Shown here one piece after another: positions 1 through 64,000 of a stretch of 64,000 nt of DNA (position 1 is its first letter; each line of letters opens with the position of its first letter). The stretch is from Salinisphaera sp. T31B1. GTDB lineage: Bacteria > Pseudomonadota > Gammaproteobacteria > Nevskiales > Salinisphaeraceae. The position numbers and the translations under genes were made by a program. The stretch covers positions 62,001 to 126,000 of the forward strand of contig NZ_APNH01000004.1 of assembly GCF_040361275.1 (NCBI RefSeq), read 5' to 3'. Under the pieces are notes generated by a model. The model was not told the DNA's origin and did not search any database. It saw only the letters and a program-made list of their open reading frames with translations.

Positions 1-32
1 TGCACGCCGGCCGACCGGCGGCGGGTCACGCC

Positions 33-794
33 TCAGGACTTGAGCCGATAGCCGGTCTTGAATATCCAGGCGATCAGAGCCAGGCACGCGGCCAGAAACA
101 CCGCGATCATGCCCAGGCTCAGGCCCACGCTGACATCGGCCACGTCATAGAAACTCCAGCGAAAACCGCTGACGAGATAGACCACCGGGTTGAGCAGCGT
201 GATCTTCTGCCAGATCGGCGGCAGCATGTCGATCGAATAGAACGTACCGCCCAGAAAGGTCAGCGGGGTGACGATGAGCAGCGGCACCACCTGCAGCTTT
301 TCGAAGTTGTCGGCCCAGATACCGATGATGAAGCCGAACAGGCTGAAGGTGATGGCGGTAAGCGCCAGAAAGGCGAGCATCCAGAACGGATGTGCGATCT
401 GCAGGGGTACGAAGAACGTGGATGTGCCGAGGATGATCAGCCCGAGGACCGCGGATTTGGTCGCCGCCGCGCCGACATAGCTGATCACGATCTCCACATA
501 CGAAATCGGCGCCGAAAGCAGCTCGTAGACGGTGCCGATGAACTTCGGGAAATAGATCGCGAAGGACGCGTTGGAGATGCTCTGGGTCATCAGCGAGAGC
601 ATGATCAGGCCGGGCACAATGAATGCGCCGTAGCTCACACCCTGGACCTCGGTGATACGCGAGCCGATGGCCGAGCCGAAGACCACGAAATACAGCGAGG
701 TGGAGATCACCGGCGAGACCACGCTCTGGAACAGGGTGCGCCAGGTCCGGGCCATTTCGAACTTGTAGATGGCGGCTATCGCGTTGAAGTTCAT
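33..794 (-). CDS. yadH: ABC-2 type exporter permease (YadH-like)
   Basis: Inner-membrane permease of an ABC exporter. The 253-aa product has about six hydrophobic segments and the usual ABC-2 features, including the [14 protein letters not shown] loop before the last pair of helices and a conserved [12 protein letters not shown] segment. Size and sequence resemble E. coli YadH (about 256 aa). It overlaps the stop of the upstream ATPase gene by 4 bases (its ATG begins at 794, the ATPase ends at 791), so the two are translationally coupled. The substrate is unknown; related pairs are loosely called multidrug or polysaccharide exporters. The start is the only reasonable ATG. Confidence 0.9.
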
Positions 795-1723
795 GCGTCG
801 TCCCGGTTGTGCACCAGCCCCACGAAGATCTCTTCGAGCGAGCTCTGCTGGGTGTCGACGTCGCGCAGGCGTACGCCCGCGGCGTCCAGGTCGCGGAACA
901 GGCTGTTGATACCGGTCCGTCGGTCGTTGGCGTTATAGGTATAGATCAGGGCCTGGCCCGCGTCGGTGAGCGCCAGGTCGTGTGGCGCCAGCGCGTCCGG
1001 CACGGTCTCCAGGGTGTCCTGCAGATGCAGCGTGAGGCGCTTTTCGCCGAGCTGACGCATGAGTTCGTCCTTGTTCTCCACCAGCACGATCTCGCCGGCG
1101 TTGATCACGCCGATACGGTCGGCCATCTGTTCGGCCTCTTCAAGATAGTGCGTGGTCAGAATGATGGTCACGCCGTGCGCCTGCAGCGAACGCACCACCT
1201 CCCACATGCTGCGGCGCAGTTCGACGTCGACACCGGCGGTGGGTTCGTCCAGGAACAGGATCGACGGTTCATGCGCCAGCGCCTTGGCGATCATCACGCG
1301 TCGCTTCATGCCGCCGGACAGCGTCATGATCATGCTGTTGCGCTTGTCCCACAGGGCCAGATCCCGCAGCACCTTCTCGATATGGGCAGGGTTTTTCGGT
1401 TTGCCGAACAGTCCGCGCGAGAAACTCACCGTCGCCCATACCGTCTCGAAGGCCTCGACGTTGAGTTCCTGTGGCACCAGACCGATGCGTGAACGCGCGG
1501 CCCGATAGTCGGTGATGATGTCGTAGCCGTCGGCCAGCACCTGACCTGCGCTGGGGTTGACGATGCCGCAGATCACGCTGATCAGCGTGGTCTTGCCGGC
1601 CCCGTTGGGGCCCAGCAGGGCGAAGATCCGGCCGGCCGGGATATCCAGATCTACGTGCTTGAGCGCCTGGAATCCGGAGTCGTAGGTCTTGGACAGGTCT
1701 CGTATCGATATGATCGGCTGCAA
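791..1723 (-). CDS. yadG: ABC exporter ATP-binding protein (YadG-like)
   Basis: ATPase partner of the YadH-like permease. Walker A is [12 protein letters not shown], the signature is LSGGMKRR, Walker B is [12 protein letters not shown], and the switch is [11 protein letters not shown]. The C-terminal part ends [12 protein letters not shown] as in YadG. The open frame extends to 1942, but that part is non-homologous and runs into the divergent cytochrome b561 gene. I place the start at the TTG at 1723, with AAGGA about 8 bases upstream, giving 310 aa like E. coli YadG (about 308 aa). The start is an inference; the function as an ABC ATPase is secure. Confidence 0.9.
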
Positions 1724-1891
1724 CGGCGCGTTCCTTGTCGACGGGTGAATTCGTGCCGCGCGGTCCGGGATGACCGGGCCCAGGCATGCCTGATCGATCG
1801 ACGGATCGAACGCAAGCGCATACGACGGACGGCCCCGGATGGATCCTTCGGCGACGGATTCGCGTAGATTGATACTGACAGGAGGCAGATC

Positions 1892-2419
1892 ATGACGCAT
1901 GACGACACTACGGGCTATCACCCGCTCGCTCGCGCCTTCCACTGGCTGGTGGCGGTGCTGGTATTCGCTGTCTGGCCGCTCGGCGCGGTGATCGAGTACG
2001 TCAAGGACGATGCCAAGACTTCGTTCTATCTATGGCACGAGTCGTTAGGCTTCACGGTGCTATGGCTGATGCTGGCTCGACTGTGTGTGCGTTTTCTCAC
2101 CCGCAGGCCGCCACGCCCGGCCATGCCGCGCTGGCAGGCGGGTCTGGCCGACAGCGTGCAATGGGCGTTGTATCTGGCCTTGATCGCCATGCCGATCAGC
2201 GGATTTCTCGCCACCAACGCGCACGGTTTTCCGCTGGAGTGGTTCGGTCTGCTGCCGGTGTGGAGCCCGATCGGCAAGGCGCCGGACCTCGCGCCCGTGC
2301 TGTCCAGCATCCACGGCTGGATCAGCTGGACCATACTCGCGCTGGTCATCACCCACGTGCTCGGCGCGCTATACCACCGGATCTGGCGCCACGACGACCT
2401 GCTCTCGCGCATGCTCTAG
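1892..2419 (+). CDS. Cytochrome b561 family protein
   Basis: Four-helix diheme b-type cytochrome of the inner membrane, expected to oxidise quinol or transfer electrons across the membrane. In 175 aa it has the family histidines in order: ARAFHWLVA near residue 17, YLWHESLGF near 50, SIHGWIS near 142 and [11 protein letters not shown] near 154-161. An AGGAGG ribosome site lies just upstream of the ATG. It is divergent from the YadGH genes. The physiological electron partner cannot be read from the neighbourhood; superoxide:ubiquinone oxidoreductase (CybB-like) is the nearest characterised role. Confidence 0.88.
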
Positions 2420-2484
2420 GCGGCCCGGCCGGACGACCATTCACGGTGCTCGCCGTTCCGCCGGGCCGTGTCACGTTCTTGGCC

Positions 2485-3357
2485 CTAGTGGCTGTCGCCG
2501 TAGATCGGTTGCCGGTGTCGACGCAGTATCACCAGCAAGGCGCCTACCCAGAACAGCAGCGCACCGATCAGTAGCGCCTGTCGAAACACGATCTGCACAT
2601 CGAACGACTGGGTCAGCGTGTTGAGATTGATCAGCACGATCGCGCCGCCGATGACCACGCCCAGTATCTGTGCCGGCATGATCCGTACGAGCCAGGCGGC
2701 CAGCGGCGCGGCGAACAGGCCGCTCACGGCAAAGATCGCGACCCAGGTCCAGTTGATCTGGCCGACGCCGAGGGCGACGAGAAAACCGAGCGTGCCGGCA
2801 ATGGTGACCGCGAACTCGGAGGTATCCACCGATCCGATTACCTTGCGTGGCTCGATGCCCTTGTGCGCCATCAAGACCGGTGTCGAGATCGGCCCCCATC
2901 CGCCGCCGCCGACGCTGTCGAAGAACCCGGCGACCAGCGACAACGGGATCAGCTTCCAGCGCGGCAGCTCCGAGCTCGCCGGCGTTGTGCTGCGTTCGCG
3001 AAGATAGGTCGCCAGGATGAAGATGCCGAGGCCCAGCAGGAAGATCGAGACGTACGGCTTGATCAGGGTGCCGGGGATCCAGCTCAGAAAGCAGGCCCCC
3101 GAGAACGCGCCGACAACGCCCGGCAAGAGCATGCGACGGACCAGGCGGGTATCGACGTTGCCCAGACGGTAGTGCGAGGTGCCCGAGGCGGCGGTGGTCG
3201 CGATCTCGGCCAGATGGATCGAGGCCGACGCCACGGCCGGTGTGACGCCCAGTGCGAGCAATATCGACGACGAGGTCAGGCCGTAGCCCATGCCGATGGC
3301 GCCGTCCACGAGCTGGGCGATGAAGCCGGCGATGCCGAACAGTAAGAGTTTTTGCAT
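2485..3357 (-). CDS. TauE/SafE family membrane permease
   Basis: Putative anion exporter (sulfite, sulfonate or organic anion) of the TauE/SafE family, DUF81. The 290-aa protein has about eight membrane segments and the two-fold repeated family pattern: an N-terminal LVDGAIGMGYG motif and an internal SVGGGGWGPI motif. It stands alone, converging on the cytochrome b561 gene and divergent from the LysE-type gene across an AT-rich gap. The substrate cannot be assigned. A second, unrelated-in-context TauE/SafE gene starts at 63508. Confidence 0.88.
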   Translation of the reverse strand: MQKLLLFGIAGFIAQLVDGAIGMGYGLTSSSILLALGVTPAVASASIHLAEIATTAASGTSHYRLGNVDTRLVRRMLLPGVVGAFSGACFLSWIPGTLIKPYVSIFLLGLGIFILATYLRERSTTPASSELPRWKLIPLSLVAGFFDSVGGGGWGPISTPVLMAHKGIEPRKVIGSVDTSEFAVTIAGTLGFLVALGVGQINWTWVAIFAVSGLFAAPLAAWLVRIMPAQILGVVIGGAIVLINLNTLTQSFDVQIVFRQALLIGALLFWVGALLVILRRHRQPIYGDSH

Positions 3358-3576
3358 GGTTGAACGCTCGAAAGATGCAGACGACGGGAGCGCGACGCGA
3401 TCCCCGGATACGAACGTTATGCTCGACCATGAAAAACATAAAAGAATTAGAAAACCGATTTATAGTTCTAAAAGTAATTATTAAGGTGGCGTTGGATACG
3501 TCGTGACCACATCGGCCCCTGCGTCGTAAACTCGCGCCGGTACGGCCCATATCGACCGACCGGACAGGCACAATCG
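3358..3576. promoter_or_regulatory. AT-rich divergent promoter region
   Basis: The 219 bases between the TauE/SafE gene and the LysE-type gene include a stretch at about 3430-3485 that is far more AT-rich than its surroundings. It most likely holds the two divergent promoters. I could not fix a convincing -35/-10 pair. Confidence 0.45.
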
Positions 3577-4215
3577 ATGAATTCCGATCTGCTCGTGGTA
3601 CTCACAACCCTGGGCCTGTACGCGGGCCTGGTGATCAGCCCGGGCCCCGGTTTTGCCCTGATCACACGCATGGCGATATCGGGCCGGCCGGCTCGCGCTT
3701 ACTCGGCCGCACTCGGTTTTGGCGTGGCCGCAACGTTCTATGCCGGGCTGACCATGGCGGGCCTGGCGGTCATGATCGAACGCATCGGCTGGCTGGCCGG
3801 CGCGATTCAGATCGCCGGCGGTTGTTATCTCGTTTATTTCGGCGTGTCGGCCTGGCGGGCGGCCCGCTCGACGGACGCCGAGCCCCCGGCCGGCGCACAG
3901 CAGCAATCCGCAAGCCTCTGGCAGAGCTTTCGTATCGGCGTGCTCGTGGATCTGTCCAATCCGAAAGGCATCGCGTTCTTTCTGAGCCTGTATTCGGTCG
4001 CGATCCCGGTCGGGACTGCGGCCTGGGCCAAGGCCGCGATACTGATCGGCGGCTTTGCGATCGAAGTGGCCTGGTATTCGCTGGTGGCCCGTCTGTTCGC
4101 CAGTGCCCCGGCACGCGCGCTCTATCGTCGCTTCGGTGCCTGGATCGAGCGTGGTATCGGTACGCTGCTCACCGGGGCGGGCCTGCGCATGATCGTTTCA
4201 CGTCTATCGTTCTGA
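3577..4215 (+). CDS. LysE/RhtB family amino-acid exporter
   Basis: Inner-membrane exporter of amino acids or their derivatives. The 212-aa protein has about six hydrophobic segments and the family's N-terminal SPGPGFALITR motif near residue 25, followed by a GxxxG-rich second helix and the DLSNPKGIAFFLSLY segment near residue 125-145, typical of RhtB-like proteins. It is a single gene; the substrate is not predictable. The start ATG at 3577 gives a family-typical N-terminus. Confidence 0.9.
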   Translation: MNSDLLVVLTTLGLYAGLVISPGPGFALITRMAISGRPARAYSAALGFGVAATFYAGLTMAGLAVMIERIGWLAGAIQIAGGCYLVYFGVSAWRAARSTDAEPPAGAQQQSASLWQSFRIGVLVDLSNPKGIAFFLSLYSVAIPVGTAAWAKAAILIGGFAIEVAWYSLVARLFASAPARALYRRFGAWIERGIGTLLTGAGLRMIVSRLSF

Positions 4216-4360
4216 TCGGCCTCGGCGCCGCGTGCGCCCGATCCGCGCGCGTGCAGGCCATCTCATATCGCTTGGCCTTGCCCTGGCGGGCAGTGCGATG
4301 CTTGAAAAAAACCTCCTGAGGGCCTTGAAACACCCGCCGCCGGGATCAACATCCGCGGCA

Positions 4361-4424
4361 GTTGATTGCACGATACAAATATCGGGCCGGGTGCATGCCC
4401 GGGAACCTGGGCAAGGCAATCAAC
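4361..4424 (+). other. Nested stem-loop leader upstream of a small protein gene
   Basis: Two perfect 9-base inverted arms, GTTGATTGC at 4361-4369 and GCAATCAAC at 4416-4424, enclose a second hairpin, CCGGG at 4387-4391 and CCCGG at 4398-4402. It ends about 25 bases before the Shine-Dalgarno sequence of the 60-aa gene. This could be a folded 5' leader or a regulatory RNA; I do not recognise a known riboswitch. Confidence 0.4.
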
Positions 4425-4463
4425 CGTGGTTTATCGAATGACTCAATCAAGGAGGTCCTGGCG

Positions 4464-4646
4464 ATGTCGGCCATCTACCACACGTTCTCGAAATCGATCA
4501 TGGTCGTACTGCTCGCCGCCTCGGTGTGCATGCCCGCAGTGGCGATGGGGCTGGCCTATCAAAGCCACCCGCAGTCCGCCCAGGCAGGGGCGGCCAGCGG
4601 CCCGTCGGCCATGCAGTACATGATCCGTCGGATCGAGACCGACTGA
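4464..4646 (+). CDS. Small exported or membrane-anchored protein, unknown
   Basis: A 60-aa product chosen because a strong AAGGAGG (4449-4455) precedes the ATG at 4464; the open frame extends further upstream but without a ribosome site. Residues about 8-30 form one hydrophobic segment ending in ALA/AVA-like small residues (CMPAVAMG), so it is either secreted after signal-peptide cleavage or stays anchored by a single helix. The remaining about 30 residues are polar, ending MIRRIETD. I recognise no family. It is preceded by a structured leader and followed by a hairpin that overlaps its stop codon. Confidence 0.6.
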   Translation: MSAIYHTFSKSIMVVLLAASVCMPAVAMGLAYQSHPQSAQAGAASGPSAMQYMIRRIETD

Positions 4647-4654
4647 TCCGACGG
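4625..4654. other. Hairpin over the stop codon of the 60-aa gene
   Basis: A perfect 10-bp stem, CCGTCGGATC at 4625-4634 with GATCCGACGG at 4645-4654, loop of 10 bases. The stop codon of the small gene (4644-4646) lies at the loop/stem junction. No T-run follows on either strand, so this is not a canonical intrinsic terminator; it may stop or stabilise the transcript or separate it from the convergent murI gene. Confidence 0.45.
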
Positions 4655-4668
4655 CGGGCCGCTGGCAG

Positions 4669-5493
4669 TCAGGCGCCCACCCGACAGGATTCCAGCCGCG
4701 CCAGCCCATAGCGGGCGAGCAGGGGGCGAACGTCGTTCAGCGGCTCGATATCAGCCGTGGTCACGACCACGTCCGGCCGGCGAGGCGCTTCCATCGCGGG
4801 GCAGTCGCCGATCAGGGCGGCGACCCGCGCGGCGATGCCCCGGCCCGAGTCGACGAAGGCCAGCGGCCGCGGGCAGGCCGCTTCAAGCGGACTGCGTACC
4901 AGCGGAAAATGAGTACAGGCCAGCACCACGGTATCGATTCGTTCGCCGTCGGGCTGTTCGAGCAGGCCGGCGAGCGCCATGAGGGGTGCGTGCGTATCGT
5001 AGCCGCGCCCGGCGAGACGGGCTTCGACATACTCGACCAATGCCGGCGCGCCGTGGCGCACGACACGACAGCCGGATGCGAAGCGTCTGGCCAGGTCGTC
5101 GGTATAGCGCTGGCGAACGGTCGCAGCGGTGCCCAGGATGCCGACGACGCGCGAGGCCGTGCGCTCGGCGGCGGTCTTGATCGCCGGTACGGTGCCCACG
5201 ACCGGTACGCTCAGGCGCTGGCGCACGGCGTCGAGTGCGATCGTCGACGCGGTGTTGCAGGCCACGACCACCATGCGTGGCCGGTACCGGTCGGTCAGCC
5301 GTGCGAGCACATCCGGTATGCGGGCACGCAGGTCGGCGTCGTCCCGTTCGCCGTAGGGGTAGCCGGCCGTATCCATCGCATAGACCACCGGCAGTTTCGG
5401 CAGCTGACGGCGGATATGAGCCAGGATGGACAGCCCGCCCACGCCGGAATCGAACACCAGCAGCGGCGCCGATATCGGATGGCCGTCGAACAC
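4669..5493 (-). CDS. murI: Glutamate racemase
   Basis: Converts L- to D-glutamate for peptidoglycan synthesis in the cytoplasm. From the chosen GTG start at 5493 the protein has 274 aa, the usual MurI length. Seen in it: DSGVGG (Asp15, Ser16), the first catalytic cysteine in ACNTAS (Cys79), and the second in ACTHFPL (Cys193-Thr-His195). The open frame extends upstream to 5820 but that part overlaps the EAL gene and is not MurI-like. The start lies 26 bases after the stop of the EAL gene, so the two may be co-transcribed. The GTG start is an inference; function is secure. Confidence 0.93.
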   Translation of the reverse strand: MFDGHPISAPLLVFDSGVGGLSILAHIRRQLPKLPVVYAMDTAGYPYGERDDADLRARIPDVLARLTDRYRPRMVVVACNTASTIALDAVRQRLSVPVVGTVPAIKTAAERTASRVVGILGTAATVRQRYTDDLARRFASGCRVVRHGAPALVEYVEARLAGRGYDTHAPLMALAGLLEQPDGERIDTVVLACTHFPLVRSPLEAACPRPLAFVDSGRGIAARVAALIGDCPAMEAPRRPDVVVTTADIEPLNDVRPLLARYGLARLESCRVGA

Positions 5494-5519
5494 CGAGACA
5501 GACGTGGCCCTCGGCTGGC

Positions 5520-6740
5520 TCAGCAGTGAATATCGCAGCAGAACACGCGCTGCGGGTCGGCCGGGTAGGCGATCGACAGGGTGATGCACATGTTGGTCCC
5601 CGTGCCCGACAGATACGGTCGCGAAATCTTGTGCCGCCTCGGGTCGCTGATCGCATCGCGGAAATAATGGCGACGGAACCACGTACCGCCGCTGGTGTTG
5701 GCGATCGGTCCGGCGTCCGACCGTTCCGCGGGCGCGTTGGAAAAATGCACGAGTTCGTCGCCGTTTTCGTTGAGCAGATAACAGCGGGCAGTGCGCGGCA
5801 GGCGGAGCAGGGACTGGCATGTCCGGGCGAGCGGCTCGCCCCGGGCAATGGCATCGGCGACGGCGCGAAACACATCCACGTAGGGTGCCAGCGCCTGGCG
5901 TTCACGTCGGTCCTCGACCTGTGCCGTTTCCACGAAACGTGAAGTCAGCGATTCAAGCGCGGTGGTGGCGATCAGCGGGGTCCGGTCGATCCGGGCACTG
6001 GGTTCGGCGAAATAGAATCCTTGAACGAAATCCACGTCGGCGTCCATGGCTATCAGCGCCTGCTCCTCGGTCTCCACCCCTTCGGCGAGTACCAGCGCTC
6101 CGGCCTCGTGGATGAGGGCTACGAGATTGGGCAGTATCCGGTGCAGCCGCCCGGAGCGGTGCTGGCCTGCTTCGACGATCAGCGATCGGTCGAGCTTGAC
6201 GATATCCGGTGCGAGCCGCCAGATGCGATCGAAATTGGAGTGGCCGCTGCCGAAGTCGTCCAGCGCCACCAACGCCCCGATCCCACGGAAGTATGCCACC
6301 GCTTCCTGGAGCAGCGACTCGTCATCGATGCCGGCTTCGAGAATTTCGATGACGAGCATGCTGGGCGGCAGGCCCATTTCGTTGAGCGCGTCGTGCAGAC
6401 GCCCGTCCATATACCGCCGCTCGGCGATGGTCGTGGGATCGATATTGAGAAACAGCCACCGGTTCGACGGCGCGATATGTGCGAAATTGTGTACATGCAG
6501 CGCCTGGCAGGTGTCGTCCAGTTCGAGCGTGGCCGTGCGATCGGCGCTGAGGCTGTCGAACAGCGCGAGCGGCGAGACCGGTAGCTGGCGGTTGTCGGTG
6601 GCACGCAGCAGCGCTTCGTAACCAACCGCCCGGCGATGACTGAGCCCGAAGATCGGCTGGAAGACGCTGGTCAGCTGGAAGCCGTTGAACAGGCTACGTC
6701 GGCTCCGTACGGGGCTGGCATCGGAATGGACGACGCTCAT
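5520..6740 (-). CDS. EAL-domain cyclic-di-GMP phosphodiesterase with C-terminal sensor domain
   Basis: The N-terminal part (about residues 25-260 of 406) is an EAL domain that should hydrolyse cyclic-di-GMP. The key positions are intact: YEALLR, the Asn in LNIDPTT, Glu in VIEILE, DDFGSGHSN, Lys in IVKLDRS, Glu in AEGVET, and QGFYF. The C-terminal about 140 residues resemble the small ligand-binding (Cache/PAS-like) domains often attached to such proteins, with SYLSGTG-like and TLSIAY segments. No signal peptide or membrane helix is evident, so it is probably cytoplasmic. It lies directly upstream of murI. Active PDE is predicted but not proven. Confidence 0.87.
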   Translation of the reverse strand: MSVVHSDASPVRSRRSLFNGFQLTSVFQPIFGLSHRRAVGYEALLRATDNRQLPVSPLALFDSLSADRTATLELDDTCQALHVHNFAHIAPSNRWLFLNIDPTTIAERRYMDGRLHDALNEMGLPPSMLVIEILEAGIDDESLLQEAVAYFRGIGALVALDDFGSGHSNFDRIWRLAPDIVKLDRSLIVEAGQHRSGRLHRILPNLVALIHEAGALVLAEGVETEEQALIAMDADVDFVQGFYFAEPSARIDRTPLIATTALESLTSRFVETAQVEDRRERQALAPYVDVFRAVADAIARGEPLARTCQSLLRLPRTARCYLLNENGDELVHFSNAPAERSDAGPIANTSGGTWFRRHYFRDAISDPRRHKISRPYLSGTGTNMCITLSIAYPADPQRVFCCDIHC

Positions 6741-6921
6741 GATGACGGCTGCGGTTTCCTTCGATGATACGGATACTCAATCCCGCGCGCATACCCCTGA
6801 CAGCGGATCGGCTTGAGATGGGTCGCGTAGGACGGTCGCGTGATTTCAACGCTCTCGGTCGTGGAACTCTGTCGATTGTATCGGACGCTATCGTCGGAAC
6901 TGAATGGCCGCGGCGCTTTAT

Positions 6922-8154
6922 TCATCGGGCGGGGCGACGTCGATTGGGGTCATGGGCGGCAAAAACCCGACGATATAAGTAAAGATAGCTGCCAAAGAAC
7001 ACGCCGGCCACATAGAACGGGGCGCTCAGGTAGCCGGCGCCGAAGAACAGTCCCGCGGCCAGCGGGCCGGCCGCGCGCGGCAACTGGATCGCCATGCTGG
7101 CCGTGCTGGTGGCCACGCCGCGACGTTCGGCGCGCACCAAGCTCACCGTGAGCGCCTGACGCGCGCCAGCGGTGCCGCGATTGAGCGCCGAGCGCGCAAT
7201 ATGTACACAGGCTGCCATCCAGAAGGTCGGCATCAGGGGCAGGGCGAGCAGCAGCAGGAGCCCGGCACCGCGCATCCATACCACCGCATTGACGATGCCA
7301 GTCGTGCGAACCAGGCGTCCGGCCCAGACGGACGAGACGGCGGTCACCAGATAGGCCAGCGCCATCACAGGCGCAATATCGGCCGGCGAACGCCCGAAGC
7401 GAACCGCGAACCAGTAGGCCATCAAGGGGCCAACCAGCCCAATCGCGATCCCGTTGAGCGCGTTGATGCCGAACAGCCGTCGCAGCAGGGCGTTTTCGGC
7501 GCGGTGGGTCGCGGTATCCGGCGGTGTGTCGGGCGCTCTCGTCACGGCCCGGGGCCGATGCATATCACCGGCGCATGCGAGCAGGATCAGGCAACAAAGC
7601 GCACCGCCCAGAGACAGACCGAACAGCGGGCGGAACGCGGCCGCGCCGCTCAGCCAGGGGTCGAGCAGAACAGGCAGGCCGCTGAGCAGGGCGCCGACCG
7701 CCATGCCGGAAAAGCCGATGGCCATGTTCGCACTGTAGACCCGGCCGCGATCCACCGCTGCCAGCGGTTGTGATAGCCAGGCCAGTTCGACCGGGGCGAA
7801 GGGGCCGCTGCTGCCATTGGCGCCGCGGCCGAATCCGCCCACCAGCGCAGCCGGAATCAGCCAGTGCGGATCGGCGGTCATCAGCGCAGTAGTCGCCGAC
7901 AGTCCGTGAAGTACTTCGTAGACGAGCAGGAAGCGTTTGCGGCCGAAGCGGTCACTCAACGGGCCGGACACACTCACCAGCAGCGCATCGGCGAGCAGGC
8001 CGGCAGTGAACAGGGCGCCGATTGCCGGGGCGCGCCAGCCCAGCGCATCCAGATACAGCGCGAAGCCGACGATCAGCGCCCCCTGGCCGATACTGCGAGC
8101 CCCACGCGCAGCCAGTAGCAAGCGCGTATCGCGCGGCCAGCGGAGGCTGTTCAA
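6922..8154 (-). CDS. MFS transporter
   Basis: A 410-aa major facilitator with about twelve hydrophobic segments. The loop after helix 2 has the MFS signature-like GPLSDRFGRKRF (residues about 60-75) and a basic cytoplasmic loop follows helix 6. The ATG at 8154 gives a natural N-terminus. It is not part of an obvious operon and the substrate cannot be inferred; drug or metabolite efflux is the usual role of this type. It ends 181 bases from the start of the EAL gene. Confidence 0.85.
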   Translation of the reverse strand: MNSLRWPRDTRLLLAARGARSIGQGALIVGFALYLDALGWRAPAIGALFTAGLLADALLVSVSGPLSDRFGRKRFLLVYEVLHGLSATTALMTADPHWLIPAALVGGFGRGANGSSGPFAPVELAWLSQPLAAVDRGRVYSANMAIGFSGMAVGALLSGLPVLLDPWLSGAAAFRPLFGLSLGGALCCLILLACAGDMHRPRAVTRAPDTPPDTATHRAENALLRRLFGINALNGIAIGLVGPLMAYWFAVRFGRSPADIAPVMALAYLVTAVSSVWAGRLVRTTGIVNAVVWMRGAGLLLLLALPLMPTFWMAACVHIARSALNRGTAGARQALTVSLVRAERRGVATSTASMAIQLPRAAGPLAAGLFFGAGYLSAPFYVAGVFFGSYLYLYRRVFAAHDPNRRRPAR

Positions 8155-8862
8155 ACCGCTTGCCCGGCGCCGTCGGAGACGCGCATTGGGCAGGTGTCGT
8201 CACATCGCCGGTCCGAGTCGTGCGCGTCTGCGGGGTTGCAGGTGTTCAGGTGGTAAAACACGAACGTGGCCGTTCCCCGGCCGGGCCATGCATTCATCCG
8301 CACGACTGCGCCGGCTTTATCGGTCGGGCGGGGCATAGGCAATCACAGACTCGCGGGTGAGCACAGGCATGAGGTGATGCCCTGCAGCGGCAGTCATCAG
8401 ATGTTCCGGGCCCCTGGCCGGCCCGATGCGTATCGCGATCCATGAAGAGTTCCCTGGTCGTTGAGTGTCGGCCAGCCGTTGCGCAGTTGATACCGGTCGG
8501 GACCGTCGATCGGCGGGCAAATGCGCAGGTTCGTGTCGGCAGGGCACGGCCCCGAGGCCGGCCGCACGAGTCGCTGTATTATGAACCATCGGGCCGGAGC
8601 CGCTCCGGGCCCGTGAACTGTCCGTGCCGAGACGGCCCTCGGGACAGTGACCCTGCCATTGCCTGTGCGAACGGGGCGCCCTGGCGATGGTCGCCCCGGC
8701 GCCGTTAATGACAGGTTCTGTCAGGGGGCGGCCGACGACAATCCGCCGCAAGCAAGCGACCGCTTCCCGGCGCGGGCTCTGTATCTGGACGGTGGTGAGG
8801 CGTACGGGCCGATAATTCCACAGCGGCGGGCGGTCGGCACAGGACGCCCCGCCGCCCGCGAA
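8155..8862. other. Gene-free stretch
   Basis: 708 bases between the MFS gene start and the symporter gene end. Short open frames occur on both strands, but they have no ribosome site, no recognisable domain and an Arg/Pro-rich composition typical of chance frames in GC-rich DNA. I saw no tRNA, terminator or clear repeat. Confidence 0.5.
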
Positions 8863-10122
8863 TCAGCGTTTGAACGGCCTGTCGTATACGGCACGATCCA
8901 GCTCGCCTTCACTCTGGCCGACCAGTGTGGTCACCATCAGGTCGCCGGCGACGTTCACGCTGGTGCGTGCCATATCGAGAATGCGATCGATGGCTGCGAC
9001 CATGCCGATTGCTTCCAGTGGCAGGCCGACCTGCGAGAGCACGATCGAAAGCATCACCAGCCCGGCGCCCGGTACACCCGCGGTGCCGATGGAAGCCAGC
9101 GTGCCGGTCAGAATGATCATGCCGTAGTCGGTCCAGGACAGGTCGATACCCATCATCTGGGCGATGAACAGCGCCACCACGCCCTGATAGATGGCGGTGC
9201 CGTCCATGTTGATGGTCGCACCCACGGGTAACACGAACGAGGCCACCCCGCGGGAGACGCCGAGGTTGTCCTGGGCACAGCGCAGGGACACCGGCAATGT
9301 GCCCGAGGACGACGCCGACGAATAGGCCACGATCAGCGCATCGAGACTCCCGCGCAGCCAACGCACCGGATTGAGTCGGCCGATGCCGGCCAGCAGACCG
9401 CTGTAGACGACCAGCACGTGCACCAGGCTGGCCAGATACGCCACGCCGATGACCTTGATCAGCGGCAAGAGCACATCGAGCCCGTGCTCGCCGGCCACGG
9501 CGGCGATCAGGCCGAACACGCCGATCGGCGCGAACGCCATGACGATTTCGGTGAGCTTGTACATGGCCTCGGCAAAGCTTTCGAACAGGCGAACCACGGG
9601 GTCGCCCTTTTCCCCGATGAGCACCAGCGAAATCGCAAGGCCGATCGCGAACACGATGATCTGCAGGATATTGGCGCTGGCCATCGCCTCGACCGGGTTC
9701 GTGGGGATGAGTCCGACCAGGATCTTGGTGAGCGTGGGTGCCTCCTGGGCATCGACTGGCGCGTCCACGCTCATTTCCACGCCGGCGCCCGGCTGGAACA
9801 GCGTCGATGCCGCCAGGCCGATGGCGATGGCGAAGGCGGTAGTCAGCAGATACAGCGCGATGGTGCGCAGCCCGATCCGACCCATTTTCTGCGGGTCGCG
9901 CATGGCGGTGATGCCGACGACCAGCGTCGAGAAGATCAGGGGCACGATCAGCATCTTGATCGCGTTGATGAACAGATCGCCCAGGGGTTGCAGCCAGGCG
10001 GCCCGTTCGCCCAGCAGAGCGCCCACAATGGCGCCAAGCACAAGACCGGCCAGGATCTGTTGCCACAACGGGAATCGGGCCCACAGGGTAAAAGGGCGGT
10101 AGGTTTCGTCGGGTTCGGTCAT
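8863..10122 (-). CDS. Dicarboxylate/amino-acid:cation symporter (DAACS family)
   Basis: Sodium- or proton-coupled importer of glutamate, aspartate or C4-dicarboxylates. The 419-aa protein carries the family's serine-rich re-entrant loop (SSASSSGTLPVS near residue 275) and the NMDGTAIYQG motif near residue 310 that forms part of the substrate site. It lies 70 bases downstream of the dehydratase-like gene on the same strand, suggesting one transcript and a substrate related to aspartate, hydroxyaspartate, serine or threonine. GltP and DctA are both possible matches, so I give no gene symbol. Confidence 0.9.
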   Translation of the reverse strand: MTEPDETYRPFTLWARFPLWQQILAGLVLGAIVGALLGERAAWLQPLGDLFINAIKMLIVPLIFSTLVVGITAMRDPQKMGRIGLRTIALYLLTTAFAIAIGLAASTLFQPGAGVEMSVDAPVDAQEAPTLTKILVGLIPTNPVEAMASANILQIIVFAIGLAISLVLIGEKGDPVVRLFESFAEAMYKLTEIVMAFAPIGVFGLIAAVAGEHGLDVLLPLIKVIGVAYLASLVHVLVVYSGLLAGIGRLNPVRWLRGSLDALIVAYSSASSSGTLPVSLRCAQDNLGVSRGVASFVLPVGATINMDGTAIYQGVVALFIAQMMGIDLSWTDYGMIILTGTLASIGTAGVPGAGLVMLSIVLSQVGLPLEAIGMVAAIDRILDMARTSVNVAGDLMVTTLVGQSEGELDRAVYDRPFKR

Positions 10123-10192
10123 GAAGGTGCTCGAAGTCCGGATAATCGCTTGCAGTATGCAATTATCGAGCCCCGGCCCCCCGTGCCTGCAA

Positions 10193-11203
10193 TCATCCCT
10201 TCGGCGTAGTCGTTGTCGTGTGCTGCCAGGGTAGACAGGCCAGGTCGACGTTGCCGCCGGTCAGGATGACGCCGACGCGGCGGTGGGCGAACGGCTCGGG
10301 TTGGGCGAGCACGGCGGCCAACGGCACCGCGCAGGAAGGCTCGATGACAATCTTCATCCGCTCCCAGGTCAGGCGCATGGCATCGACGATCTGTGCTTCG
10401 CTGGCCCGGAATATCGCGTCCACCTCGCTCGAGACGATCGACCAGGTGAGCTCGCCGAGCGATGCCTTGAGCCCATCGGCGATGGTGTCGGGGGCATCCT
10501 CGACCAGACGCCGCCCGGCGGCCAGTGAACGCCAGGCATCGTCGGCGTTGGCTGGCTCGCCGGCATAGACGGACAGCGATGGGCGAATACCGCGACATGC
10601 GATCGCGGTGCCGCTGATCAGCCCACCGCCGCCGATCGGCGCAATCACCGCATCCAGGTCGGGCACCTGTTCGAGCAGCTCGAGTGCGCAGCTGCCCTGG
10701 CCGGCGATCACGCGGCTATCGTCGAAAGGGTGCACGAACTCCGCGCCGGTTTTTTCCAGCACGTCGGCCACGGCCTCGGCGCGGGCCGTGTTCGTGGGTT
10801 GGCAAAACACGATGTCGGCGCCGTACCCGCGAACGGCATCGATCTTGGCGCGGGGCGCGGTGCGCGGCATGACCACGGTACAAGCGATGCCGCGACAGGC
10901 CGCGGCGCGCGCCAGCGCCATGCCGTGGTTGCCACTGGAATGGGTGGCCACGCCCCGGCGGGCCTGGTCGTCGGTGAGTGAGAATACCGCGTTGACCGCG
11001 CCGCGCGATTTGAACGCCCCGGCCTTCTGGAAGTTCTCGCATTTGAAAAACAGCGAGGCACCGCTCATCCGGTCAAAGGTCTCGCTGGTTAGCACCGGTG
11101 TGCGATGGATCCACGGCGCGATACGCGACCGGGCACGCTGGAGATCGTCGAGGGAAGGACGGTTCATGGGCATGGGAAAAAGCAGTGGGCGGGCCTTGTT
11201 CAT
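10193..11203 (-). CDS. PLP-dependent serine/threonine (or hydroxyaspartate) dehydratase
   Basis: Fold-type II PLP enzyme of the threonine dehydratase/serine racemase group. PLP lysine is in AGAFKSRGA, the phosphate-binding glycine loop is PIGGGGLISG, and the C-terminus has GVILTGGNVDL. It is a close paralogue of BhcB at 39002-39991; long blocks such as FKCENFQKAGAFK and RGVATHSSGNH are identical. The start is either the ATG at 11203 or that at 11173; neither has a strong ribosome site, and the frame upstream to 11383 is unlike the family. With the adjacent symporter it may catabolise an imported hydroxy-amino acid. Substrate is not decided by sequence. Confidence 0.83.
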   Translation of the reverse strand: MNKARPLLFPMPMNRPSLDDLQRARSRIAPWIHRTPVLTSETFDRMSGASLFFKCENFQKAGAFKSRGAVNAVFSLTDDQARRGVATHSSGNHGMALARAAACRGIACTVVMPRTAPRAKIDAVRGYGADIVFCQPTNTARAEAVADVLEKTGAEFVHPFDDSRVIAGQGSCALELLEQVPDLDAVIAPIGGGGLISGTAIACRGIRPSLSVYAGEPANADDAWRSLAAGRRLVEDAPDTIADGLKASLGELTWSIVSSEVDAIFRASEAQIVDAMRLTWERMKIVIEPSCAVPLAAVLAQPEPFAHRRVGVILTGGNVDLACLPWQHTTTTTPKG

Positions 11204-11501
11204 TCTGCCTGAACGCTGTCCCGTGGCCACGTGGCGACGATGAACCGCCCACGGCGGCGATCGCCGGTCGGCCTCGTCTGTCAGTGGCCCGTCAACGCGC
11301 GGCATGGGTGCGTACGCCGCCGCCTCACCGCCATATTCGGTCGAGGCCCGGGCTGGCGACGTCTCGTTGTGCGGCGGGCTCACCGCACGGCCGCATCCGG
11401 CGACGCATGAGCCGGTCTGCGGATACGGGCTCGCACGAAATCCGGCCAGACCCTAGAATCGAGCCCGATCCGATCGATTCGACTGCAAGGATGGCCGCTG
11501 C

Positions 11502-11720
11502 ATGATCATGCGTTTTGTCTGCGAGATAGACGGCGATGAGCATCTCGTGGATGCCGAGACGCCGGAACAGGCCGCTCAGGAGGCCGCCCGGCGTCACGCC
11601 GAACGACCCGGCCAGACGACCGCACCCGTCGGCCGCTACACGGTCAACGTGGCTGAAGCCAATGAGGCCGATCTGCCGCTGATCGCTGGCGACGACTACA
11701 TCGTCGATACCCGGCCCTGA
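11502..11720 (+). CDS. Small acidic protein, unknown
   Basis: A 72-aa predicted cytoplasmic protein beginning MIMRFVCEIDGDEHLVDAE. It has a short beta-rich start, a predicted helix (PEQAAQEAARRHAE) and an acidic C-terminus, without signal peptide or membrane segment. Codon third positions are GC-rich like the neighbours. The ribosome site is weak (AAGGATGG about 10 bases upstream). I do not recognise a family. It is flanked by a divergent dehydratase gene and a convergent SDR gene. Confidence 0.5.
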   Translation: MIMRFVCEIDGDEHLVDAETPEQAAQEAARRHAERPGQTTAPVGRYTVNVAEANEADLPLIAGDDYIVDTRP

Positions 11721-11765
11721 GGAGATCGCCCCGCAGGTCGGCCGACCGTCGGGGCGATCGCGGCA

Positions 11766-12560
11766 TCAGGCGATGCTGTCGACCACGCCGCCGTCGACGC
11801 GCAGCGCCGCGCCGGTGGTCGCCGAGGCCAGCGGCGAAGCGGCATAGATGACCATGTTGGCCACTTCCTCGACCGTGGCCGCACGCTGGATAATCGAACT
11901 CGGTCGTTCCTTTTTCACGAATTCCGCGGCGAACGCCTCCATCGACTGGCCGCTGTCCTGCTGGCCGTCGTGCAGCATGTCCTGGACACCCTCGGACAGG
12001 GTCGGCCCCGGCAGGACAGCGTTGACGGTTACGCCGGTGCCCGCGAGACGCTTGGCCAGACCGCGCGAGATCGACAGATAGGCGGTCTTGGTAAAGCCGT
12101 AATGGATCATGTCGGCGGGTATATTCAAGCCCGATTCGGACGACAGGAAGATGACCCGGCCCCAGCCGGCCTCGACCATCGCCGGCGTGTAGGCTCGGCT
12201 CAGGCGCACCCCGGACATCACATTGACATCGAAAAACCGCTGCCACTCGTCGTCGGGGATATCGTAGAAATCATGCGGGCCGAACAGACCGACATTGTTG
12301 ACCAGAATATCGACCCTCGGCTCGGCGTCGACCAACTCACGGCAGCCATCGGCCGTACCAAGATCGGCGGCCACACCCCGGAACACCGCGTGCGGTTGTC
12401 TTGCGCGGAGGGTCTCGAGAGCCGTATCGACACGCGCCTGTGTACGGCCGTTGACGATGACCGTTGCGCCGCTTTCGGCCAGACCTTCGGCGATGGCCAG
12501 GCCGATGCCCACCGTCGAACCGGTCACGAGCGCGGTCTTGTCCTTGAAATCGATCTGCAT
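11766..12560 (-). CDS. SDR family NAD(P)-dependent oxidoreductase
   Basis: Short-chain dehydrogenase/reductase of 264 aa from the ATG at 12560, which has AGGAA upstream; the frame continues to 12623 without support. Cofactor motif TGSTVGIGLAIAE near residue 15, NNVG near 90, catalytic Ser in FLSSESG near 140 and the Tyr-x3-Lys as YGFTKTAY near 155. Lacks the usual Arg/Asp determinant I could use with confidence to choose NAD or NADP. It is monocistronic; the substrate is unknown. Confidence 0.87.
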   Translation of the reverse strand: MQIDFKDKTALVTGSTVGIGLAIAEGLAESGATVIVNGRTQARVDTALETLRARQPHAVFRGVAADLGTADGCRELVDAEPRVDILVNNVGLFGPHDFYDIPDDEWQRFFDVNVMSGVRLSRAYTPAMVEAGWGRVIFLSSESGLNIPADMIHYGFTKTAYLSISRGLAKRLAGTGVTVNAVLPGPTLSEGVQDMLHDGQQDSGQSMEAFAAEFVKKERPSSIIQRAATVEEVANMVIYAASPLASATTGAALRVDGGVVDSIA

Positions 12561-12815
12561 ACGAATTCCTGTGATGACGAATGAAACAACACAACAGCGA
12601 ACATGCGTGCGTGACGGTCTCAATCAAGCGATGGCACCGACGCCGGCACTGGCACGGTGATTGCTGTAACCCGAGCACAATGCGTGGCCCGGCCGGTGGC
12701 GGCTCATTAGACGTATGGCGCCTTTTGCCGCGCCACCGGTTGGACTAGACTCGAAAAACGCGCCGCGTTGCGGCGAGGCTTTATTACCATCACATGGGCG
12801 GGGGTACCTAACACC

Positions 12816-13814
12816 ATGATTTCGAAAACACTCAGAATCGTCATCGCGGCGACGCTGGTCTTCGGCGTTGTCGCGCTGGCCGGGGCCAAGACCTTCATCA
12901 CGATCGGCTCGGGCTCGACCACGGGTCTGTACTATCCGACCGCGGTCGGCATGGCCAAGATTCTCAACGAGGCCGGCACCGACGTGCGGGCCAACGCGCG
13001 TTCGACCGGCGGTTCGGTGTTCAACGATCGTGCCGTGGGCGCAGGCCAGCTGCAGATGGGCATCAGCCAGAACAACGTCGCCTACTATGCCTACAACGGC
13101 ACCGGCGTCGAGGCCTTCCAGGACAAGCCGGTGAAGAATCTGCGTGGCGTGGCCGTGCTGTATCCGGAAACCATCCAGATCCTGGCCCGCAAGGATTCCG
13201 ACATCAAGACGATTGCCGACATGAAGGGCAAGCGCGTCTATGTAGGGGATATCGGCTCGGGTACGGAGCAGGATGTCAAGAACCTGTTCGGTGCTTTCGA
13301 CATGTCGATCGATGATCTCAAGGCGCCGGTGCGCGGCAGCGCGGGATCCGCCGTCGGCCTGCTGCGCGACGGTCAGATCGATGCCATGTTCTACACCGTC
13401 GGCCTGGGTGCGTCGGCGATCACCGAAGCGGCGCAGACGGCGCCGATCAACCTGGTGTCGGTGGACCCGTCCAAGATCGAGCAGCTCCATGCCAAGTACC
13501 CGTTCTATACCGAGATCGACATTCCCGGCGGCACCTATCCGGGCATGGATGAAGACGCCACCGCCGTCACGCTCAAGGCGATGCTGGTGACCTCCTCGGA
13601 TCTGTCGGAAGACGCGGTCTATCAGTTCATGGAAACCGTGTTCTCCAAGAGCCAGAAGGCGTTCTACAACGATATCCAGAACCCGAACCTGAAGAAGTAC
13701 TTCACCCTGGACACCGCCCTGGAGGGCATGTCCATCCCGCTGCATCCGGGCGCCGTGAAATTCTTCAAGCAGCACGATATCGAGATCACGGATGACCTGA
13801 TGCCCCCGTCCTGA
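12816..13814 (+). CDS. TRAP transporter solute-binding protein, TAXI family
   Basis: Periplasmic receptor of a TRAP carrier. The 332-aa protein has an N-terminal signal segment (about residues 1-24, ending VALAGAK) and the TAXI pattern GSGSTTGLYYPTAVGMAKIL, RSTGGSVFN, and GDIGSGTEQDVKNL. I chose the ATG at 12816 because the upstream extension to 12768 lacks homology. The membrane component follows after a terminator hairpin. TAXI systems import dicarboxylates, glutamate or similar acids; the ligand is not known here. Confidence 0.9.
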   Translation: MISKTLRIVIAATLVFGVVALAGAKTFITIGSGSTTGLYYPTAVGMAKILNEAGTDVRANARSTGGSVFNDRAVGAGQLQMGISQNNVAYYAYNGTGVEAFQDKPVKNLRGVAVLYPETIQILARKDSDIKTIADMKGKRVYVGDIGSGTEQDVKNLFGAFDMSIDDLKAPVRGSAGSAVGLLRDGQIDAMFYTVGLGASAITEAAQTAPINLVSVDPSKIEQLHAKYPFYTEIDIPGGTYPGMDEDATAVTLKAMLVTSSDLSEDAVYQFMETVFSKSQKAFYNDIQNPNLKKYFTLDTALEGMSIPLHPGAVKFFKQHDIEITDDLMPPS

Positions 13815-13846
13815 TTCGAACGACAGGACGCTGGGTTGAATGACCG

Positions 13847-13876
13847 GACCCCGGCCGCGCTGGTCGGGGTCTTTTT
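13847..13876 (+). terminator. Hairpin terminator between TRAP receptor and permease genes
   Basis: GACCCCG at 13847-13853 pairs with CGGGGTC at 13865-13871, with an 11-base loop and TTTTT at 13872-13876. It sits inside the operon, so it probably reduces but does not abolish transcription into the permease gene, favouring excess binding protein. Confidence 0.75.
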
Positions 13877-13897
13877 GCTTGGCACTCTCGGACGGGG

Positions 13898-15928
13898 ATG
13901 AACAGCAAGATGAGCGAGCATGTAAGCACCGAAGCCGAAGACATCGTCAAGGGCGAATACGGCGGGCGCGAACCGAACATCGTCTGGCAGCGCTGGCTGC
14001 TCGTGATCATCGCCGTGGCGTGGAGTCTGTTCCAGCTCTACGCGAGCTACTTCGGTACCCTGAATCCGCAGAAGATCGGCTCCATCCATCTCGCGTTCGG
14101 CTTTGCGCTCGCCTTCCTGGCCTATCCGTGCAAGGGCGGGGCGGTCGACCGCATCCCCTGGTACGACTGGCTTCTGGCCGCGGCGAGCGTCGCCACCGCG
14201 CTGTATATCCTGTTCGACTACTACAATATCGTAGTCATCCAGGGCGGCCTGCCGACCACCCGGGATGTCTGGGTCGGCTCTGCACTGATTGTCTTCCTGA
14301 CCATCGCCGCCAGCCGGATCATCGGCTTCGCGCTGCCGATCATCGCCGGCATCATCGTGATCTACGGCATCACCGGCCCGGCCGGCATCATCCCGCTGAC
14401 GCCGCCGGATGTGTTGTATCTGCACAACGGCTACGACTGGCCGCAGGTCATCCAGCAGCTCTATATCACCACGGAGGGCATCTGGGGCACCCCGATCCAG
14501 GTGTCGGCGACGTTCGTGTTCCTGTTCGTGCTGTTCGGCGCACTGCTGGACAAGGCCGGCGCCGGTCAGTACTTCGTCGATCTGGCCTACAGCGGTCTGG
14601 GCACCTTCCGCGGCGGCCCGGCCAAGGCGTCGGTCGTGGCCAGCCTGCTCACCGGCGTGATCTCGGGTTCGTCCACCGCCAATACCGTGACCACCGGCAC
14701 GTTCACCATTCCCCTGATGAAGAAGATCGGTTATCCGCCGGTCAAGGCGGGCGCGACCGAGGTCGCGGCGTCGGTCAACGGTCAGCTCATGCCACCGATC
14801 ATGGGGGCGGCGGCCTTCATCATGGCCACCTTCATCAACATGCCCTATTCACAGCTGGTCATTCACGCGATCGTACCGGCGGTGCTGACCTATCTGGGCC
14901 TGTTGTACGTGGTGCATCTGGAAGCCCTCAAGCTCGGTCTCAAGGGCATGCCGCGCGCCGAGCTGCCCCCGTTCTGGCCGACCTTCATCAGGGGCGTGCA
15001 TTATCTGCTGCCGGTGGCCTTCTTGCTCTACGAGTTGATGTGGGTGCAGCTGACGCCCGAACGCAGTGCACTCAACGCCACCTTCGCGCTCATGGGCCTG
15101 ATTCTGGTGCAGGAGGCCGTCAAGGGTCTGCGTGGCAAGGGCGGAATCGCCCGCGGTCTCTGGCAGGGCGTGCGCCTGGTGGTCGAAGGTCTGGAACTCG
15201 GCGCCCGCAACATGACCACCATCGCCATCGCCACAGCGGCCGCCGGCATCATCGTGGGCATGGTCACGATGACCAATCTGGGCTACGGGCTCACCCAGGT
15301 GCTGGACGTGCTCTCAGGCGGCAATGTCTGGATCGTGCTGATTCTGTCGGCGATCACCTCGCTGATTCTGGGCATCGGCCTGCCCACTACCGCCAACTAT
15401 ATCGTTATGGCCGCACTGGTCGCCCCGGTGATCGTGAATCTGTCGCAAGCCGCGGGCATGGACGTGCCGCTGGTGGCCGTGCACCTGTTCGTGTTCTATT
15501 TCGGCATCCTGGCCGACGACACGCCGCCGGTGGGCCTGGCCGCGTATGCGGCCGCCGCCATATCGCGCGCGGACCCGATCGCCACCGGTGTTCAGGGATT
15601 CATCTATGACCTGCGTACGGCGATTCTGCCGTTCATGTTCTTTTTCAACCCGCAGCTGCTGCTCATCGATGTGGGCAGCTGGTACAACGGCGCGTGGGTG
15701 ATCGCCACCGCGCTGGCCGGCATGCTCGGTTTCGTCGCCGCCACCCAGGGCTACCTGCAGATCCGCATGTACTGGTCCGAGCGGCTGGTGATGCTGGCCG
15801 GCGCGCTCCTGATGATCAAGCCGGGCGGCTGGACCGATGCCCTGGGCATCGCGCTCATGGCCGCGGTCGTGTTCTTTCATCGGTATCGGGCCGGCAACGA
15901 TCCGGGGACGGTCGCCGGGACGGCGTGA
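13898..15928 (+). CDS. TRAP transporter fused permease (DctQM-like)
   Basis: Single-chain TRAP membrane protein of 676 aa in which the small and large permease subunits are fused, as is normal for TAXI-type systems. It has many hydrophobic segments and the large-subunit family features: FRGGPAKASVVASLLTGVISGSS near residues 230-250, and the repeated GLPTTANYI and DDTPPVG motifs in the C-terminal half. It begins MNSKMSEHV at 13898; a second ATG at 13910 is possible. Ion (Na+) coupled uptake together with the TAXI receptor gene upstream. Confidence 0.9.
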   Translation: MNSKMSEHVSTEAEDIVKGEYGGREPNIVWQRWLLVIIAVAWSLFQLYASYFGTLNPQKIGSIHLAFGFALAFLAYPCKGGAVDRIPWYDWLLAAASVATALYILFDYYNIVVIQGGLPTTRDVWVGSALIVFLTIAASRIIGFALPIIAGIIVIYGITGPAGIIPLTPPDVLYLHNGYDWPQVIQQLYITTEGIWGTPIQVSATFVFLFVLFGALLDKAGAGQYFVDLAYSGLGTFRGGPAKASVVASLLTGVISGSSTANTVTTGTFTIPLMKKIGYPPVKAGATEVAASVNGQLMPPIMGAAAFIMATFINMPYSQLVIHAIVPAVLTYLGLLYVVHLEALKLGLKGMPRAELPPFWPTFIRGVHYLLPVAFLLYELMWVQLTPERSALNATFALMGLILVQEAVKGLRGKGGIARGLWQGVRLVVEGLELGARNMTTIAIATAAAGIIVGMVTMTNLGYGLTQVLDVLSGGNVWIVLILSAITSLILGIGLPTTANYIVMAALVAPVIVNLSQAAGMDVPLVAVHLFVFYFGILADDTPPVGLAAYAAAAISRADPIATGVQGFIYDLRTAILPFMFFFNPQLLLIDVGSWYNGAWVIATALAGMLGFVAATQGYLQIRMYWSERLVMLAGALLMIKPGGWTDALGIALMAAVVFFHRYRAGNDPGTVAGTA

Positions 15929-16667
15929 CGGCCGCGGTCCCGGTCGCGGCACGGGAAGTCGGCCCGGTCGGCTCGAAGATCGGGTGGCTGTCGGTATGGC
16001 GTCGCTCCCCGCAGTCCCAACCGCCGCCGGGGTGTTGTTGTTACGGCTCATGGCACGTCGGTCAACGGGCGTGGTCGGTCGTGTCGGCCGGCCAGCTGAG
16101 CGGCTCCCGTCGTGGTCGATCGTCGCGTGCGAGCCCGCGTGCGATGCTTCAGCGCGCGTGTCGGGAAGGCCCTTTCGCCGGCTGCGCCAGAAGAGACAAT
16201 CGACGAGCGTGCCGGGCGAGGGGCGCACCGCGGGGTGGCTGGATCGCGCAATCCGACGCACAGACCGGAACTCGATCAAGTACAGAACTTGGTTCGGGAA
16301 TCTCGAGGGTCAGGTCATGCTCGTGCGTATTCGCCCCGTCGCGCGGCGACATGGACGCACGTCGGCGAGGGGGGTGACCGGCGTACCGCGCCGGCCCGGG
16401 CAGCTTGTCTGAGACCGGCCCGAACGATCCGAACCTGAAATCGTTCTGGAGCCGCATCTCGTCGGCACGGGCATCTGCGTGAAGCGGCCTAGTCGACGCT
16501 GTGTCGACAGCCCTCAACCGGGGGCTGGAAGTTTGCCTGGTCGCAAGTGCAGCAGCACGCCGGGGAATCGGAAATGGGGCACGCTGCGGACATCCGATCG
16601 ATCACGCGCGTGCCGCCATTATGGCCCTGGGTTACCCCGGTACGCGCGATCGCCACAATTCCTGACT
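15929..16667. other. Gene-free stretch
   Basis: About 740 bases between the TRAP permease and the terminator of the lipoprotein gene. Overlapping short frames on both strands are Arg-rich and lack ribosome sites or domains. I saw no RNA gene or repeat. Confidence 0.5.
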
Positions 16668-16706
16668 AAAAAAGACAAAAAAAGGCCCGGCATGCATGCC
16701 GGGCCT
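16668..16706 (-). terminator. Intrinsic terminator of the lipoprotein gene
   Basis: A perfect 24-base palindrome, AGGCCCGGCATG at 16683-16694 with CATGCCGGGCCT at 16695-16706. It is flanked on the low-coordinate side by A-runs, which read as a T-tract after the hairpin on the minus strand. It begins 30 bases after the lipoprotein stop codon. Confidence 0.85.
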
Positions 16707-16735
16707 GAACAGATAACGGCAGGTTCAGCGTAAAC

Positions 16736-17194
16736 CTAGCGGTCGGGCTGGCTCTGTTGCCATTGTTGATACTGTTTCCATTCCTGCCAGTCCTTGAAGC
16801 GTTGGTATTCCGGGGAGTCCTTGGACATGTTCCGGAAACGCTTGTAGTCCTGGAAATCCTGAAAGTCCTGACGCTGGGCTGCCGACGGCTCGGGCATCGG
16901 CTGCGGCTGAGCCGCCACCGGGGTGGCCGACGAGTCGGCCGTTTGGGTATTGCCGCGGTTGATCAGCGCCGGCTGGGAACGATCGGACGAATAGACGCGG
17001 ACCCCGTCGTCATACGAGCCCTGATCGTCGGGCGCCAGAAGACCGGGGCCTTCGGCCATGCGGTCGCCGGAGCCCGCCAGGTTGTCGTAATCGGCGGGTT
17101 GGGTATGCACGCCCGCACAACCGACGAGCAGCATCGCAGATGCGATGCTGCCCGCGGCAAGGCGTGATGTGGTTCGGGTCACGCGTTGTTTCAT
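16736..17194 (-). CDS. Putative lipoprotein, unknown
   Basis: 152 aa with a lipoprotein signal peptide: basic start, hydrophobic core and lipobox LLVGC with the acylated cysteine at residue 26. The middle is low-complexity, rich in Pro, Gln and Ala; the C-terminal about 45 residues are rich in Gln, Trp, Tyr, Phe, Asp and Lys (for example FQDFQDYKRF and WQEWKQYQQW), suggesting an amphipathic helix. Function unknown. It lies just downstream of the porin gene (20 bases apart) on the same strand, so it may share the porin's transcript, and has its own strong terminator. Confidence 0.72.
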   Translation of the reverse strand: MKQRVTRTTSRLAAGSIASAMLLVGCAGVHTQPADYDNLAGSGDRMAEGPGLLAPDDQGSYDDGVRVYSSDRSQPALINRGNTQTADSSATPVAAQPQPMPEPSAAQRQDFQDFQDYKRFRNMSKDSPEYQRFKDWQEWKQYQQWQQSQPDR

Positions 17195-17213
17195 ACTCGG
17201 ATCGTTCCAGCTT

Positions 17214-18371
17214 TTAGAGGAATTTCAGGCGGGTGCCGAGGTACAGGGCATTGATGTCCTGGGCGTCGACGTCGGACCCACTTGAAACAACATTGCCAGC
17301 GTCGTCCTTATTCGTGAAGTCAGCATTATCCAGCGTGTACAAGTGGTACGAAGCGTACAGCTCGACGCTCTTCATCCAGTTGTATACATAGGCCAGACCG
17401 TAGCCGCTCGCTTCACTGCCGTCGTTGAGCAGATCGTTGGTCTGATTATAGCTCAGTTCGAAGTGATGCTTGTCGATGATATAGCCGACGCTGGCATAGT
17501 AGTTGTCGGCACTCGGGTCGCCGTTCTTGTAGTTCCGGTGCTTGTAGGAGCCGGTGAAGTTCAGGCCCGAGGGCAGCAGCAGCGAAGCCGATCCGCCGGC
17601 CTCCTGGAAACGCGCGCCGTCGTTGATAACGGTGCCGTCGGGTTCGATATCGCGGCTTTGCGACTGACTGTCGAGATAGACACCGACTAAGCCAAACTTG
17701 CCCCCATTAGCGAAATCGCTCTCATAGCGACCGGCGAGTTCATAGGCGTGGCCATTATCTAGGCTGGCCGACAAAACCGCGCCGCCGATGCTCGGCGTGT
17801 CGTAGCGCACGGCATTCTGGCGCGACAGGGAATCGAATGGATTGAGCGCGCCGCTCAGGTTGGTAATCGTGTTGCCGTCATTGTCCAGAAAGCTGATGCC
17901 GGCATGGTAAAAGGAGGCAGCGTTGCCGCCGCCCAGATACATAGCGCCGGAATAGTTCAGCTCGGAGGAGCCGTTGCCCGCGCCGTCGAGCTTGCCGAAC
18001 GTCAGACGACCGAAGTTGCCTTCGAGGTAGATGTTGGCCAGACGATTGTCGAGGAAGTCGCCGTTGTCGCCGCCGCCGTTGTTGACATCGAACGATGTCG
18101 AAGTATTTTCGTTGAGGCCGATTTCGTAGGCGAAGCCGAGCGTCATGCCGTTGTCGAGCGCCTGATCGCCCGTGAAGCGGAAACGGGAGTTCGAGCCGAC
18201 GTTGTCGACGAAGCCGATGTCCGAATCCTCGCCATTGTCGGCGGCGATCATGGCACGGTCGACCTGACCGGAGATCTTGAAGTCGATTGCCTGTGCCGGC
18301 AGGGCGAAGCCCAGCAGCGTGGCGGCAGACAGCGTCGAACCGAGAACGATTCGAGGACCAAAACTGTTCAT
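17214..18371 (-). CDS. Gram-negative outer-membrane porin
   Basis: 385 aa from the ATG at 18371 (GGGGAG 8 bases upstream). Residues 1-28 form a signal peptide ending ALPAQA, followed by IDFKISGQVDRA, a typical first strand of trimeric porins. Alternating hydrophobic strands run to a C-terminal Phe-Leu (LYLGTRLKFL), close to the expected aromatic end. FRFTGDQALDNGMTLGFAYEIG and GRLTFGKLDGAGN match general porins. It forms a passive outer-membrane channel for small polar solutes. The open frame continues to 18692 through the leader and is not coding there. Confidence 0.88.
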   Translation of the reverse strand: MNSFGPRIVLGSTLSAATLLGFALPAQAIDFKISGQVDRAMIAADNGEDSDIGFVDNVGSNSRFRFTGDQALDNGMTLGFAYEIGLNENTSTSFDVNNGGGDNGDFLDNRLANIYLEGNFGRLTFGKLDGAGNGSSELNYSGAMYLGGGNAASFYHAGISFLDNDGNTITNLSGALNPFDSLSRQNAVRYDTPSIGGAVLSASLDNGHAYELAGRYESDFANGGKFGLVGVYLDSQSQSRDIEPDGTVINDGARFQEAGGSASLLLPSGLNFTGSYKHRNYKNGDPSADNYYASVGYIIDKHHFELSYNQTNDLLNDGSEASGYGLAYVYNWMKSVELYASYHLYTLDNADFTNKDDAGNVVSSGSDVDAQDINALYLGTRLKFL

Positions 18372-18543
18372 GAGATGTACTCCCCAAGAATGGTGCCGCC
18401 GGTACTCGTCGATTGGTTGAGCCAGACGGTGCGGGCCCATCACCAATGACGACCCCGTGGATAGAAAACTCCCCTTCTCGACCTGCGATATCGATACATG
18501 CCGGTATGACGATGCGACCGAAAATTGCGGGCCGAGCACAAGG

Positions 18544-18572
18544 CTTATAGGCAGCACCCGACATGATGTCAA
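18544..18572 (-). promoter_or_regulatory. Sigma-70 promoter of the porin gene
   Basis: On the minus strand a perfect -35 TTGACA (18572-18567) and a -10 TATAAG (18549-18544) are separated by exactly 17 bases. Transcription would begin near 18537, giving a leader of about 165 bases before the porin ATG, long enough for sRNA or other post-transcriptional control. Confidence 0.75.
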
Positions 18573-18588
18573 GCATCTGTTAATACCT

Positions 18589-18598
18589 TGTATACTAT
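18589..18598. promoter_or_regulatory. TTGTATACTA palindromic site upstream of porin promoter
   Basis: TTGTATACTA lies 16 bases upstream of the porin -35 box and differs by one base from the palindrome TTGTATACAA. Related words occur near purine-island promoters. A further GTATACAAA occurs at 18712-18720. This may be a GntR-type operator, but such short words can arise by chance. Confidence 0.3.
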
Positions 18599-19160
18599 TT
18601 ATTGCTATACCAGTCAGTATGTTGGGTCGTAGAGCTATCAGTTTGCATGCGTATGACACGCTAAATAAGCGGGTAATTTGTCGTGCTTCCAATAAGTTGG
18701 CTTGTTAAACGGTATACAAAGACAAGTTATGTTTTGCAGGGCGAAACTTCAAACCATTCGCGGCTTGCGACTAAAGGATGATTTAAGGTTTCGATCCTCA
18801 AAGCCGTCCATGCGCGGGCATGTATTGCGTCTCGACGCGGTGCATATATGGTCTCACTGTCATGGGTCGACACCTTGTTTCCTGGGAATGCACAGCGCTG
18901 GCGAAACGATAGGTGTTCCATGCCGGGCACAACGTGGCGAGGATGGCCGGTACGCCGCCAGGTCATGCAGCGCTTGAAGCTGGCGGCACGTCCCCCTGAC
19001 TGGCACACGCATGCCCGATGTGCCGCTGGGCCGGCGGCATGCTCGACGACGGCCGACGATCGGTGACATGCCGGGCCTTGTCTCGGCGCTGCGGGTGGGC
19101 TCTGATGACACGCAACACACGCGATATGACATACCGGCCAACCCGGGACAGGGCATTGTC
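18599..19160. other. Gene-free stretch between porin and tadA
   Basis: The part up to about 18720 is AT-rich and probably belongs to the porin control region. The rest, to tadA, is GC-rich with no convincing gene. tadA may start earlier (ATG at 19068), in which case the last 90 bases are coding. Confidence 0.45.
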
Positions 19161-19625
19161 TTGATCACCACCGATGAAATCGACCGGGCCTGGATGGCCG
19201 AGGCGCTGACGCTTGCCCGGCGCGCCAACGCCGAGGGCGAAGTGCCCGTCGGCGCGCTGGTGGTCCGCGACGAAGTGGTGATCGGCCGGGGCTGGAACCG
19301 GCCGATCGGTGCGGCCGATGCGACCGCACACGCCGAGATCCAGGCGATCCGCGACGCGTGTGCGCATGCCGGAAACTATCGTCTGCCCGGGGCGTGTCTA
19401 TACGTGACGCTGGAACCCTGTGCGATGTGCGCCGGTGCCATCGGGCATGCGCGTGTCGCGCGCGTAGTCTACGGCGCCGACGACTTTCGGGCGGGTGCGG
19501 TGCATTCGATCTTCTCCGTGTTCGACGAGCCACGTCTGAATCACCGGGTGATCCATCACGGCGGTGTGCTGGCCGGCGAAAGCGCCGAGCTGCTGCGCGC
19601 GTTCTTCCGCGCACGCCGACGCTGA
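19161..19625 (+). CDS. tadA: tRNA-specific adenosine deaminase
   Basis: Deaminates A34 of tRNA-Arg(ACG) to inosine. Zinc and catalytic residues are present: HAEIQA (His57, Glu59) and EPCAMCAGAI (Cys87, Cys90). The C-terminal FFRARRR is typical of TadA. The frame opens at 19011, but the homologous part starts near ITTDEIDRAWMAEAL. I use the TTG at 19161, which gives a normal 154 aa; an ATG at 19068 (185 aa) is the alternative. It converges on glpK with only 17 bases between stops. Confidence 0.88.
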   Translation: MITTDEIDRAWMAEALTLARRANAEGEVPVGALVVRDEVVIGRGWNRPIGAADATAHAEIQAIRDACAHAGNYRLPGACLYVTLEPCAMCAGAIGHARVARVVYGADDFRAGAVHSIFSVFDEPRLNHRVIHHGGVLAGESAELLRAFFRARRR

Positions 19626-19642
19626 CACGACCGGGGCCGCGG

Positions 19643-21142
19643 TCAGTCCACCCGGAAGCCCACGGTCGCCTTCACCGCGCGCTGCCAGTCGGCATACAGG
19701 CGTTCGCGTTCGGAGACGGGCATGGCCGGGGTGAAGCGGTGTTCGATCGCCCACAGGTCGGCGATTTCGTCGCGGGATTTCCAGAAACCGACCGCCAGCC
19801 CGGCCAGGTAAGCCGCGCCCAGGGCCGTGGTCTCGTTGATTTGCGGACGCAACAGATCGACGCCGAGCATGTCGGCCTGGAACTGGGCCAGGAAATCGTT
19901 GGCGATGGCGCCGCCGTCGGCGCGCAGCTCGCTCAGCGCCAGGCCGGCGTCGGCCTGCATCGCGATCAATACATCGCAGCTCTGGTAGGCGATGGCCTCG
20001 ATGGCCGCACGGATCAGGTGTTCCTTGGTCGTGCCGCGCGACAGCCCGAACATGGCGCCGCGTACATGGCTGTCCCAGTAGGGCGCGCCCAGGCCGGTGA
20101 ACGCTGGCACCAGATAGACACCGTCGTTGTCGCGAGCCCGTTCGGCATACGCTTCGGAGTCGCTCGACTTGCCCAGCATGCGCAGCCCGTCGCGCAGCCA
20201 TTGCACCACCGAGCCCGCCACGAAGATGCTGCCTTCGAGCGCGTACTCGAGATCGCCGTCCAGTTCCCAGGCAATGGTGGTGAGCAGCCCGTTGGCGGAA
20301 TCGGTGGCCTCGCTGCCGGTGTTCATGAGGGTGAAACAACCGGTGCCGTAGGTGTTCTTGGCCATGCCCGGTTCGAAGCAGGCCTGGCCGAACAGCGCCG
20401 CCTGCTGGTCACCGGCAATGCCGGCGATCGGTACCTCGTGGCCGAACAGATACTTGGGCTGGACGTGGCCATAGATCTCGCTGCACGAACGCACCTCGGG
20501 CAGCATCGACTCGGGCACGCCGAACAGGGCCAGCAGCTCCGGATCCCAGGCGCGTTTGCGAATATCGAACAGCAGCGTGCGCGAGGCGTTGGTGACATCG
20601 GTGACATGGACGTCGCCGCCGGTGAGATTCCATACCAGCCAGCTGTCGATGGTGCCGAAGGCCAGCTCGCCGGCGACGGCGCGCTCGTGCAGTCCGTCCA
20701 CGTGCTCGAACAGCCACTTGAGCTTGGTCGCCGAGAAATAGGCGTCCAGCACCAGCCCGGTGCGTGCGTGGATCAGATCGGCATGGCCGGCCGCGCGCAT
20801 CGCGTCGCAGATTTCGGCGGAATGGCGCGATTGCCATACGATCGCGTTGTGGACCGGCTGGCCGGTGGCGCGGTCCCAGACGACGGTGGTCTCACGCTGG
20901 TTGGTGATACCGATGGCCGCGATGTCCCCGACATCGACCTGGCTGTTGTTGATCAGTTCGGTGAGCGTGGTGAGCACGCTGGTCATGATGTCGCGCGGAT
21001 TGTGTTCGACCCAGCCGGGCTGCGGGAATATCTGTTCGAACTCGCGCTGGGCGACGCCGGCGATTGCGCCGGCATGGTCGAACAGCATCGCACGGGAACT
21101 GGTCGTGCCCTGGTCGATGGCGAGCACGTACTTGTGATTCAT
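19643..21142 (-). CDS. glpK: Glycerol kinase
   Basis: Phosphorylates glycerol to sn-glycerol 3-phosphate. 499 aa from the ATG at 21142, which has GGAGAG upstream; the frame to 21304 is unsupported. FGGY-kinase motifs are clear: [10 protein letters not shown] at the N-terminus, [14 protein letters not shown] near residue 83, [13 protein letters not shown] near 265 and GTYGTGCF-like KNTYGTGCF near 285. No glycerol facilitator or glycerol-3-phosphate dehydrogenase is adjacent, so regulation is probably local. Convergent with tadA. Confidence 0.95.
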
Positions 21143-21457
21143 CGGGTCTCTCCGGTTCGCGGGCCTGTCAATGTAGCGGTCGTCCGGCGAGTTGAACACG
21201 TCGGCGCGCCGCGTGCCGGCCGTATGGCGCCCTCGGGTCCGGTCGTGACGGCGGCGCCGGCGTGCTGCGCGGCTGATCGGGCGCAAAATGCCGGACGTGC
21301 ACAACTGGCTCTACCGTTGGCCGGCCGGATCCGGCGATGTGCCGGCCGCTCAAATCAGCGCCTTGTCTCGGCGCCATTCGGGCACGAACATGGGCCGCGC
21401 GCACCGGATCGGCGGCCGCTGTAGGCCCGGCGACGTTGCGGTGGTAGCCTCTGCGTC
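21143..21457. other. Divergent intergenic region glpK / dehydrogenase
   Basis: 315 bases that must carry the divergent promoters of glpK and the dehydrogenase gene. It is GC-rich and I found no clear promoter boxes, operator or RNA. Confidence 0.4.
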
Positions 21458-22609
21458 ATGAACGAACAAACCAAGCAATGGCGCGTCGCGGTTCTGCCCG
21501 GCGACGGTATCGGCCCGGAAGTGGTCGCCCAGGCAAGTCGGGCGCTGGAGGCGCTGGTGGCCGCCGATCCGGCGTTGTCGATCGAGTGCACCACCTTCGA
21601 CTGGCCCTCGCATGCCTGGCACCAGGCGCACGGCGAAAGCGCACCGGCCGACTATCTCGATCAGCTGGCCGGGTTCGATGCGATTTTGCTGGGCGCGCTC
21701 GGTGATCCAGGCCCGAGCAGCGATCCCGACCGTTATTTGTTGTCCGACGCCGAATCGCTCGGCCCGTTGCTCGAGATCCGCAAGGGGTTCGACCAATGGT
21801 GCTGCGAGCGCCCGTGTCGGCCGATGGCGGGGGCGCCGCAGTATCTGGCCGACGAGCGGGCAGGCGATATCGACATGCTCGTGATCCGTGAAAACAGCGA
21901 GGGCGAGTACGTCAACCAGGGCGGCCGGCTGGCGGTGGGCACGCCCAACGAGATCGCCACCCAGGTGGCGTTGTTCACTCATCGAGCGACCGACCGCATC
22001 ATCCGGCATGCCTTCGAGCAGGCGCGCGCCCGCGCCGAGGACCGCGCAGCCGAAGCGCGGCCCCGGACCTTCGGGCAGCACGACAAGGCCAGTCAGGTGT
22101 GTCTGGTCACCAAGCGCAACGCCCAGCGTTTCTGGGGCGACATGTATACCGACATGTTCGCGACCATCGCCAAGGACTACCCCGACGTCGACACCCACCA
22201 CGAACTGGTGGACGCGGCCTGCATGAAGTTCGTCAGCCACCCCTGGATGTTCGACGTGGTGGTGGCATCGAACCTGCACGGCGATATCCTCACCGACCTG
22301 GCGGCGGTGCTCAACGGTGGCATGGGCGTGTCGCCGTCGTGCAACATCAACCCGTCGGATCGTTCGCGTCCGCCGATGTTCGAACCCACCCATGGCAGCG
22401 CGCCGGATATCGCCGGCCAGAATCTGGCTGGCCCGGCCGCCATGCTGCTGACCACGGCCATGATGCTGGAATGGATGGGCGTCGAAGACCCGGCCGCGGC
22501 CCGTGCCGGCCAGACGCTGCGCGAGGTGGTCGCCGCCGATCTGGCCGAGCACGGCCGCGATCGGCGCGCAACCGATGCGATCGGCGACGCGATCGTCGCC
22601 GCACTGTGA
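21458..22609 (+). CDS. Tartrate/D-malate/isopropylmalate-type decarboxylating dehydrogenase
   Basis: NAD-dependent beta-decarboxylating dehydrogenase of 383 aa. Seen: PGDGIGPEVV at the N-terminus, RENSEGEY near residue 147 (the E-x-x-E-G substrate loop), a Lys in VTKRNAQ near 215, metal-binding aspartates in the DAACMKFV and SNLHGDILTDL regions, and the NAD-binding FEPTHGSAPDIAG near 310. The RENSEGEYVNQGG loop resembles tartrate dehydrogenase/decarboxylase or D-malate dehydrogenase (DmlA) more than LeuB, and no leuCD genes are nearby. The exact substrate is uncertain. Confidence 0.85.
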   Translation: MNEQTKQWRVAVLPGDGIGPEVVAQASRALEALVAADPALSIECTTFDWPSHAWHQAHGESAPADYLDQLAGFDAILLGALGDPGPSSDPDRYLLSDAESLGPLLEIRKGFDQWCCERPCRPMAGAPQYLADERAGDIDMLVIRENSEGEYVNQGGRLAVGTPNEIATQVALFTHRATDRIIRHAFEQARARAEDRAAEARPRTFGQHDKASQVCLVTKRNAQRFWGDMYTDMFATIAKDYPDVDTHHELVDAACMKFVSHPWMFDVVVASNLHGDILTDLAAVLNGGMGVSPSCNINPSDRSRPPMFEPTHGSAPDIAGQNLAGPAAMLLTTAMMLEWMGVEDPAAARAGQTLREVVAADLAEHGRDRRATDAIGDAIVAAL

Positions 22610-22724
22610 TCTTTTCGTGTGGCGTACGGCAGTTGGCCGGCGTCATCGCCCTGTGCATTGAAACGCGCGGCCATCGCGTCTAGGCTCGCGCGCAATTCCA
22701 ACCGATAGCCCCAGGAGACCCGTC

Positions 22725-23987
22725 ATGATGGGAAGCAGCAAGAGCAATCTGTCGCCCCTGCTCAAGCAGGCCACCGACGTGCATGTCGATCGCGGCGAAG
22801 GCTGCTACCTGTTCGATACCGACGGCAAGAAATATCTCGACTTCACCGCCGGCATCGGCGTGACCAGCACCGGCCACTGTCACCCGAAGGTGGTCGCCGC
22901 CGCCCAGGAGCAGGTCGGCAAGCTGATTCACGGTCAGTACACGACCATCATGCACAAGCCCATCCAGGAACTGTCGGCGCGTCTGGCCGACAAGATGCCG
23001 GGGGATATCGACTCCATCTTCTATGCCAGCGCCGGCACAGAAGCCGCCGAGTCGGCGATGCGCCTGATGCGGCACGCCACCGGGCGGCCCAATATCGTGG
23101 TCTTCCACGGTGGTTTTCATGGCCGCACCATGGGTTCGGCATCGATGACCACCTCGGGTACGGCCTATACCGCCGGCCTGCAGCCGCTGATGGGCGGCGT
23201 CGTGGTCGCACCGTTTCCCAATGCCTTCCGCTACGGCTGGTCGGAAGAGCAGGCCACCGATTTCTGCCTGCGTGAACTCGACTATATCCTGCAGACCATC
23301 AGTGCCCCCGGCGACACCGCCGGCATGCTGATCGAGCCGATCCAGGGCGAGGGCGGTTTCGTGCCGGCCAACACCCGGTTCATGCAGGGCCTGCGCGAGC
23401 GCTGCGACAAGCACGGCATGCTGCTGGGCGCCGATGAAGTGCAGGCCGGCTACGGCCGTACCGGCAAGTTCTGGTCGCACAGCCACTACGACGTCAAGCC
23501 GGATATCGTCGTCACGGCAAAGGGCCTGGCCAGCGGCTTCCCGCTGTCGGCCTGTGCGGCGCCGCGCAAGATCATGGAAAAAGGTCTGCCGGGTTCGCAG
23601 GGCGGCACCTATGGCGGCAATGTCGTCGCCTGTGCGGCGGCGCTGGCCACCCTCGACGTGATCGAAGAGGAAGGGCTGGTCGAGAATGCCGGCGCCCAGG
23701 GCGCGCATCTCAAGGAGCGGCTGGACATGCTTGCCGACAAGCATGCCTGTATCGGCGATGTGCGCGGCAAGGGCCTGATGATCGGCGCCGAGTTCCAGAA
23801 GGATGGCCAGCCGGACGGCAGCCGCGCCGACAAGGTCGCCAAGGCATGTGAAAAACACGGTCTGCTACTGCTGCGCTGTGGCGCCGACAAGCAGGTAGTG
23901 CGTTGGTTGCCGCCGTTGGTGGTCAGCCGCGAACAGATCGACGAGGGCGTGGACATCTTCGCCAAGGCGCTCGACGCCACGGCCTGA
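22725..23987 (+). CDS. Class III (omega) aminotransferase
   Basis: PLP-dependent aminotransferase of 420 aa, similar to 4-aminobutyrate and acetylornithine aminotransferases. SAGTEAAESAMRL near residue 102 binds the PLP phosphate, Asp237 lies in GADEVQAGYGRTG and the Schiff-base lysine is Lys266 in VTAKGLASGFPL. The C-terminal lid ends in RWLPPLVVSREQI. The MMGSSK start has AGGAGA upstream. The gene is followed by a strong terminator; the amino donor is not predictable from context. Confidence 0.88.
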   Translation: MMGSSKSNLSPLLKQATDVHVDRGEGCYLFDTDGKKYLDFTAGIGVTSTGHCHPKVVAAAQEQVGKLIHGQYTTIMHKPIQELSARLADKMPGDIDSIFYASAGTEAAESAMRLMRHATGRPNIVVFHGGFHGRTMGSASMTTSGTAYTAGLQPLMGGVVVAPFPNAFRYGWSEEQATDFCLRELDYILQTISAPGDTAGMLIEPIQGEGGFVPANTRFMQGLRERCDKHGMLLGADEVQAGYGRTGKFWSHSHYDVKPDIVVTAKGLASGFPLSACAAPRKIMEKGLPGSQGGTYGGNVVACAAALATLDVIEEEGLVENAGAQGAHLKERLDMLADKHACIGDVRGKGLMIGAEFQKDGQPDGSRADKVAKACEKHGLLLLRCGADKQVVRWLPPLVVSREQIDEGVDIFAKALDATA

Positions 23988-24010
23988 TCGGTACTCGCCG
24001 AGACCTCCCG

Positions 24011-24039
24011 GCCGCTGTCCGACGGGCAGCGGCTTTTTT
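24011..24039 (+). terminator. Intrinsic terminator of the aminotransferase gene
   Basis: GCCGCTG at 24011-24017 pairs with CAGCGGC at 24027-24033, loop of nine bases, followed by six T (24034-24039). It lies 24 bases after the stop codon. Confidence 0.88.
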
Positions 24040-24123
24040 ATGTCGGCCAGAGGCAGGACTCGGCGAATAGCGCGTCGTGCCGGGCGCCGCGTGGAGCCTC
24101 GATTCGACCGCGTGTGTGCTCCA

Positions 24124-24600
24124 TCAATCCCGGCGTCGCGCGCGCCGGTCGCCGCGGCCGTGATCGGGGCGGGCCCGCTCGCGATGGGATGAACCACGCG
24201 GGCTTTCGAACTCGCCATGCGAGACTCGACGACCATGAGGCTCGCGCCTGGAGCTGTGGCGATCGTCGGCACGACGACGATCGTAATGCCGGCGGTCGGT
24301 ATGCCGGTCGTGCTTGTCATGTGCCCAGCGCCGGTCGCCATCGTGGTTCGAATGCCGCCTGCGTTCGGCTTCCAGCCGTGCGCGGTAGGCGCGCTCCTGA
24401 TAGCGCTGGCGTTCGATATAGGCGCGTTCGTCGTAGATCCGACCGGAGCGTCGATCGTAACGATGGTAGCCGTAGGCGGGGTAACCGCGATAAGCATCAT
24501 CGCTGGCATAGACCCGGCCGTAACCGGGGCCGTAGCCGCTGCTCGCGCAGCCCGAAAGCAGCGCGGCAATCGCCAGCAGACACAACAGGGTGATACGCAT
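24124..24600 (-). CDS. Arg/His-rich lipoprotein, unknown
   Basis: 158 aa from the ATG at 24600 (GAGG about 8 bases upstream). A lipoprotein signal peptide ends in LLSGC (Cys18). The N-terminal mature part is rich in Gly and Tyr; the remainder is strongly basic and dominated by Arg, His and Asp (for example HDKHDRHTDRRHYDRRR). Such composition suggests binding to polyanions or metals, or a disordered envelope protein, but no family is recognised. Divergent from the YbiO-like channel gene. Confidence 0.68.
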   Translation of the reverse strand: MRITLLCLLAIAALLSGCASSGYGPGYGRVYASDDAYRGYPAYGYHRYDRRSGRIYDERAYIERQRYQERAYRARLEAERRRHSNHDGDRRWAHDKHDRHTDRRHYDRRRADDRHSSRREPHGRRVSHGEFESPRGSSHRERARPDHGRGDRRARRRD

Positions 24601-24806
24601 GACACGCCTCGGCCGGGTGGGTGATACAACGACTATCCGCGCCGCTGGCTGAACCCTGCGTGAAACAGGGCGCGGCCGATCCCGGCACCACTGGTTTGTC
24701 ACTCGCGCTCTGTGCCGGCATCATGTGCGGTCATCGAATCCCGCAGGACCGGCTTCGAGTGAGCTCGTCGGCTGGTAACCAAGCATACCGTCAAGGAAAA
24801 CGCATC

Positions 24807-27245
24807 ATGAATCGAGCGCGAACACCGCGAGATCCGTTCAACGCTCTGCGTGCCTTCGTTCTCACAGCCTGTCTGGCGCTGCTCGTCTGTTCGCCGCTGG
24901 CCGTGGCACAGTCCGCCGACTCGGCCGGTGGTGGCGGTAGTCAGGCGAGCACCAAGCCACTTGAGCTGGATCGCCTCGCCGACCTGATCGAAAACGAGGC
25001 GACCCGCGAGCAGTTGGTCAAGCAGCTGCGCCAGGCTGCACCGCAAGCCCAGGGCGACAAGGCGTCTGCCGAAAACGCCGGCGCGCCGGCGCCGGCAGAC
25101 GCCAAAGACGACGCTGCACTCGACAAGGCGCCGCCGGAAGATGCGCCCACGGCAGCGGTCGAGCAGGCCGCGGCGAGCGAACAGCGGGTGTCGTTCGCCC
25201 GACGCTTTGCCCAGACGACCTCGGACTGGGCCGAGACGATCGGCACACGGCTGGCCACCACCTGGGGCATGATCACCACGATCAACGAAGACAGCGGTCC
25301 CGGCCCGACGTTCGACGCGACCGCCTTCTTCAACGCGGTCATCACGTTTGCACTGGTGGCGGTATCGACCGTCGTCGCGTTCTTCGTGCTCCGCATCCTG
25401 GCAGCGAGCCTGTTTGCGATGATCGGCCGGTTTTCCCAGCGGGCGGAAACCGGGGTCGGGGTCATCGTGCGTCGCGGCAGCGCGATTCTGATGGCACTGA
25501 TCGTGGACGTGGCCGTAGTGCTGCTGGCCGGCGGCGCCGGCTATCTGGCCGGGCTGTATGCCTTTGGCGAGTCCGGCAGCATGGGCACGCGCGAGTCGCT
25601 GTTCATCAATGCGTTCGTGCTGATCGAGCTCACCAAGGTTGCGATCCGAGCGGTATTTGCCGCTCGCTACGAGAACCTGCGTCTGCTCAATATTCCCAGC
25701 TCGGTTGCCGGCTGGTGGAGCATCCGTCTGCGCTGGTTCGTGGGCATCATCGGCTATTCGACGCTGGTGCTCGTGCCCATCGTCAACGCCCAGCTGTCGT
25801 TCTTCATGGGCGCGATCGTGAGCTTCCTGGTCATGGGCGGGGCGTACGTCTATGCGCTCGGCGTGATCTTCAAGAACCGCCGCCTGTTCAGCCAGCGGCT
25901 CAACCGGAGCGCGGAAGCCGCGTCCGTCGGCTTCTTCGCGGTCCTGTTCAGGATCATGGCCAAGGTCTGGATCCTGCTGGCGATCGCTTACTTCACCACG
26001 CTGTTCGTCTCCAGCCAGATCGATCCGACCGATGCGCTGCCGTTCATGATTTCGGCCACGCTGCAGACCCTGCTTGCCGCAGCGGTCGGCTTCGGTATTT
26101 CGGGCCTGTTGTCCAAGGCGATCGGAAAGCGGGTCACGTTCTCGGACGGCGTCCGAGAGAAGCTGCCCATGCTCGAGGCGCGGGTCAACTCCTATGTGCC
26201 GAACGCGCTGAAGGTGATTCGGCTGCTGATCCTGCTGGTCTTCGCACTCGTGGTGGCCAACGCCTGGCAGCTTTTCGATCTTGGCGCCTGGCTGGCGTCC
26301 GATGCCGGGCTGGCCGTCGTTTCGACCGTTACGCGTGTACTGATCGTGCTGGTCGCGGCGGCGCTGATCTGGCTGGTGGCGGCGAGCGTCATCGAACACC
26401 GGCTCAATCCCAACACGGGCACGGGCAAGCCGACCGCGCGTCAGGAGACCTTGCTCGAGCTGTTCCGGAATGCACTGGCGATCGTGATCATCACCATGAC
26501 GCTGATGATTTCCTTGTCACAGATCGGCGTAGACATCGGCCCCCTCATCGCCGGCGCCGGTGTGCTCGGTCTGGCCATCGGCTTCGGTGCCCAGAGCCTG
26601 GTCAAGGATATTATTACCGGCGTGTTCATCCAGCTCGAGAATGCGATGAACACGGGCGACGTGGTGACCGTAGGCGGGATCACCGGCACGGCGGAACGGC
26701 TGACGATCCGTTCGGTGTCGATTCGCGATATCGACGGTGCCTACCATATCGTGCCGTTCTCCTCGGCCACCGTCGTGTCGAACTACATGCGTGACTGGGC
26801 CTACTTCCGTACCGAGTACGGCATTGCCTATCGCGAGGATATCGACAACGCCATCTACTACCTGCGCGAAGCGTTTGCCGAGCTCAAGGCCGATCCGGTC
26901 GCCGGTGGCAATATTCTCGAGGACATGACCGTGCCGGGGGTGACCGCGCTGGCCGACAGCTCGGTCAACATCCGTATCATGATCAAGACCAAGCCGGGCA
27001 CGCAGTGGGGCGTCGGCCGAGCCTTCAACCGGTTGGTCAAGTACCACTTCGACCGCGCCGGTATCGAGATTCCGTTCCCACACTCGACCGTGTACTTCGG
27101 CGAGGATCGCGACGGCAAGGCACCGGCGGCGAATCTGCGGATCATCGAAGCCTCGGCAGACCACGATGGCGCTTCGCAGCAGCTGAAGGAGCGTCGCCGG
27201 GGCGATGATTCGGCGCCCAGCGAAACCGGCGACGCGCCGGCCTAA
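24807..27245 (+). CDS. ybiO: Mechanosensitive channel, YbiO-like MscS family
   Basis: Large MscS-type channel of 812 aa from the ATG at 24807 (AAGGAAAA upstream). A signal peptide (residues about 1-34) precedes a periplasmic Ala-rich region with a DLIENEATREQLVKQLR segment like that in E. coli YbiO. About nine to eleven membrane segments follow. The MscS core is recognisable: PLIAGAGVLGLAIGFGAQ (pore helix) then DIITGVFIQLENAMNTGD, and the cytoplasmic beta domain. It should gate on membrane tension during hypo-osmotic shock. Compared with YbiO (about 740 aa) it has a longer acidic/Ala-rich N-terminal region and tail. Confidence 0.9.
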   Translation: MNRARTPRDPFNALRAFVLTACLALLVCSPLAVAQSADSAGGGGSQASTKPLELDRLADLIENEATREQLVKQLRQAAPQAQGDKASAENAGAPAPADAKDDAALDKAPPEDAPTAAVEQAAASEQRVSFARRFAQTTSDWAETIGTRLATTWGMITTINEDSGPGPTFDATAFFNAVITFALVAVSTVVAFFVLRILAASLFAMIGRFSQRAETGVGVIVRRGSAILMALIVDVAVVLLAGGAGYLAGLYAFGESGSMGTRESLFINAFVLIELTKVAIRAVFAARYENLRLLNIPSSVAGWWSIRLRWFVGIIGYSTLVLVPIVNAQLSFFMGAIVSFLVMGGAYVYALGVIFKNRRLFSQRLNRSAEAASVGFFAVLFRIMAKVWILLAIAYFTTLFVSSQIDPTDALPFMISATLQTLLAAAVGFGISGLLSKAIGKRVTFSDGVREKLPMLEARVNSYVPNALKVIRLLILLVFALVVANAWQLFDLGAWLASDAGLAVVSTVTRVLIVLVAAALIWLVAASVIEHRLNPNTGTGKPTARQETLLELFRNALAIVIITMTLMISLSQIGVDIGPLIAGAGVLGLAIGFGAQSLVKDIITGVFIQLENAMNTGDVVTVGGITGTAERLTIRSVSIRDIDGAYHIVPFSSATVVSNYMRDWAYFRTEYGIAYREDIDNAIYYLREAFAELKADPVAGGNILEDMTVPGVTALADSSVNIRIMIKTKPGTQWGVGRAFNRLVKYHFDRAGIEIPFPHSTVYFGEDRDGKAPAANLRIIEASADHDGASQQLKERRRGDDSAPSETGDAPA

Positions 27246-27271
27246 GCGCCCGAGGCGCTTCTGCGCTTCGA

Positions 27272-27308
27272 CCTCGCGGTTGCCTCAGGCGACCGCGGGG
27301 TTTTTTTT
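27272..27308 (+). terminator. Intrinsic terminator of the MscS gene
   Basis: A stem of about 12 bp (CCTCGCGGTTGCC with GGCGACCGCGGGG, containing wobble or mismatched positions) is followed by eight T at 27301-27308, 26 bases after the stop codon. Confidence 0.88.
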
Positions 27309-27411
27309 GGACAGCTGGCTTGCGAAGGTCGCACTGTCATATAACGGTCAAGAAATCGTCACCGATGGGCCGGCCCAGCCGTGGCAACCGGTTAGGCGAT
27401 CTGATCATCGG

Positions 27412-27446
27412 TTATCCACAGACTTATACCGTGTTGCTGTGCATAG
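27412..27446. promoter_or_regulatory. Inverted pair of DnaA-box-like sites
   Basis: TTATCCACAG at 27412-27421 (a consensus DnaA box plus G) faces CTGTGCATAG at 27437-27446, whose complement CTATGCACAG matches it at 8 of 10 positions. The spacer is 15 bases. Confidence 0.45.
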
Positions 27447-27768
27447 TCCAGTGCGGCAAACAGACCGCGGCCCCATCACTATCCGAGGGGCGGCGCTCGT
27501 GCCTGCGTGTGACGCGTCCGCCGATTTCGTCGTGTCGCGAGTTCGATGGCGTCTATCCACGCGGACCGTGCAAGTTGCTGAAAAGATTGACTCGATACTC
27601 GCAGGCTCGCCGGCCTTTGCGCAAAGAAGCTCTGAAAATTCTGGGCCGCCCCACGGTTGAGGGGACGATTTGCGCAACCTGGGGGTCGGCAGGCGCGCAT
27701 TGAACACTAACTGACCACTACGCTTGTAAGCCGCTCGGATACAACGCCCGGCCGCTCTGTAAACGTGG

Positions 27769-27797
27769 TTATACACAGGGTTACTCAAGGCCTGTGT
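27769..27797. promoter_or_regulatory. DnaA-box-like site within an inverted repeat
   Basis: TTATACACA at 27769-27777 matches the DnaA consensus. Its end is part of an inverted repeat, ACACAGG at 27773-27779 with CCTGTGT at 27791-27797. Confidence 0.4.
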
Positions 27798-28095
27798 GCA
27801 GAAATTCGGACGTCCAGGACGCAGCGCAAAACCGCCGTCGATGCAACCGGGGTTGACCTGACGACATGCGATACGCCACTCACCCCGTCGGTGGCGCGCG
27901 CGGCTTTTAGGCAGCGTAGGGTGTCGCACTTCAGGGGCCGGGTGGTCGGTGCGATGTCTGGTCAAGCCGGCCGCCGACGTTGCGCCGGGGGCTCGACGCA
28001 GCGCTACACGTGCGACCCGCAGCCCGACTGGTGCGTATCTGACCAGGCCCGTCCCAAGCCTTGTCCGACAGGCGATCCGGGCCATTGTCCTGAGG

Positions 28096-28130
28096 TTGTC
28101 CACATCCTTGTACAGCCAAGGTGTGCATAA
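28096..28130. promoter_or_regulatory. Inverted DnaA-box-like pair around a small hairpin
   Basis: TTGTCCACA at 28096-28104 and TGTGCATAA at 28122-28130 (minus strand TTATGCACA) face each other. The intervening CCTTG and CAAGG (28106-28110, 28116-28120) pair around a short loop, so the whole element is an imperfect palindrome of about 35 bases. Confidence 0.45.
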
Positions 28131-28222
28131 CCGCGACAACCGACAGGTCGCTGTCGCGGACAGCCGTCCGTCGGGCGGGCCGGATTTCGTCCGGACGAGT
28201 CCGGCGCTTGCCGGCCCGCTGG

Positions 28223-29995
28223 CTAGTGTCCCAGCGGCCAGACCCAGGGCACCAGCCAGACTACGAGCAAGCCGACCAGGAGCGTCAGCGGCAGGCCGAG
28301 ACGCATGAAATCGGTGAACCGGTAGCCACCCGGCCCGTACACCATCAGGTTGGTCTGGTAACCGATCGGCGTTAGAAAACTGGCCGAGGCGCCAAAGATC
28401 ACGACAACCGCGAACGGCATGGCGGCGGCATCGAACGTCTGTGCCAGCGATGCGGCGATGGGGAACATGATCACCGCGGCGGCGTTATTGGTGACGACCG
28501 CGCTGATGAGCACGGTCGCGAAGAACAGCGCTGTCAGTGCAGCGGTCGGTGTCGAGCCGGCCAGTCCGACCATATAGCTGGCCAGCGTGCTCGCCAGGCC
28601 GGTCTGCTGAACGGCCGCGCCCAGGCCGATGGCCGCGCCGATAGCCACCAGCAACGACCAGTCCAGCGTCTTGCGGGCAGAGGCCGCCGTGCAGCACCCC
28701 AGCAGCAGCATGACGGCGGCACTGGCCAGTGCCGCCTGCAGAATATCGATCACGCCGACCGCGACACTCGTGACCAGCAGCCCGACCACGCCCAGGGCGG
28801 CATAGGCCTTGTTGTGCTGAGGCGGTTGCGAGTCCTCGATCTGGCTGACCAGGAAGAAATCCCGCGAATGGCGTTGCTGGGTGACGAACGAGGGCCGTGC
28901 CTCGAGCAGCAGCGTGTCGCCCGGCTGGAGCACGATGTCACCGATCTTGCGATTGATACGTTCACCGTCGCGGGCGACCGCCAGCACGACCGCGTTGTAC
29001 TGGCTGCGGAAACCGCCGGCCCGAATCGTACGCCCCAGCATCGGGCAGCTGTGGGAGACCACCGCCTCGATGAGCACGCGGGCGCGTCGCGGCGTGTCGA
29101 GCTTGAAGATCTGCTCGGTGGCCGGAAGCAGGCCGCGGATGCGTTGTAGATCCACCACCGAATCGACGATGCCCACGAACACGAGACGGTCATCGGCCTG
29201 CAGCGGCTCGCGCGGCGAGACCGCCGGCAGTATATGACCGTCGCGTTCGATTTCGGCCAGATACATGCCGGGCAACTGACGCAGCCCGGCGCCTTCGATG
29301 GTCTGGCCGGGCAGGGGGCCATCGGCGGCCACGAGCATCTCCACACTGTATTCGCGGGGGTTGTCCAGCTCGGTAAGCGCAGCTTCGCGCGCCGGCAGTA
29401 GCCAGCGGCTGGTCAACAGGATGAGTGCGATGCCGGCGATGGCGACCGGCAGGCCCACCCAGGCCAGATCGAACATGCCGAGCCCGCCGATGCCCTGCTG
29501 GACCAGCAAACCGTTGATGACGAGGTTCGTACTCGTGCCGATGAGCGTACAGGTGCCACCCAGGATCGCAGCGAAGCTCAGCGGCATCATCAGTTGCGAG
29601 ACCGGCAGTCGATACTTGCGACACCAATCGGAGACGACCGGAATCAAGGCCGCGATGACCGGTGTGTTGTTCAAGAACGCGCTCATGACGGTAGTCGGCA
29701 GCATGAGCTGTGCCTGGGCGTGTCGGGTCGAACGCGGCCGCCGCAACACGGCGCCGGCCATGAGTTGTGTGGCGCCGGTATCGCGCAGGCCGGCCACCAC
29801 CACGTAAAGCGCGGCGATGGTGACCACGCCCGGATTGGAAAAACCGGCGAGCGCATCGGTCGGCGAGACGACGCCGGCCAGCAACAGGACCACCAGCGAC
29901 CCCATGAGTACCAGATCGGCGGCCAGGCGGGTGCTGGCCAGGGTGATGAGCGCGCCGGCCAGTACCAGCAGCGTGATGAGTGCGCCTGCGCTCAT
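28223..29995 (-). CDS. SLC13/ArsB-type anion permease with two TrkA-C domains
   Basis: 590-aa membrane transporter of the DASS (SLC13) class, expected to carry dicarboxylates, sulfate or another anion. Membrane segments at about residues 1-200 and 400-590 flank a cytoplasmic insert with two RCK_C/TrkA-C-type domains (about 205-290 and 300-385), a usual arrangement for this subfamily. NNTPVIAALIPVV near residue 110 and TNNAAAVIMFPIA near 500 are the paired re-entrant signatures. No partner gene is adjacent; the ligand is unknown. Confidence 0.86.
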   Translation of the reverse strand: MSAGALITLLVLAGALITLASTRLAADLVLMGSLVVLLLAGVVSPTDALAGFSNPGVVTIAALYVVVAGLRDTGATQLMAGAVLRRPRSTRHAQAQLMLPTTVMSAFLNNTPVIAALIPVVSDWCRKYRLPVSQLMMPLSFAAILGGTCTLIGTSTNLVINGLLVQQGIGGLGMFDLAWVGLPVAIAGIALILLTSRWLLPAREAALTELDNPREYSVEMLVAADGPLPGQTIEGAGLRQLPGMYLAEIERDGHILPAVSPREPLQADDRLVFVGIVDSVVDLQRIRGLLPATEQIFKLDTPRRARVLIEAVVSHSCPMLGRTIRAGGFRSQYNAVVLAVARDGERINRKIGDIVLQPGDTLLLEARPSFVTQQRHSRDFFLVSQIEDSQPPQHNKAYAALGVVGLLVTSVAVGVIDILQAALASAAVMLLLGCCTAASARKTLDWSLLVAIGAAIGLGAAVQQTGLASTLASYMVGLAGSTPTAALTALFFATVLISAVVTNNAAAVIMFPIAASLAQTFDAAAMPFAVVVIFGASASFLTPIGYQTNLMVYGPGGYRFTDFMRLGLPLTLLVGLLVVWLVPWVWPLGH

Positions 29996-30143
29996 GGTGC
30001 GACCGCGCGCGCGGATATCGCGGCAACAGGGGACAGGGCGACAGGATGACGGCAGCGGGTCATGGGCACTCGATCGACAGCGGTTGAGACTGCGCGATCA
30101 TAAACGCTGTCGCCGCAGCCTGGCGACGATAGACGGGCAAGGT

Positions 30144-31154
30144 TCAAGCGATGCCGTCGAGGACTGCCTTGCCGGTCGTGTGGCCGGCGGCCAGATATCG
30201 ATGCGCAGCGGTCAGATTCTCTGCGCTGAGCGCCCCGAAATGGCGTTCGGCGGTACTGGACAGCTGGCCGGCCTCGACCAGCTCAGCGATACGCTCGAGT
30301 ATATCGTGTTGGCGCTGCATGTCGGCCGTGCAGAACACACTGCGATTGAACATGCCCTCGCCGTACAGCGCGACACTCTTCTGCTTGAGTACGCGTATAT
30401 CCAGGGTGTGCGGATCGTCGATATAGCCGATCCGGCCGAAGGGGGTGATGATGCGGCCGATACGGGCCCAGGTGGTTTCGCTGGTATGCATGGATATCAC
30501 CCGGCCGATGGGCGGCGCGCCGGCGGCATCGAGCTGCTCAGCGAAGTCGGCGTGATGATCGATCACGTAATGCGCCCCCAGACGCCGCACCCAGGCAGCG
30601 CTGTCCGGGCGCGAGGCCGTCGCCACGATCGGGCGCTCGGTCAGCGCCGCGATCAGCTGAATCGCCATCGATGCCACGCCGCCCGAGCCGCCAACGACAA
30701 GCACGCCCTGACCGGCGGCGTCGCGGTCGTCGATACGCATCAGATCGAACAGCAGTTCGTAAGCGGTCAGGCCGGTGAGCGCGATGGCGGCTGCATCGCT
30801 GAATGCCAGCTGCGCGGGCTTATGCCCGACCAGACGTTCGTCCACGCAGTGCCACTGGGCATTACACCCCGGCCGTGTCACCGAGCCGGCATAGTAGACG
30901 GCCTCACCGATGGCGAATCGGTCGACGTCCGCGCCAACGGCTTCGACCACGCCCGCACAGTCGAAGCCGAGTATGGAAGGCCGGCCTTCGACGGGCGGCC
31001 GCCGATAGACTTTCAGATCGATCGGGTTGACCGCCACGGCCTTTACCCGAACGAGCAGATCGTGTGCTCCGGGGGTGGGTTTTTCGATCTCGATGTCTTC
31101 GAGATATCCGGGCTCGTCGATCGAGGCGACCCGTCGATGGCCGACGGCCTTCAT
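30144..31154 (-). CDS. Zinc-type alcohol dehydrogenase-like / quinone oxidoreductase (MDR family)
   Basis: 336-aa medium-chain dehydrogenase/reductase from the ATG at 31154. Seen: VNPIDLKVYRR near residue 45, GFDCAGVVEAVG near 65, NADPH-binding VVGGSGGVASMAIQL near 155. Lacks the Cys cluster of zinc alcohol dehydrogenases, so it is probably a zinc-free NADPH:quinone or enone reductase. Its ATG overlaps the stop of the upstream rhodanese gene by 4 bases, so the two are translationally coupled. Substrate unknown. Confidence 0.85.
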   Translation of the reverse strand: MKAVGHRRVASIDEPGYLEDIEIEKPTPGAHDLLVRVKAVAVNPIDLKVYRRPPVEGRPSILGFDCAGVVEAVGADVDRFAIGEAVYYAGSVTRPGCNAQWHCVDERLVGHKPAQLAFSDAAAIALTGLTAYELLFDLMRIDDRDAAGQGVLVVGGSGGVASMAIQLIAALTERPIVATASRPDSAAWVRRLGAHYVIDHHADFAEQLDAAGAPPIGRVISMHTSETTWARIGRIITPFGRIGYIDDPHTLDIRVLKQKSVALYGEGMFNRSVFCTADMQRQHDILERIAELVEAGQLSSTAERHFGALSAENLTAAHRYLAAGHTTGKAVLDGIA

Positions 31155-31540
31155 GGTTCGGCCGTCTCGTATCCCTCGCGTTGCCAGCGATCGAAGCCGC
31201 CATCCATATGTGCCACGTCTTCCAGCCCCATGTCCATGAGCGTTGCCGCGGCGAGCGCCGACCGCCAGCCCTTGTTGCAATGCAGGATCAGCGAATCCGC
31301 GTTGGCCAGTTCCGGCTTGTGGTAAGGGCTTTCGGGGTCGATCCAGAATTCGAGCATGCCGCGGGGCACGTGCAGGGCGCCCGGTATATAGCCCTCGCGT
31401 TTTCGCTCACGCACGTCGCGAAGGTCCACGACGAGCACCCCCGGCTCGCCCCGGCGTCGGGCGACTTCTTCGGGCGAGAGTGTAGTCACGCGTTCGTTGG
31501 CTCGTGCGACGAGTGTCGCGGCGGTGGTCTTGATCGGCAT
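31151..31540 (-). CDS. Single-domain rhodanese-like sulfurtransferase
   Basis: 129 aa from the ATG at 31540 (GAAGGA upstream). Rhodanese fold with the active-site loop HCNKGWRSA (persulfide cysteine in the Cys-x5 loop), preceded by VLVVDLRDVRERKREGYIPGALHVPRG and followed by DVAHMDGGFDRWQREGY. Sulfur transfer to an unknown acceptor. It overlaps the MDR dehydrogenase gene (ATGA junction), which suggests a shared role, possibly electrophile or sulfur stress. The frame extends to 32053 but that part overlaps the LysR gene. Confidence 0.87.
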   Translation of the reverse strand: MPIKTTAATLVARANERVTTLSPEEVARRRGEPGVLVVDLRDVRERKREGYIPGALHVPRGMLEFWIDPESPYHKPELANADSLILHCNKGWRSALAAATLMDMGLEDVAHMDGGFDRWQREGYETAEP

Positions 31541-31596
31541 GGAAATCCTTCGCGATAAGATTTGGCTTTTTTTATAACACGAGTCGGTCGCTGCGA

Positions 31597-32529
31597 TCAG
31601 GCGTCGCCCCCAGCGGCCTGGGTGCGTTCCCAGTACGGGACCGGAGTGAATTTCTCGATTAGAAAATCCACGAAGGCCCGCACCTTGCGCGACAGATGGC
31701 GTCGATGCGGGTAGAGCACGTAGAACGCCGAATAATCGTGTGGATACTCGGCCAGTACCGGGACTAGCCGCCGGGCCCGGATATCGGGTGCAACCAGCCA
31801 GTTGGACAGCCGCGCGAGCCCAACGCCCGCGCGTACGGCTTCGTGGAGTCCGTCGGCGGTGTTGCTGCGGAAACTGCCGTGGACACGCAGCACGCGGTGG
31901 CCGACCTCGGCGTCCTCGAACGCCCAGTCGTTGAACTGATCGAGCGTGGACAGCGTCAGACAGTTGTGGCTCAGCAGGTCTTCCGGCCGGTGGGGCACCC
32001 CGTGGCGTTCCAGATAGGCCGGCGCGGCACAGATGATGCGGCGATTCACGCACAACCGACGCGCGACGATGTTCGGGTCCTCGATCTGTTCACGCCACTG
32101 GATCGCGACATCGATACCCTCGTTGACGAGATCGACATGGCGATCGGTGAGTTCGAAGGTCACGTTGATCTGTGGATACCGGGCCATGAAATCGTTGATC
32201 AGCGGCAAGACCTCGACACGGCCGAACGAGACCGTGGCCGCGATTCGCAGCGTGCCCCAGGGGTCGGCGGTCAGGGAACTGACGGTATCCTCGGCCTCGT
32301 CGATATCGCGCAGGATCCGGCTGCAGCGCTGATAGTAGTTCTGCCCGGCTTCGGTGAGGCGGATTCGGCGTGTCGTACGGTGAAACAGACGCGTGCGCAG
32401 GCGGTCTTCCAGGCGCCGTATCTGTTTGCTCACCGCCGATGGCGTCAGATCGAGCAGGCGTGCGGCAGCCGAGAAGCTTCCGGCTTCCACCGCATGCACG
32501 AAGATCGTCATTTCAGTCGCCTTGTCCAT
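31597..32529 (-). CDS. LysR family transcriptional regulator
   Basis: 310 aa with an N-terminal helix-turn-helix (residues about 3-62: GSFSAAARLLDLTPSAVSKQIRRLEDRL) and a C-terminal periplasmic-binding-protein-like effector domain (about 90-300). Lies upstream of the rhodanese/dehydrogenase pair on the same strand with 56 bases between, and divergent from a 57-aa gene, so either could be its target. The effector is unknown. Confidence 0.9.
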   Translation of the reverse strand: MDKATEMTIFVHAVEAGSFSAAARLLDLTPSAVSKQIRRLEDRLRTRLFHRTTRRIRLTEAGQNYYQRCSRILRDIDEAEDTVSSLTADPWGTLRIAATVSFGRVEVLPLINDFMARYPQINVTFELTDRHVDLVNEGIDVAIQWREQIEDPNIVARRLCVNRRIICAAPAYLERHGVPHRPEDLLSHNCLTLSTLDQFNDWAFEDAEVGHRVLRVHGSFRSNTADGLHEAVRAGVGLARLSNWLVAPDIRARRLVPVLAEYPHDYSAFYVLYPHRRHLSRKVRAFVDFLIEKFTPVPYWERTQAAGGDA

Positions 32530-32665
32530 GCTCGTATGCCGATTGATGCCTGTGTGTCACAGGCGTATGGACCGTATGACGGATGATAAGCCTCGGTTGA
32601 ACGCCTACTCTTGTGGACATACACCGTTGATACGACAGCGGCTTCATTGAAACAGGAGATCGCCC

Positions 32666-32839
32666 ATGTTCTTTACCCAGGGTCTGGCCGACGCAGTCAC
32701 GACCGAGCGTCGTTCACAGCCGAAAAGCACCCAGCAGGACAACGACCACACATCGCAGGCCAGGACTGCCGATCGCGAATTCCAGCGCTTCGTCGCCCGC
32801 CACGGGAGTTTCCGGTCCTATCTGCGGTTTCCGATCTGA
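32666..32839 (+). CDS. Small protein of 57 aa, unknown
   Basis: An ATG at 32666 with AGGAG 7 bases upstream opens a 57-codon frame beginning MFFTQGLADAVTTERRS and ending FRSYLRFPI. The middle is polar, rich in Gln, Asp, Thr and Arg; no signal peptide or membrane helix. Ribosome site and position, divergent from a LysR gene, support a real gene. No family recognised. A longer frame overlapping it in another phase looks spurious. Confidence 0.5.
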   Translation: MFFTQGLADAVTTERRSQPKSTQQDNDHTSQARTADREFQRFVARHGSFRSYLRFPI

Positions 32840-32861
32840 AGCCGACGGCGGCTTGGCGGCA

Positions 32862-33686
32862 TCACGGCCGAAGCGGCATGTGGCGATTGACGTCCTTGTA
32901 CAGCAGATACCTAAACGGGCCCGGGCCGCCGGCATAGCAGGCTTGCGGGCAGAAGGCGCGCAGCCACATGAAATCGCCGGCTTCGACCTCCACCCAATCC
33001 TGGTTTAGATGGTAGACCGCCTTGCCCTGCAGCACGTACAGCCCGTGTTCCATCACATGGGTTTCGGCAAACGGAATCACCGCGCCGGGTTGCAGGGTGA
33101 CAATCGTCACATGCATATCGTGACGCAGATCGGACGGCGGGACGAAGCGGGTGGTTGCCCATACGCCGTCGCAGTCCGGCATGGGTGTGGGGTCGATATC
33201 GTTTTCGTTGGTCACGAAGCTCGGCGGTATATCGAGGCCCTCGACAAAGGCGTATGCCTTGCGGATCCAGTGAAAACGCACCGGTACGTCGCCGTGATTA
33301 TGCGCCTGCCAGGTGCTGCCGGGGGCGAGATAGGCATACCCGCCCGGGCCGAGTACGTGGACCGTGTCGTCCATCGTCAGTGACAACTCGCCGTCGACCA
33401 CGAACAGCACGCCCTCGGCGGCCGGATCGAGTTCCGGGCGTTCGCTGCCGCCGCCGGGGGCAACTTCCATGAGGTATTGCGAAAACGTCTCGGCAAAGCC
33501 GGTCATCGGGCGTGCCAGCACCCACAGCCGGGTCGCATGCCAGAAAGGCAGCGCGCTGGTGACGATATCCTGCATTACCCCGCGTGGCAGTACCGCGTAG
33601 GCGGGTGTGAAAACCGCTCGGTCGGTCAGCTTCTGGGTCTGCGGCGGCAGGCCGCCCGGGGGTGCGTAGTAGCTGGGTTGGCTCAC
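32862..33686 (-). CDS. allE: (S)-ureidoglycine aminohydrolase
   Basis: Bicupin enzyme (274 aa) that converts (S)-ureidoglycine to (S)-ureidoglycolate plus ammonia, Mn-dependent. The family start SYYAPPGGLPPQTQKLTDRAVFTPAYAVLPRGVMQDIVTS is typical (YlbA/UGlyAH). The second cupin contains VIPFAETHVMEHGLYVLQGKAVY, whose Glu and His residues bind metal, and the C-terminus ends KDVNRHMPL. It follows puuD by 115 bases on the same strand, the two forming a short purine-degradation operon. The preceding enzyme, allantoate amidohydrolase, is not in the window. Confidence 0.93.
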   Translation of the reverse strand: MSQPSYYAPPGGLPPQTQKLTDRAVFTPAYAVLPRGVMQDIVTSALPFWHATRLWVLARPMTGFAETFSQYLMEVAPGGGSERPELDPAAEGVLFVVDGELSLTMDDTVHVLGPGGYAYLAPGSTWQAHNHGDVPVRFHWIRKAYAFVEGLDIPPSFVTNENDIDPTPMPDCDGVWATTRFVPPSDLRHDMHVTIVTLQPGAVIPFAETHVMEHGLYVLQGKAVYHLNQDWVEVEAGDFMWLRAFCPQACYAGGPGPFRYLLYKDVNRHMPLRP

Positions 33687-33801
33687 GGCTTCTCCATGGT
33701 GGCAGATGGCGATCCTCGATCGAATACACGCCTACGCGGCGCGTCGGGTGTACGCCGGCAGGCACGACGGGCGATCGCCCGGCTTGCTGACGTGACGAGG
33801 C

Positions 33802-35061
33802 TCACGGCGCGGTCTTGTCGATCCAGTCGGCGATCGCCTGGCGTTCGTCGTCGGTCATGCCGGTAATGTTGCCCAGCGGCATGTATCGGCTGGCGACGAC
33901 TTCCTTGATCTTGGCCCGGTGAGCGCGGATGCGCTGTTCGTTGTCCAGCATGATGCCGGCCGGAGGCGCGGCAAAGCTGTCGCTGCTCGGGTTCTGTGCA
34001 TGGCATTCCACACAGCGCGTGTCGATGATCTGGTGGACGCGGGCAAAGGGCGTCCTCGATGCCTGCGACCGGTCGTGGCCGGCGCCGGCCACCGGCGCAT
34101 CGCTTGCCGACGTGTCGTCGGTTTGGGGGCCGAAGGCCGGCGCCGTGAGCCAGAAGGCTGCGAGGATGAACGCCACGCCGGCGATCGGGAATACCGGTCG
34201 GATCTGGCCGGCATGCATGGATACGAAGAACTGTCGGATCAGTGCGCCGGCGACGATGAACAGCACGATCACGACCCAGGCATATGCGTCGGTATACATG
34301 AACGCGTAGTGGTTGCTGAGCATCAACAGAACCACCGGCAGCGTGAAATAGGTGTTGTGCACCGAGCGCTGCTTGCCCCGCTTGCCGTCCAGCGGATCGG
34401 GTATCTGGCCGCTGGTCATCGCCGCAACCATGCGTCGCTGACCGGGGATGATCCAGTAGTACACATTCGCCGCCATGGCCGTGGCCATCACCGCGCCGGC
34501 CAGCAGAAACGCTGCACGCCCGGCGAAGATATGCGTGGCCAGATACGCGACCACCACCATCATCAGCGCGACCGCGATGCCCAGCACGCCGTCGCGTTCC
34601 ATGGTGGGGCTGATGCGTTTGCACAGCTCGTTATAGACGAACCAGCCCAGGCCCAGAAACGCCAGCGCGGCGATATTGGCCTGCCAGCCGGTCATCTGGG
34701 CCGCCCATGACCAGGGACTGTTGTTGTTGACCAGGTAGATCTCGGGCTGGGTCAGATACAGCAGCACGAACAGAGCAAAACCGGATAGCCAGGTCGTATA
34801 GGCTTTCAGGTACGACCAGTGCAGATCGTCGGGCAGCTTGTCCGGAGCGGTGGCGTATTTCTGGTTGTGATAGAAGCCGCCGCCATGCACGGCCCACATT
34901 TCGCCGGCCACGCCGCGGCGTTCGTCCTCGGCATCGGCGGGCTTCTTCAAGCCGTTGTCGAGCATGACGAAATAAAACGATTCGCCAATCCAGGCGATGG
35001 CTGCAATGACGTGCAGCCAGCGCAGCAGCATGTTGCCGAATTCGATCAGATAAGCCTGCAT
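33802..35061 (-). CDS. puuD: Membrane urate hydroxylase with cytochrome c domain
   Basis: PuuD-type urate oxidase (419 aa from the ATG at 35061, GAGGTG upstream): oxidises urate to 5-hydroxyisourate and passes electrons to a c-type heme. The N-terminal about 310 residues carry eight or more membrane segments with conserved His residues (LRWLHVIAAIAWIGESFYF; AVHGGGFYHNQKY). The C-terminal domain has the heme site CVECH (Cys350-His354) and an axial Met in RYMPLGN (Met394). Urate is therefore oxidised without hydrogen peroxide, linked to respiration. The frame to 35118 is not needed. Confidence 0.94.
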   Translation of the reverse strand: MQAYLIEFGNMLLRWLHVIAAIAWIGESFYFVMLDNGLKKPADAEDERRGVAGEMWAVHGGGFYHNQKYATAPDKLPDDLHWSYLKAYTTWLSGFALFVLLYLTQPEIYLVNNNSPWSWAAQMTGWQANIAALAFLGLGWFVYNELCKRISPTMERDGVLGIAVALMMVVVAYLATHIFAGRAAFLLAGAVMATAMAANVYYWIIPGQRRMVAAMTSGQIPDPLDGKRGKQRSVHNTYFTLPVVLLMLSNHYAFMYTDAYAWVVIVLFIVAGALIRQFFVSMHAGQIRPVFPIAGVAFILAAFWLTAPAFGPQTDDTSASDAPVAGAGHDRSQASRTPFARVHQIIDTRCVECHAQNPSSDSFAAPPAGIMLDNEQRIRAHRAKIKEVVASRYMPLGNITGMTDDERQAIADWIDKTAP

Positions 35062-35278
35062 CCACTTCACCTCTACGGGTTCGTCACTCGGGCGCGCTGT
35101 TCGCGGGCGTGTCCGCATACGGCATGCCCGACGTCTTATTGTCCCGTCCGTTCGAATTTAGAATACAACTCGAATATCAATATGTATACAAAACGAGCTG
35201 AAATAGGTATCAAAAGACTGCGGTAGTCGGTCTGGGTCGGTATGACGCCGCTGTCCAGAGGTCAATCGCTGCACATGG
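35062..35278 (-). promoter_or_regulatory. puuD control region with TGTATACA palindrome
   Basis: 217 bases upstream of puuD. The AT-rich core at about 35150-35195 holds TGTATACA at 35183-35190 (with the A at 35191, close to TTGTATACAA), plus AATACAA and TCGAATA words similar to those before uraD/allA. The palindrome fits the operator style of FCD-type GntR regulators, and such a gene lies at 42360. Confidence 0.45.
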
Positions 35279-36697
35279 TCAGAAGGCGTACTCGATCGCC
35301 AGCCGGTTTTCCCAGAAATCGCGATCCTGCGTCTTCTGTGTCTGGTAGGCGAAAAAATCGGATACGCTCAGCCCCTCGAACGCGCCGGACAGGTTATAAA
35401 TCGCATAGACCAGATACTCGGACTGGCCTATGGATTCACCGCCGGACTCGGGGATGAGATCCATATACGAGTAGCGCGCACCCAGCAGCGTGTGTTCGCT
35501 GGGCGCGCCCTTGATCGCCGCGGCATAGGCGTTGCCGGCCCCCAGATCCTGAGTGCTGGTCAGATACGGTTGGGCGAACAGTGGCCCGGATGCTTCGTTG
35601 TGGGCGTAGGGCGTGACCAGCGCGCCGTTCAGCACGCTGTCGCGCTCGCGAGGGATATAGTCGTAATTGAGCGTCGCGGTCAGCGAACGGCGCTCGATAC
35701 CGAGCTGGGCGCCATAGGTGTGGTGATCGATGCGTCCGAGCAATGCACGGCCATCGTCGGTCTCGCGAATGAACTGGGCGCCGAAAAACGGCCGAATCGT
35801 GCCGTTGCCATCTGCGATCTTGCCCTCGACATATGTCATGTCGGCGTAGTCGAGATAGTTGACGAACCAGGCCTTGCCGCTGAGTTGGCTCGCGCCGAAC
35901 GTGGCCTTGTCGGCGCCGCCTACCGCCCAGAAACCGTCGGTTTCGCTGCGGGTGTTGGGCGGGGCGGCTTCGAAGGCGTCGGCGTTGTAGTTGGTGGTCC
36001 GGTCGTAGGAATCGGCGATACGCGACTTGTAGCGATAGATCCGCATCGCACTCAGGTAGCGGTCCGGGCCTCCGTATCGAGCGGATACTCCCTGGTAGAG
36101 CTGGGGAATGATGCGATAGTCATAGGTCGCAGTGAAAGGCACGTCGGAGAGCGCCTGATTGCCCGCGCGCAGACGCAGCTCGTGATCGTCATACTGCAGG
36201 TAGGCCTCGCCGAGGGTGGCGATATCGCGGCCCAGATCCCGGTTGTAGCCGGTTTCGTCGAGATCATTGGAATCGCTCGAGCGGGCGAAGTTGCGCTGCG
36301 CGTAAGTGCTCAGCCGTATCGAGATGCCGTGGAGCTCGGCCGTGGTGAATCCCAGCTTGCCGCCGATCGATGCCGTATGACGATCGTGATCGCCGGCCAC
36401 CGAATCCAGAAAGAACGCGTTGTGATTGGCGTAATAGAGCGTGCGCAGATTGCCGTCGACCTCGCCCAGCGCAAACATCTGCCGAAGGGTCGAGGCCTCG
36501 CCATCGGCGCGCTGTGCGTCGGCGGCCGTGTCGTTGTCCTGTGCGTCGGCATCGTCGGGTAGCGCGGCGGCGGCGTCGCCGTTGTGTTTGGCGGATGCGC
36601 GGGCGGTCGGTGCGGCCCATGCCGCGGTTGCGGCCGCCAGCCCGGCCAAAAGCACGGCCGCGCGCAGTCGGGTTCGGTTCGGATCGCGCCGGTCCAT
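35279..36697 (-). CDS. OprD-family outer-membrane porin
   Basis: 472 aa from the ATG at 36697 (GGAGAG upstream). A signal peptide (about 28 residues, ending TAAWA) is followed by an Ala/Asp-rich linker and a beta-barrel with FFLDSVAGD, GRDIATLGEAYLQYD and a C-terminal RLAIEYAF ending in Phe, as in OprD-like specific channels. It begins one base after the bhcD stop, so it belongs to the bhc operon. It probably admits a substrate of the pathway, such as glycolate/glyoxylate, allantoin or an amino acid. Substrate is inference from position. Confidence 0.8.
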   Translation of the reverse strand: MDRRDPNRTRLRAAVLLAGLAAATAAWAAPTARASAKHNGDAAAALPDDADAQDNDTAADAQRADGEASTLRQMFALGEVDGNLRTLYYANHNAFFLDSVAGDHDRHTASIGGKLGFTTAELHGISIRLSTYAQRNFARSSDSNDLDETGYNRDLGRDIATLGEAYLQYDDHELRLRAGNQALSDVPFTATYDYRIIPQLYQGVSARYGGPDRYLSAMRIYRYKSRIADSYDRTTNYNADAFEAAPPNTRSETDGFWAVGGADKATFGASQLSGKAWFVNYLDYADMTYVEGKIADGNGTIRPFFGAQFIRETDDGRALLGRIDHHTYGAQLGIERRSLTATLNYDYIPRERDSVLNGALVTPYAHNEASGPLFAQPYLTSTQDLGAGNAYAAAIKGAPSEHTLLGARYSYMDLIPESGGESIGQSEYLVYAIYNLSGAFEGLSVSDFFAYQTQKTQDRDFWENRLAIEYAF

Positions 36698-36698
36698 G

Positions 36699-37670
36699 TC
36701 AGCTCTCCAGATCGACATGCCGGGCCATGCCACGTTCACCGGCGAGCTCGACGGCCCGGCAGGCCACGGCCAGGTCCTGAAGGCCGACGCCGGTGCCGTC
36801 GAACAGGGTGATTTCGTCCGCGTCGCGACGGCCGATGGCGTCGCCGTTGATCACCGCGCCGATCGGTGTGATCTCGTGTTCGGCGATCAGCCCGGCACGA
36901 GCGGCATGCTGACATTCGCCCAGTTGTACCGCCTGAGCCGGCTCATCGGCGAACAGGCGTGCCGCGGCGACCAGCCGCGGGTCGACTTCCTGCTTGCCGA
37001 CGGTATCGGTGCCCATGCAGGCGATGTGGGTGCCGGGGCTGACGTGTTCGGCCTTGAGCATCGCCTCGAAGCTCGAGGTGATGGTGATGATGACGTCGGC
37101 TTCGGCTCCCAGCCGGTCCAGGCTCACCGCTTTGAAGGGCACGCCTTCCTCGGCGGCGGTGCGTTCCAGATTGGCAAGCATTTCGGGGTGCAGGTTCCAG
37201 CCGATGACGCGCTCGAAGTCGCGCTGGCGAAGCGCTGCACGCATCTGGAACATCGACTGAAAGCCCGCCCCGAGCATGCCCAGCACGCGCGCGTCCGGGC
37301 GGGCGAGATGTTGGATGGACACCGACGAGGCCGCCGCGGTTCGGGCCGCGGTCAGATAATTGCCGGCCACCAGGGCGGTTGGCTGGCCGGTATCGGCATC
37401 GACCAGCATGACCGTCGATTGATGGTTGGTCAGGCCCTTGTCCGAGTTGCCCGGCCAGTAGCCGCCGGCCTTCAGGCCGAGCGCCGGCGCGCTGGCGTCG
37501 AAGCCGGACTTGAAGCCGTACAAGGCGTCGGCATGGCCGAGCGCCTCCCGGACCACGGGGAAGTTGCGCGCTTCGCCGCGGGCCATGGCTGAGAATACGT
37601 TTTCGACGGCATCGAATGCTTCGGGCATGCCGATCAGCGATTTCGCCATCGTTTCGGTCACTATAAGCAT
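36699..37670 (-). CDS. bhcD: Iminosuccinate reductase of the beta-hydroxyaspartate cycle
   Basis: Ornithine cyclodeaminase/mu-crystallin family enzyme of 323 aa. In the beta-hydroxyaspartate cycle BhcD reduces iminosuccinate to L-aspartate with NADH. The Rossmann motif VLGMLGAGFQSMFQMRAAL lies near residue 130, and a GTHIACMGTDTVGKQEVD segment near 220 is typical of the family. Identification rests mainly on position: it follows bhcC and is in the same run as bhcA and bhcB. Alone, the family would only say 'OCD-like dehydrogenase'. Confidence 0.87.
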   Translation of the reverse strand: MLIVTETMAKSLIGMPEAFDAVENVFSAMARGEARNFPVVREALGHADALYGFKSGFDASAPALGLKAGGYWPGNSDKGLTNHQSTVMLVDADTGQPTALVAGNYLTAARTAAASSVSIQHLARPDARVLGMLGAGFQSMFQMRAALRQRDFERVIGWNLHPEMLANLERTAAEEGVPFKAVSLDRLGAEADVIITITSSFEAMLKAEHVSPGTHIACMGTDTVGKQEVDPRLVAAARLFADEPAQAVQLGECQHAARAGLIAEHEITPIGAVINGDAIGRRDADEITLFDGTGVGLQDLAVACRAVELAGERGMARHVDLES

Positions 37671-37800
37671 GGGGTTCTCGTGTCGGTTCGACGCGCAGCG
37701 GCCGCCCGGTGAGCGGAGCGGTTCAGGCGTGTCGATGGATAGGGTCGTTGCGCATCAGCGCCGGGTTCGATCGCGGCCGGCGGCCGCGTCATCGCGGTTG

Positions 37801-38919
37801 CTACAGGCACATGCCACGGGCGGTGACGGGCAGAATGCGTTCGACCACGCCGTTGCGCACGCCGATGTACCAGTCGTAGATATTCACGGTCGGGTCGCAG
37901 TGGCCCGGTACCAGCCTGAGCTTTTCGCCCAGGGCGAGTACGTTGTCCGGGTCGGCGATCACGCCGTGTTCGTCCGAGGCGCCGACATACTCGATATCGT
38001 CGCGGCCGTAGACCACGGCCACGCCCGAGTCCACGCTCTGTGCCTTGAGGCCCGCATCGCAGATCGCCTTGTCGGCCTTGGTCTTGCTCATCACGGTCGT
38101 GTAGATGAACAGGCTGTTCTCGAAGTCGTCGATGGGCTGCCCGTCAGCCATGGCGATCCGCTGATAATCGGCGTCCATGAACACGTACGAGCCGCACTGC
38201 AGCTCGTTGTAGACGCCGCTCTTGCCCTCGAAGGCGTAGGTGCCGGTGCCGGCACCGGCCACCAGTTCGCAACTCAGACCGGCCTGCGCTATCTGTTCGA
38301 CGGTGCGGCGGGTGGCCGCCACGGCCTCGTCGATCCTGGCCTTGCGCTCGTCGTAGTCGTGCACGTGCTGGGCTTTGCCCTGATAGGCCTGAAGGCCCTT
38401 GAACACCAGATTCGGCGCGGCGTGGATCTTTTTCGCCAGGGGGACGGCGGCCTCGCCCGGGGCGACGCCACACCGTCCGGCGCCGACGTCGATCTCGACC
38501 AGTACGCCGAGTTCGACGTTGTAACGTGCCGCGGCCGCCGACAGATCGTCGATATTGTCGATATCATCAACGCACACCATGACCCGGGCCTGTGTGGCCA
38601 TGGCGGCCAGACGTTCGATCATATTGGGGTTGATCACTTCGTTGGAGACGAGCACGTCACGCACGCCGCCGTGCACCAGCGCTTCGGCCTCGCTGGTTTT
38701 CTGACAGCACACGCCCACCGCGCCTGCGGCCATCTGGTCGAGCGAGATATCCGCGGATTTGTGGGTCTTGGCATGCGCGCGATGGCGCAGCCCGTGCGCA
38801 TCGATGAAATCGGCCATACGGCGAATGTTGCGCTCGTAGGCGTCCAGATCGATCAGCAGACAGGGCGTGTCGATATCCTCGATACGCGTGCCGATCTGGG
38901 CCGGAATATTCAGGACCAT
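37801..38919 (-). CDS. bhcC: beta-Hydroxyaspartate aldolase
   Basis: D-threonine/3-hydroxy-D-aspartate aldolase family (PLP, fold type III), 372 aa from the ATG at 38919 with GAGGAGA upstream. BhcC condenses glycine and glyoxylate to (2R,3S)-beta-hydroxyaspartate. Motifs: HAKTHKS with the PLP lysine at about Lys51, GAGTGTYAFEG binding the PLP phosphate, and C-terminal LVPGHCDPTVN carrying the divalent-metal ligands. It lies 82 bases after bhcB and 130 bases before bhcD. Confidence 0.92.
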   Translation of the reverse strand: MVLNIPAQIGTRIEDIDTPCLLIDLDAYERNIRRMADFIDAHGLRHRAHAKTHKSADISLDQMAAGAVGVCCQKTSEAEALVHGGVRDVLVSNEVINPNMIERLAAMATQARVMVCVDDIDNIDDLSAAAARYNVELGVLVEIDVGAGRCGVAPGEAAVPLAKKIHAAPNLVFKGLQAYQGKAQHVHDYDERKARIDEAVAATRRTVEQIAQAGLSCELVAGAGTGTYAFEGKSGVYNELQCGSYVFMDADYQRIAMADGQPIDDFENSLFIYTTVMSKTKADKAICDAGLKAQSVDSGVAVVYGRDDIEYVGASDEHGVIADPDNVLALGEKLRLVPGHCDPTVNIYDWYIGVRNGVVERILPVTARGMCL

Positions 38920-39001
38920 GGTCTCTCCTCGAATTGTGTTGTTTGTCATTGCAATGGGTGGAACAGCCGAGCAAGCCGCGTGGGACGACCCGGCGACGCC
39001 C

Positions 39002-39991
39002 TCAACCAACGCTCATCCAGGGCAGTTTGCTCAGATCGACGTTGCCGCCGGTCAGAATCACGCCGACGCGCCGGTTTTCGAAGATCGGGCGGTTTTTGAG
39101 AATGGTCGCCAGCGTCACCGCGCAGGACGGCTCGATCACGATCTTCATGCGCTGCCAGACCAGGCGCATGGCATCGACGATCTCGCGTTCGCTGGCCAGC
39201 AGCACGTCGGTGACGTGGCGGGATACGAAATGCCACGTCAGCGGGCGTAACGAGACACGCAGGCCGTCTGCGATCGTGTCGGGCGCGTCGTCTTCGATGA
39301 TGTGGCCCGCCTTGAACGAGCGGTAGGCATCGTCGGCCTGTTCGGGCTCTGCGGCGTAGATACGCGTCGCCGGAGAGACGTTCGCACAGGTCAGCGAACT
39401 GCCGCTGATCATGCCGCCGCCGCCGATGGGCGCGACCAGCGCGTCCAGAGGCCCGGCCTGCTCGAGTAGCTCGCGGGCACAGGTGCCCTGACCGGCGATT
39501 ACCCGCGGATCGTTGTACGGATGGACGAAGTGCGCGCCGGATTTCTGAGTGATCGATTCCAGCGTGCGCTCGCGGGCCTCCAGACTCGGCTCGCAGGTCA
39601 CGATCTGCCCGCCGTAGCCGCGCACGGCGTCCATCTTGGCTTGGGGTGCGGTATGCGGCATGACCACGGTGCACGGGATGCCGCGGCACTGGGCCGCGCG
39701 CGACAGCGACAGGGCATGGTTGCCACTCGAATGCGTGGCCACACCGCGTCGGGCCTGGTCATCGGTGAGGCTGAACACGGCGTTGGTCGCGCCCCGTACC
39801 TTGAACGCGCCGGCTTTCTGGAAGTTCTCGCACTTGAACAGCAGCGTGGCGCCGCTCAGGTCGTCGAAGGTGCGGCTGGTCAGCACCGGCGTGCGGTGAA
39901 TCCAAGGTGCGATGCGTTCGTGGGCGGCACACACGTCGTCATAGGTCGGAATCGTCATGTCTTGTTCCGGTTGTTCGGCTTGTCCTGTCAT
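39002..39991 (-). CDS. bhcB: beta-Hydroxyaspartate dehydratase
   Basis: Serine/threonine dehydratase-family PLP enzyme, 329 aa. BhcB eliminates water from beta-hydroxyaspartate to give iminosuccinate. PLP lysine in QKAGAFKVRGA (Lys64), glycine loop PIGGGGMISGS, C-terminal GVILTGGNVDL. Its ATG at 39991 overlaps the bhcA stop (TGATG), so translation is coupled; an internal ATG at 39958 is the alternative. The frame to 40519 lies inside bhcA and is not real. It is a paralogue of the enzyme at 10193-11203. Confidence 0.92.
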   Translation of the reverse strand: MTGQAEQPEQDMTIPTYDDVCAAHERIAPWIHRTPVLTSRTFDDLSGATLLFKCENFQKAGAFKVRGATNAVFSLTDDQARRGVATHSSGNHALSLSRAAQCRGIPCTVVMPHTAPQAKMDAVRGYGGQIVTCEPSLEARERTLESITQKSGAHFVHPYNDPRVIAGQGTCARELLEQAGPLDALVAPIGGGGMISGSSLTCANVSPATRIYAAEPEQADDAYRSFKAGHIIEDDAPDTIADGLRVSLRPLTWHFVSRHVTDVLLASEREIVDAMRLVWQRMKIVIEPSCAVTLATILKNRPIFENRRVGVILTGGNVDLSKLPWMSVG

Positions 39992-41181
39992 CACGCGACC
40001 CTCTGCTTCCAGCGGTTGCGGGTCGCGCTGTAGTAAGCCTGAGCAGCCGCCACGCCACGACCCAGTTCGATGGGGTAGTCGAGGTTGGCCATGGCCATTT
40101 CTATGGTCGCGATTCCCGCCAGTGCCATGACATCGGTCATGTCGCCGAGATGACCGATGCGAAACGCCTTGCCGGCGATATCGCCAAGCCCGATGCCATA
40201 GGAGACCCCGTAGTGCTCGTAGGCGTGGTTGACCAGCTCGGTGGCGTCGAAGCCCTCGGGAACGCGCACCGCCGTGACCGTGTCCGAATAGAGTTCGGGG
40301 CGGCGTGCGACCAGTGGCAGCGACCAGGCGGCCACCGCACGGCGGACACCTTCGGCGATGCGGTGATGACGCGCGAACACCCTGGTCAGGCCTTCTTCCT
40401 CTAGCATGGTCACGCTCTCGCGCAGCCCGCGGATCAGGCCCAGCGGCGGGGTATAGGGGAAGCTGCCCTTGCGGTTGGCTTCGCGCATGGCCTGCAGATC
40501 GAAATAGGCGCGCGGGCACCGAGCGTTGGCACAGGCCGCGATGGCCTTAGGGCTGATCGCGAGGATCGCCAGCCCGGCGCCTAGCATGAAGCCTTTCTGT
40601 GAACCGGTGACCGCGATGTCCACGCCCCAGTCGTCCATGCGGAAGTCCATCGATGCGATGGAACTCACGCCGTCGACGAACAGCATGGCCGGATGCTGCG
40701 CATTGTCGAGCGCCCGCCGTACCGATGCGATATCGCTGGTCACACCGGTTGCGGTTTCGTTGTGGCAGGCCAGTACCGCCTTGATTCGATGCTGGGTATC
40801 GGCCTTGAGGATACGTTCGTACTCGTCGGCCGGTACGCCGTCGCCCCATTCGCTTTCCACCGCATGCACGTACAGACCCTGATCGCGACACAGCTTGATC
40901 CAGCGCTGGGAGAACATGCCGTATCGCGCTGCCAGGACTTCATCGCCCGGCGACAGGGTGTTGGTGACGGCGGCTTCCCAGCCGCCAGTGCCTGTGGACG
41001 GAAACAGCAGCACTTCGCCGACCGTGGTCTTGAACACACGTTTGAGATCGTCCAGCAACGGCACGAACTGATCGGCGAAATCGGACGCCCGGTGGTCTAC
41101 CGTCTGTACATCCATGGCCCGACGGATACGGTCGGGCATGTTGGTCGGCCCGGGAATGAAAACGGGATTCTGTGTCGCCAT
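39991..41181 (-). CDS. bhcA: Aspartate--glyoxylate aminotransferase
   Basis: Class V aminotransferase (alanine/serine--glyoxylate aminotransferase family), 396 aa from the ATG at 41181 with AGGAGGAGAG upstream. BhcA transfers the amino group of aspartate to glyoxylate, giving glycine and oxaloacetate, the first step and the exit point of the cycle. PLP lysine is Lys196 in VTGSQKGFMLGAG; FIPGPTNMPDRIRRAM is the family N-terminus and HLGDMTDVMALAGI near the end is typical. First gene of bhcABCD-porin and divergent from bhcR. Confidence 0.93.
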   Translation of the reverse strand: MATQNPVFIPGPTNMPDRIRRAMDVQTVDHRASDFADQFVPLLDDLKRVFKTTVGEVLLFPSTGTGGWEAAVTNTLSPGDEVLAARYGMFSQRWIKLCRDQGLYVHAVESEWGDGVPADEYERILKADTQHRIKAVLACHNETATGVTSDIASVRRALDNAQHPAMLFVDGVSSIASMDFRMDDWGVDIAVTGSQKGFMLGAGLAILAISPKAIAACANARCPRAYFDLQAMREANRKGSFPYTPPLGLIRGLRESVTMLEEEGLTRVFARHHRIAEGVRRAVAAWSLPLVARRPELYSDTVTAVRVPEGFDATELVNHAYEHYGVSYGIGLGDIAGKAFRIGHLGDMTDVMALAGIATIEMAMANLDYPIELGRGVAAAQAYYSATRNRWKQRVA

Positions 41182-41301
41182 GTCTCTCCTCCTATCGTTG
41201 GAGTCAAGACTAAACGCTACCCAAATTGGATTCAATATGATCAAATAAACGGTACAAAGAGAGGTGAAAAACAATAAGACGTTGTTTTGAAAGGGAAGGA
41301 G
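41182..41301. promoter_or_regulatory. Divergent bhcA/bhcR operator region
   Basis: 120 bases, clearly AT-rich at 41221-41290. The word AATTGGATTCAATAT at 41224-41238 matches AATTGTATTCAATAT upstream of allA (44874-44888) at 14 of 15 positions. This is the expected location for BhcR binding and both promoters; I could not fix exact -35/-10 boxes. Confidence 0.5.
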
Positions 41302-42234
41302 ATGGCCCGTGATGGATTACCGATCGCCGATGAAAAATTTTCTGCTCGGTTCAACGCCTCAGGTCGGACTCGACAGCCCCTCGCGAGGCTCGTGATCACC
41401 ACCCGAGCCGGACGCGGTCGGGGTCGTCCTCGGAGCACGGGCGCCGCCCGTGCCGGTGCGCCGCCGGTACAGGTGCTCGATCGAGGGCTTCACATGTTGT
41501 CGGTGGTCGCGCGCTACGAACATCAGACGTTGACCGCACTGGCGGCCACCGCGGACATGGCCTGTTCGACGGCCTACCGGATGCTGGAGACGCTGCGCCA
41601 CCACGAATTGGTTGCCTTCGATACTCATACTCAGACCTGGTCGATCGGGGTCGAGGCATTCCGGGTGGGCCAGCGCTATGCGCGCCATACGCATTACCTG
41701 GCGGCCGGACGCGCGGTGATGCGTCGCCTGTCGGAGCAGACCGGGGAGACGGCCAACATGGCCGTGATCGAGACCGGCGAGCTGGTCTATGTGGCGCAGA
41801 TCGAGACCAGCGCACCGATCCGGGCGTTCATTCCAACCGGTACGCGCGGCGATCCTCAGGCATCGGGCATCGGTAAAGTGCTGTTGGCCTATATGGACGA
41901 CGCACTGCGCGCCGAACTGACGCGGGTGCCTCCGCCGGCTTTCACCGACCACACTTATACCGATGCGGCTGAGTTGGCGCTCGAACTTGATCGCGTGCGC
42001 GCACGCGGTTGGGCCGTCGACGATCAAGAACGCTATGTCGGCATGCGATGTATCGCCGCCCCCATATTCAATGAATACGCCGAACCGATCGCCGGCCTGT
42101 CGATATCGGCACCGATCGATCGCCTGCCTGTCGATCATCTGGCGCACAAGGCCGTAGAAGTGGTTGCAGGCGCCGAGGAGGTCACGCGCCGTATCGGCGG
42201 CCGGCGACCGTCGCCGACCCGCGAGCGGCCATGA
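41302..42234 (+). CDS. bhcR: IclR-family regulator of the bhc operon
   Basis: 310 aa from the ATG at 41302, preceded by AAGGGAAGGAG; an in-frame TTG at 41287 lacks a ribosome site. An Arg-rich N-terminal extension of about 45 residues precedes the winged helix (VQVLDRGLHMLSVVARYEHQ, then TALAATADMACSTAYRMLETL) and the C-terminal effector domain (residues about 125-300). In known BHAC loci BhcR is an IclR protein sensing glyoxylate, divergent from bhcA, as here. The role in this organism is inferred from that arrangement. Confidence 0.88.
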   Translation: MARDGLPIADEKFSARFNASGRTRQPLARLVITTRAGRGRGRPRSTGAARAGAPPVQVLDRGLHMLSVVARYEHQTLTALAATADMACSTAYRMLETLRHHELVAFDTHTQTWSIGVEAFRVGQRYARHTHYLAAGRAVMRRLSEQTGETANMAVIETGELVYVAQIETSAPIRAFIPTGTRGDPQASGIGKVLLAYMDDALRAELTRVPPPAFTDHTYTDAAELALELDRVRARGWAVDDQERYVGMRCIAAPIFNEYAEPIAGLSISAPIDRLPVDHLAHKAVEVVAGAEEVTRRIGGRRPSPTRERP

Positions 42235-42265
42235 TCGGCCGCTGGCTGCCGATCGGTCGATCAAA

Positions 42266-42303
42266 CGTATACAAAACACAGCAATTATTGATACAAATTG
42301 AAT
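42266..42303. promoter_or_regulatory. Candidate operator upstream of gntR
   Basis: An AT-rich patch with CGTATACAAA at 42266-42275 and TTGATACAA at 42288-42296 (continuing ATTGAAT). The words echo those before puuD and allA. Located 57-94 bases upstream of the gntR start, consistent with autoregulation. Confidence 0.4.
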
Positions 42304-42359
42304 CACGCCGTAGTCTTCAGCCTTCGTAGCCGGCCCGGCCTGAACAGGATGCACCGCTG

Positions 42360-43106
42360 ATGAATCAATCCCTCAAGTCCGACAATCCGTTGCTGGAGCC
42401 CGATGTGGCCGCGCCGGACGGCGCCCGCCGGTCCGATCAGGATATCTACCGGGCCATTGCCAACGCGATCTTCGAGCAGCGGCTGCCGTCCGGCACGAAA
42501 CTGCCGGAAGACAATCTCGGCGACATCTTCGCCGTCAGCCGTACGGTCGTACGCAAGGCTCTGTTTCGTCTGGCCAGTGAGAAACTGGTGGATATTCGTC
42601 CCAATCGCGGCGCGATGGTTGCCAGCCCGAGCGTCGAGGAGGCACGGGACGTGTTCCAGGCCCGGCGGATCATCGAGGCGGCGAGTGTCGAAGCCGCCAT
42701 GAAACGCATGACGCCCGATAGCCGCGAACGTCTGGCCCGGCTCGTTCATAAAGACCACGCTGCCCATCAGGAGCGTTCGCGACGACACTGGATCCGCTAC
42801 TCCGGCGCCTTCCATCTGGAGATCGCGGAGATCGCCGGCAACCAGGTGCTCAAGGCGTTTCTCAAGGAATTGATCGGTCGGACCTCGTTGATCATCGGCC
42901 TGTACGAGCCGATGCAGCGCACTGTGTGTACCTATGACGAACACGAGGTGCTGCTCGAGGCGATGACCGGCGACGATATCGCGCTCGGTGTGAAGACCAT
43001 GGTCGACCACCTGACCGAGTGCGAGGAGCGCCTGGGCCTGGAGCGTCGCGATCGCGAGATCGATCTGCGCGACATCTTTGCCGCCGGCGACGACCCGGCC
43101 GACTGA
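42360..43106 (+). CDS. GntR/FCD-family regulator, likely purine catabolism repressor
   Basis: 248 aa with an N-terminal winged helix (residues about 25-90: GTKLPEDNLGDIFAVSRTVVRKALFRL) and a C-terminal all-helical FCD ligand-binding domain (about 100-225) with metal-site residues including a histidine in FHLEIAEIAGN. Located between bhcR and puuE. Palindromic TGTATACA-like sites near it, puuD and allA suggest it controls the purine genes. Its effector could be allantoin, urate or a ureide; nothing in the sequence decides it. Confidence 0.88.
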   Translation: MNQSLKSDNPLLEPDVAAPDGARRSDQDIYRAIANAIFEQRLPSGTKLPEDNLGDIFAVSRTVVRKALFRLASEKLVDIRPNRGAMVASPSVEEARDVFQARRIIEAASVEAAMKRMTPDSRERLARLVHKDHAAHQERSRRHWIRYSGAFHLEIAEIAGNQVLKAFLKELIGRTSLIIGLYEPMQRTVCTYDEHEVLLEAMTGDDIALGVKTMVDHLTECEERLGLERRDREIDLRDIFAAGDDPAD

Positions 43107-43181
43107 CGCGCGGCTGGCCGCGATCGACCGGGCTTATGTCCGCCCGGCCGAGGATACAACGACGAAAAGGAACAAGCAGGA

Positions 43182-44117
43182 ATGAGCCGAGCGCACTCGA
43201 ACGACGACGATTACCCTCGCGACATGGTCGGCTACGGGGCGAATCCGCCCCACGCCCGCTGGCCGAACGGCGCTCGGATCGCGGTGCAGTTCGTGATCAA
43301 CTACGAAGAGGGGTCCGAGAACAACGTGCTCCACGGTGATCCCGCGTCCGAGAGCTTTCTGTCGGAGATGGTGGGCACCGACGCCCGGGAAGGCGTACGC
43401 CACATGAGTATGGAATGGCTGTACGAATACGGCAGCCGGGCCGGGTTCTGGCGGCTTTATCGTCTGTTCGCCGAGCGCAACATGCCGGCTACCGTGTTCG
43501 CGGTCGGTATGGCGCTGGAGCGCAACCCGGAAGCCGCGCGCGCCATGGTCGATGCGGGCTTCGAGATCGCCTCGCACGGTTGGCGCTGGATCGACTACCA
43601 GTATGTCGACGAATCGACCGAGCGCGAACACATCCGCCTGGCCGTCGAAGCGATCGAACGAATGACCGGCCAGCGCCCGCTGGGCTGGTATACCGGGCGC
43701 TGCGGGCCGAACACGCGGCGACTGGTCGCCGAACACGGCGGCTTCCTATACGACGCGGACTCTTATGCCGACGATCTGCCGTACTGGGAGCGTGTGGCAG
43801 GCCAGCCGCAGCTGATCGTGCCCTATACGCTGGACGTGAACGACATGCGGTTCGTCGCGCCCCAGGGATTCAACTCGGGCGATCAGTTCTACAGTTATCT
43901 GAAGGACGCCTTCGACGTGCTCTATGCCGAAGGCGAAACGGCGCCCAAGATGTTGTCGGTCGGCTTGCACTGCCGGGTGGCCGGCCACCCGGGCCGCGCC
44001 GCAGCGCTGGCCCGGTTCATGGACTACGTCGGCTCGCATGACCAGGTATGGGTCTGCCGGCGTATCGATATCGCACGTCACTGGCGCGAGGTCCATCCTC
44101 ACGACGCGTCTCACTGA
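43182..44117 (+). CDS. puuE: Allantoinase, polysaccharide-deacetylase type
   Basis: Cofactor-independent PuuE-type allantoinase of 311 aa, hydrolysing allantoin to allantoate in the cytoplasm. NodB-like fold; the characteristic start RDMVGYGANPPHARWPNGARIAVQFVINYEEGSENN matches PuuE, followed by FEIASHGWRWIDYQ near residue 125 and GWYTGRCGPNT near 165. CAGGA lies just before the ATG at 43182. Converges with uraD and follows gntR by 75 bases. Confidence 0.93.
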   Translation: MSRAHSNDDDYPRDMVGYGANPPHARWPNGARIAVQFVINYEEGSENNVLHGDPASESFLSEMVGTDAREGVRHMSMEWLYEYGSRAGFWRLYRLFAERNMPATVFAVGMALERNPEAARAMVDAGFEIASHGWRWIDYQYVDESTEREHIRLAVEAIERMTGQRPLGWYTGRCGPNTRRLVAEHGGFLYDADSYADDLPYWERVAGQPQLIVPYTLDVNDMRFVAPQGFNSGDQFYSYLKDAFDVLYAEGETAPKMLSVGLHCRVAGHPGRAAALARFMDYVGSHDQVWVCRRIDIARHWREVHPHDASH

Positions 44118-44199
44118 GGGCCGTCACACCGTGGCCGCTACGTGCGCGGCCACGGTGCGCCCTCGAGGCAAATGCCGGGCGTCGCCGAGCCGGTGCCTC

Positions 44200-44727
44200 C
44201 TAGAACATCTCGTTCAGGCGGAAACGCGCGATCTTGTGGATCTCGTCGAGCGCCCGGCGCTGTTCGACAGCGGGGTCGTTATCCAGGCGTGCGCTCATGG
44301 CGGCCAGAATGTCCTCCCGCTGGAGGCCTTTGACGGCAACGATGAATGGAAAACCGAATTTCTCGGTATAGGCGCTATTGAGCGCCTGTAGCCGCTCGTA
44401 TTCTTCGGGGCTGCAGCCGGCAAGCCCTGCGCCGGCCTGTTCGCGGGCGGATTCGGCGGTGAGCCCACCGGCCAGGGCGAGTTTGCCGCCGAGGTCAGGA
44501 TGCGCGCGGATAAGGGCCATCTGTGTGGCCGCATCCGCTGTCTCGACTTCGGTGCGCATGGCTTCGGCCAGCGCGTCTGCGCTTGCGATCTGGTTGCGCG
44601 TGTGTCGTTGCCATACGCCGCGGGCCACCCACGGCGAGTGTTCGTAGACGCCGCCGAAGGCCTCTACGAACCGGTCTTCGTTCATGTTGCCAAGCGCGTG
44701 GCCCGGCAGGGCAGGTGTGTCGGACAT
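44200..44727 (-). CDS. uraD: OHCU decarboxylase
   Basis: 2-Oxo-4-hydroxy-4-carboxy-5-ureidoimidazoline decarboxylase, 175 aa; forms (S)-allantoin from the UraH product. Conserved FGGVYEHSPWVARGVW contains the catalytic histidine; IRAHPDLGGKLA and FGFPFIVAVKG(L/R)-type segments follow. Single gene transcribed towards puuE and divergent from allA; the inverted repeat at 44767-44792 lies in its promoter region. Confidence 0.94.
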   Translation of the reverse strand: MSDTPALPGHALGNMNEDRFVEAFGGVYEHSPWVARGVWQRHTRNQIASADALAEAMRTEVETADAATQMALIRAHPDLGGKLALAGGLTAESAREQAGAGLAGCSPEEYERLQALNSAYTEKFGFPFIVAVKGLQREDILAAMSARLDNDPAVEQRRALDEIHKIARFRLNEMF

Positions 44728-44766
44728 CGGTTCGGGCTCCCTGTGTGACTCGTCGAGCGGGCGCTT

Positions 44767-44792
44767 TGTATCCGATTTTTGCTTCGAATACA
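44767..44792. promoter_or_regulatory. Inverted repeat upstream of uraD
   Basis: TGTATCCGA at 44767-44775 and TCGAATACA at 44784-44792 are inverted copies with one mismatch, spaced by eight bases. They start 40 bases upstream of uraD, within the uraD/allA divergent region, and look like a regulator-binding site. Confidence 0.5.
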
Positions 44793-44820
44793 GACAGCGG
44801 GATCCGTTCGATACGTGAAC

Positions 44821-44888
44821 TTGACACGATTGTATCTAATATTCGATTGACTGTCCGGTATAAACACGATACGAATTGTATTCAATAT
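44821..44888. promoter_or_regulatory. allA promoter region with TTGTAT motifs
   Basis: AT-rich region before allA containing TTGTATC (44830-44836), TATTCGA words, and AATTGTATTCAATAT (44874-44888), which contains the near-palindrome TTGTATTCAA (44876-44885). The last word recurs with one mismatch in the bhcA/bhcR region. Confidence 0.45.
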
Positions 44889-44955
44889 AAGAGCCGTTAT
44901 GAGACATTCAACGTTCTCATGCGGCCGCTGTGTCTATCGGAGGAGACCCACCGCA

Positions 44956-45459
44956 ATGGCCGATCCATTGATACTGCAGGCCCGTCCGCTGACGGCGGCC
45001 GCGTTCGCCCCCTACGGGGATGTGCTGGAAACACAAGGTCATTCATCCGAAGCGATGAACCAGGGATGGGCCGAGCGATTCCGCGATATCGCGGATATCG
45101 ATGTAGCCGATCAGAATGGCCGGGTGAGCATCAGTTGGGTGCACTCGCGTGCCGATACGGCGCCGGTTGGCCTGCGACTACTCGAGCGTCATCCGCTGGG
45201 CAGTCAGATATTCATGCCGCTGAACGGACACCGCTTCCTGGTGGTGGTCGGTCCGAGCGGCGAGCTGCCCGGGCGGGAGCGACTGGAGGCGTTTGTCAGC
45301 AACGGCCGGCAGGGCGTGAACTATCGCAAGGGTGTCTGGCACCACCCGATGATCGCCCTGGACGCAGCGAGCGACTTCATCGTCATCGACCGGGGTGGGC
45401 CGGGCCATAACTGCGACGAGCGCTCGATCCCGGGCGGCGAAGTCGAGGTGCGGCTCTAG
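44956..45459 (+). CDS. allA: Ureidoglycolate lyase
   Basis: Cleaves (S)-ureidoglycolate to glyoxylate and urea. 167 aa from the ATG at 44956, with CGGAGGAG upstream; the frame from 44899 is not supported. Typical N-terminus ILQARPLTAAAFAPYGDVLE, and the core QIFMPLNGHRFLVVV and GVNYRKGVWHHPMIAL with conserved His. This step delivers the glyoxylate used by the bhc genes. The following permease gene begins 13 bases after its stop, so they share an operon. Confidence 0.93.
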   Translation: MADPLILQARPLTAAAFAPYGDVLETQGHSSEAMNQGWAERFRDIADIDVADQNGRVSISWVHSRADTAPVGLRLLERHPLGSQIFMPLNGHRFLVVVGPSGELPGRERLEAFVSNGRQGVNYRKGVWHHPMIALDAASDFIVIDRGGPGHNCDERSIPGGEVEVRL

Positions 45460-45472
45460 CCGGCCCGCCGTG

Positions 45473-46996
45473 ATGTACAGCGAATCCCTCGCCCACCGCC
45501 GTTCATCGACAGGTGCCGCACCGGCCCGGGTCGAGAATCGACGCGCCGGCCCGGCCGGGGTCAGTCGTCGGCTATACAACCGGGATCTGGCGCCCACGCT
45601 TGCCGCCGGGCGTCAATGGACGGCCTATCATGTGTTCACGGTGTGGGCCAACGACGTTCACAGCCTGGGCAACTATACGTTCGCCATCGGTCTGTTCGCG
45701 CTGGGCCTGGGTGTATGGCAGATCCTCGCTGCGTTCGCGATCGGTGCCGCCGTTCTGTTCGGGCTGTTGACGCTGTCCGGGTTCATGGGCCAGAAGACCG
45801 GCGTGCCATTCCCGGTGTTGAGTCGCATCGCCTTCGGTATCAAGGGGGCACAGGTCGCGGCCGTCGTACGCGGCGGGGTCGCGATCGTGTGGTTCGGCAT
45901 CCAGACGTATCTGGCCTCGGTCGTACTGCGCGGCCTGTTGCTCGCCGTATTTCCGGCGCTCGCACGCCTGGATGGCGACCATGTCCTGGGTTTGTCATTA
46001 CTGGGCTGGTGCGCGTTTGCCGCCCTGTGGGCTGTGCAGGTCGTGATCGTGAGCTATGGAATGGGCATGGTGCGTCGCTATGTGTCCGTTGCCGGGCCGG
46101 TGATACTGGTGACCATGCTCGCATTGGCGGTCTGGGTGTTCGTCCGAGCCGGGGCAAGCATCGCGTGGTCGACCGGCGAAAGCCTGACCGGCTGGCCGAT
46201 GTGGCGGGAAATCCTTTCGGCCGCTGCGCTGTGGGTCGTCATCTACGGCACCTTTGCGCTCAATTTCTGCGACTTCACGCGCTCGGTGGCGGACCGCCGG
46301 TCGATCGTGCTGGGCAATCTGTTCGGCATTCCGCTGAACATGCTGTTCTTTGCGGTGATCGTGGTCGTGCTCGCCGGCGCGCAGTTCCGTATCGACGGCC
46401 GCATCATCGAAAGCCCGGCCGATATCGTTCAGACCATTCCCGATACGGGCCTGCTAGCGCTGGCCGCCGGCGCGCTGATCGTGCTCACCATCGCGGTCAA
46501 TCTGGTGGCCAATTTCGTTGCACCGATCTATATGCTGGCCAACCTGTTTCCGCGCTATCTGAACTTCCGGCGTGCCGGCCTGGTCAGCGCGCTGCTGGGC
46601 GTGGCGATACTGCCCTGGAACCTCTACAACTCGCCGATCGTGATCGAGTATTTCCTCGGCGCGCTCGGCTGTCTGCTGGGCCCGGTGTTCGGCGTGCTGA
46701 TCGCCGACTACTGGCTGGTGCGCCGCGCGTGCATCAATGTTCCGGATCTCTATACCGAGGCCGCGCACGGCGACTATCACTACCGGCACGGCTTCAATCC
46801 GCGGGCCTTTGCGGCCGGTATTCCCGCTGCACTGATCTCGCTTGCCGTGGCACTGGCGCCGCCGTTCGCCGCGCTCGCCGGGTTCTCGTGGTTCTTCGGT
46901 GCCGGTCTGGCCGGATTGATCTACACCCTGATCGCCGACCGATCACAGCAGCCGCGCGATATCGACGGCGAGTCGATCGCGGTGGCCAGTGAGTAG
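45473..46996 (+). CDS. NCS1-family permease (allantoin/hydantoin/purine type)
   Basis: 507-aa inner-membrane symporter with about twelve hydrophobic segments. NRDLAPTLAAGRQWTAYHVFTVWANDVHSLGNYTF is the classic NCS1 start, and GALGCLLGPVFGVLIADY(W) lies near residue 415. NCS1 members carry allantoin, hydantoins, uracil or purines with Na+ or H+. Position between allA and a racemase of the allantoin/hydantoin type makes allantoin the likeliest substrate (PucI-like). The start is ATG at 45473; a GTG just before it is possible. Confidence 0.9.
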   Translation: MYSESLAHRRSSTGAAPARVENRRAGPAGVSRRLYNRDLAPTLAAGRQWTAYHVFTVWANDVHSLGNYTFAIGLFALGLGVWQILAAFAIGAAVLFGLLTLSGFMGQKTGVPFPVLSRIAFGIKGAQVAAVVRGGVAIVWFGIQTYLASVVLRGLLLAVFPALARLDGDHVLGLSLLGWCAFAALWAVQVVIVSYGMGMVRRYVSVAGPVILVTMLALAVWVFVRAGASIAWSTGESLTGWPMWREILSAAALWVVIYGTFALNFCDFTRSVADRRSIVLGNLFGIPLNMLFFAVIVVVLAGAQFRIDGRIIESPADIVQTIPDTGLLALAAGALIVLTIAVNLVANFVAPIYMLANLFPRYLNFRRAGLVSALLGVAILPWNLYNSPIVIEYFLGALGCLLGPVFGVLIADYWLVRRACINVPDLYTEAAHGDYHYRHGFNPRAFAAGIPAALISLAVALAPPFAALAGFSWFFGAGLAGLIYTLIADRSQQPRDIDGESIAVASE

Positions 46997-47033
46997 CCGT
47001 CTGACCTTTCATCTTCCGGAGCCGAGCTCTTCA

Positions 47034-47765
47034 ATGCGCATACTCGTTGTCAACGTCAATACCACCGAAACCATGACGGCGGCCATCGGTCGTCAGGCCG
47101 CGGCCGTGGCTGGGCCCGATACCGAGATCGTGCCGCTGACGCCCTTGTTCGGCGCCGATTCGGTCGAGGGCAACTACGAGAGCTATCTGGCGGCCATCGC
47201 TGTCATGGAAACGGTTCGGGCCTATCGCGAGCCGTTCGATGCGGTCATTCAAGCCGGCTACGGCGAACACGGCCGGGAAGGCCTGCAGGAACTGCTTGAG
47301 GTCCCCGTGGTGGATATCACCGAAGCCGCAGCCACCACGGCGATGTTTCTCGGCCACAAGTATTCGGTGGTCACCACGCTGGACCGAACGGTGCCGCTGA
47401 TCGAGGACCGGCTCAAGCTGGCGGGGCTCGATACGCGCTGTGCATCGGTTCGTGCCAGCGGCCTGGGCGTGCTCGAACTCGAACGTGATCCGGCCGCCGC
47501 CGTCGAGGCCATCGCCGCTCAGTGCGTGAGCGCCGTCGAGCACGATCGCGCCGAGGTGATCTGTCTCGGCTGTGGCGGCATGGCGGAGCTGCGCGCACGC
47601 GTGATCGAACGCACCGGCGCGCCGGTCGTCGACGGGGTGGCGGCGGCGGTCACGCTGGCCGAGTCCCTGGTTCGACAGAACCTGAGTACCTCGAAATTGC
47701 GCACCTACGCCCCGGCGCGTCCCAAGACCTTTGTCAACTGGCCGCCCGAGTTCGGACGGTCATGA
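47034..47765 (+). CDS. hpxA: Allantoin/hydantoin racemase
   Basis: Asp/Glu/hydantoin racemase superfamily, 243 aa from the ATG at 47034. Begins MRILVVNVNTTETM (the N-x-N-T substrate segment), has the first catalytic region around QAGYGEHG with the usual cysteine not obvious there, and the second cysteine in EVICLGCGGM near residue 180. It most likely racemises allantoin so that both enantiomers reach PuuE and downstream enzymes. The absent or displaced first cysteine in this alignment by eye deserves checking. Follows the NCS1 gene; a GTG at 46989 is an alternative start overlapping that gene. Confidence 0.82.
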   Translation: MRILVVNVNTTETMTAAIGRQAAAVAGPDTEIVPLTPLFGADSVEGNYESYLAAIAVMETVRAYREPFDAVIQAGYGEHGREGLQELLEVPVVDITEAAATTAMFLGHKYSVVTTLDRTVPLIEDRLKLAGLDTRCASVRASGLGVLELERDPAAAVEAIAAQCVSAVEHDRAEVICLGCGGMAELRARVIERTGAPVVDGVAAAVTLAESLVRQNLSTSKLRTYAPARPKTFVNWPPEFGRS

Positions 47766-47860
47766 ACCCGCACTCATCGCCGCATCAGATGGCGAAGGCG
47801 TCAACCAAAGCAAAACGCTCGGAGCCATCGCTGGCCACCGGCGTACGAGGAGATAGCTAG
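47762..47860 (+). CDS. Possible 32-aa coupling ORF, unknown
   Basis: A 32-codon frame starts at an ATG overlapping the racemase stop (ATGA) and ends with TAG immediately before the ATG of the next permease. It exactly fills the gap. The product is basic, with MAKASTKAKRSEPS. It may serve only to couple translation of the two neighbouring genes; a functional peptide is unproven. Confidence 0.35.
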   Translation: MNPHSSPHQMAKASTKAKRSEPSLATGVRGDS

Positions 47861-49264
47861 ATGCAGGACAACCAGACCATGACCACCGACACGCACGTCT
47901 GTGCGGCGGACCGGAAACTGCCGATCGGGCAGCTGCTGCCAATGGGGGTGCAGCACGTATTGGTGATGTATGCCGGCACCATTGCGGTGGCCCTGATCGT
48001 GGGCGGCGCGCTCGATCTGCCGCGCGAGGATATTTCCTATCTGATCATGGCGGATCTGTTGTGCTGCGGGATCGGGACCCTCATCCAGTCGCTCGGGATC
48101 TGGATCTTCGGCATCCGCATGCCGATCGTGATGGGCTCGAGCTTCGTGACCGTCGGGCCCATGGTGGCCATGGCGACCAGCGGCCATGTCGGTATCGCCG
48201 GCATCTTTGGCGCGACCGTGGTCTCCGGGGTGTTCGGCATTGCCCTGGTGCCGTTTTTCACCCGCTTGCTCAAGTTCTTCCCGCCGCTGGTCACAGGCAC
48301 CGTGATCGCATCGATCGGCATATCGCTGATTCCCGTGGGTATCAACTGGGCCGCCGGGGGCGTGGGTGCAAGCGATTTCGGCGCGCCCGTCAACGTCGGG
48401 CTCGCGGTGTTCGTACTGGCCTGTATTCTGACCATCAACCGGATCGGACGCGGCATTTGGGTGAACATCTCGGTGCTGATCGGCCTGCTGATCGGCTATC
48501 TGGTGGCCCTGCCGCTCGGGGTGGTCAGTCTCGATGGTCTGGCATCGCAGCCGGTGGTGGGCGTGGTCACACCGCTGCATTTCGGGATGCTCGAATTTCC
48601 CATCTCGGGCATCATTGCCATGTGCATCATCATGGTCGTCACACTCGTCGAATCCACCGGCATGTGCCTGGCGCTGGGCGAGATGGTGGGCAAACCCGTC
48701 GACCGGCGTCTGCTCAACCGCGGGCTTTACGGCGACGGCATCGCCACCGCGATCGCGGGCTTTCTGAACGGCTTTCCGCATACCTCGTTTTCACAGAACG
48801 TAGGGCTGGTGGGCATGACCGGAGTGACCAGCCGGTATGTCACGGTGGTCTCCGGCTTCGTGCTGATCGTGCTCAGCCTGTTCCCGCAGGCCGCGTTCGT
48901 GGTGGCATCCATTCCCAAGCCGGTCCTTGGCGGGGCCGGGCTCGTGATGTTCGGCATGGTCGCTTCGGCCGGTATCAACATCATGAACAAGGCCGACATG
49001 TCACAGCGCACCAATCAGCTGGTGTTCGCCGTGTCCATCGGTTTCGGCATGATTCCGCTGGCCGCGCCCGACTTCTTCGCCATCTTCCCCGACTGGACGG
49101 CGCCGATCGTGCATAGCGGCATCCTGTTGACCGCCGTGGCCGCAGTGATCACCAACCTGCTGCTCAACGGCGGCGATGCGGTGGCCGACGAGTCCGATAC
49201 CGAGGAAGAACTCGAATCGGCGGCACGTCGCCAGAGCCGGGCCGCGGGGCCGGCCAAGTCGTAA
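47861..49264 (+). CDS. NCS2-family xanthine/urate permease
   Basis: Nucleobase:cation symporter-2 protein of 467 aa with about fourteen membrane segments. PIGQLLPMGVQHVLVMYAGTI at the start, ESTGMCLALGEMVGKPVD near residue 265 (the signature helix) and NGFPHTSFSQNVGLVGMTGV near 305 are characteristic of xanthine/urate carriers. It should import xanthine or urate for the surrounding enzymes. GAGGAG lies 10 bases upstream of the ATG. Confidence 0.92.
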   Translation: MQDNQTMTTDTHVCAADRKLPIGQLLPMGVQHVLVMYAGTIAVALIVGGALDLPREDISYLIMADLLCCGIGTLIQSLGIWIFGIRMPIVMGSSFVTVGPMVAMATSGHVGIAGIFGATVVSGVFGIALVPFFTRLLKFFPPLVTGTVIASIGISLIPVGINWAAGGVGASDFGAPVNVGLAVFVLACILTINRIGRGIWVNISVLIGLLIGYLVALPLGVVSLDGLASQPVVGVVTPLHFGMLEFPISGIIAMCIIMVVTLVESTGMCLALGEMVGKPVDRRLLNRGLYGDGIATAIAGFLNGFPHTSFSQNVGLVGMTGVTSRYVTVVSGFVLIVLSLFPQAAFVVASIPKPVLGGAGLVMFGMVASAGINIMNKADMSQRTNQLVFAVSIGFGMIPLAAPDFFAIFPDWTAPIVHSGILLTAVAAVITNLLLNGGDAVADESDTEEELESAARRQSRAAGPAKS

Positions 49265-49318
49265 CGGACGCCGTCGGGCGCCGATTGTCTGAATCACGAA
49301 TCTAACAACGGATTATTC

Positions 49319-49672
49319 ATGGGTTATCTGACGACACACGTACTCGATACTGCCAACGGCTGCCCGGGCGTGGGCATTCCCGTCGTTGTGCGACGTCTCG
49401 AAGCCGGGCAGGCCACCACGCTTGCTCAGACACAGACCAACGACGACGGCCGATGCGATCGGCCGCTGATCGAAGACGACGCGTTCACCGCAGGCCAGTA
49501 CGAGATCGTGTTCGACGTGGGGGCCTATTTCGCCGACCGACGCGAATCACTGGACAGCCCGGCGTTCATCGACGAGGTGGTCATCCGCTTCGGCGTCGCT
49601 CACGCTGATCAGCACTATCACGTGCCGCTGCTGGTCTCGCCCTATGGCTACAGCACTTACCGTGGCAGCTGA
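49319..49672 (+). CDS. uraH: 5-Hydroxyisourate hydrolase
   Basis: Transthyretin-like enzyme, 117 aa, hydrolysing the PuuD product 5-hydroxyisourate to OHCU. The family N-terminus TTHVLDTANGCPG and the invariant C-terminal YRGS are both present; YHVPLLVSPYGYSTY precedes it. No signal peptide, so cytoplasmic. Lies between the NCS2 permease and the deaminase in the + strand run. Confidence 0.95.
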   Translation: MGYLTTHVLDTANGCPGVGIPVVVRRLEAGQATTLAQTQTNDDGRCDRPLIEDDAFTAGQYEIVFDVGAYFADRRESLDSPAFIDEVVIRFGVAHADQHYHVPLLVSPYGYSTYRGS

Positions 49673-49711
49673 ACCGCCGTTCGGGCCCCACGCCTTCTCA
49701 AGGAGCACAGC

Positions 49712-51067
49712 ATGACGAGCACACTGCTACGCAATGCGGCGGTCATCGCCACCATGGACGACAGCGACACGCTGCTGCACAACGCCAGCATCCGTATCGT
49801 GGACAACCGCATCGAGGCGATCGGTCCGGCCGACGAGATCACCGGCGGCGCCGACGAAACGATCGATGCGAGCGGCCATATCCTGATACCCGGCCTGGTG
49901 AACACCCATCATCATTTCTATCAGACGCTGACGCGTAACGTGCCGGCCGGCCAGGACAGCGACCTGTTCAACTGGCTGGTCGCCCATTACCCGATATGGG
50001 CCCGCATGGACGCCCGCGCGATCGATGCGAGCACCCGCATCGCGATTGCCGAACTGATGTTGTCTGGCTGTACCACGGCCGCTGACCATACCTATATCTG
50101 GCCCAATGACGCACGCGTCGACGACCAGATTCACGCCGCCGCCGAGATGGGGTTCCGCTTCCATGCCGCGCGCGGGTCGATGTCGGTCGGGCAGTCGCGT
50201 GGGGGACTACCGCCGGATCACGCCGTCGAAGACGAGGATTTCATCCTCACCGATTCGCAGCGGGTGATCGAGACCTATCATGACGACAGCCACGGTGCGA
50301 TGACGCGTATCGTGCTCGCCCCGTGTTCGCCGTTTTCGGTTTCCACCGATCTGATGCGCGAAACAGCGGCGCTCGCGCGCACGCATCGCGTGCATCTGCA
50401 TACCCATCTGGCCGAGACGCTTGACGAGGAGAATTACTGCCGGGAACTGTTCGGCCAGACGCCCGTCGAGTATGCCGAGGCCAACGGCTGGGTCGGCGAC
50501 GACGTGTGGTTCGCGCACATGGTGCACCCGCACGAGGCCGAAATCGGCCGGCTCGGTGAGCATCGTTGCGGTGTCGCCCATTGTCCGAGTTCCAACATGC
50601 GGCTAGCCTCGGGGGTCGCGCCGATCCGTGCGCTTCAGGACGCGGGTGCGCGGGTCGGGCTCGGTGTGGACGGCTCGGCATCCAACGACTGTTCGCACAT
50701 GCTTGGCGAAGCCCGTCAGGCCATGTTGTTGCAACGTTTGGCCAACGGCCCGGACGGCTTGAGCGCGCGCCAGGCGCTGCGTCTGGCCACCCGCGGCGGC
50801 GCTGAAGTACTCGGCCGCGACGATATCGGCCATCTGGCACCGGGGATGGCCGCCGACATCGTCGGTTATCGTCTTGACAGCCTGCCGCTGGCGGGCGCGG
50901 CGGTACACGATCCGCTCGCTGCGCTGGTCTTCTGCTGGCCGCCCCAGGTCGATCTGAGCCTGATCAACGGCCGGTTGCGGGTGCATCGGGGCGAACTGCT
51001 CGGCGTCGATGTTCCGTCGTTGGTCAAGCGTCACAACGCCATCGCCACGGCGCTGGTCAACGGCTGA
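49712..51067 (+). CDS. 8-Oxoguanine deaminase / guanine-type amidohydrolase
   Basis: Amidohydrolase of the ATZ/TRZ group, 451 aa. Metal ligands are seen in NTHHHFYQTL (His-x-His), HTHLAET, a later His in FAHMVHPHEAEIGRL, and GVDGSASND. The sequence, including the N-terminal TLLRNAAVIATMDD and the GCTTAADHTY region, is like the 8-oxoguanine deaminases that convert 8-oxoguanine to urate. Guanine deaminase is the alternative. In this cluster either activity would feed urate or xanthine into the pathway. Ribosome site AAGGAG precedes the ATG. Confidence 0.85.
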   Translation: MTSTLLRNAAVIATMDDSDTLLHNASIRIVDNRIEAIGPADEITGGADETIDASGHILIPGLVNTHHHFYQTLTRNVPAGQDSDLFNWLVAHYPIWARMDARAIDASTRIAIAELMLSGCTTAADHTYIWPNDARVDDQIHAAAEMGFRFHAARGSMSVGQSRGGLPPDHAVEDEDFILTDSQRVIETYHDDSHGAMTRIVLAPCSPFSVSTDLMRETAALARTHRVHLHTHLAETLDEENYCRELFGQTPVEYAEANGWVGDDVWFAHMVHPHEAEIGRLGEHRCGVAHCPSSNMRLASGVAPIRALQDAGARVGLGVDGSASNDCSHMLGEARQAMLLQRLANGPDGLSARQALRLATRGGAEVLGRDDIGHLAPGMAADIVGYRLDSLPLAGAAVHDPLAALVFCWPPQVDLSLINGRLRVHRGELLGVDVPSLVKRHNAIATALVNG

Positions 51068-51126
51068 ACACCGCCGGGCCTTCGCGCCGGTAACAATTCG
51101 TGATCCATCGCTCCGGGGGAGCCTTC

Positions 51127-53955
51127 ATGCACACTTTCAATGCTTCGCGGCGGCAGTTTCTCAAGCGCTCGATCGTCGCCGGCGTGAGCGTCTACGTCGC
51201 CAACCTCGCCAGTCCCGCGTTCGCGTCCCTGTTCGAACAGCAGGTGCTCACGCCGACCGATCGGGTCTGGAAACCGGGGGCCGGGATGCAGTTCCGCCTC
51301 GACGGCGTGGCCAAGGTCACCGGTAGCAAGGTGTTCGCGCGCGATATCCGCGCACGCGACATGCCCCACTGGCCGGATACGCAGGCACATGCCTTCATCG
51401 TGCGCGCCACATGCTGCGACCGTCGGTTCGAGGGTATCGACCTGTCGGCGCTCGAGCAGGCCGGGCTGGCGCCCGAGCGCGTGGTCACCGCCGAGGACAT
51501 GGCCCGCGACAACATCCAGGTACCCGACTACTACGGGCCCGAGTTCTTCCTGCCCAAGGGACGCACGCCGCTTTATCTGGGCTATCCCGTGGCGATGCTG
51601 ATCTACCACGATTTCGATCGTTTCAGCATTGCCAAGAGCCGCGTGCGTGCGGCCGAGAACGTAGTGGTCTACGGCGATACCACGGACCTGCCGGACAAAC
51701 CGCCCTACGGCGCGTTCCGATATATCCGCGTCGGCGGCGATACGCCGTACGACACAGATCGGTTCTCGGCACTCCAGGAGACGGTGCTGTACCCGGATTT
51801 CCGCAAGCGCCACCCGGTCTGGCCGCAGGCGCTGGAAAATGGCAAAGACAGCGAGCGCGCGATGTATCACGCCGATGCGCTGGCGCAACAGCTGGATAAC
51901 CCGCCCGACGACTGGCTGGTCTTCGAGGGCGAGTATCACACCCCCTATATCGACCATTTCGCCATGGAGGCCGACAACGCCAACTGCTGGTTCGATGCGT
52001 CGGCCGGCGACATGCACGTGGTCTGCGGAAGCCAGTCGCCCAGCGAACTGGTCGAGCGCATGGCCGCACTGCATTCGGCGAGCACGTTCGCCAGCCATCG
52101 TTTTTTCCTGCACCCGACCTATACCGTGGGCTACGGTTCGAAGGACAACTCGATCTTTCCCTACTACGGCATGCTGGCCGCCTATTATGCTGACGGCCAT
52201 CCGGTACGCCTGGCCAACGACCGCTACGAGCAGTTCCAGGCAACGATGAAGCGGCATCCGTTCACGATCCGCAATCGGCTGGCCGTCGAGCGTAAGACCG
52301 GCAAGTTCCGGATATTCAAACAGGATCTGACCGCCAACGGCGGCGGCCGGGCGAATTTCTCCAATTCGGTCGCCTTTGTGGGCACTACCGCCGCCCAGGG
52401 CATCTATTACATGCCCAACAGCGACCTGACGGCCACCGCCATCTATTCGCGGATGCCCGAGGCCGGCTCGATGCGCGGCTACGGCACCTTGCAGACCATG
52501 GCCGCGACCGAGGTCATGGTCGATGAGATCGCGGGCGAACTCGGGATGGATCCTATCGAGCTGCGGCTGGCGAACGTGTTCAAGTCGGGCATGAAGAATA
52601 CCCAGGGCGCGATCCCGGCCGGCCATCTTCGCGGCGAGGAGATTCTCAACAAGGCGAAGCGGCATGACATATGGACAACGCGCGCCGAGCGCAAGAAAGC
52701 CTATGAGGCCGATCATCCCGAGCATCGCTACGGGGTGGGTTTTGCCTGCGTGCAGAAGGATTTCGGCCACGGTGCGGAGGCGGTCTACTCACAGGTCCAG
52801 CTGATGCCCGACGGTCGAATCGAGCTGCGTAACACCGGTGCCGAGATGGGTACCGGTTATTCGACCAGCCAGGCAGCGGTCGTAGCAGCCTGGCTCGGCC
52901 GGCCGGCCGATGTCGTTCACACCGCCGAAACCGAGTGGGACGATCTGGCGATGAAGGCCACGGGCAATCCGTACCTGATGTCCCAGGACACCCAGGATGC
53001 TGCTCAGTCGGATCCGCGCTGGACGCCGATGCTCCAGCAGGCCTCGAGCGCGAGCAACTCGGCCTATTATCTGTCGTTCCCGACCATCGAAGCCGCGCGC
53101 GTGATCTTTCGCCACGGCCTCTGGCCGGTCGCACTCGAATACTGGCAGCGCGGCATCGGCGGGGGACAGGCCGCGCCGTATGTGGTGCGCGAGGCCGATG
53201 CGGTCTGGAAGGACGGCAAGCTCTCGGCCAACGGCATGGAACCTCTGTCGCTGGCGTTTCTGGCCGAAAGGGCACATGCCCAGGGCCGGGTGACCGGCGT
53301 CATGGCCCATGCGTTCAACCGCTGGGCTTGGTCGCGGGCCGACTACGACATCGACGGCACCACCGAAAATCTGCCGCTGGACGGGCTGGCCGTGCAGTAC
53401 GGTCAGGGTGCGTCGCCGGCAAAGAAAGCACGCATGACCACGGCCCGCGGGTTCGAGCGGCTTACCCGTTCGAACCCGTATTTCCCGCCCACCCAGCGCA
53501 ACAACGCCGGGGTCACCTACTACAGCGCCTGTGGCACGCTCGTGGAACTGGCGGTCCATACCGGTACCGGCGAGATCTCCCTGCTCAACCACCACACGTT
53601 TCTGGAATGCGGCAACACCATCGTCGAGGAGCTGGTCTCGGGCCAGTTGCAGGGCGGGATCGCCATGGGGATCGGTCATGCGCTGCACGAAGACATGCCG
53701 CTGTATGAAGACGGCCCGGGCAACGGGACGTGGAACATCAACCGCTACCGCGTCCCCCGTGCCAGCGATGTAGCCGTCTGGCAACAGACGGCGGAGATTC
53801 TGCCGCCGGTCTCGCGTACCGAGCCGCCCAAGGGCATTGCCGAAGTCGTGATGATTCCGATTGTCGGGGCGATCGGCAACGGCGTGGCCCACGCCATCGG
53901 CCATCACTTCCATCATTTGCCCATCACCGCCGAACGCGTCCGGGAGGTCCTGTGA
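51127..53955 (+). CDS. Molybdenum hydroxylase large subunit, Tat-exported
   Basis: Xanthine dehydrogenase/isoquinoline-oxidoreductase-family molybdopterin subunit, 942 aa from the ATG at 51127 (GGGGGAG upstream). Residues about 7-33 form a Tat signal (SRRQFLKRS then a hydrophobic run to PAFA). The Mo-site features include SMRGYGTLQTMAATEVMVDEI and the base glutamate in PPKGIAEVV (about Glu906). It should hydroxylate an aromatic heterocycle or aldehyde in the periplasm and pass electrons to the 2Fe-2S and cytochrome subunits. Placement next to purine genes suggests hypoxanthine/xanthine oxidation, which is inference. There is no FAD subunit. Confidence 0.83.
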   Translation: MHTFNASRRQFLKRSIVAGVSVYVANLASPAFASLFEQQVLTPTDRVWKPGAGMQFRLDGVAKVTGSKVFARDIRARDMPHWPDTQAHAFIVRATCCDRRFEGIDLSALEQAGLAPERVVTAEDMARDNIQVPDYYGPEFFLPKGRTPLYLGYPVAMLIYHDFDRFSIAKSRVRAAENVVVYGDTTDLPDKPPYGAFRYIRVGGDTPYDTDRFSALQETVLYPDFRKRHPVWPQALENGKDSERAMYHADALAQQLDNPPDDWLVFEGEYHTPYIDHFAMEADNANCWFDASAGDMHVVCGSQSPSELVERMAALHSASTFASHRFFLHPTYTVGYGSKDNSIFPYYGMLAAYYADGHPVRLANDRYEQFQATMKRHPFTIRNRLAVERKTGKFRIFKQDLTANGGGRANFSNSVAFVGTTAAQGIYYMPNSDLTATAIYSRMPEAGSMRGYGTLQTMAATEVMVDEIAGELGMDPIELRLANVFKSGMKNTQGAIPAGHLRGEEILNKAKRHDIWTTRAERKKAYEADHPEHRYGVGFACVQKDFGHGAEAVYSQVQLMPDGRIELRNTGAEMGTGYSTSQAAVVAAWLGRPADVVHTAETEWDDLAMKATGNPYLMSQDTQDAAQSDPRWTPMLQQASSASNSAYYLSFPTIEAARVIFRHGLWPVALEYWQRGIGGGQAAPYVVREADAVWKDGKLSANGMEPLSLAFLAERAHAQGRVTGVMAHAFNRWAWSRADYDIDGTTENLPLDGLAVQYGQGASPAKKARMTTARGFERLTRSNPYFPPTQRNNAGVTYYSACGTLVELAVHTGTGEISLLNHHTFLECGNTIVEELVSGQLQGGIAMGIGHALHEDMPLYEDGPGNGTWNINRYRVPRASDVAVWQQTAEILPPVSRTEPPKGIAEVVMIPIVGAIGNGVAHAIGHHFHHLPITAERVREVL

Positions 53956-54512
53956 GCACACCCGATCCGATCAAGCGCAAGCCGCTGAAGGTCACCATCA
54001 ACGGCGAGCAACAGCCGGTCGAGCAAGTGCCCGACGAGCTGATGATGCTCGATTATCTCAACGAATACCGGAACCTCACCGGGACGCGTTTCGGCTGCGG
54101 TATCGGGCTGTGCCGAGCCTGTACCGTGATCGTCGATAGCCCGGACGGGCACAGCGAGGAGATACGCACCTGTATCACCGGCGCGCACTATTTCAACGGC
54201 AAGTCGATCCGGACCGTCGAGGGCCACGCCGAGCGTGACGATCGCGGCGAGGTGGTCTCGCTGTCCGAGGTCCAGCAGCAGTTTCTGAACCATTTCTCGT
54301 TCCAGTGCAGCTACTGCGCGCCGGGCTTCGTCAACGCCGCGACGGTGCTGATCGAGCGCCTGCAACGCGATCCGGTGCCCCGATCGCAGCTCGAGGATAC
54401 GATCAGTCAGGCGCTGGAATCGCATCTGTGCCGCTGTACCGGCTACGTGCGCTATTACCAGGCAGTGCGGGATGCAGTGCTGGCGACGTCCGGCACCACG
54501 GTGGAGGGTTGA
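53952..54512 (+). CDS. 2Fe-2S subunit of the molybdenum hydroxylase
   Basis: 186 aa starting with GTG at 53952, overlapping the large-subunit stop by 4 bases (GTGA). Plant-type ferredoxin cluster: Cys49, Cys54, Cys57 and Cys74 (FGCGIGLCRACTV). All-helical second cluster: Cys119, Cys122, Cys160, Cys162 (CSYCAPG; LCRCTGY). No signal peptide is visible, so it is probably co-exported with the Tat-tagged large subunit. The frame begins upstream at 53730 but that is inside the large subunit. Confidence 0.9.
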   Translation: MSTPDPIKRKPLKVTINGEQQPVEQVPDELMMLDYLNEYRNLTGTRFGCGIGLCRACTVIVDSPDGHSEEIRTCITGAHYFNGKSIRTVEGHAERDDRGEVVSLSEVQQQFLNHFSFQCSYCAPGFVNAATVLIERLQRDPVPRSQLEDTISQALESHLCRCTGYVRYYQAVRDAVLATSGTTVEG

Positions 54513-54514
54513 TC

Positions 54515-55729
54515 GTGCGTACGGCTGCTTATTTGCTGATCGCGCTGGCCGTCGGGTGCAGTGCGTCGATGACGGTATTCGCCGCCGAGCGCGTGGACGC
54601 CCAGGTCGAGCGCGGCGAGTATCTGGCGCGTGCGGCCGACTGTGCGGCCTGTCATACGGCGAAGGGGGGCACGCCCTATGCCGGCGGCCATCCGATCGAC
54701 ACGCCGTTCGGCACCGTCTACGGCACCAACATCACGCCCGACAAGCAGTACGGCATCGGCGACTACAGCGCGGACGATTTCTATCACGTGCTCACTCAAG
54801 GTGAGCTGCCGGATGGCACGCAGCTGTATCCGGCCATGCCTTATACCGCCTATCACGACATCGCGCGCGAGGACTCGGATGCGATGTATGCCTACTTCAT
54901 GAGCCTCGACGGCGTGCACGCCGCCGGCCCGCAAACCGACCTGTCGTGGCCGTTCTCGATGCGCTGGACCTTGAACGTCTGGAACTGGATGTTCGCCGGA
55001 TCCGATACGTCCGGCCCGCCGGCGGACGACGACCCGCAGTCCGGCCGCGGGCGCTACCTTGTGGACACGCTGGGCCATTGCGGCCAGTGTCATACGCCGC
55101 GCAACATGCTCGGCGCGGTCGAGAGCGACAAGCGCCTGCAGGGCGCGGTGATCGCCGGCTACGAGGCACCGAATCTGCTGCCGACATCACTGGCTTCGCG
55201 CGGCTGGGACACCGACTCGCTTCGGACCTTTCTGCGTGAAGGGCGGAGCCGGCAGGGCAGCATGTATAGCGAGATGTACCCGGTATTCCATCACAGCACG
55301 CGGTATCTGAACGACGCGGATCTGGCCGCGATGACCGGCTACCTGCTGGGCGCCGAGCCGCCGGCACCGAAAACGATCAGCGCCGCAACCGACCTCGGTG
55401 ACGACCCGGGACGTCAGCTCTATCTCAACAGCTGTGCCGGCTGTCACGGCGCACAGGGTCAGGGCGCGGCTCAGGTCGCCTCGGCGATGACCGGCAATAC
55501 GACGCTGCGACTGGACAGTCCGCGCAATCTGGTGAAGATCATTCACGACGGGATCGCCGCACGGCAATTCAATGGCACAGAGCGCGCGCAGGCCATGCCG
55601 GGCTTTGCCGACAAGCTCAGCGACGATGAGATCGCGACGCTGGCAACCTATCTGCGCCGACAGTGGGGGGGCCAGAAAACGCCGGTCGATGCAACACAAG
55701 TGGCCGACATGACGGACACAAAGCAATAA
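54515..55729 (+). CDS. Triheme cytochrome c electron acceptor subunit
   Basis: 404 aa from the GTG at 54515, two bases after the 2Fe-2S gene. A signal peptide (about 23 residues, to MTVFA) directs it to the periplasm or inner-membrane face. Three heme sites: CAACH (Cys43-His47), CGQCH (from Cys189) and CAGCH (from Cys307), the arrangement of alcohol/aldehyde/nicotinate dehydrogenase cytochrome subunits. It should carry electrons from the molybdenum enzyme to the respiratory chain. Confidence 0.91.
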
Positions 55730-55763
55730 ACTGCGCCTCAGGCAGTTCCAATCAGGTGCTTCA

Positions 55764-57458
55764 ATGACGACACACGGCAGCAAACGCCCCCTCTATATCC
55801 CCTACGCCGGTCCGACGCTGCTCGAGATGCCGCTGCTCAACAAGGGTAGTGCGTTCGACGCCGACGAGCGGGTGGCCTTCAATCTGATCGGGCTGCTGCC
55901 GCAGAACGTGGAAACGATCGAAGAGCAGGTCGATCGGGCCTACCAGCAGTACACCACGTGTACGAACGATCTGGACAAGCATATCTATCTGCGCGGTATC
56001 CAGGATGACAACGAGACCATGTTCTTCCGGCTGCTCGAAGACCATCTCGAAGAGATGCTGCCGATCATCTATACGCCGACCGTCGGGCAGGCCTGCGAGA
56101 AGTTCTCCGAAATCTACCGCAATCACCGCGGCATCTTCATCTCCTATCCGGACCGGCACCGGATCGACGACATCATCCGCAGTGCCACCAAGGATAACGT
56201 CAAGGTCATCGTGATCACCGATGGCGAGCGTATTCTGGGTCTGGGTGATCAGGGTATCGGGGGGATGGGCATTCCCATCGGCAAGCTGTCGTTGTACTCG
56301 GCCTGTGGCGGCATCAGCCCGGCGTATACGCTGCCGATGGTTCTGGACGTGGGCACCAACAATCAGGAACTACTCGACGACGAGATGTACATGGGCTGGC
56401 GCCATGAGCGCATCGGCGACGCAGAGTACGCCGAATTCGTGGATCTGGTCATCCAGGCCATCCGCCGGCGCTGGCCGAACGTGCTGCTGCAGTTCGAGGA
56501 TTTCGCCCAGCGCAATGCGCTTCCGTTGCTGTCCCGCTATCGCGATCAGCTGTGCTGTTTCAACGACGATATTCAGGGTACGGCCGCCGTGTGCGTGGGT
56601 TCGTTGTTGGCCGCGTGCAAGGCCAAGAACGAATCCATCGCCGATCAGACCGTGGCCTTCGTGGGCGCCGGGTCGGCCGGCTGCGGTATCGCCGAGCAGA
56701 TCATCGCCGCGATGGTGGACGAGGGGCTGACCGACAGCCAGGCACGGGCCCGTATCTACATGATCGACCGGAATGGCCTGCTCACCGACAGCATGGCGAG
56801 CCTGCCCGATTTCCAGCGGCGGCTGGCGCATCCCAAGGCACGTATCGAGGAATGGGGCGAGGATACCGAAGAGGATCCGATCCTGACGGTCATCGAACAT
56901 GCACGGCCGACCGTGCTCATCGGCGTATCGGGCCAGCGTGGTCTGTTCTCTCGTGAGGTGATTCAGCGCATGCATTCGCATTGCGCGCATCCGTTCGTCA
57001 TGCCGTTATCCAATCCCACGTCCAAGGTCGAGGCCACGCCCGCCGAGATCCTCGAGTGGACCGACGGCGCGGCGCTCGTGGCTACCGGCAGCCCCTTCGA
57101 TCCGGTCGAGATCGGCGATCGCACGATCCCGATCGCCCAGTGCAACAATGCCTATATCTTTCCCGGCATCGGCCTCGGCGTAGTGGCGGCCCAGGCACGA
57201 CGAGTGACCGAGAACATGATCATGAGCGCCTCGCGCGCACTGGCCGAGATGTCGCCGCTGGGCGTCGATGGCGAAGGTGCGCTGCTGCCGCCGCTGGAGC
57301 GGGTACGTGAGCTGAGCCAATCGATCGCGGTGGCCGTCGCTCGTCAGGCACAGGCCGACGGTGTGGCGCTCAAGTCCTCCGAAGACGCCATTCGGGAAAG
57401 CGTAGCGCGCAACTTCTGGTACCCGCGCTATCGTCGGTATCGGCGTGCCGCGTTCTAG
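55764..57458 (+). CDS. maeA: NAD-dependent malic enzyme
   Basis: Oxidatively decarboxylates malate to pyruvate. 564 aa, matching E. coli MaeA/SfcA (565 aa). Signature regions: [17 protein letters not shown] near residue 108, the metal/substrate region [11 protein letters not shown] near 266, [13 protein letters not shown] (NAD fold) near 305 and [13 protein letters not shown] near 415. It is the last gene of the + strand run, 34 bases after the cytochrome gene. After the beta-hydroxyaspartate cycle gives oxaloacetate, and malate from it, this enzyme would make pyruvate for gluconeogenic or biosynthetic use. Confidence 0.94.
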
Positions 57459-58098
57459 GCGCCGCGCCCAGGCCACGCACTGACCGGGCCGGTTCGTCTC
57501 GGCGCCCGCCGAGCCGCGCCGTTGCGTTACGGTATCCCACGCCCCGGACACGCGGGCCGGCGAAGTTGAACGCCACCCGGGCCGGGCGCCCCGGCCGACG
57601 GTTGTCCAGGTGCGTGACACGCCGTGCGGTACGCCTGGCTTGCGGCGCTGGCCCGCTGCCGTCGTATACCCGGCCTGCCGAGGGCGCGCGCGTCGGCTCA
57701 AATCGCCATCGCCCAGGGTCGGTCGCCGGCGTTCGGATCGCGCGGCCGCGCACCCGGGGCTACCCGGATGCGCGATACCGCCATTCGGACTGGCGCGCAC
57801 TTGCGCCCCCCCAGGTGCCCCTCGTACCGGGCTAAGACCAAAGTCGTGCGGCAACATGCATGCCGGCTCTGGGGGTGCCGCGAATTCGCTGCCAGGCTCC
57901 GGCCGACGGGCTCCGGCGAGGCAGCCGGTTAAACGCCACCGACCGTTCGGCAATGGTGGCTGTCGTCGTGCGGTCGACTGCCAGGTTGTGTATCGGCCGT
58001 CGTTTCGGCGTAATTCGGGACGAGCGATAACAAAACGAGGGCGCGGCAATCGATCGCGGACCCGATCGGCTTGCCGGAGCCCGTGCGAGGAAGAGGCG
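57459..58098. other. Gene-free stretch
   Basis: 640 bases between maeA and the acyl-CoA synthetase. Open frames in it are chance Arg/Gly-rich runs, and the longest merely extends the synthetase upstream. No terminator hairpin with a T-run follows maeA that I could see. Confidence 0.45.
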
Positions 58099-59781
58099 AT
58101 GACACCACAGCCAAGCTATGTGCACGGCGCCAGCCCGGCCAGCCTGTTGGGCAGCACGATCGGTCAGGCGTTCGATTCGGCGGTCGCCCGCTGGCCCGAC
58201 CGATGCGCACTGGTCAGCCGGCATCAGAACGTGCGGTGGACCTATGCCGAGCTGGGGCATCGGGTCGATGCCTATGCCGCGGCGTTCGTGGCCATGGGCC
58301 TGGTGCCGGGCGACCGGATCGGAATCTGGTCGCATAACTGTGCCGAATGGCTGATCACCCAGTACGCCAGTGCCAAGGCAGGGCTGGTGCTGGTCAACGT
58401 CAACCCGGCCTATCGGCGGGCCGAGGTCGAATATGCGCTGGCCAAGGTCGGGGCGAAGGCACTGGTGGTCATGCCGCAGCACGCAACCAGCGACTATATC
58501 GCGCTGTTGCAGTCGTTGTTGCCCGAGTTGGCCGAGGCGCCGCCCGGCGAATTGCACAGCGCCGCGTTACCTGAATTGCGGTGGGTGATACGACTGGGTG
58601 AACAGGACACGCCGGGCATGGTTCGCTTCGACGATCTGCCCGAGCGCGCGGGGCCGTCGCACCAGGCGCGCGTCGCGGCGCTGGGCGCCGAACTGCAGGC
58701 CGACGAGCCGATCAACATCCAGTTCACGAGCGGCACCACGGGGCGGCCCAAGGGGGCGACACTGTCCCACCACAATATTCTCAACAACGGTTACTTCGTC
58801 GGTCGGGGCATGAACCTGAGCGCCGACGATGCGATCTGTGTGCCGGTGCCGCTGTATCACTGTTTCGGCATGGTGATGGGCAATCTGGCCGCGGTCACGC
58901 ACGGTAGCGCGGTGGTCTATCCGGCCGGCGCGTTTGATGCGAGCGCCACGCTCGAAGCCGTGGCCGCCGAACGCTGTACTGCGCTATTCGGTGTGCCCAC
59001 GATGTTCATCGCCGAAATGGGCCTGGCCGATTTCGCCGACTTCGACCTGGCCAGCCTGCGGACCGGGATCATGGCCGGCTCGCCCTGCCCACGGGCGGTG
59101 ATGCAGCGCGTGATCGACGAGATGCACATGGACGAGGTCACCATCGCCTACGGCATGACCGAAACCTCGCCGGTGAGCTGTCAGACCGCGGTGGACGATG
59201 AACTCGAAGCACGCGTGGCCAGCGTCGGCCGGGTTCATCCGCATCTGGAGATCAAGATCGTCGATGCATCTTCACGCGTGGTGCCGCGTGGCCAACCGGG
59301 GGAGTTCTGTACGCGCGGCTATAGCGTGATGCTCGGCTACTGGGACGAGATCGAACGGACACGCGAGGCGATCGATGCCGCACGCTGGATGCATACCGGT
59401 GATCTGGCCGTCATGGACGACGCCGGCTACTGCCGCATCATCGGGCGGCTCAAGGATATGGTCATCCGGGGCGGCGAGAACGTCTATCCGCGCGAGATCG
59501 AGGAATATCTGTATCGTCATCCGGCCGTGGCCGATGTCCAGGTCATCGGTGTGCCCGATGCGCGCTACGGCGAGGAACTGTGCGCGTGGGTCCAGCTCAC
59601 CGCCGCCGGGCAGCTCGACGAAGCGGGGTTGCGGGCCTTTTGCGAAGGTGAGATCGCGCATTACAAGATCCCGCGCTATGTACGCTTTGTCGATGCGTTC
59701 CCGCTGACCGTGACCGGCAAGGTGCAGAAATTCCGCATGCGGGAGCAGATGATCGCCGAGCTCGGGCTCGCCGAGGACTGA
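58099..59781 (+). CDS. Acyl-CoA synthetase (AMP-forming)
   Basis: 560-aa ANL-superfamily ligase from the ATG at 58099 (AGGAAGAGG upstream). P-loop [16 protein letters not shown] near residue 207-222, AYGMTETSP near 350, TGDLAVMD near 433, and the C-terminal lysine region [12 protein letters not shown]. It activates a fatty or other carboxylic acid to its CoA ester; the overall sequence is like FadD-type/medium-chain AMP-dependent synthetases. The frame opens at 57610 but lacks homology there. Substrate is not predictable. Confidence 0.92.
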
Positions 59782-60048
59782 TCGGCACAGCCGACGTCCG
59801 CCGCGCGAACGGCGGTCCGGACCGGGCCCGGATACATCGACGCCGGTAGAGATCGTTCGGGACATCAAGCGTGGATGCCGGGCCCAAGCGGGCCACACGG
59901 CGTGAGCGCCCATGCCGTATGCCGGGGCGATCGACATGCCGGGCGAAGACGGCGACCATCCCCGTCAGGCCAGTTCCCGATACGACAGAGCCCGGCTTTC
60001 CTGCGCCAGGGCGTCGCGTGCACTCGCGCCGGTTGTGTCGGCTGGGCC

Positions 60049-60888
60049 TCAGCCCGGCGGGCGATGATACCGGCCGGCCAGGGCTGCCAGGTAGCGCTCG
60101 GCCGAACGCTGGACCTTGGTATCGGCCCGCTCGTGCACGATCGTCTGCCACCAGCCGCCGTAGAGGGTGTCGAACCGGTAGGCAGCGACGGTCGTGGCGA
60201 TCCGCTCGACCTCGAAGGCGGGCAAAGGAATCGTGTTGGGGTAGCTGTACATGAAGCTCACCCAGTCGCGGTCGGCGACCACCTGCACGATATCGCCGCT
60301 GAGAAGTGCGCCCTCCGGACGGCTCTGCCCCTGCCAGTGCAATACCGTGCCGCCGGGGAAATGACCGCCCAGGCGTACCAGCGTCAGGTCGTCATTCAGC
60401 ACATGGCGGTCACCTTCCCAGAACCGGATTCGCGCGTCATCGCGCATCACCCAGTCACGGTCTTGGGCATGCAACAGCACCGGCGCATCGAACGCCTGTG
60501 CCCAGTCCACCATGGCGGTGTAGAAATGCGGATGCGAGATCGCAATCGCGTCGACGCCGCCCAACGCGTTCACGCCGGCCACGGTGGCTTCGTCCATCAG
60601 GCTGGTACAGTCCCAGAGGAGATTGAGCCCGCCGCTGCGCACGAGCAGGGCGCGCTGGCCGATGGCGAACTCGGGCTCGGTGCCGATACCGTACAGCCGG
60701 TCGTCGACACGTTCGATACGTGCGCTGTGCGTAGCCGCCAGTTCGGACGGCATCATCCACTGCTGGCCGTCCGGGCCGACGAATTGCCGGACATCCTCGC
60801 AGACGGGGCAGTGCGCGGGTGGCTTCGGCGTCGGCCTGAACTGCGTGCCGCAGGTCACGCACAGCCATGGGATCCCGGCGTCAGCCAC
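60049..60888 (-). CDS. MBL-fold metallohydrolase-like protein with N-terminal zinc ribbon
   Basis: 279 aa from the GTG at 60888, overlapping the cbpM stop. The N-terminus has a rubredoxin-like ribbon, CVTCGTQF and CPVCEDV (two Cys-x2-Cys). A beta-lactamase fold follows, but the usual His-x-His-x-Asp-His is changed to SHPHFYTAMVDW; GGHFPGGTVLHW and SGDIVQVV match later family motifs. It may have altered metal content or activity. The annotation of biochemical function is open. Third gene of cbpA-cbpM-MBL. Confidence 0.75.
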   Translation of the reverse strand: MADAGIPWLCVTCGTQFRPTPKPPAHCPVCEDVRQFVGPDGQQWMMPSELAATHSARIERVDDRLYGIGTEPEFAIGQRALLVRSGGLNLLWDCTSLMDEATVAGVNALGGVDAIAISHPHFYTAMVDWAQAFDAPVLLHAQDRDWVMRDDARIRFWEGDRHVLNDDLTLVRLGGHFPGGTVLHWQGQSRPEGALLSGDIVQVVADRDWVSFMYSYPNTIPLPAFEVERIATTVAAYRFDTLYGGWWQTIVHERADTKVQRSAERYLAALAGRYHRPPG

Positions 60889-61198
60889 GCTCGGCGAGTG
60901 CGTCAAGGCGCGCGCGCAGGGCCGTGATCTCGTCCATGAGCTCCAGCGCGAGCGCGAGACCGGAGACGTTGACGCCGAGATCGCGGTGCAGGCGGGCGGC
61001 GGTATGCACACGCGGCAGGTGGGTGGCGGCGAATTCCCAGCGGGAGCCCCGCTGTTGCGGCTCGATCACGCCTTCTTCGACGAGCAGCGTGATCCATTCC
61101 GCCTGAACGCCGGCCGATCGACACAGTTGGCCGAGCGTCAGGGTGGAACGGGTTTCGACGATTTCACAGGTCACCGTCGTGTGATCGCGATTTGCCAT
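60881..61198 (-). CDS. cbpM: Chaperone modulator CbpM
   Basis: 105-aa MerR-like protein that binds the J-domain of CbpA and inhibits it. ATG at 61198, two bases after the cbpA stop; the frame to 61456 lies inside cbpA. Typical sequence: STLTLGQLCRSAGVQAEWITLLVEEGVIEP, helix-turn-helix-like, then a helical coiled C-terminus (ALALELMDEITALRARL). Co-transcribed with cbpA. Confidence 0.88.
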   Translation of the reverse strand: MANRDHTTVTCEIVETRSTLTLGQLCRSAGVQAEWITLLVEEGVIEPQQRGSRWEFAATHLPRVHTAARLHRDLGVNVSGLALALELMDEITALRARLDALAERG

Positions 61199-61200
61199 GA

Positions 61201-62175
61201 TCAGACTCCCATTGCCGCGCGCGGATTGAACGCCATCGTATCGGCCATGTCCTGGTAAAGCTTGCGTGCGGCATCGCTGTCGGCCGGGGGCAGGACGATA
61301 CGCAATACCGCATACAGATCGCCCGGCGTGCGCCCGGGCATGCCGCGGCCCTTGAGCCGCAAGCGCCGGCCGCCGTTGGAGTTGGGCGGGATCTTCAGGT
61401 CCACCGGCCCGGCCGGGGTCGGCGTCTTGACCGTGGCCCCGAGTGCCGCTTCCCATGGAGCGACCGGCAGGTCGACGATCAGATCGGACCCGTCCAGGCG
61501 ATACAGCGGATGGGTGCGGAAGCCGATTTCCAGATACAGGTCGCCGGCCGGGGCATCTCCGATACCCGGCGTGCCCTGGCCGGTCAGGCGCAGCTGCTGA
61601 CCGGCTCGTACGCCCTTGGGCACGGTGACCTTGAGCGAGCGGGTGCGCTCGACCACATGGCCGTGTTCGTCGATCGCGGGTGCACGCAGGCTGACCGTAC
61701 GGGTGCTGCCGGTAAAGGCATCCTCGAGATCGACTTCGATCCTCGCGGTGTGGTCCTGGCCGCGTACATGAGCCGTACCCCGGCCGCCCGCGGCACCGCC
61801 ACCGGCATAGCCGCGGCCGAACATCGACTCGAAGAAATCGCTGAAGTCGGAAGCATCGGCGCCGGTGAAACCGCCGCCGTGGAAATCGAATCCGGAGTCG
61901 GCGCCGCGGCCCGTGCCCGCGCCCGCACCTGGACGTTGTCCGGCCTCCGTGCGGCCATAACCGCCGGGCGGGATCTGGTCGTAGGCAGCGCGTTTTTCCG
62001 GGTCGCGAAGCACTTCGTAGGCCTCGTTGACGTCCTTGAAGCGGTCTTCCGCGTCGGCTTCCTTGCTGACATCCGGATGGTATTTGCGGGCCAGCTTTCG
62101 ATACGCACGCTTGATCTCGTCGTCGCCGGCGGATCGCTCCACGCCGAGGGTTTCGTAATAGTTCTTGTATTCCAT
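61201..62175 (-). CDS. cbpA: DnaJ-like co-chaperone CbpA
   Basis: Curved-DNA-binding/DnaJ-family protein of 324 aa. J-domain at residues 1-70 with HPDVSKE (the HPD loop), then a Gly/Ala-rich segment (about 75-135) and two C-terminal beta domains; the Cys-rich zinc domain of DnaJ is absent, as in CbpA. Stimulates DnaK ATPase and binds DNA in stress or stationary phase. ATG at 62175. Confidence 0.93.
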
Positions 62176-62258
62176 GAGGACAGACGCAGGACCGATGATT
62201 GCCGTAGCCAGAATTTAGGTGCGCCGAGGCCTGGATTCAATCGAGTCGGGGCATGGCG

Positions 62259-62723
62259 TTACGAACGAGCGCGCCGCCGTACGGGCTTGCGCCGTATATA
62301 GAGCTGTTTTTTCGCCCGCGCGACGACGGTGCCGTCCGCGGTGGCGATATCGTTTTCGAACCAGCGTAGGTGCTTGCGGCCTCCGGCAGCGGCCTCGATC
62401 AGCTCGTCGCGGGTCGTGTCGTCCATTCGAAACTCGGCATATACCGTTTCGCGGCCGGGGGCCACGAATTCGATGGCGCCGGCCGCGTCCCATACGATGA
62501 ACCCGCGGCCCATGCGTTCGATCGCCAGAATCGCCCAGAACGGATCACACATCTTGAACAGATTGCCGCCGAACTGGGTGCCCATATAGTTGCGATTCCA
62601 GGGCCGGAACTTGAGTGCCACCCGCGCGTAGGACCAATCGGAGGCGATTGTCTCCACTCGTATGCCGCTCGCGGCGAACGGCGGCCAGGCATTCATCATG
62701 TGGCGGAGTACGAGTGGCTTCAT
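62259..62723 (-). CDS. DUF4442 hotdog-fold protein, possible thioesterase
   Basis: 154 aa. The sequence FRPWNRNYMGTQFGGNLFKMCDP near residues 40-62 is characteristic of DUF4442, a hotdog-fold family related to PaaI-type acyl-CoA thioesterases. C-terminal part is basic (RRKPVRRRARS). Located 83 bases upstream of cbpA on the same strand. Biochemical role not established. Confidence 0.83.
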   Translation of the reverse strand: MKPLVLRHMMNAWPPFAASGIRVETIASDWSYARVALKFRPWNRNYMGTQFGGNLFKMCDPFWAILAIERMGRGFIVWDAAGAIEFVAPGRETVYAEFRMDDTTRDELIEAAAGGRKHLRWFENDIATADGTVVARAKKQLYIRRKPVRRRARS

Positions 62724-63131
62724 CGGTATCTCTGGAACGGTTGTCTAGCCGCAGTCTAGGCCCTGTCGATGTTGCATACGAATCCGTACCGAACGCGGTC
62801 CCGCGGCAGCCCAGATCGTTCCGCGCGCTGCATGGCAATATCGCTTGAACGGGGGGCGTACCCAGCGGCCACGGGCTGGTGGTCGTCCGGGCGATCGGAT
62901 CCGCGCTCCCGGCTTGCCGTACCGGCGGTTTCGCGGCTCAAGGCCTCGGCACGACGAGTCGGTGGCTGACGGCTTGGCGCAACCTGTGCGCAGACACGCC
63001 TGCGGTCGGCATCCGGCACCGACGAGCCCTGATCGCGGCGGGCCGGGCTGTCACCCTGGGCGATAAGTCCGTATTGTGGGGAGGGTCAGTCATCGTATCG
63101 CCGCGTCGAGCCGGCGCTCGCCGTGGGGCCC
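62724..63131. other. Gene-free stretch
   Basis: About 400 bases divergent between the DUF4442 gene and the small membrane-protein gene. I found no gene, RNA or clear promoter; frames here have no ribosome sites. Confidence 0.45.
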
Positions 63132-63464
63132 ATGCAGAATCTCATCGATTACCTGAGCGGCATCGCCGAGGCGCACGAGGTCGATCCATTGCTATTCGTG
63201 CTCATCTATCTGGTGAGCACGCCGCCGTTTCTGCTGATCAGCGCCTGGCTGTTTCATCATATTCGAAGAGAAAAGCCGCTTGCCTTGCTGGTGCTCGGCT
63301 GGGCGTTCTGTTACTCGGCGCCGTATCTGTATGTTCTGGCCGTCGGGCGGGACCTGCCGTTCTGGGTGTATGTGATGGTGGCCTTGCTGGTGATCGGGGG
63401 CCTGGCGGTGGCCGGGCGCGGATTGCTGCGGCGTTTGCGAGCCAATCGCCAGCGCCGGGCCTGA
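63132..63464 (+). CDS. Small membrane protein, unknown
   Basis: 110 aa from the ATG at 63132 (GTGGGG upstream; a GTG at 63123 is possible). Three hydrophobic segments: about residues 18-42, 50-70 and 75-95, with short polar connectors and a basic tail (RRLRANRQRRA). I recognise no family. It is followed after 43 bases by a TauE/SafE gene and may be its partner. Confidence 0.55.
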   Translation: MQNLIDYLSGIAEAHEVDPLLFVLIYLVSTPPFLLISAWLFHHIRREKPLALLVLGWAFCYSAPYLYVLAVGRDLPFWVYVMVALLVIGGLAVAGRGLLRRLRANRQRRA

Positions 63465-63507
63465 TCGCAACTCCACCCGCCACGTCGCCGCGCGATATAC
63501 TCTCGCG

Positions 63508-64000
63508 ATGCCCGAGGCCAGCCCGCTTACCCTGACTGTCGTTGCCGCGCTGCTGGTCATCTATCTGTTCGGCGGGTTCATCAAGGGCGCCGCCGCGTTC
63601 GGCCAGCCGATGCTCACGATACCGCTGTCGAGTTTTCTGCTGCCGGTGCCGACGGCGATCGCCATCTCGATCGCGCCGGTCATGGTCGCCAATGTCGTTC
63701 AGCTCATCCAGAACCGGCGGGTGTTCCGCGCCACGTTCGTCTACTGGCCGTTCTATGTCACGCTGGTTCTGGCGATGATACTGGGTCTGGTGGTGCTCTC
63801 GAACGTCGGCCACGAGGGCCTGCTCACGCTGATCGGCACCCTCATTCTGGTGTTCGTGGCGGTACAGGCCAGCGGCTGGCAGCCGGCGATCGCGACTCCG
63901 TTGCGTGTGCGGGCGCAGCTGGTCACCGGCGCTGCATCCGGGCTGCTCGCCGGCATGACGTCTTTCGTGAGTTTCCCGTCCATCCCGGTGTTTGTGGCCG
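63508..64000 (+). CDS. TauE/SafE-family permease (cut by window end)
   Basis: Starts at the ATG at 63508 and runs off the window, so only about 164 codons are visible. The N-terminal segments with IYLFGGFIKGAAAFGQP and IAISIAPVMVANVVQ, then SGLLAGMTSFVSFP, fit the repeated pattern of TauE/SafE anion exporters. It is a second member of the family, besides that at 2485-3357. Confidence 0.8.
   Translation, partial: MPEASPLTLTVVAALLVIYLFGGFIKGAAAFGQPMLTIPLSSFLLPVPTAIAISIAPVMVANVVQLIQNRRVFRATFVYWPFYVTLVLAMILGLVVLSNVGHEGLLTLIGTLILVFVAVQASGWQPAIATPLRVRAQLVTGAASGLLAGMTSFVSFPSIPVFVA

Follow-up and report, generated by a model that had tools for sequence, protein, structure and literature searches.

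Locus and gene assignments

The window analysed is a stretch of 64,000 nucleotides from Salinisphaera sp. T31B1 (contig NZ_APNH01000004.1, positions 62,001 to 126,000). At 31597-57458 profile searches found, in one block, a near-complete purine-to-glyoxylate pathway and the β-hydroxyaspartate cycle (BHAC) genes bhcABCD with bhcR, together with permeases, a molybdopterin (Mo) hydroxylase set, an 8-oxoguanine deaminase and a malic enzyme (Table 1). Genes were called from NCBIfam bit scores against curated cut-offs and from Pfam matches; profile coverage was essentially full-length at 32862-57458, where every gene named in a first-pass annotation was recovered. Features beyond its list are the NCS1 and NCS2 permeases, the OprD-like porin, the GntR and LysR regulators, the 8-oxoguanine deaminase and the Mo hydroxylase/2Fe-2S/multi-haem cytochrome c set.

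Table 1. Features of the locus in window coordinates. Profile scores are in bits, with the curated cut-off after 'vs' or '<'.
Feature	Position	Strand	Evidence or remark
LysR-family regulator	31597..32529	-	Also adjoins UGlyAH in genomes G011 and G012
(S)-Ureidoglycine aminohydrolase (UGlyAH), possibly also allantoicase	32862..33686	-	NF008373, 515 vs 445
PuuD, membrane urate oxidase	33802..35118	-	PF06181 (Urate_ox_N), 399; CxxCH (cytochrome c) motif in the C-terminal part; true start probably within this ORF
OprD-like porin	35279..36739	-	Weak PF03573, 29 vs 25; kept in the same region of G011, G012 and G014
bhcD, iminosuccinate reductase	36699..37670	-	NF045643, 550 vs 500; 6rqa, 420
bhcC, 3-hydroxy-D-aspartate aldolase	37801..39009	-	NF045642, 590 < 690; longest ORF, start probably inside it
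bhcB, β-hydroxyaspartate dehydratase	39002..39955	-	NF045641, 590 vs 550; 3' part of ORF 39002-40519 (match at residues 190-501)
bhcA, aspartate-glyoxylate aminotransferase	39991..41181	-	NF045640, 693 vs 650
bhcR, IclR-family regulator	41287..42234	+	NF045644, 298 < 350; start probably inside this ORF
Palindrome GAAAAATTTTC	41332..41342	+	Between the likely bhcR and bhcA starts
GntR-family regulator	42360..43106	+	Allantoin core member, also in bhc-less congeners
puuE, allantoinase	43182..44117	+	TIGR03212, 535 vs 425
uraD, OHCU decarboxylase	44200..44727	-	TIGR03164, 202 vs 96
allA, ureidoglycolate lyase	44899..45459	+	Subfamily model NF009932, 180 vs 160; start probably inside this ORF
NCS1 permease, allantoin-permease-like	45395..46996	+	PRK11375, 275 < 620; PF02133, 265; start probably inside this ORF
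Asp/Glu/hydantoin racemase family, probable allantoin racemase	46989..47765	+	PF01177, 160 (family level); conserved in allantoin core
NCS2 xanthine/urate permease	47861..49264	+	TIGR03173, 504 vs 414
uraH, hydroxyisourate hydrolase	49319..49672	+	TIGR02962, 136 vs 87
8-Oxoguanine deaminase	49712..51067	+	PRK08203, 671 vs 532
Molybdopterin hydroxylase, large subunit	51100..53955	+	PF02738, PF20256; twin-arginine-like N terminus SRRQFLK
2Fe-2S subunit of Mo hydroxylase	53730..54512	+	PF01799, PF00111 from residue 88; start near 53955
Multi-haem cytochrome c, probable electron acceptor	54305..55729	+	PF00034, PF13442; start inside ORF
Malic enzyme	55764..57458	+	PRK13529, 857 vs 326

All four BHAC enzyme genes are nearest to their own BHAC families by profiles and solved structures. 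BhcA, BhcB and BhcD exceed the NCBIfam equivalog cut-offs; BhcC and BhcR fall below theirs. For BhcC, NF045642 is the sole NCBIfam match, and the closest solved structure is the D-3-hydroxyaspartate aldolase 6qkb (487 bits), followed by the D-threonine aldolase 7dib (373 bits). BhcC keeps the PLP-lysine and PGHCDP motifs, with neighbouring residues unlike those of 68 of the 74 sequences compared: the motif reads HAKTHK in the five proteins of the window lineage, HGKMHK in 68 and HAKMHK in one. This lineage forms a separate branch. BhcR was assigned by its IclR family and its position adjoining the bhc genes. The palindrome GAAAAATTTTC is a weak candidate operator; it is the sole match in the window at up to one mismatch, with 0.24 expected and at least one match in 22 of 100 shuffles.

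A ureidoglycine-glyoxylate aminotransferase of the PucG/HpxJ type was ruled out as the identity of the window BhcA by its 693 bits against the BhcA family and by the presence of bhcBCD; it scores 117 and 95 bits against the solved PucG-type enzymes 3isl and 3nnk. In locus L116 (an Oceanospirillaceae MAG) the protein may be of this type: its BhcA is over the cut-off (684 vs 650) and lies in a purine cluster, with no adjacent bhcBCD. A second BhcA-like gene of the T31B1 genome (459 bits) was set aside; its neighbours have sequences resembling an enoyl-CoA hydratase, a CoA transferase and a TRAP transporter. Homologues of BhcA below the cut-off (540-640 bits; 22 loci, L063-L084) were excluded, as tblastn found no bhcBCD nearby; their purine-family matches were confined to the racemase family (27-28%, two loci).

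Pathway genes elsewhere in the genome

PuuD, UraH and UraD in the window make up the PuuD-type set from urate to allantoin. The set from allantoin to glyoxylate consists of PuuE, UGlyAH and AllA in the window and an allantoate amidohydrolase (AllC) homologue outside it on the same contig (C4:45664-46845; subfamily model NF006769, 557 vs 452). AllA lies below the cut-offs of its equivalog models and above that of its subfamily model. UGlyAH also exceeds the exception model NF040771, 'bifunctional allantoicase/(S)-ureidoglycine aminohydrolase' (497 vs 350 bits), the name of which makes a second, allantoicase activity a possible candidate; its best solved relative is 1sq4, 'Glyoxylate-induced Protein' (453 bits). 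Classical allantoicase was matched in none of the 14 genomes of the genus, in a search in which all controls were silent and which therefore does not establish its absence; the family did match L116. Urease had no match in the T31B1 genome and was over the cut-off in eight of the 14 genomes of the genus; a candidate urea carboxylase (1939 bits) is encoded elsewhere in T31B1.

Glyoxylate carboligase (Gcl) elsewhere in the genome, which the first-pass annotation had named as counter-evidence to its purine-growth reading, was looked for. None was over the cut-off in the 14 genomes of the genus, T31B1 included (best 283 bits vs 711), and none was found in T31B1 at 1e-200. The contig does bear glcDEF, at a distance of about 280 kb, and the T31B1 genome also encodes malate synthase G; glyoxylate therefore has another source and another sink, and the BHAC may also have a part in glycolate use. 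In 13 of the 14 genomes of the genus a GlcD homologue scores 531-545 bits, in every case under the cut-off of 568.

Comparison with related genomes

BhcA was over the cut-off in five of 61 related genomes (T31B1 included), in all five within a purine island and in differing arrangements. The four others comprise one genome of the family and three of the genus, among which one set is broken. Nine congeners have PuuE with no BhcA over the cut-off; the BHAC is therefore not a requirement for using purines. The distance between bhcA and a malic enzyme is about 11 kb in G014 and about 2 kb in Psychrobacter (L095).

A sharp module boundary between the allantoin operon and the bhc genes is seen in one congener, G002. 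Over 5.4 kb it is collinear with the allantoin operon of the bhc-less congener G007; the match stops where the racemase gene ends, and there the bhc genes start. G002 bhcC aligns across just 221 of 402 residues, bhcD is absent from the contig, and the contig continues for 6 kb past bhcC with lower GC and a plasmid KfrA-like gene; this is a broken or misassembled copy.

Distribution in the phylum and on plasmids

A sample of 398 genomes of the phylum was searched. PuuE lay within 20 kb of bhcA in six of the 17 BhcA genomes (T31B1 included), among the matches listed. Of the 14 other genomes with both genes, five had the pair within this distance against 0.17 expected (Poisson P about 1e-6, uniform placement model), again among the matches listed, a count that lacked G447 (PuuE-positive in the genome table) and possibly weak second PuuE copies. 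The purine and bhc sets are thus joined beyond chance, which supports the first-pass annotation on this point. BhcA (17 genomes) and Gcl (52) never occurred in the same genome, which is not significant over the whole sample (P=0.14); among the 146 PuuE-positive genomes, 15 had BhcA, 52 had Gcl and none had both (Fisher P=0.0012, relatedness uncontrolled). Of the 18 further bhc loci in the sample, 12, some of them truncated, showed no purine gene within about 10 kb.

In a wider set of 83 loci, in which relatives of the window are over-represented and some flanks are truncated, at least two purine genes lay within about 11 kb of bhcA in 25, and glycolate oxidase within about 10-11 kb in two. In the evenly drawn part, the counts were four of 18 for purine genes vs one of 18 for glycolate oxidase. 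This context count leaves out L149 and L151-L168 (31-42% identity), and L150 (Frigidibacter RF13, with a full bhc and purine set) is absent from it and from the first tree and present in the second.

The pairing is found again at many loci of Rhodobacterales, and annotated plasmids of Methylobacterium and Pseudosulfitobacter carry it too. By public annotation, pMRAD01 of Methylobacterium radiotolerans carries bhcRABCD with uraH, puuD, puuE and uraD, the 8-oxoguanine deaminase/NCS2/Mo hydroxylase/2Fe-2S/cytochrome set standing beside bhc as in the window, and pSMR1-1 of Pseudosulfitobacter pseudonitzschiae carries bhcRABCD with allA, puuE, uraH, puuD, xdhABC and UGlyAH. Both differ from the window in being alphaproteobacterial plasmids with other gene orders, pMRAD01 also having urease; in their gene table the bhc enzyme genes are labelled only 'glycolate/glyoxylate catabolic process'. 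A BhcD relative was found in 114 plasmid records of PLSDB, and a glcDEF-bhcRABCD cluster on a Rhizobium plasmid and in its near-identical relative L059.

Purine-linked bhc sets, a group defined by gene context, do not form one clade in the second tree; the first tree had already been seen before this test. The linkage is partly inherited, with 16 changes on the tree and as few in six of 300 shuffles; 15 of 78 rows were left uncounted, their label being absent or uncertain where flanks were short or only one purine gene was present.

Discussion

Escherichia coli has a gcl glycerate module and an AllB-type allantoinase, where the window has PuuE, the BHAC and BhcR; the two are alike in that E. 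coli places purine and glyoxylate genes under the glyoxylate-sensing IclR-family regulator AllR. The E. coli allantoin regulon is mentioned in PMC11323563. A close precedent is the gcl cluster PA1498-PA1502 of Pseudomonas aeruginosa, which, according to PMC12694930, is allantoin-inducible and the mutants of which fail on allantoin as sole carbon. It has the same design, taking purine- or allantoin-derived glyoxylate to a central metabolite, with a carbon-losing module: Gcl and the glycerate route release CO2, whereas the window has bhcABCD and no Gcl over the cut-off. The BHAC of Paracoccus denitrificans (PMC11323563) shares the four enzymes bhcABCD and the adjacent bhcR; it was described for glycolate, and the window lineage differs from it in its separate branch and the HAKTHK motif of BhcC.

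The locus is very probably a purine/ureide assimilation island with the BHAC as glyoxylate sink. The porin and permeases would import purines or allantoin, and the Mo hydroxylase and 8-oxoguanine deaminase would feed urate, which PuuD, UraH and UraD would convert to allantoin. After PuuE, the allantoate step may be taken by the AllC homologue, by a bifunctional UGlyAH or by both; UGlyAH and AllA would complete the route to glyoxylate, ammonia and urea. BhcA, BhcC, BhcB and BhcD would then turn two glyoxylate and NADH into oxaloacetate without loss of CO2, and the malic enzyme could supply pyruvate. BhcR, expected to sense glyoxylate, would couple both halves. The BHAC would thus fill the place of the gcl-hyi-glxR-glxK glycerate module in the E. 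coli and P. aeruginosa allantoin systems. We infer these enzyme activities and induction by purines; the pairing, recurring in other bacteria and on plasmids, suggests that purines supply carbon in addition to nitrogen.

Of the purine-growth reading proposed in the first-pass annotation, the linkage beyond chance and the BHAC in the place of Gcl hold. A combination peculiar to this one locus is not supported, given the recurrence in the genus, the family, Rhodobacterales and annotated plasmids, and the BHAC in Gammaproteobacteria is already in print (abstract of PMC11323563). The introduction of that paper names purines and allantoin merely as possible glyoxylate sources. No earlier report of purine-bhc linkage was found in the literature searched; its coverage was partial, and a report may exist elsewhere.

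The BHAC might instead serve mainly glycolate, placed in the island only because glycolate and purines both yield glyoxylate and can share the regulator, with purines used for nitrogen alone. The glcDEF genes in the same genome, the GlcD homologue (below the cut-off) across most of the genus, the glycolate setting in which the BHAC was described (PMC11323563) and the glcDEF-bhcRABCD cluster speak for this. We nevertheless regard it as unlikely: purine genes stand beside bhc in T31B1 and all four bhc-positive relatives, about 10 kb around bhc in those five showed no glycolate oxidase, it is that near bhcA in only two of the 83 loci (flanks partly truncated), and congeners without the BHAC keep the GlcD homologue too. 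Less probable still is glyoxylate detoxification or amino-group balancing in nitrogen-only purine use, with no carbon route. Purines yield one C2 unit per four N, the L116 bhcA would only make glycine, and bhcC and bhcD are lost or broken on the G002 contig. Yet the window has the complete BCD set, where a lone aminotransferase or the malate synthase G that is present would suffice for detoxification, and P. aeruginosa needs its analogous gcl module for carbon (PMC12694930).

That a mobile bhc cassette came to lie near purine genes by historical accident, with no functional tie, is already disfavoured and seems very improbable. Plasmid-borne bhc sets, the many bhc loci with no purine genes nearby and the KfrA-like gene of G002 would fit it, but the linkage recurs far above the uniform expectation, in different gene orders and outside any one clade.

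More tentatively, the BHAC could be an exchangeable glyoxylate cassette of purine catabolism that has been put, several times over and by plasmids among other ways, in the position held by Gcl in other bacteria; carbon-neutral assimilation of purines and ureides would then be a second, largely overlooked natural role beside glycolate. We put this somewhat short of probable. In the window lineage the BHAC is seen only inside purine islands (five of five genomes, one set broken). The BHAC has been framed so far as a glycolate pathway, but in the loci examined bhc adjoins purine genes more often than glycolate oxidase. For engineering, the locus is a natural example of a pairing by which glyoxylate from allantoin or urate could be used in a carbon-neutral way. 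If bhc is induced by purines and needed for growth on purine carbon, part of the environmental bhc signal may reflect purine and ureide turnover.

Gene content of the island

The first-pass annotation had placed purine-degradation genes and a complete β-hydroxyaspartate cycle (BHAC) in one block. All of the genes that it named were recovered when genes were called and compared with protein families, and the profile matches span nearly their whole length. Beyond its list, the island encodes an 8-oxoguanine deaminase (671 versus a cut-off of 532 bits), two permeases, a porin resembling OprD and one regulator each of the GntR and LysR families. The GC content of the window is 64.4%. In the profile search BhcC (590 bits) and BhcR (298 bits) scored under their NCBIfam cut-offs of 690 and 350 bits, respectively. 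The best solved-structure match of BhcC was the BHAC aldolase 6qkb (487 bits), followed by a D-threonine aldolase (373 bits). Among 74 BhcC sequences, the surroundings of the PLP lysine read HAKTHK in five (the lineage of the window), HGKMHK in 68 and HAKMHK in one.

Coordinates of features in the window, its genome (G000) and compared loci
Feature	Location	Remarks
Genes named in the first-pass annotation	window 32862-57458	confirmed
8-Oxoguanine deaminase and Mo/2Fe-2S/cytochrome set	window 49712-55729	
Mo hydroxylase (twin-arginine-like N terminus)/2Fe-2S subunit/multi-haem cytochrome c	window 51100-55729	three-gene set, not listed in the first-pass annotation
TRAP transporter fused permease	window 13898-15928	653 bits; outside the island
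Allantoate amidohydrolase homologue	G000 C4:45664-46845	subfamily model NF006769, 557 versus 452
glcDEF	G000 C4, ~401-405 kb	
Second BhcA-like aminotransferase	L041 10852-12135 (G000:C1:975972)	459 bits
BhcA-like aminotransferase loci	L041; L042 10040-11245, 16362-17477	neighbouring genes TRAP-transporter-like and CoA-ester-enzyme-like by appearance
Truncated bhcC and the DNA after it, congener G002	L040 (G002:C42) 10490-17134	bhcD missing; DNA after bhcC of lower GC, with plasmid KfrA-like, TauD-like and argininosuccinate-synthase-like genes
N-terminal malate synthase G fragment, congener G005	G005:C67:1-708 (L172)	contig edge, directly upstream of the allantoin core
glcDEF, NCS2 permease, bhcA, uraH, puuE, uraD, allantoicase, allA and puuD together, Oceanospirillaceae MAG	L116 3155-17098	no bhcBCD adjoining bhcA

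Completion of the route in the genome

The window occupies C4:62001-126000 of G000 (4.36 Mb, nine contigs). The allantoate amidohydrolase homologue lies approximately 48 kb from the (S)-ureidoglycine aminohydrolase (UGlyAH) gene, and the UGlyAH of the island also exceeded the cut-off of the 'bifunctional allantoicase/(S)-ureidoglycine aminohydrolase' model. Urease alpha had no match in the genome; urea carboxylase is present (1939 bits). Glyoxylate carboligase (Gcl) over the cut-off was found in none of the 14 genomes of the genus, G000 included. With this negative search, and with malate synthase G and glcDEF present, the BHAC is the only net glyoxylate-to-C4 route found in G000: malate synthase is a glyoxylate sink, but acetyl-CoA is required. 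The presence of glcDEF makes glycolate a second possible source of glyoxylate.

Distribution in the genus and family

BhcA exceeded the cut-off in five of 61 related genomes, namely G000, three congeners (G002, G011 and G012) and one family member (G014). In all five bhcA lies inside a purine island; the gene orders differ, and a UGlyAH-GntR-PuuE-AllA start is common to G002 and G014. bhcABCD is whole in four of the five. The exception is G002, in which the bhcC alignment covers just 221 of 402 residues and bhcD was not found on the contig, although 6 kb extends past the truncated bhcC; either the set is broken or the contig was misassembled.

PuuE is present in 13 of the 14 genomes of the genus, the copy in G006 being in two pieces and under the cut-off. 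The nine PuuE-positive congeners without BhcA over the cut-off carry a compact allantoin operon (UGlyAH-GntR-PuuE-AllA-NCS1-racemase), with all six genes in order in eight and four visible in the ninth, on a 4.6 kb contig. G002 and the bhc-less G007 are collinear over 5.4 kb; the homology ends with the racemase gene, after which bhcR follows in G002, a junction compatible with either gain or loss. In G005, also bhc-less, a different glyoxylate sink, malate synthase G, may be joined to the allantoin operon; a second partial copy of malate synthase G lies on C6. G008 has a BhcC-like aldolase (510 bits) 5 kb from a BhcA-like gene.

Linkage across the phylum and on plasmids

In an evenly drawn phylum sample of 398 genomes, G000 included, BhcA exceeded the cut-off in 17, PuuE was present in 146 and Gcl in 52. 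According to the genome tables, PuuE is also present in 15 of the 17 BhcA genomes and in 52/52 Gcl genomes (51 in the distance analysis, one weak PuuE row being outside the matches listed). BhcA and Gcl never occurred in the same genome; this was not significant across all 398 (P = 0.14), and among the 146 PuuE-positive genomes P was 0.0012, by a statistic that ignores kinship. PuuE lay within 20 kb of bhcA in 6/17 BhcA genomes (G000 included) and of gcl in 11/52 Gcl genomes. For the 14 other genomes with both BhcA and PuuE, five were linked versus 0.17 expected under uniform placement. The fetched stretches of the 18 bhc loci from other genomes of the sample held at least two purine genes in four cases, UGlyAH only in two and none in 12.

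Eighty loci from a collection of named genomes included 61 (L089-L148 and L150) with BhcA at 54-68% identity. At least two purine genes within approximately 10 kb were found in 17 of these 61, one (L116) with bhcA only. Purine-linked taxa include Defluviimonas, Frigidibacter, Palleronia, Octadecabacter, Yoonia, Paracoccus, Phaeobacter, Fulvimarina and several MAGs; one of the linked clusters belongs to Yoonia vestfoldensis DSM 16212 (L147). Glycolate oxidase was near bhcA in two of 83 loci (L059 and L116).

A BhcD relative occurs in 114 plasmid records, and two of five plasmids inspected pair purine and bhc genes. In pMRAD01 (Methylobacterium radiotolerans) a stretch of approximately 27 kb carries bhcABCD-bhcR, urease, uraH, puuD, puuE, uraD, an NCS2 permease, 8-oxoguanine deaminase (59% identity to that of the window) and a Mo/2Fe-2S/cytochrome set (Mo subunit 51%). 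pSMR1-1 (Pseudosulfitobacter pseudonitzschiae) carries bhcRABCD with allA, puuE, uraH, puuD, xdhABC, guaD and UGlyAH. At the bhc loci of Ruegeria pomeroyi and Paracoccus marcusii, no purine gene among those sought lay in the inspected stretch, and the Rhizobium N324 locus has glcDEF in place of purine genes.

Trees

Both BhcABCD trees were short-search and without bootstraps. The first was a quick maximum-likelihood estimate from 72 concatenated sets (G002 partial); in it the window, G002, G011, G012 and G014 formed one starred clade with a long stem. It also held a group of 19 rows, among them Ruegeria, Roseovarius, Roseobacter, Marinobacterium and Psychrobacter, in which none of the 15 labelled rows was purine-linked. 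The second tree comprised 78 sets, with the plasmids and L150 added. On it, the 27 purine-linked and 36 unlinked rows imply 16 changes of state; with the labels shuffled the mean was 20.7, and six of 300 shuffles were as low as 16. With fewer changes than in most shuffles, purine linkage is partly inherited. In this second analysis a single clade of all purine-linked sets was strongly rejected (p-AU 3e-54), a test made after the first tree had been inspected.

Proposed function

The need for a module that assimilates glyoxylate from purines has a precedent in Pseudomonas aeruginosa, whose gcl cluster was shown to be induced by allantoin and required for carbon (PMC12694930). The introduction of PMC11323563 gives purines and allantoin as glyoxylate sources. 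No report of purine-bhc linkage was found in the literature searched, which did not reach the founding 2019 BHAC paper.

The recurrence of 8-oxoguanine deaminase and the Mo/2Fe-2S/cytochrome set beside bhc on pMRAD01 suggests, from gene context, that the Mo hydroxylase acts on a purine substrate; it may feed in 8-oxoguanine or urate. Urate would be converted to allantoin by PuuD, UraH and UraD, and allantoin to glyoxylate, ammonia and urea by PuuE, AllC/UGlyAH and AllA. BhcA converts glyoxylate to glycine with aspartate, BhcC couples glycine and glyoxylate, and BhcB and BhcD regenerate aspartate, so that the cycle yields oxaloacetate from two glyoxylate and NADH. BhcR binds the bhc promoter and responds to glyoxylate, as described in PMC11323563. 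The malic enzyme of the island could provide pyruvate.
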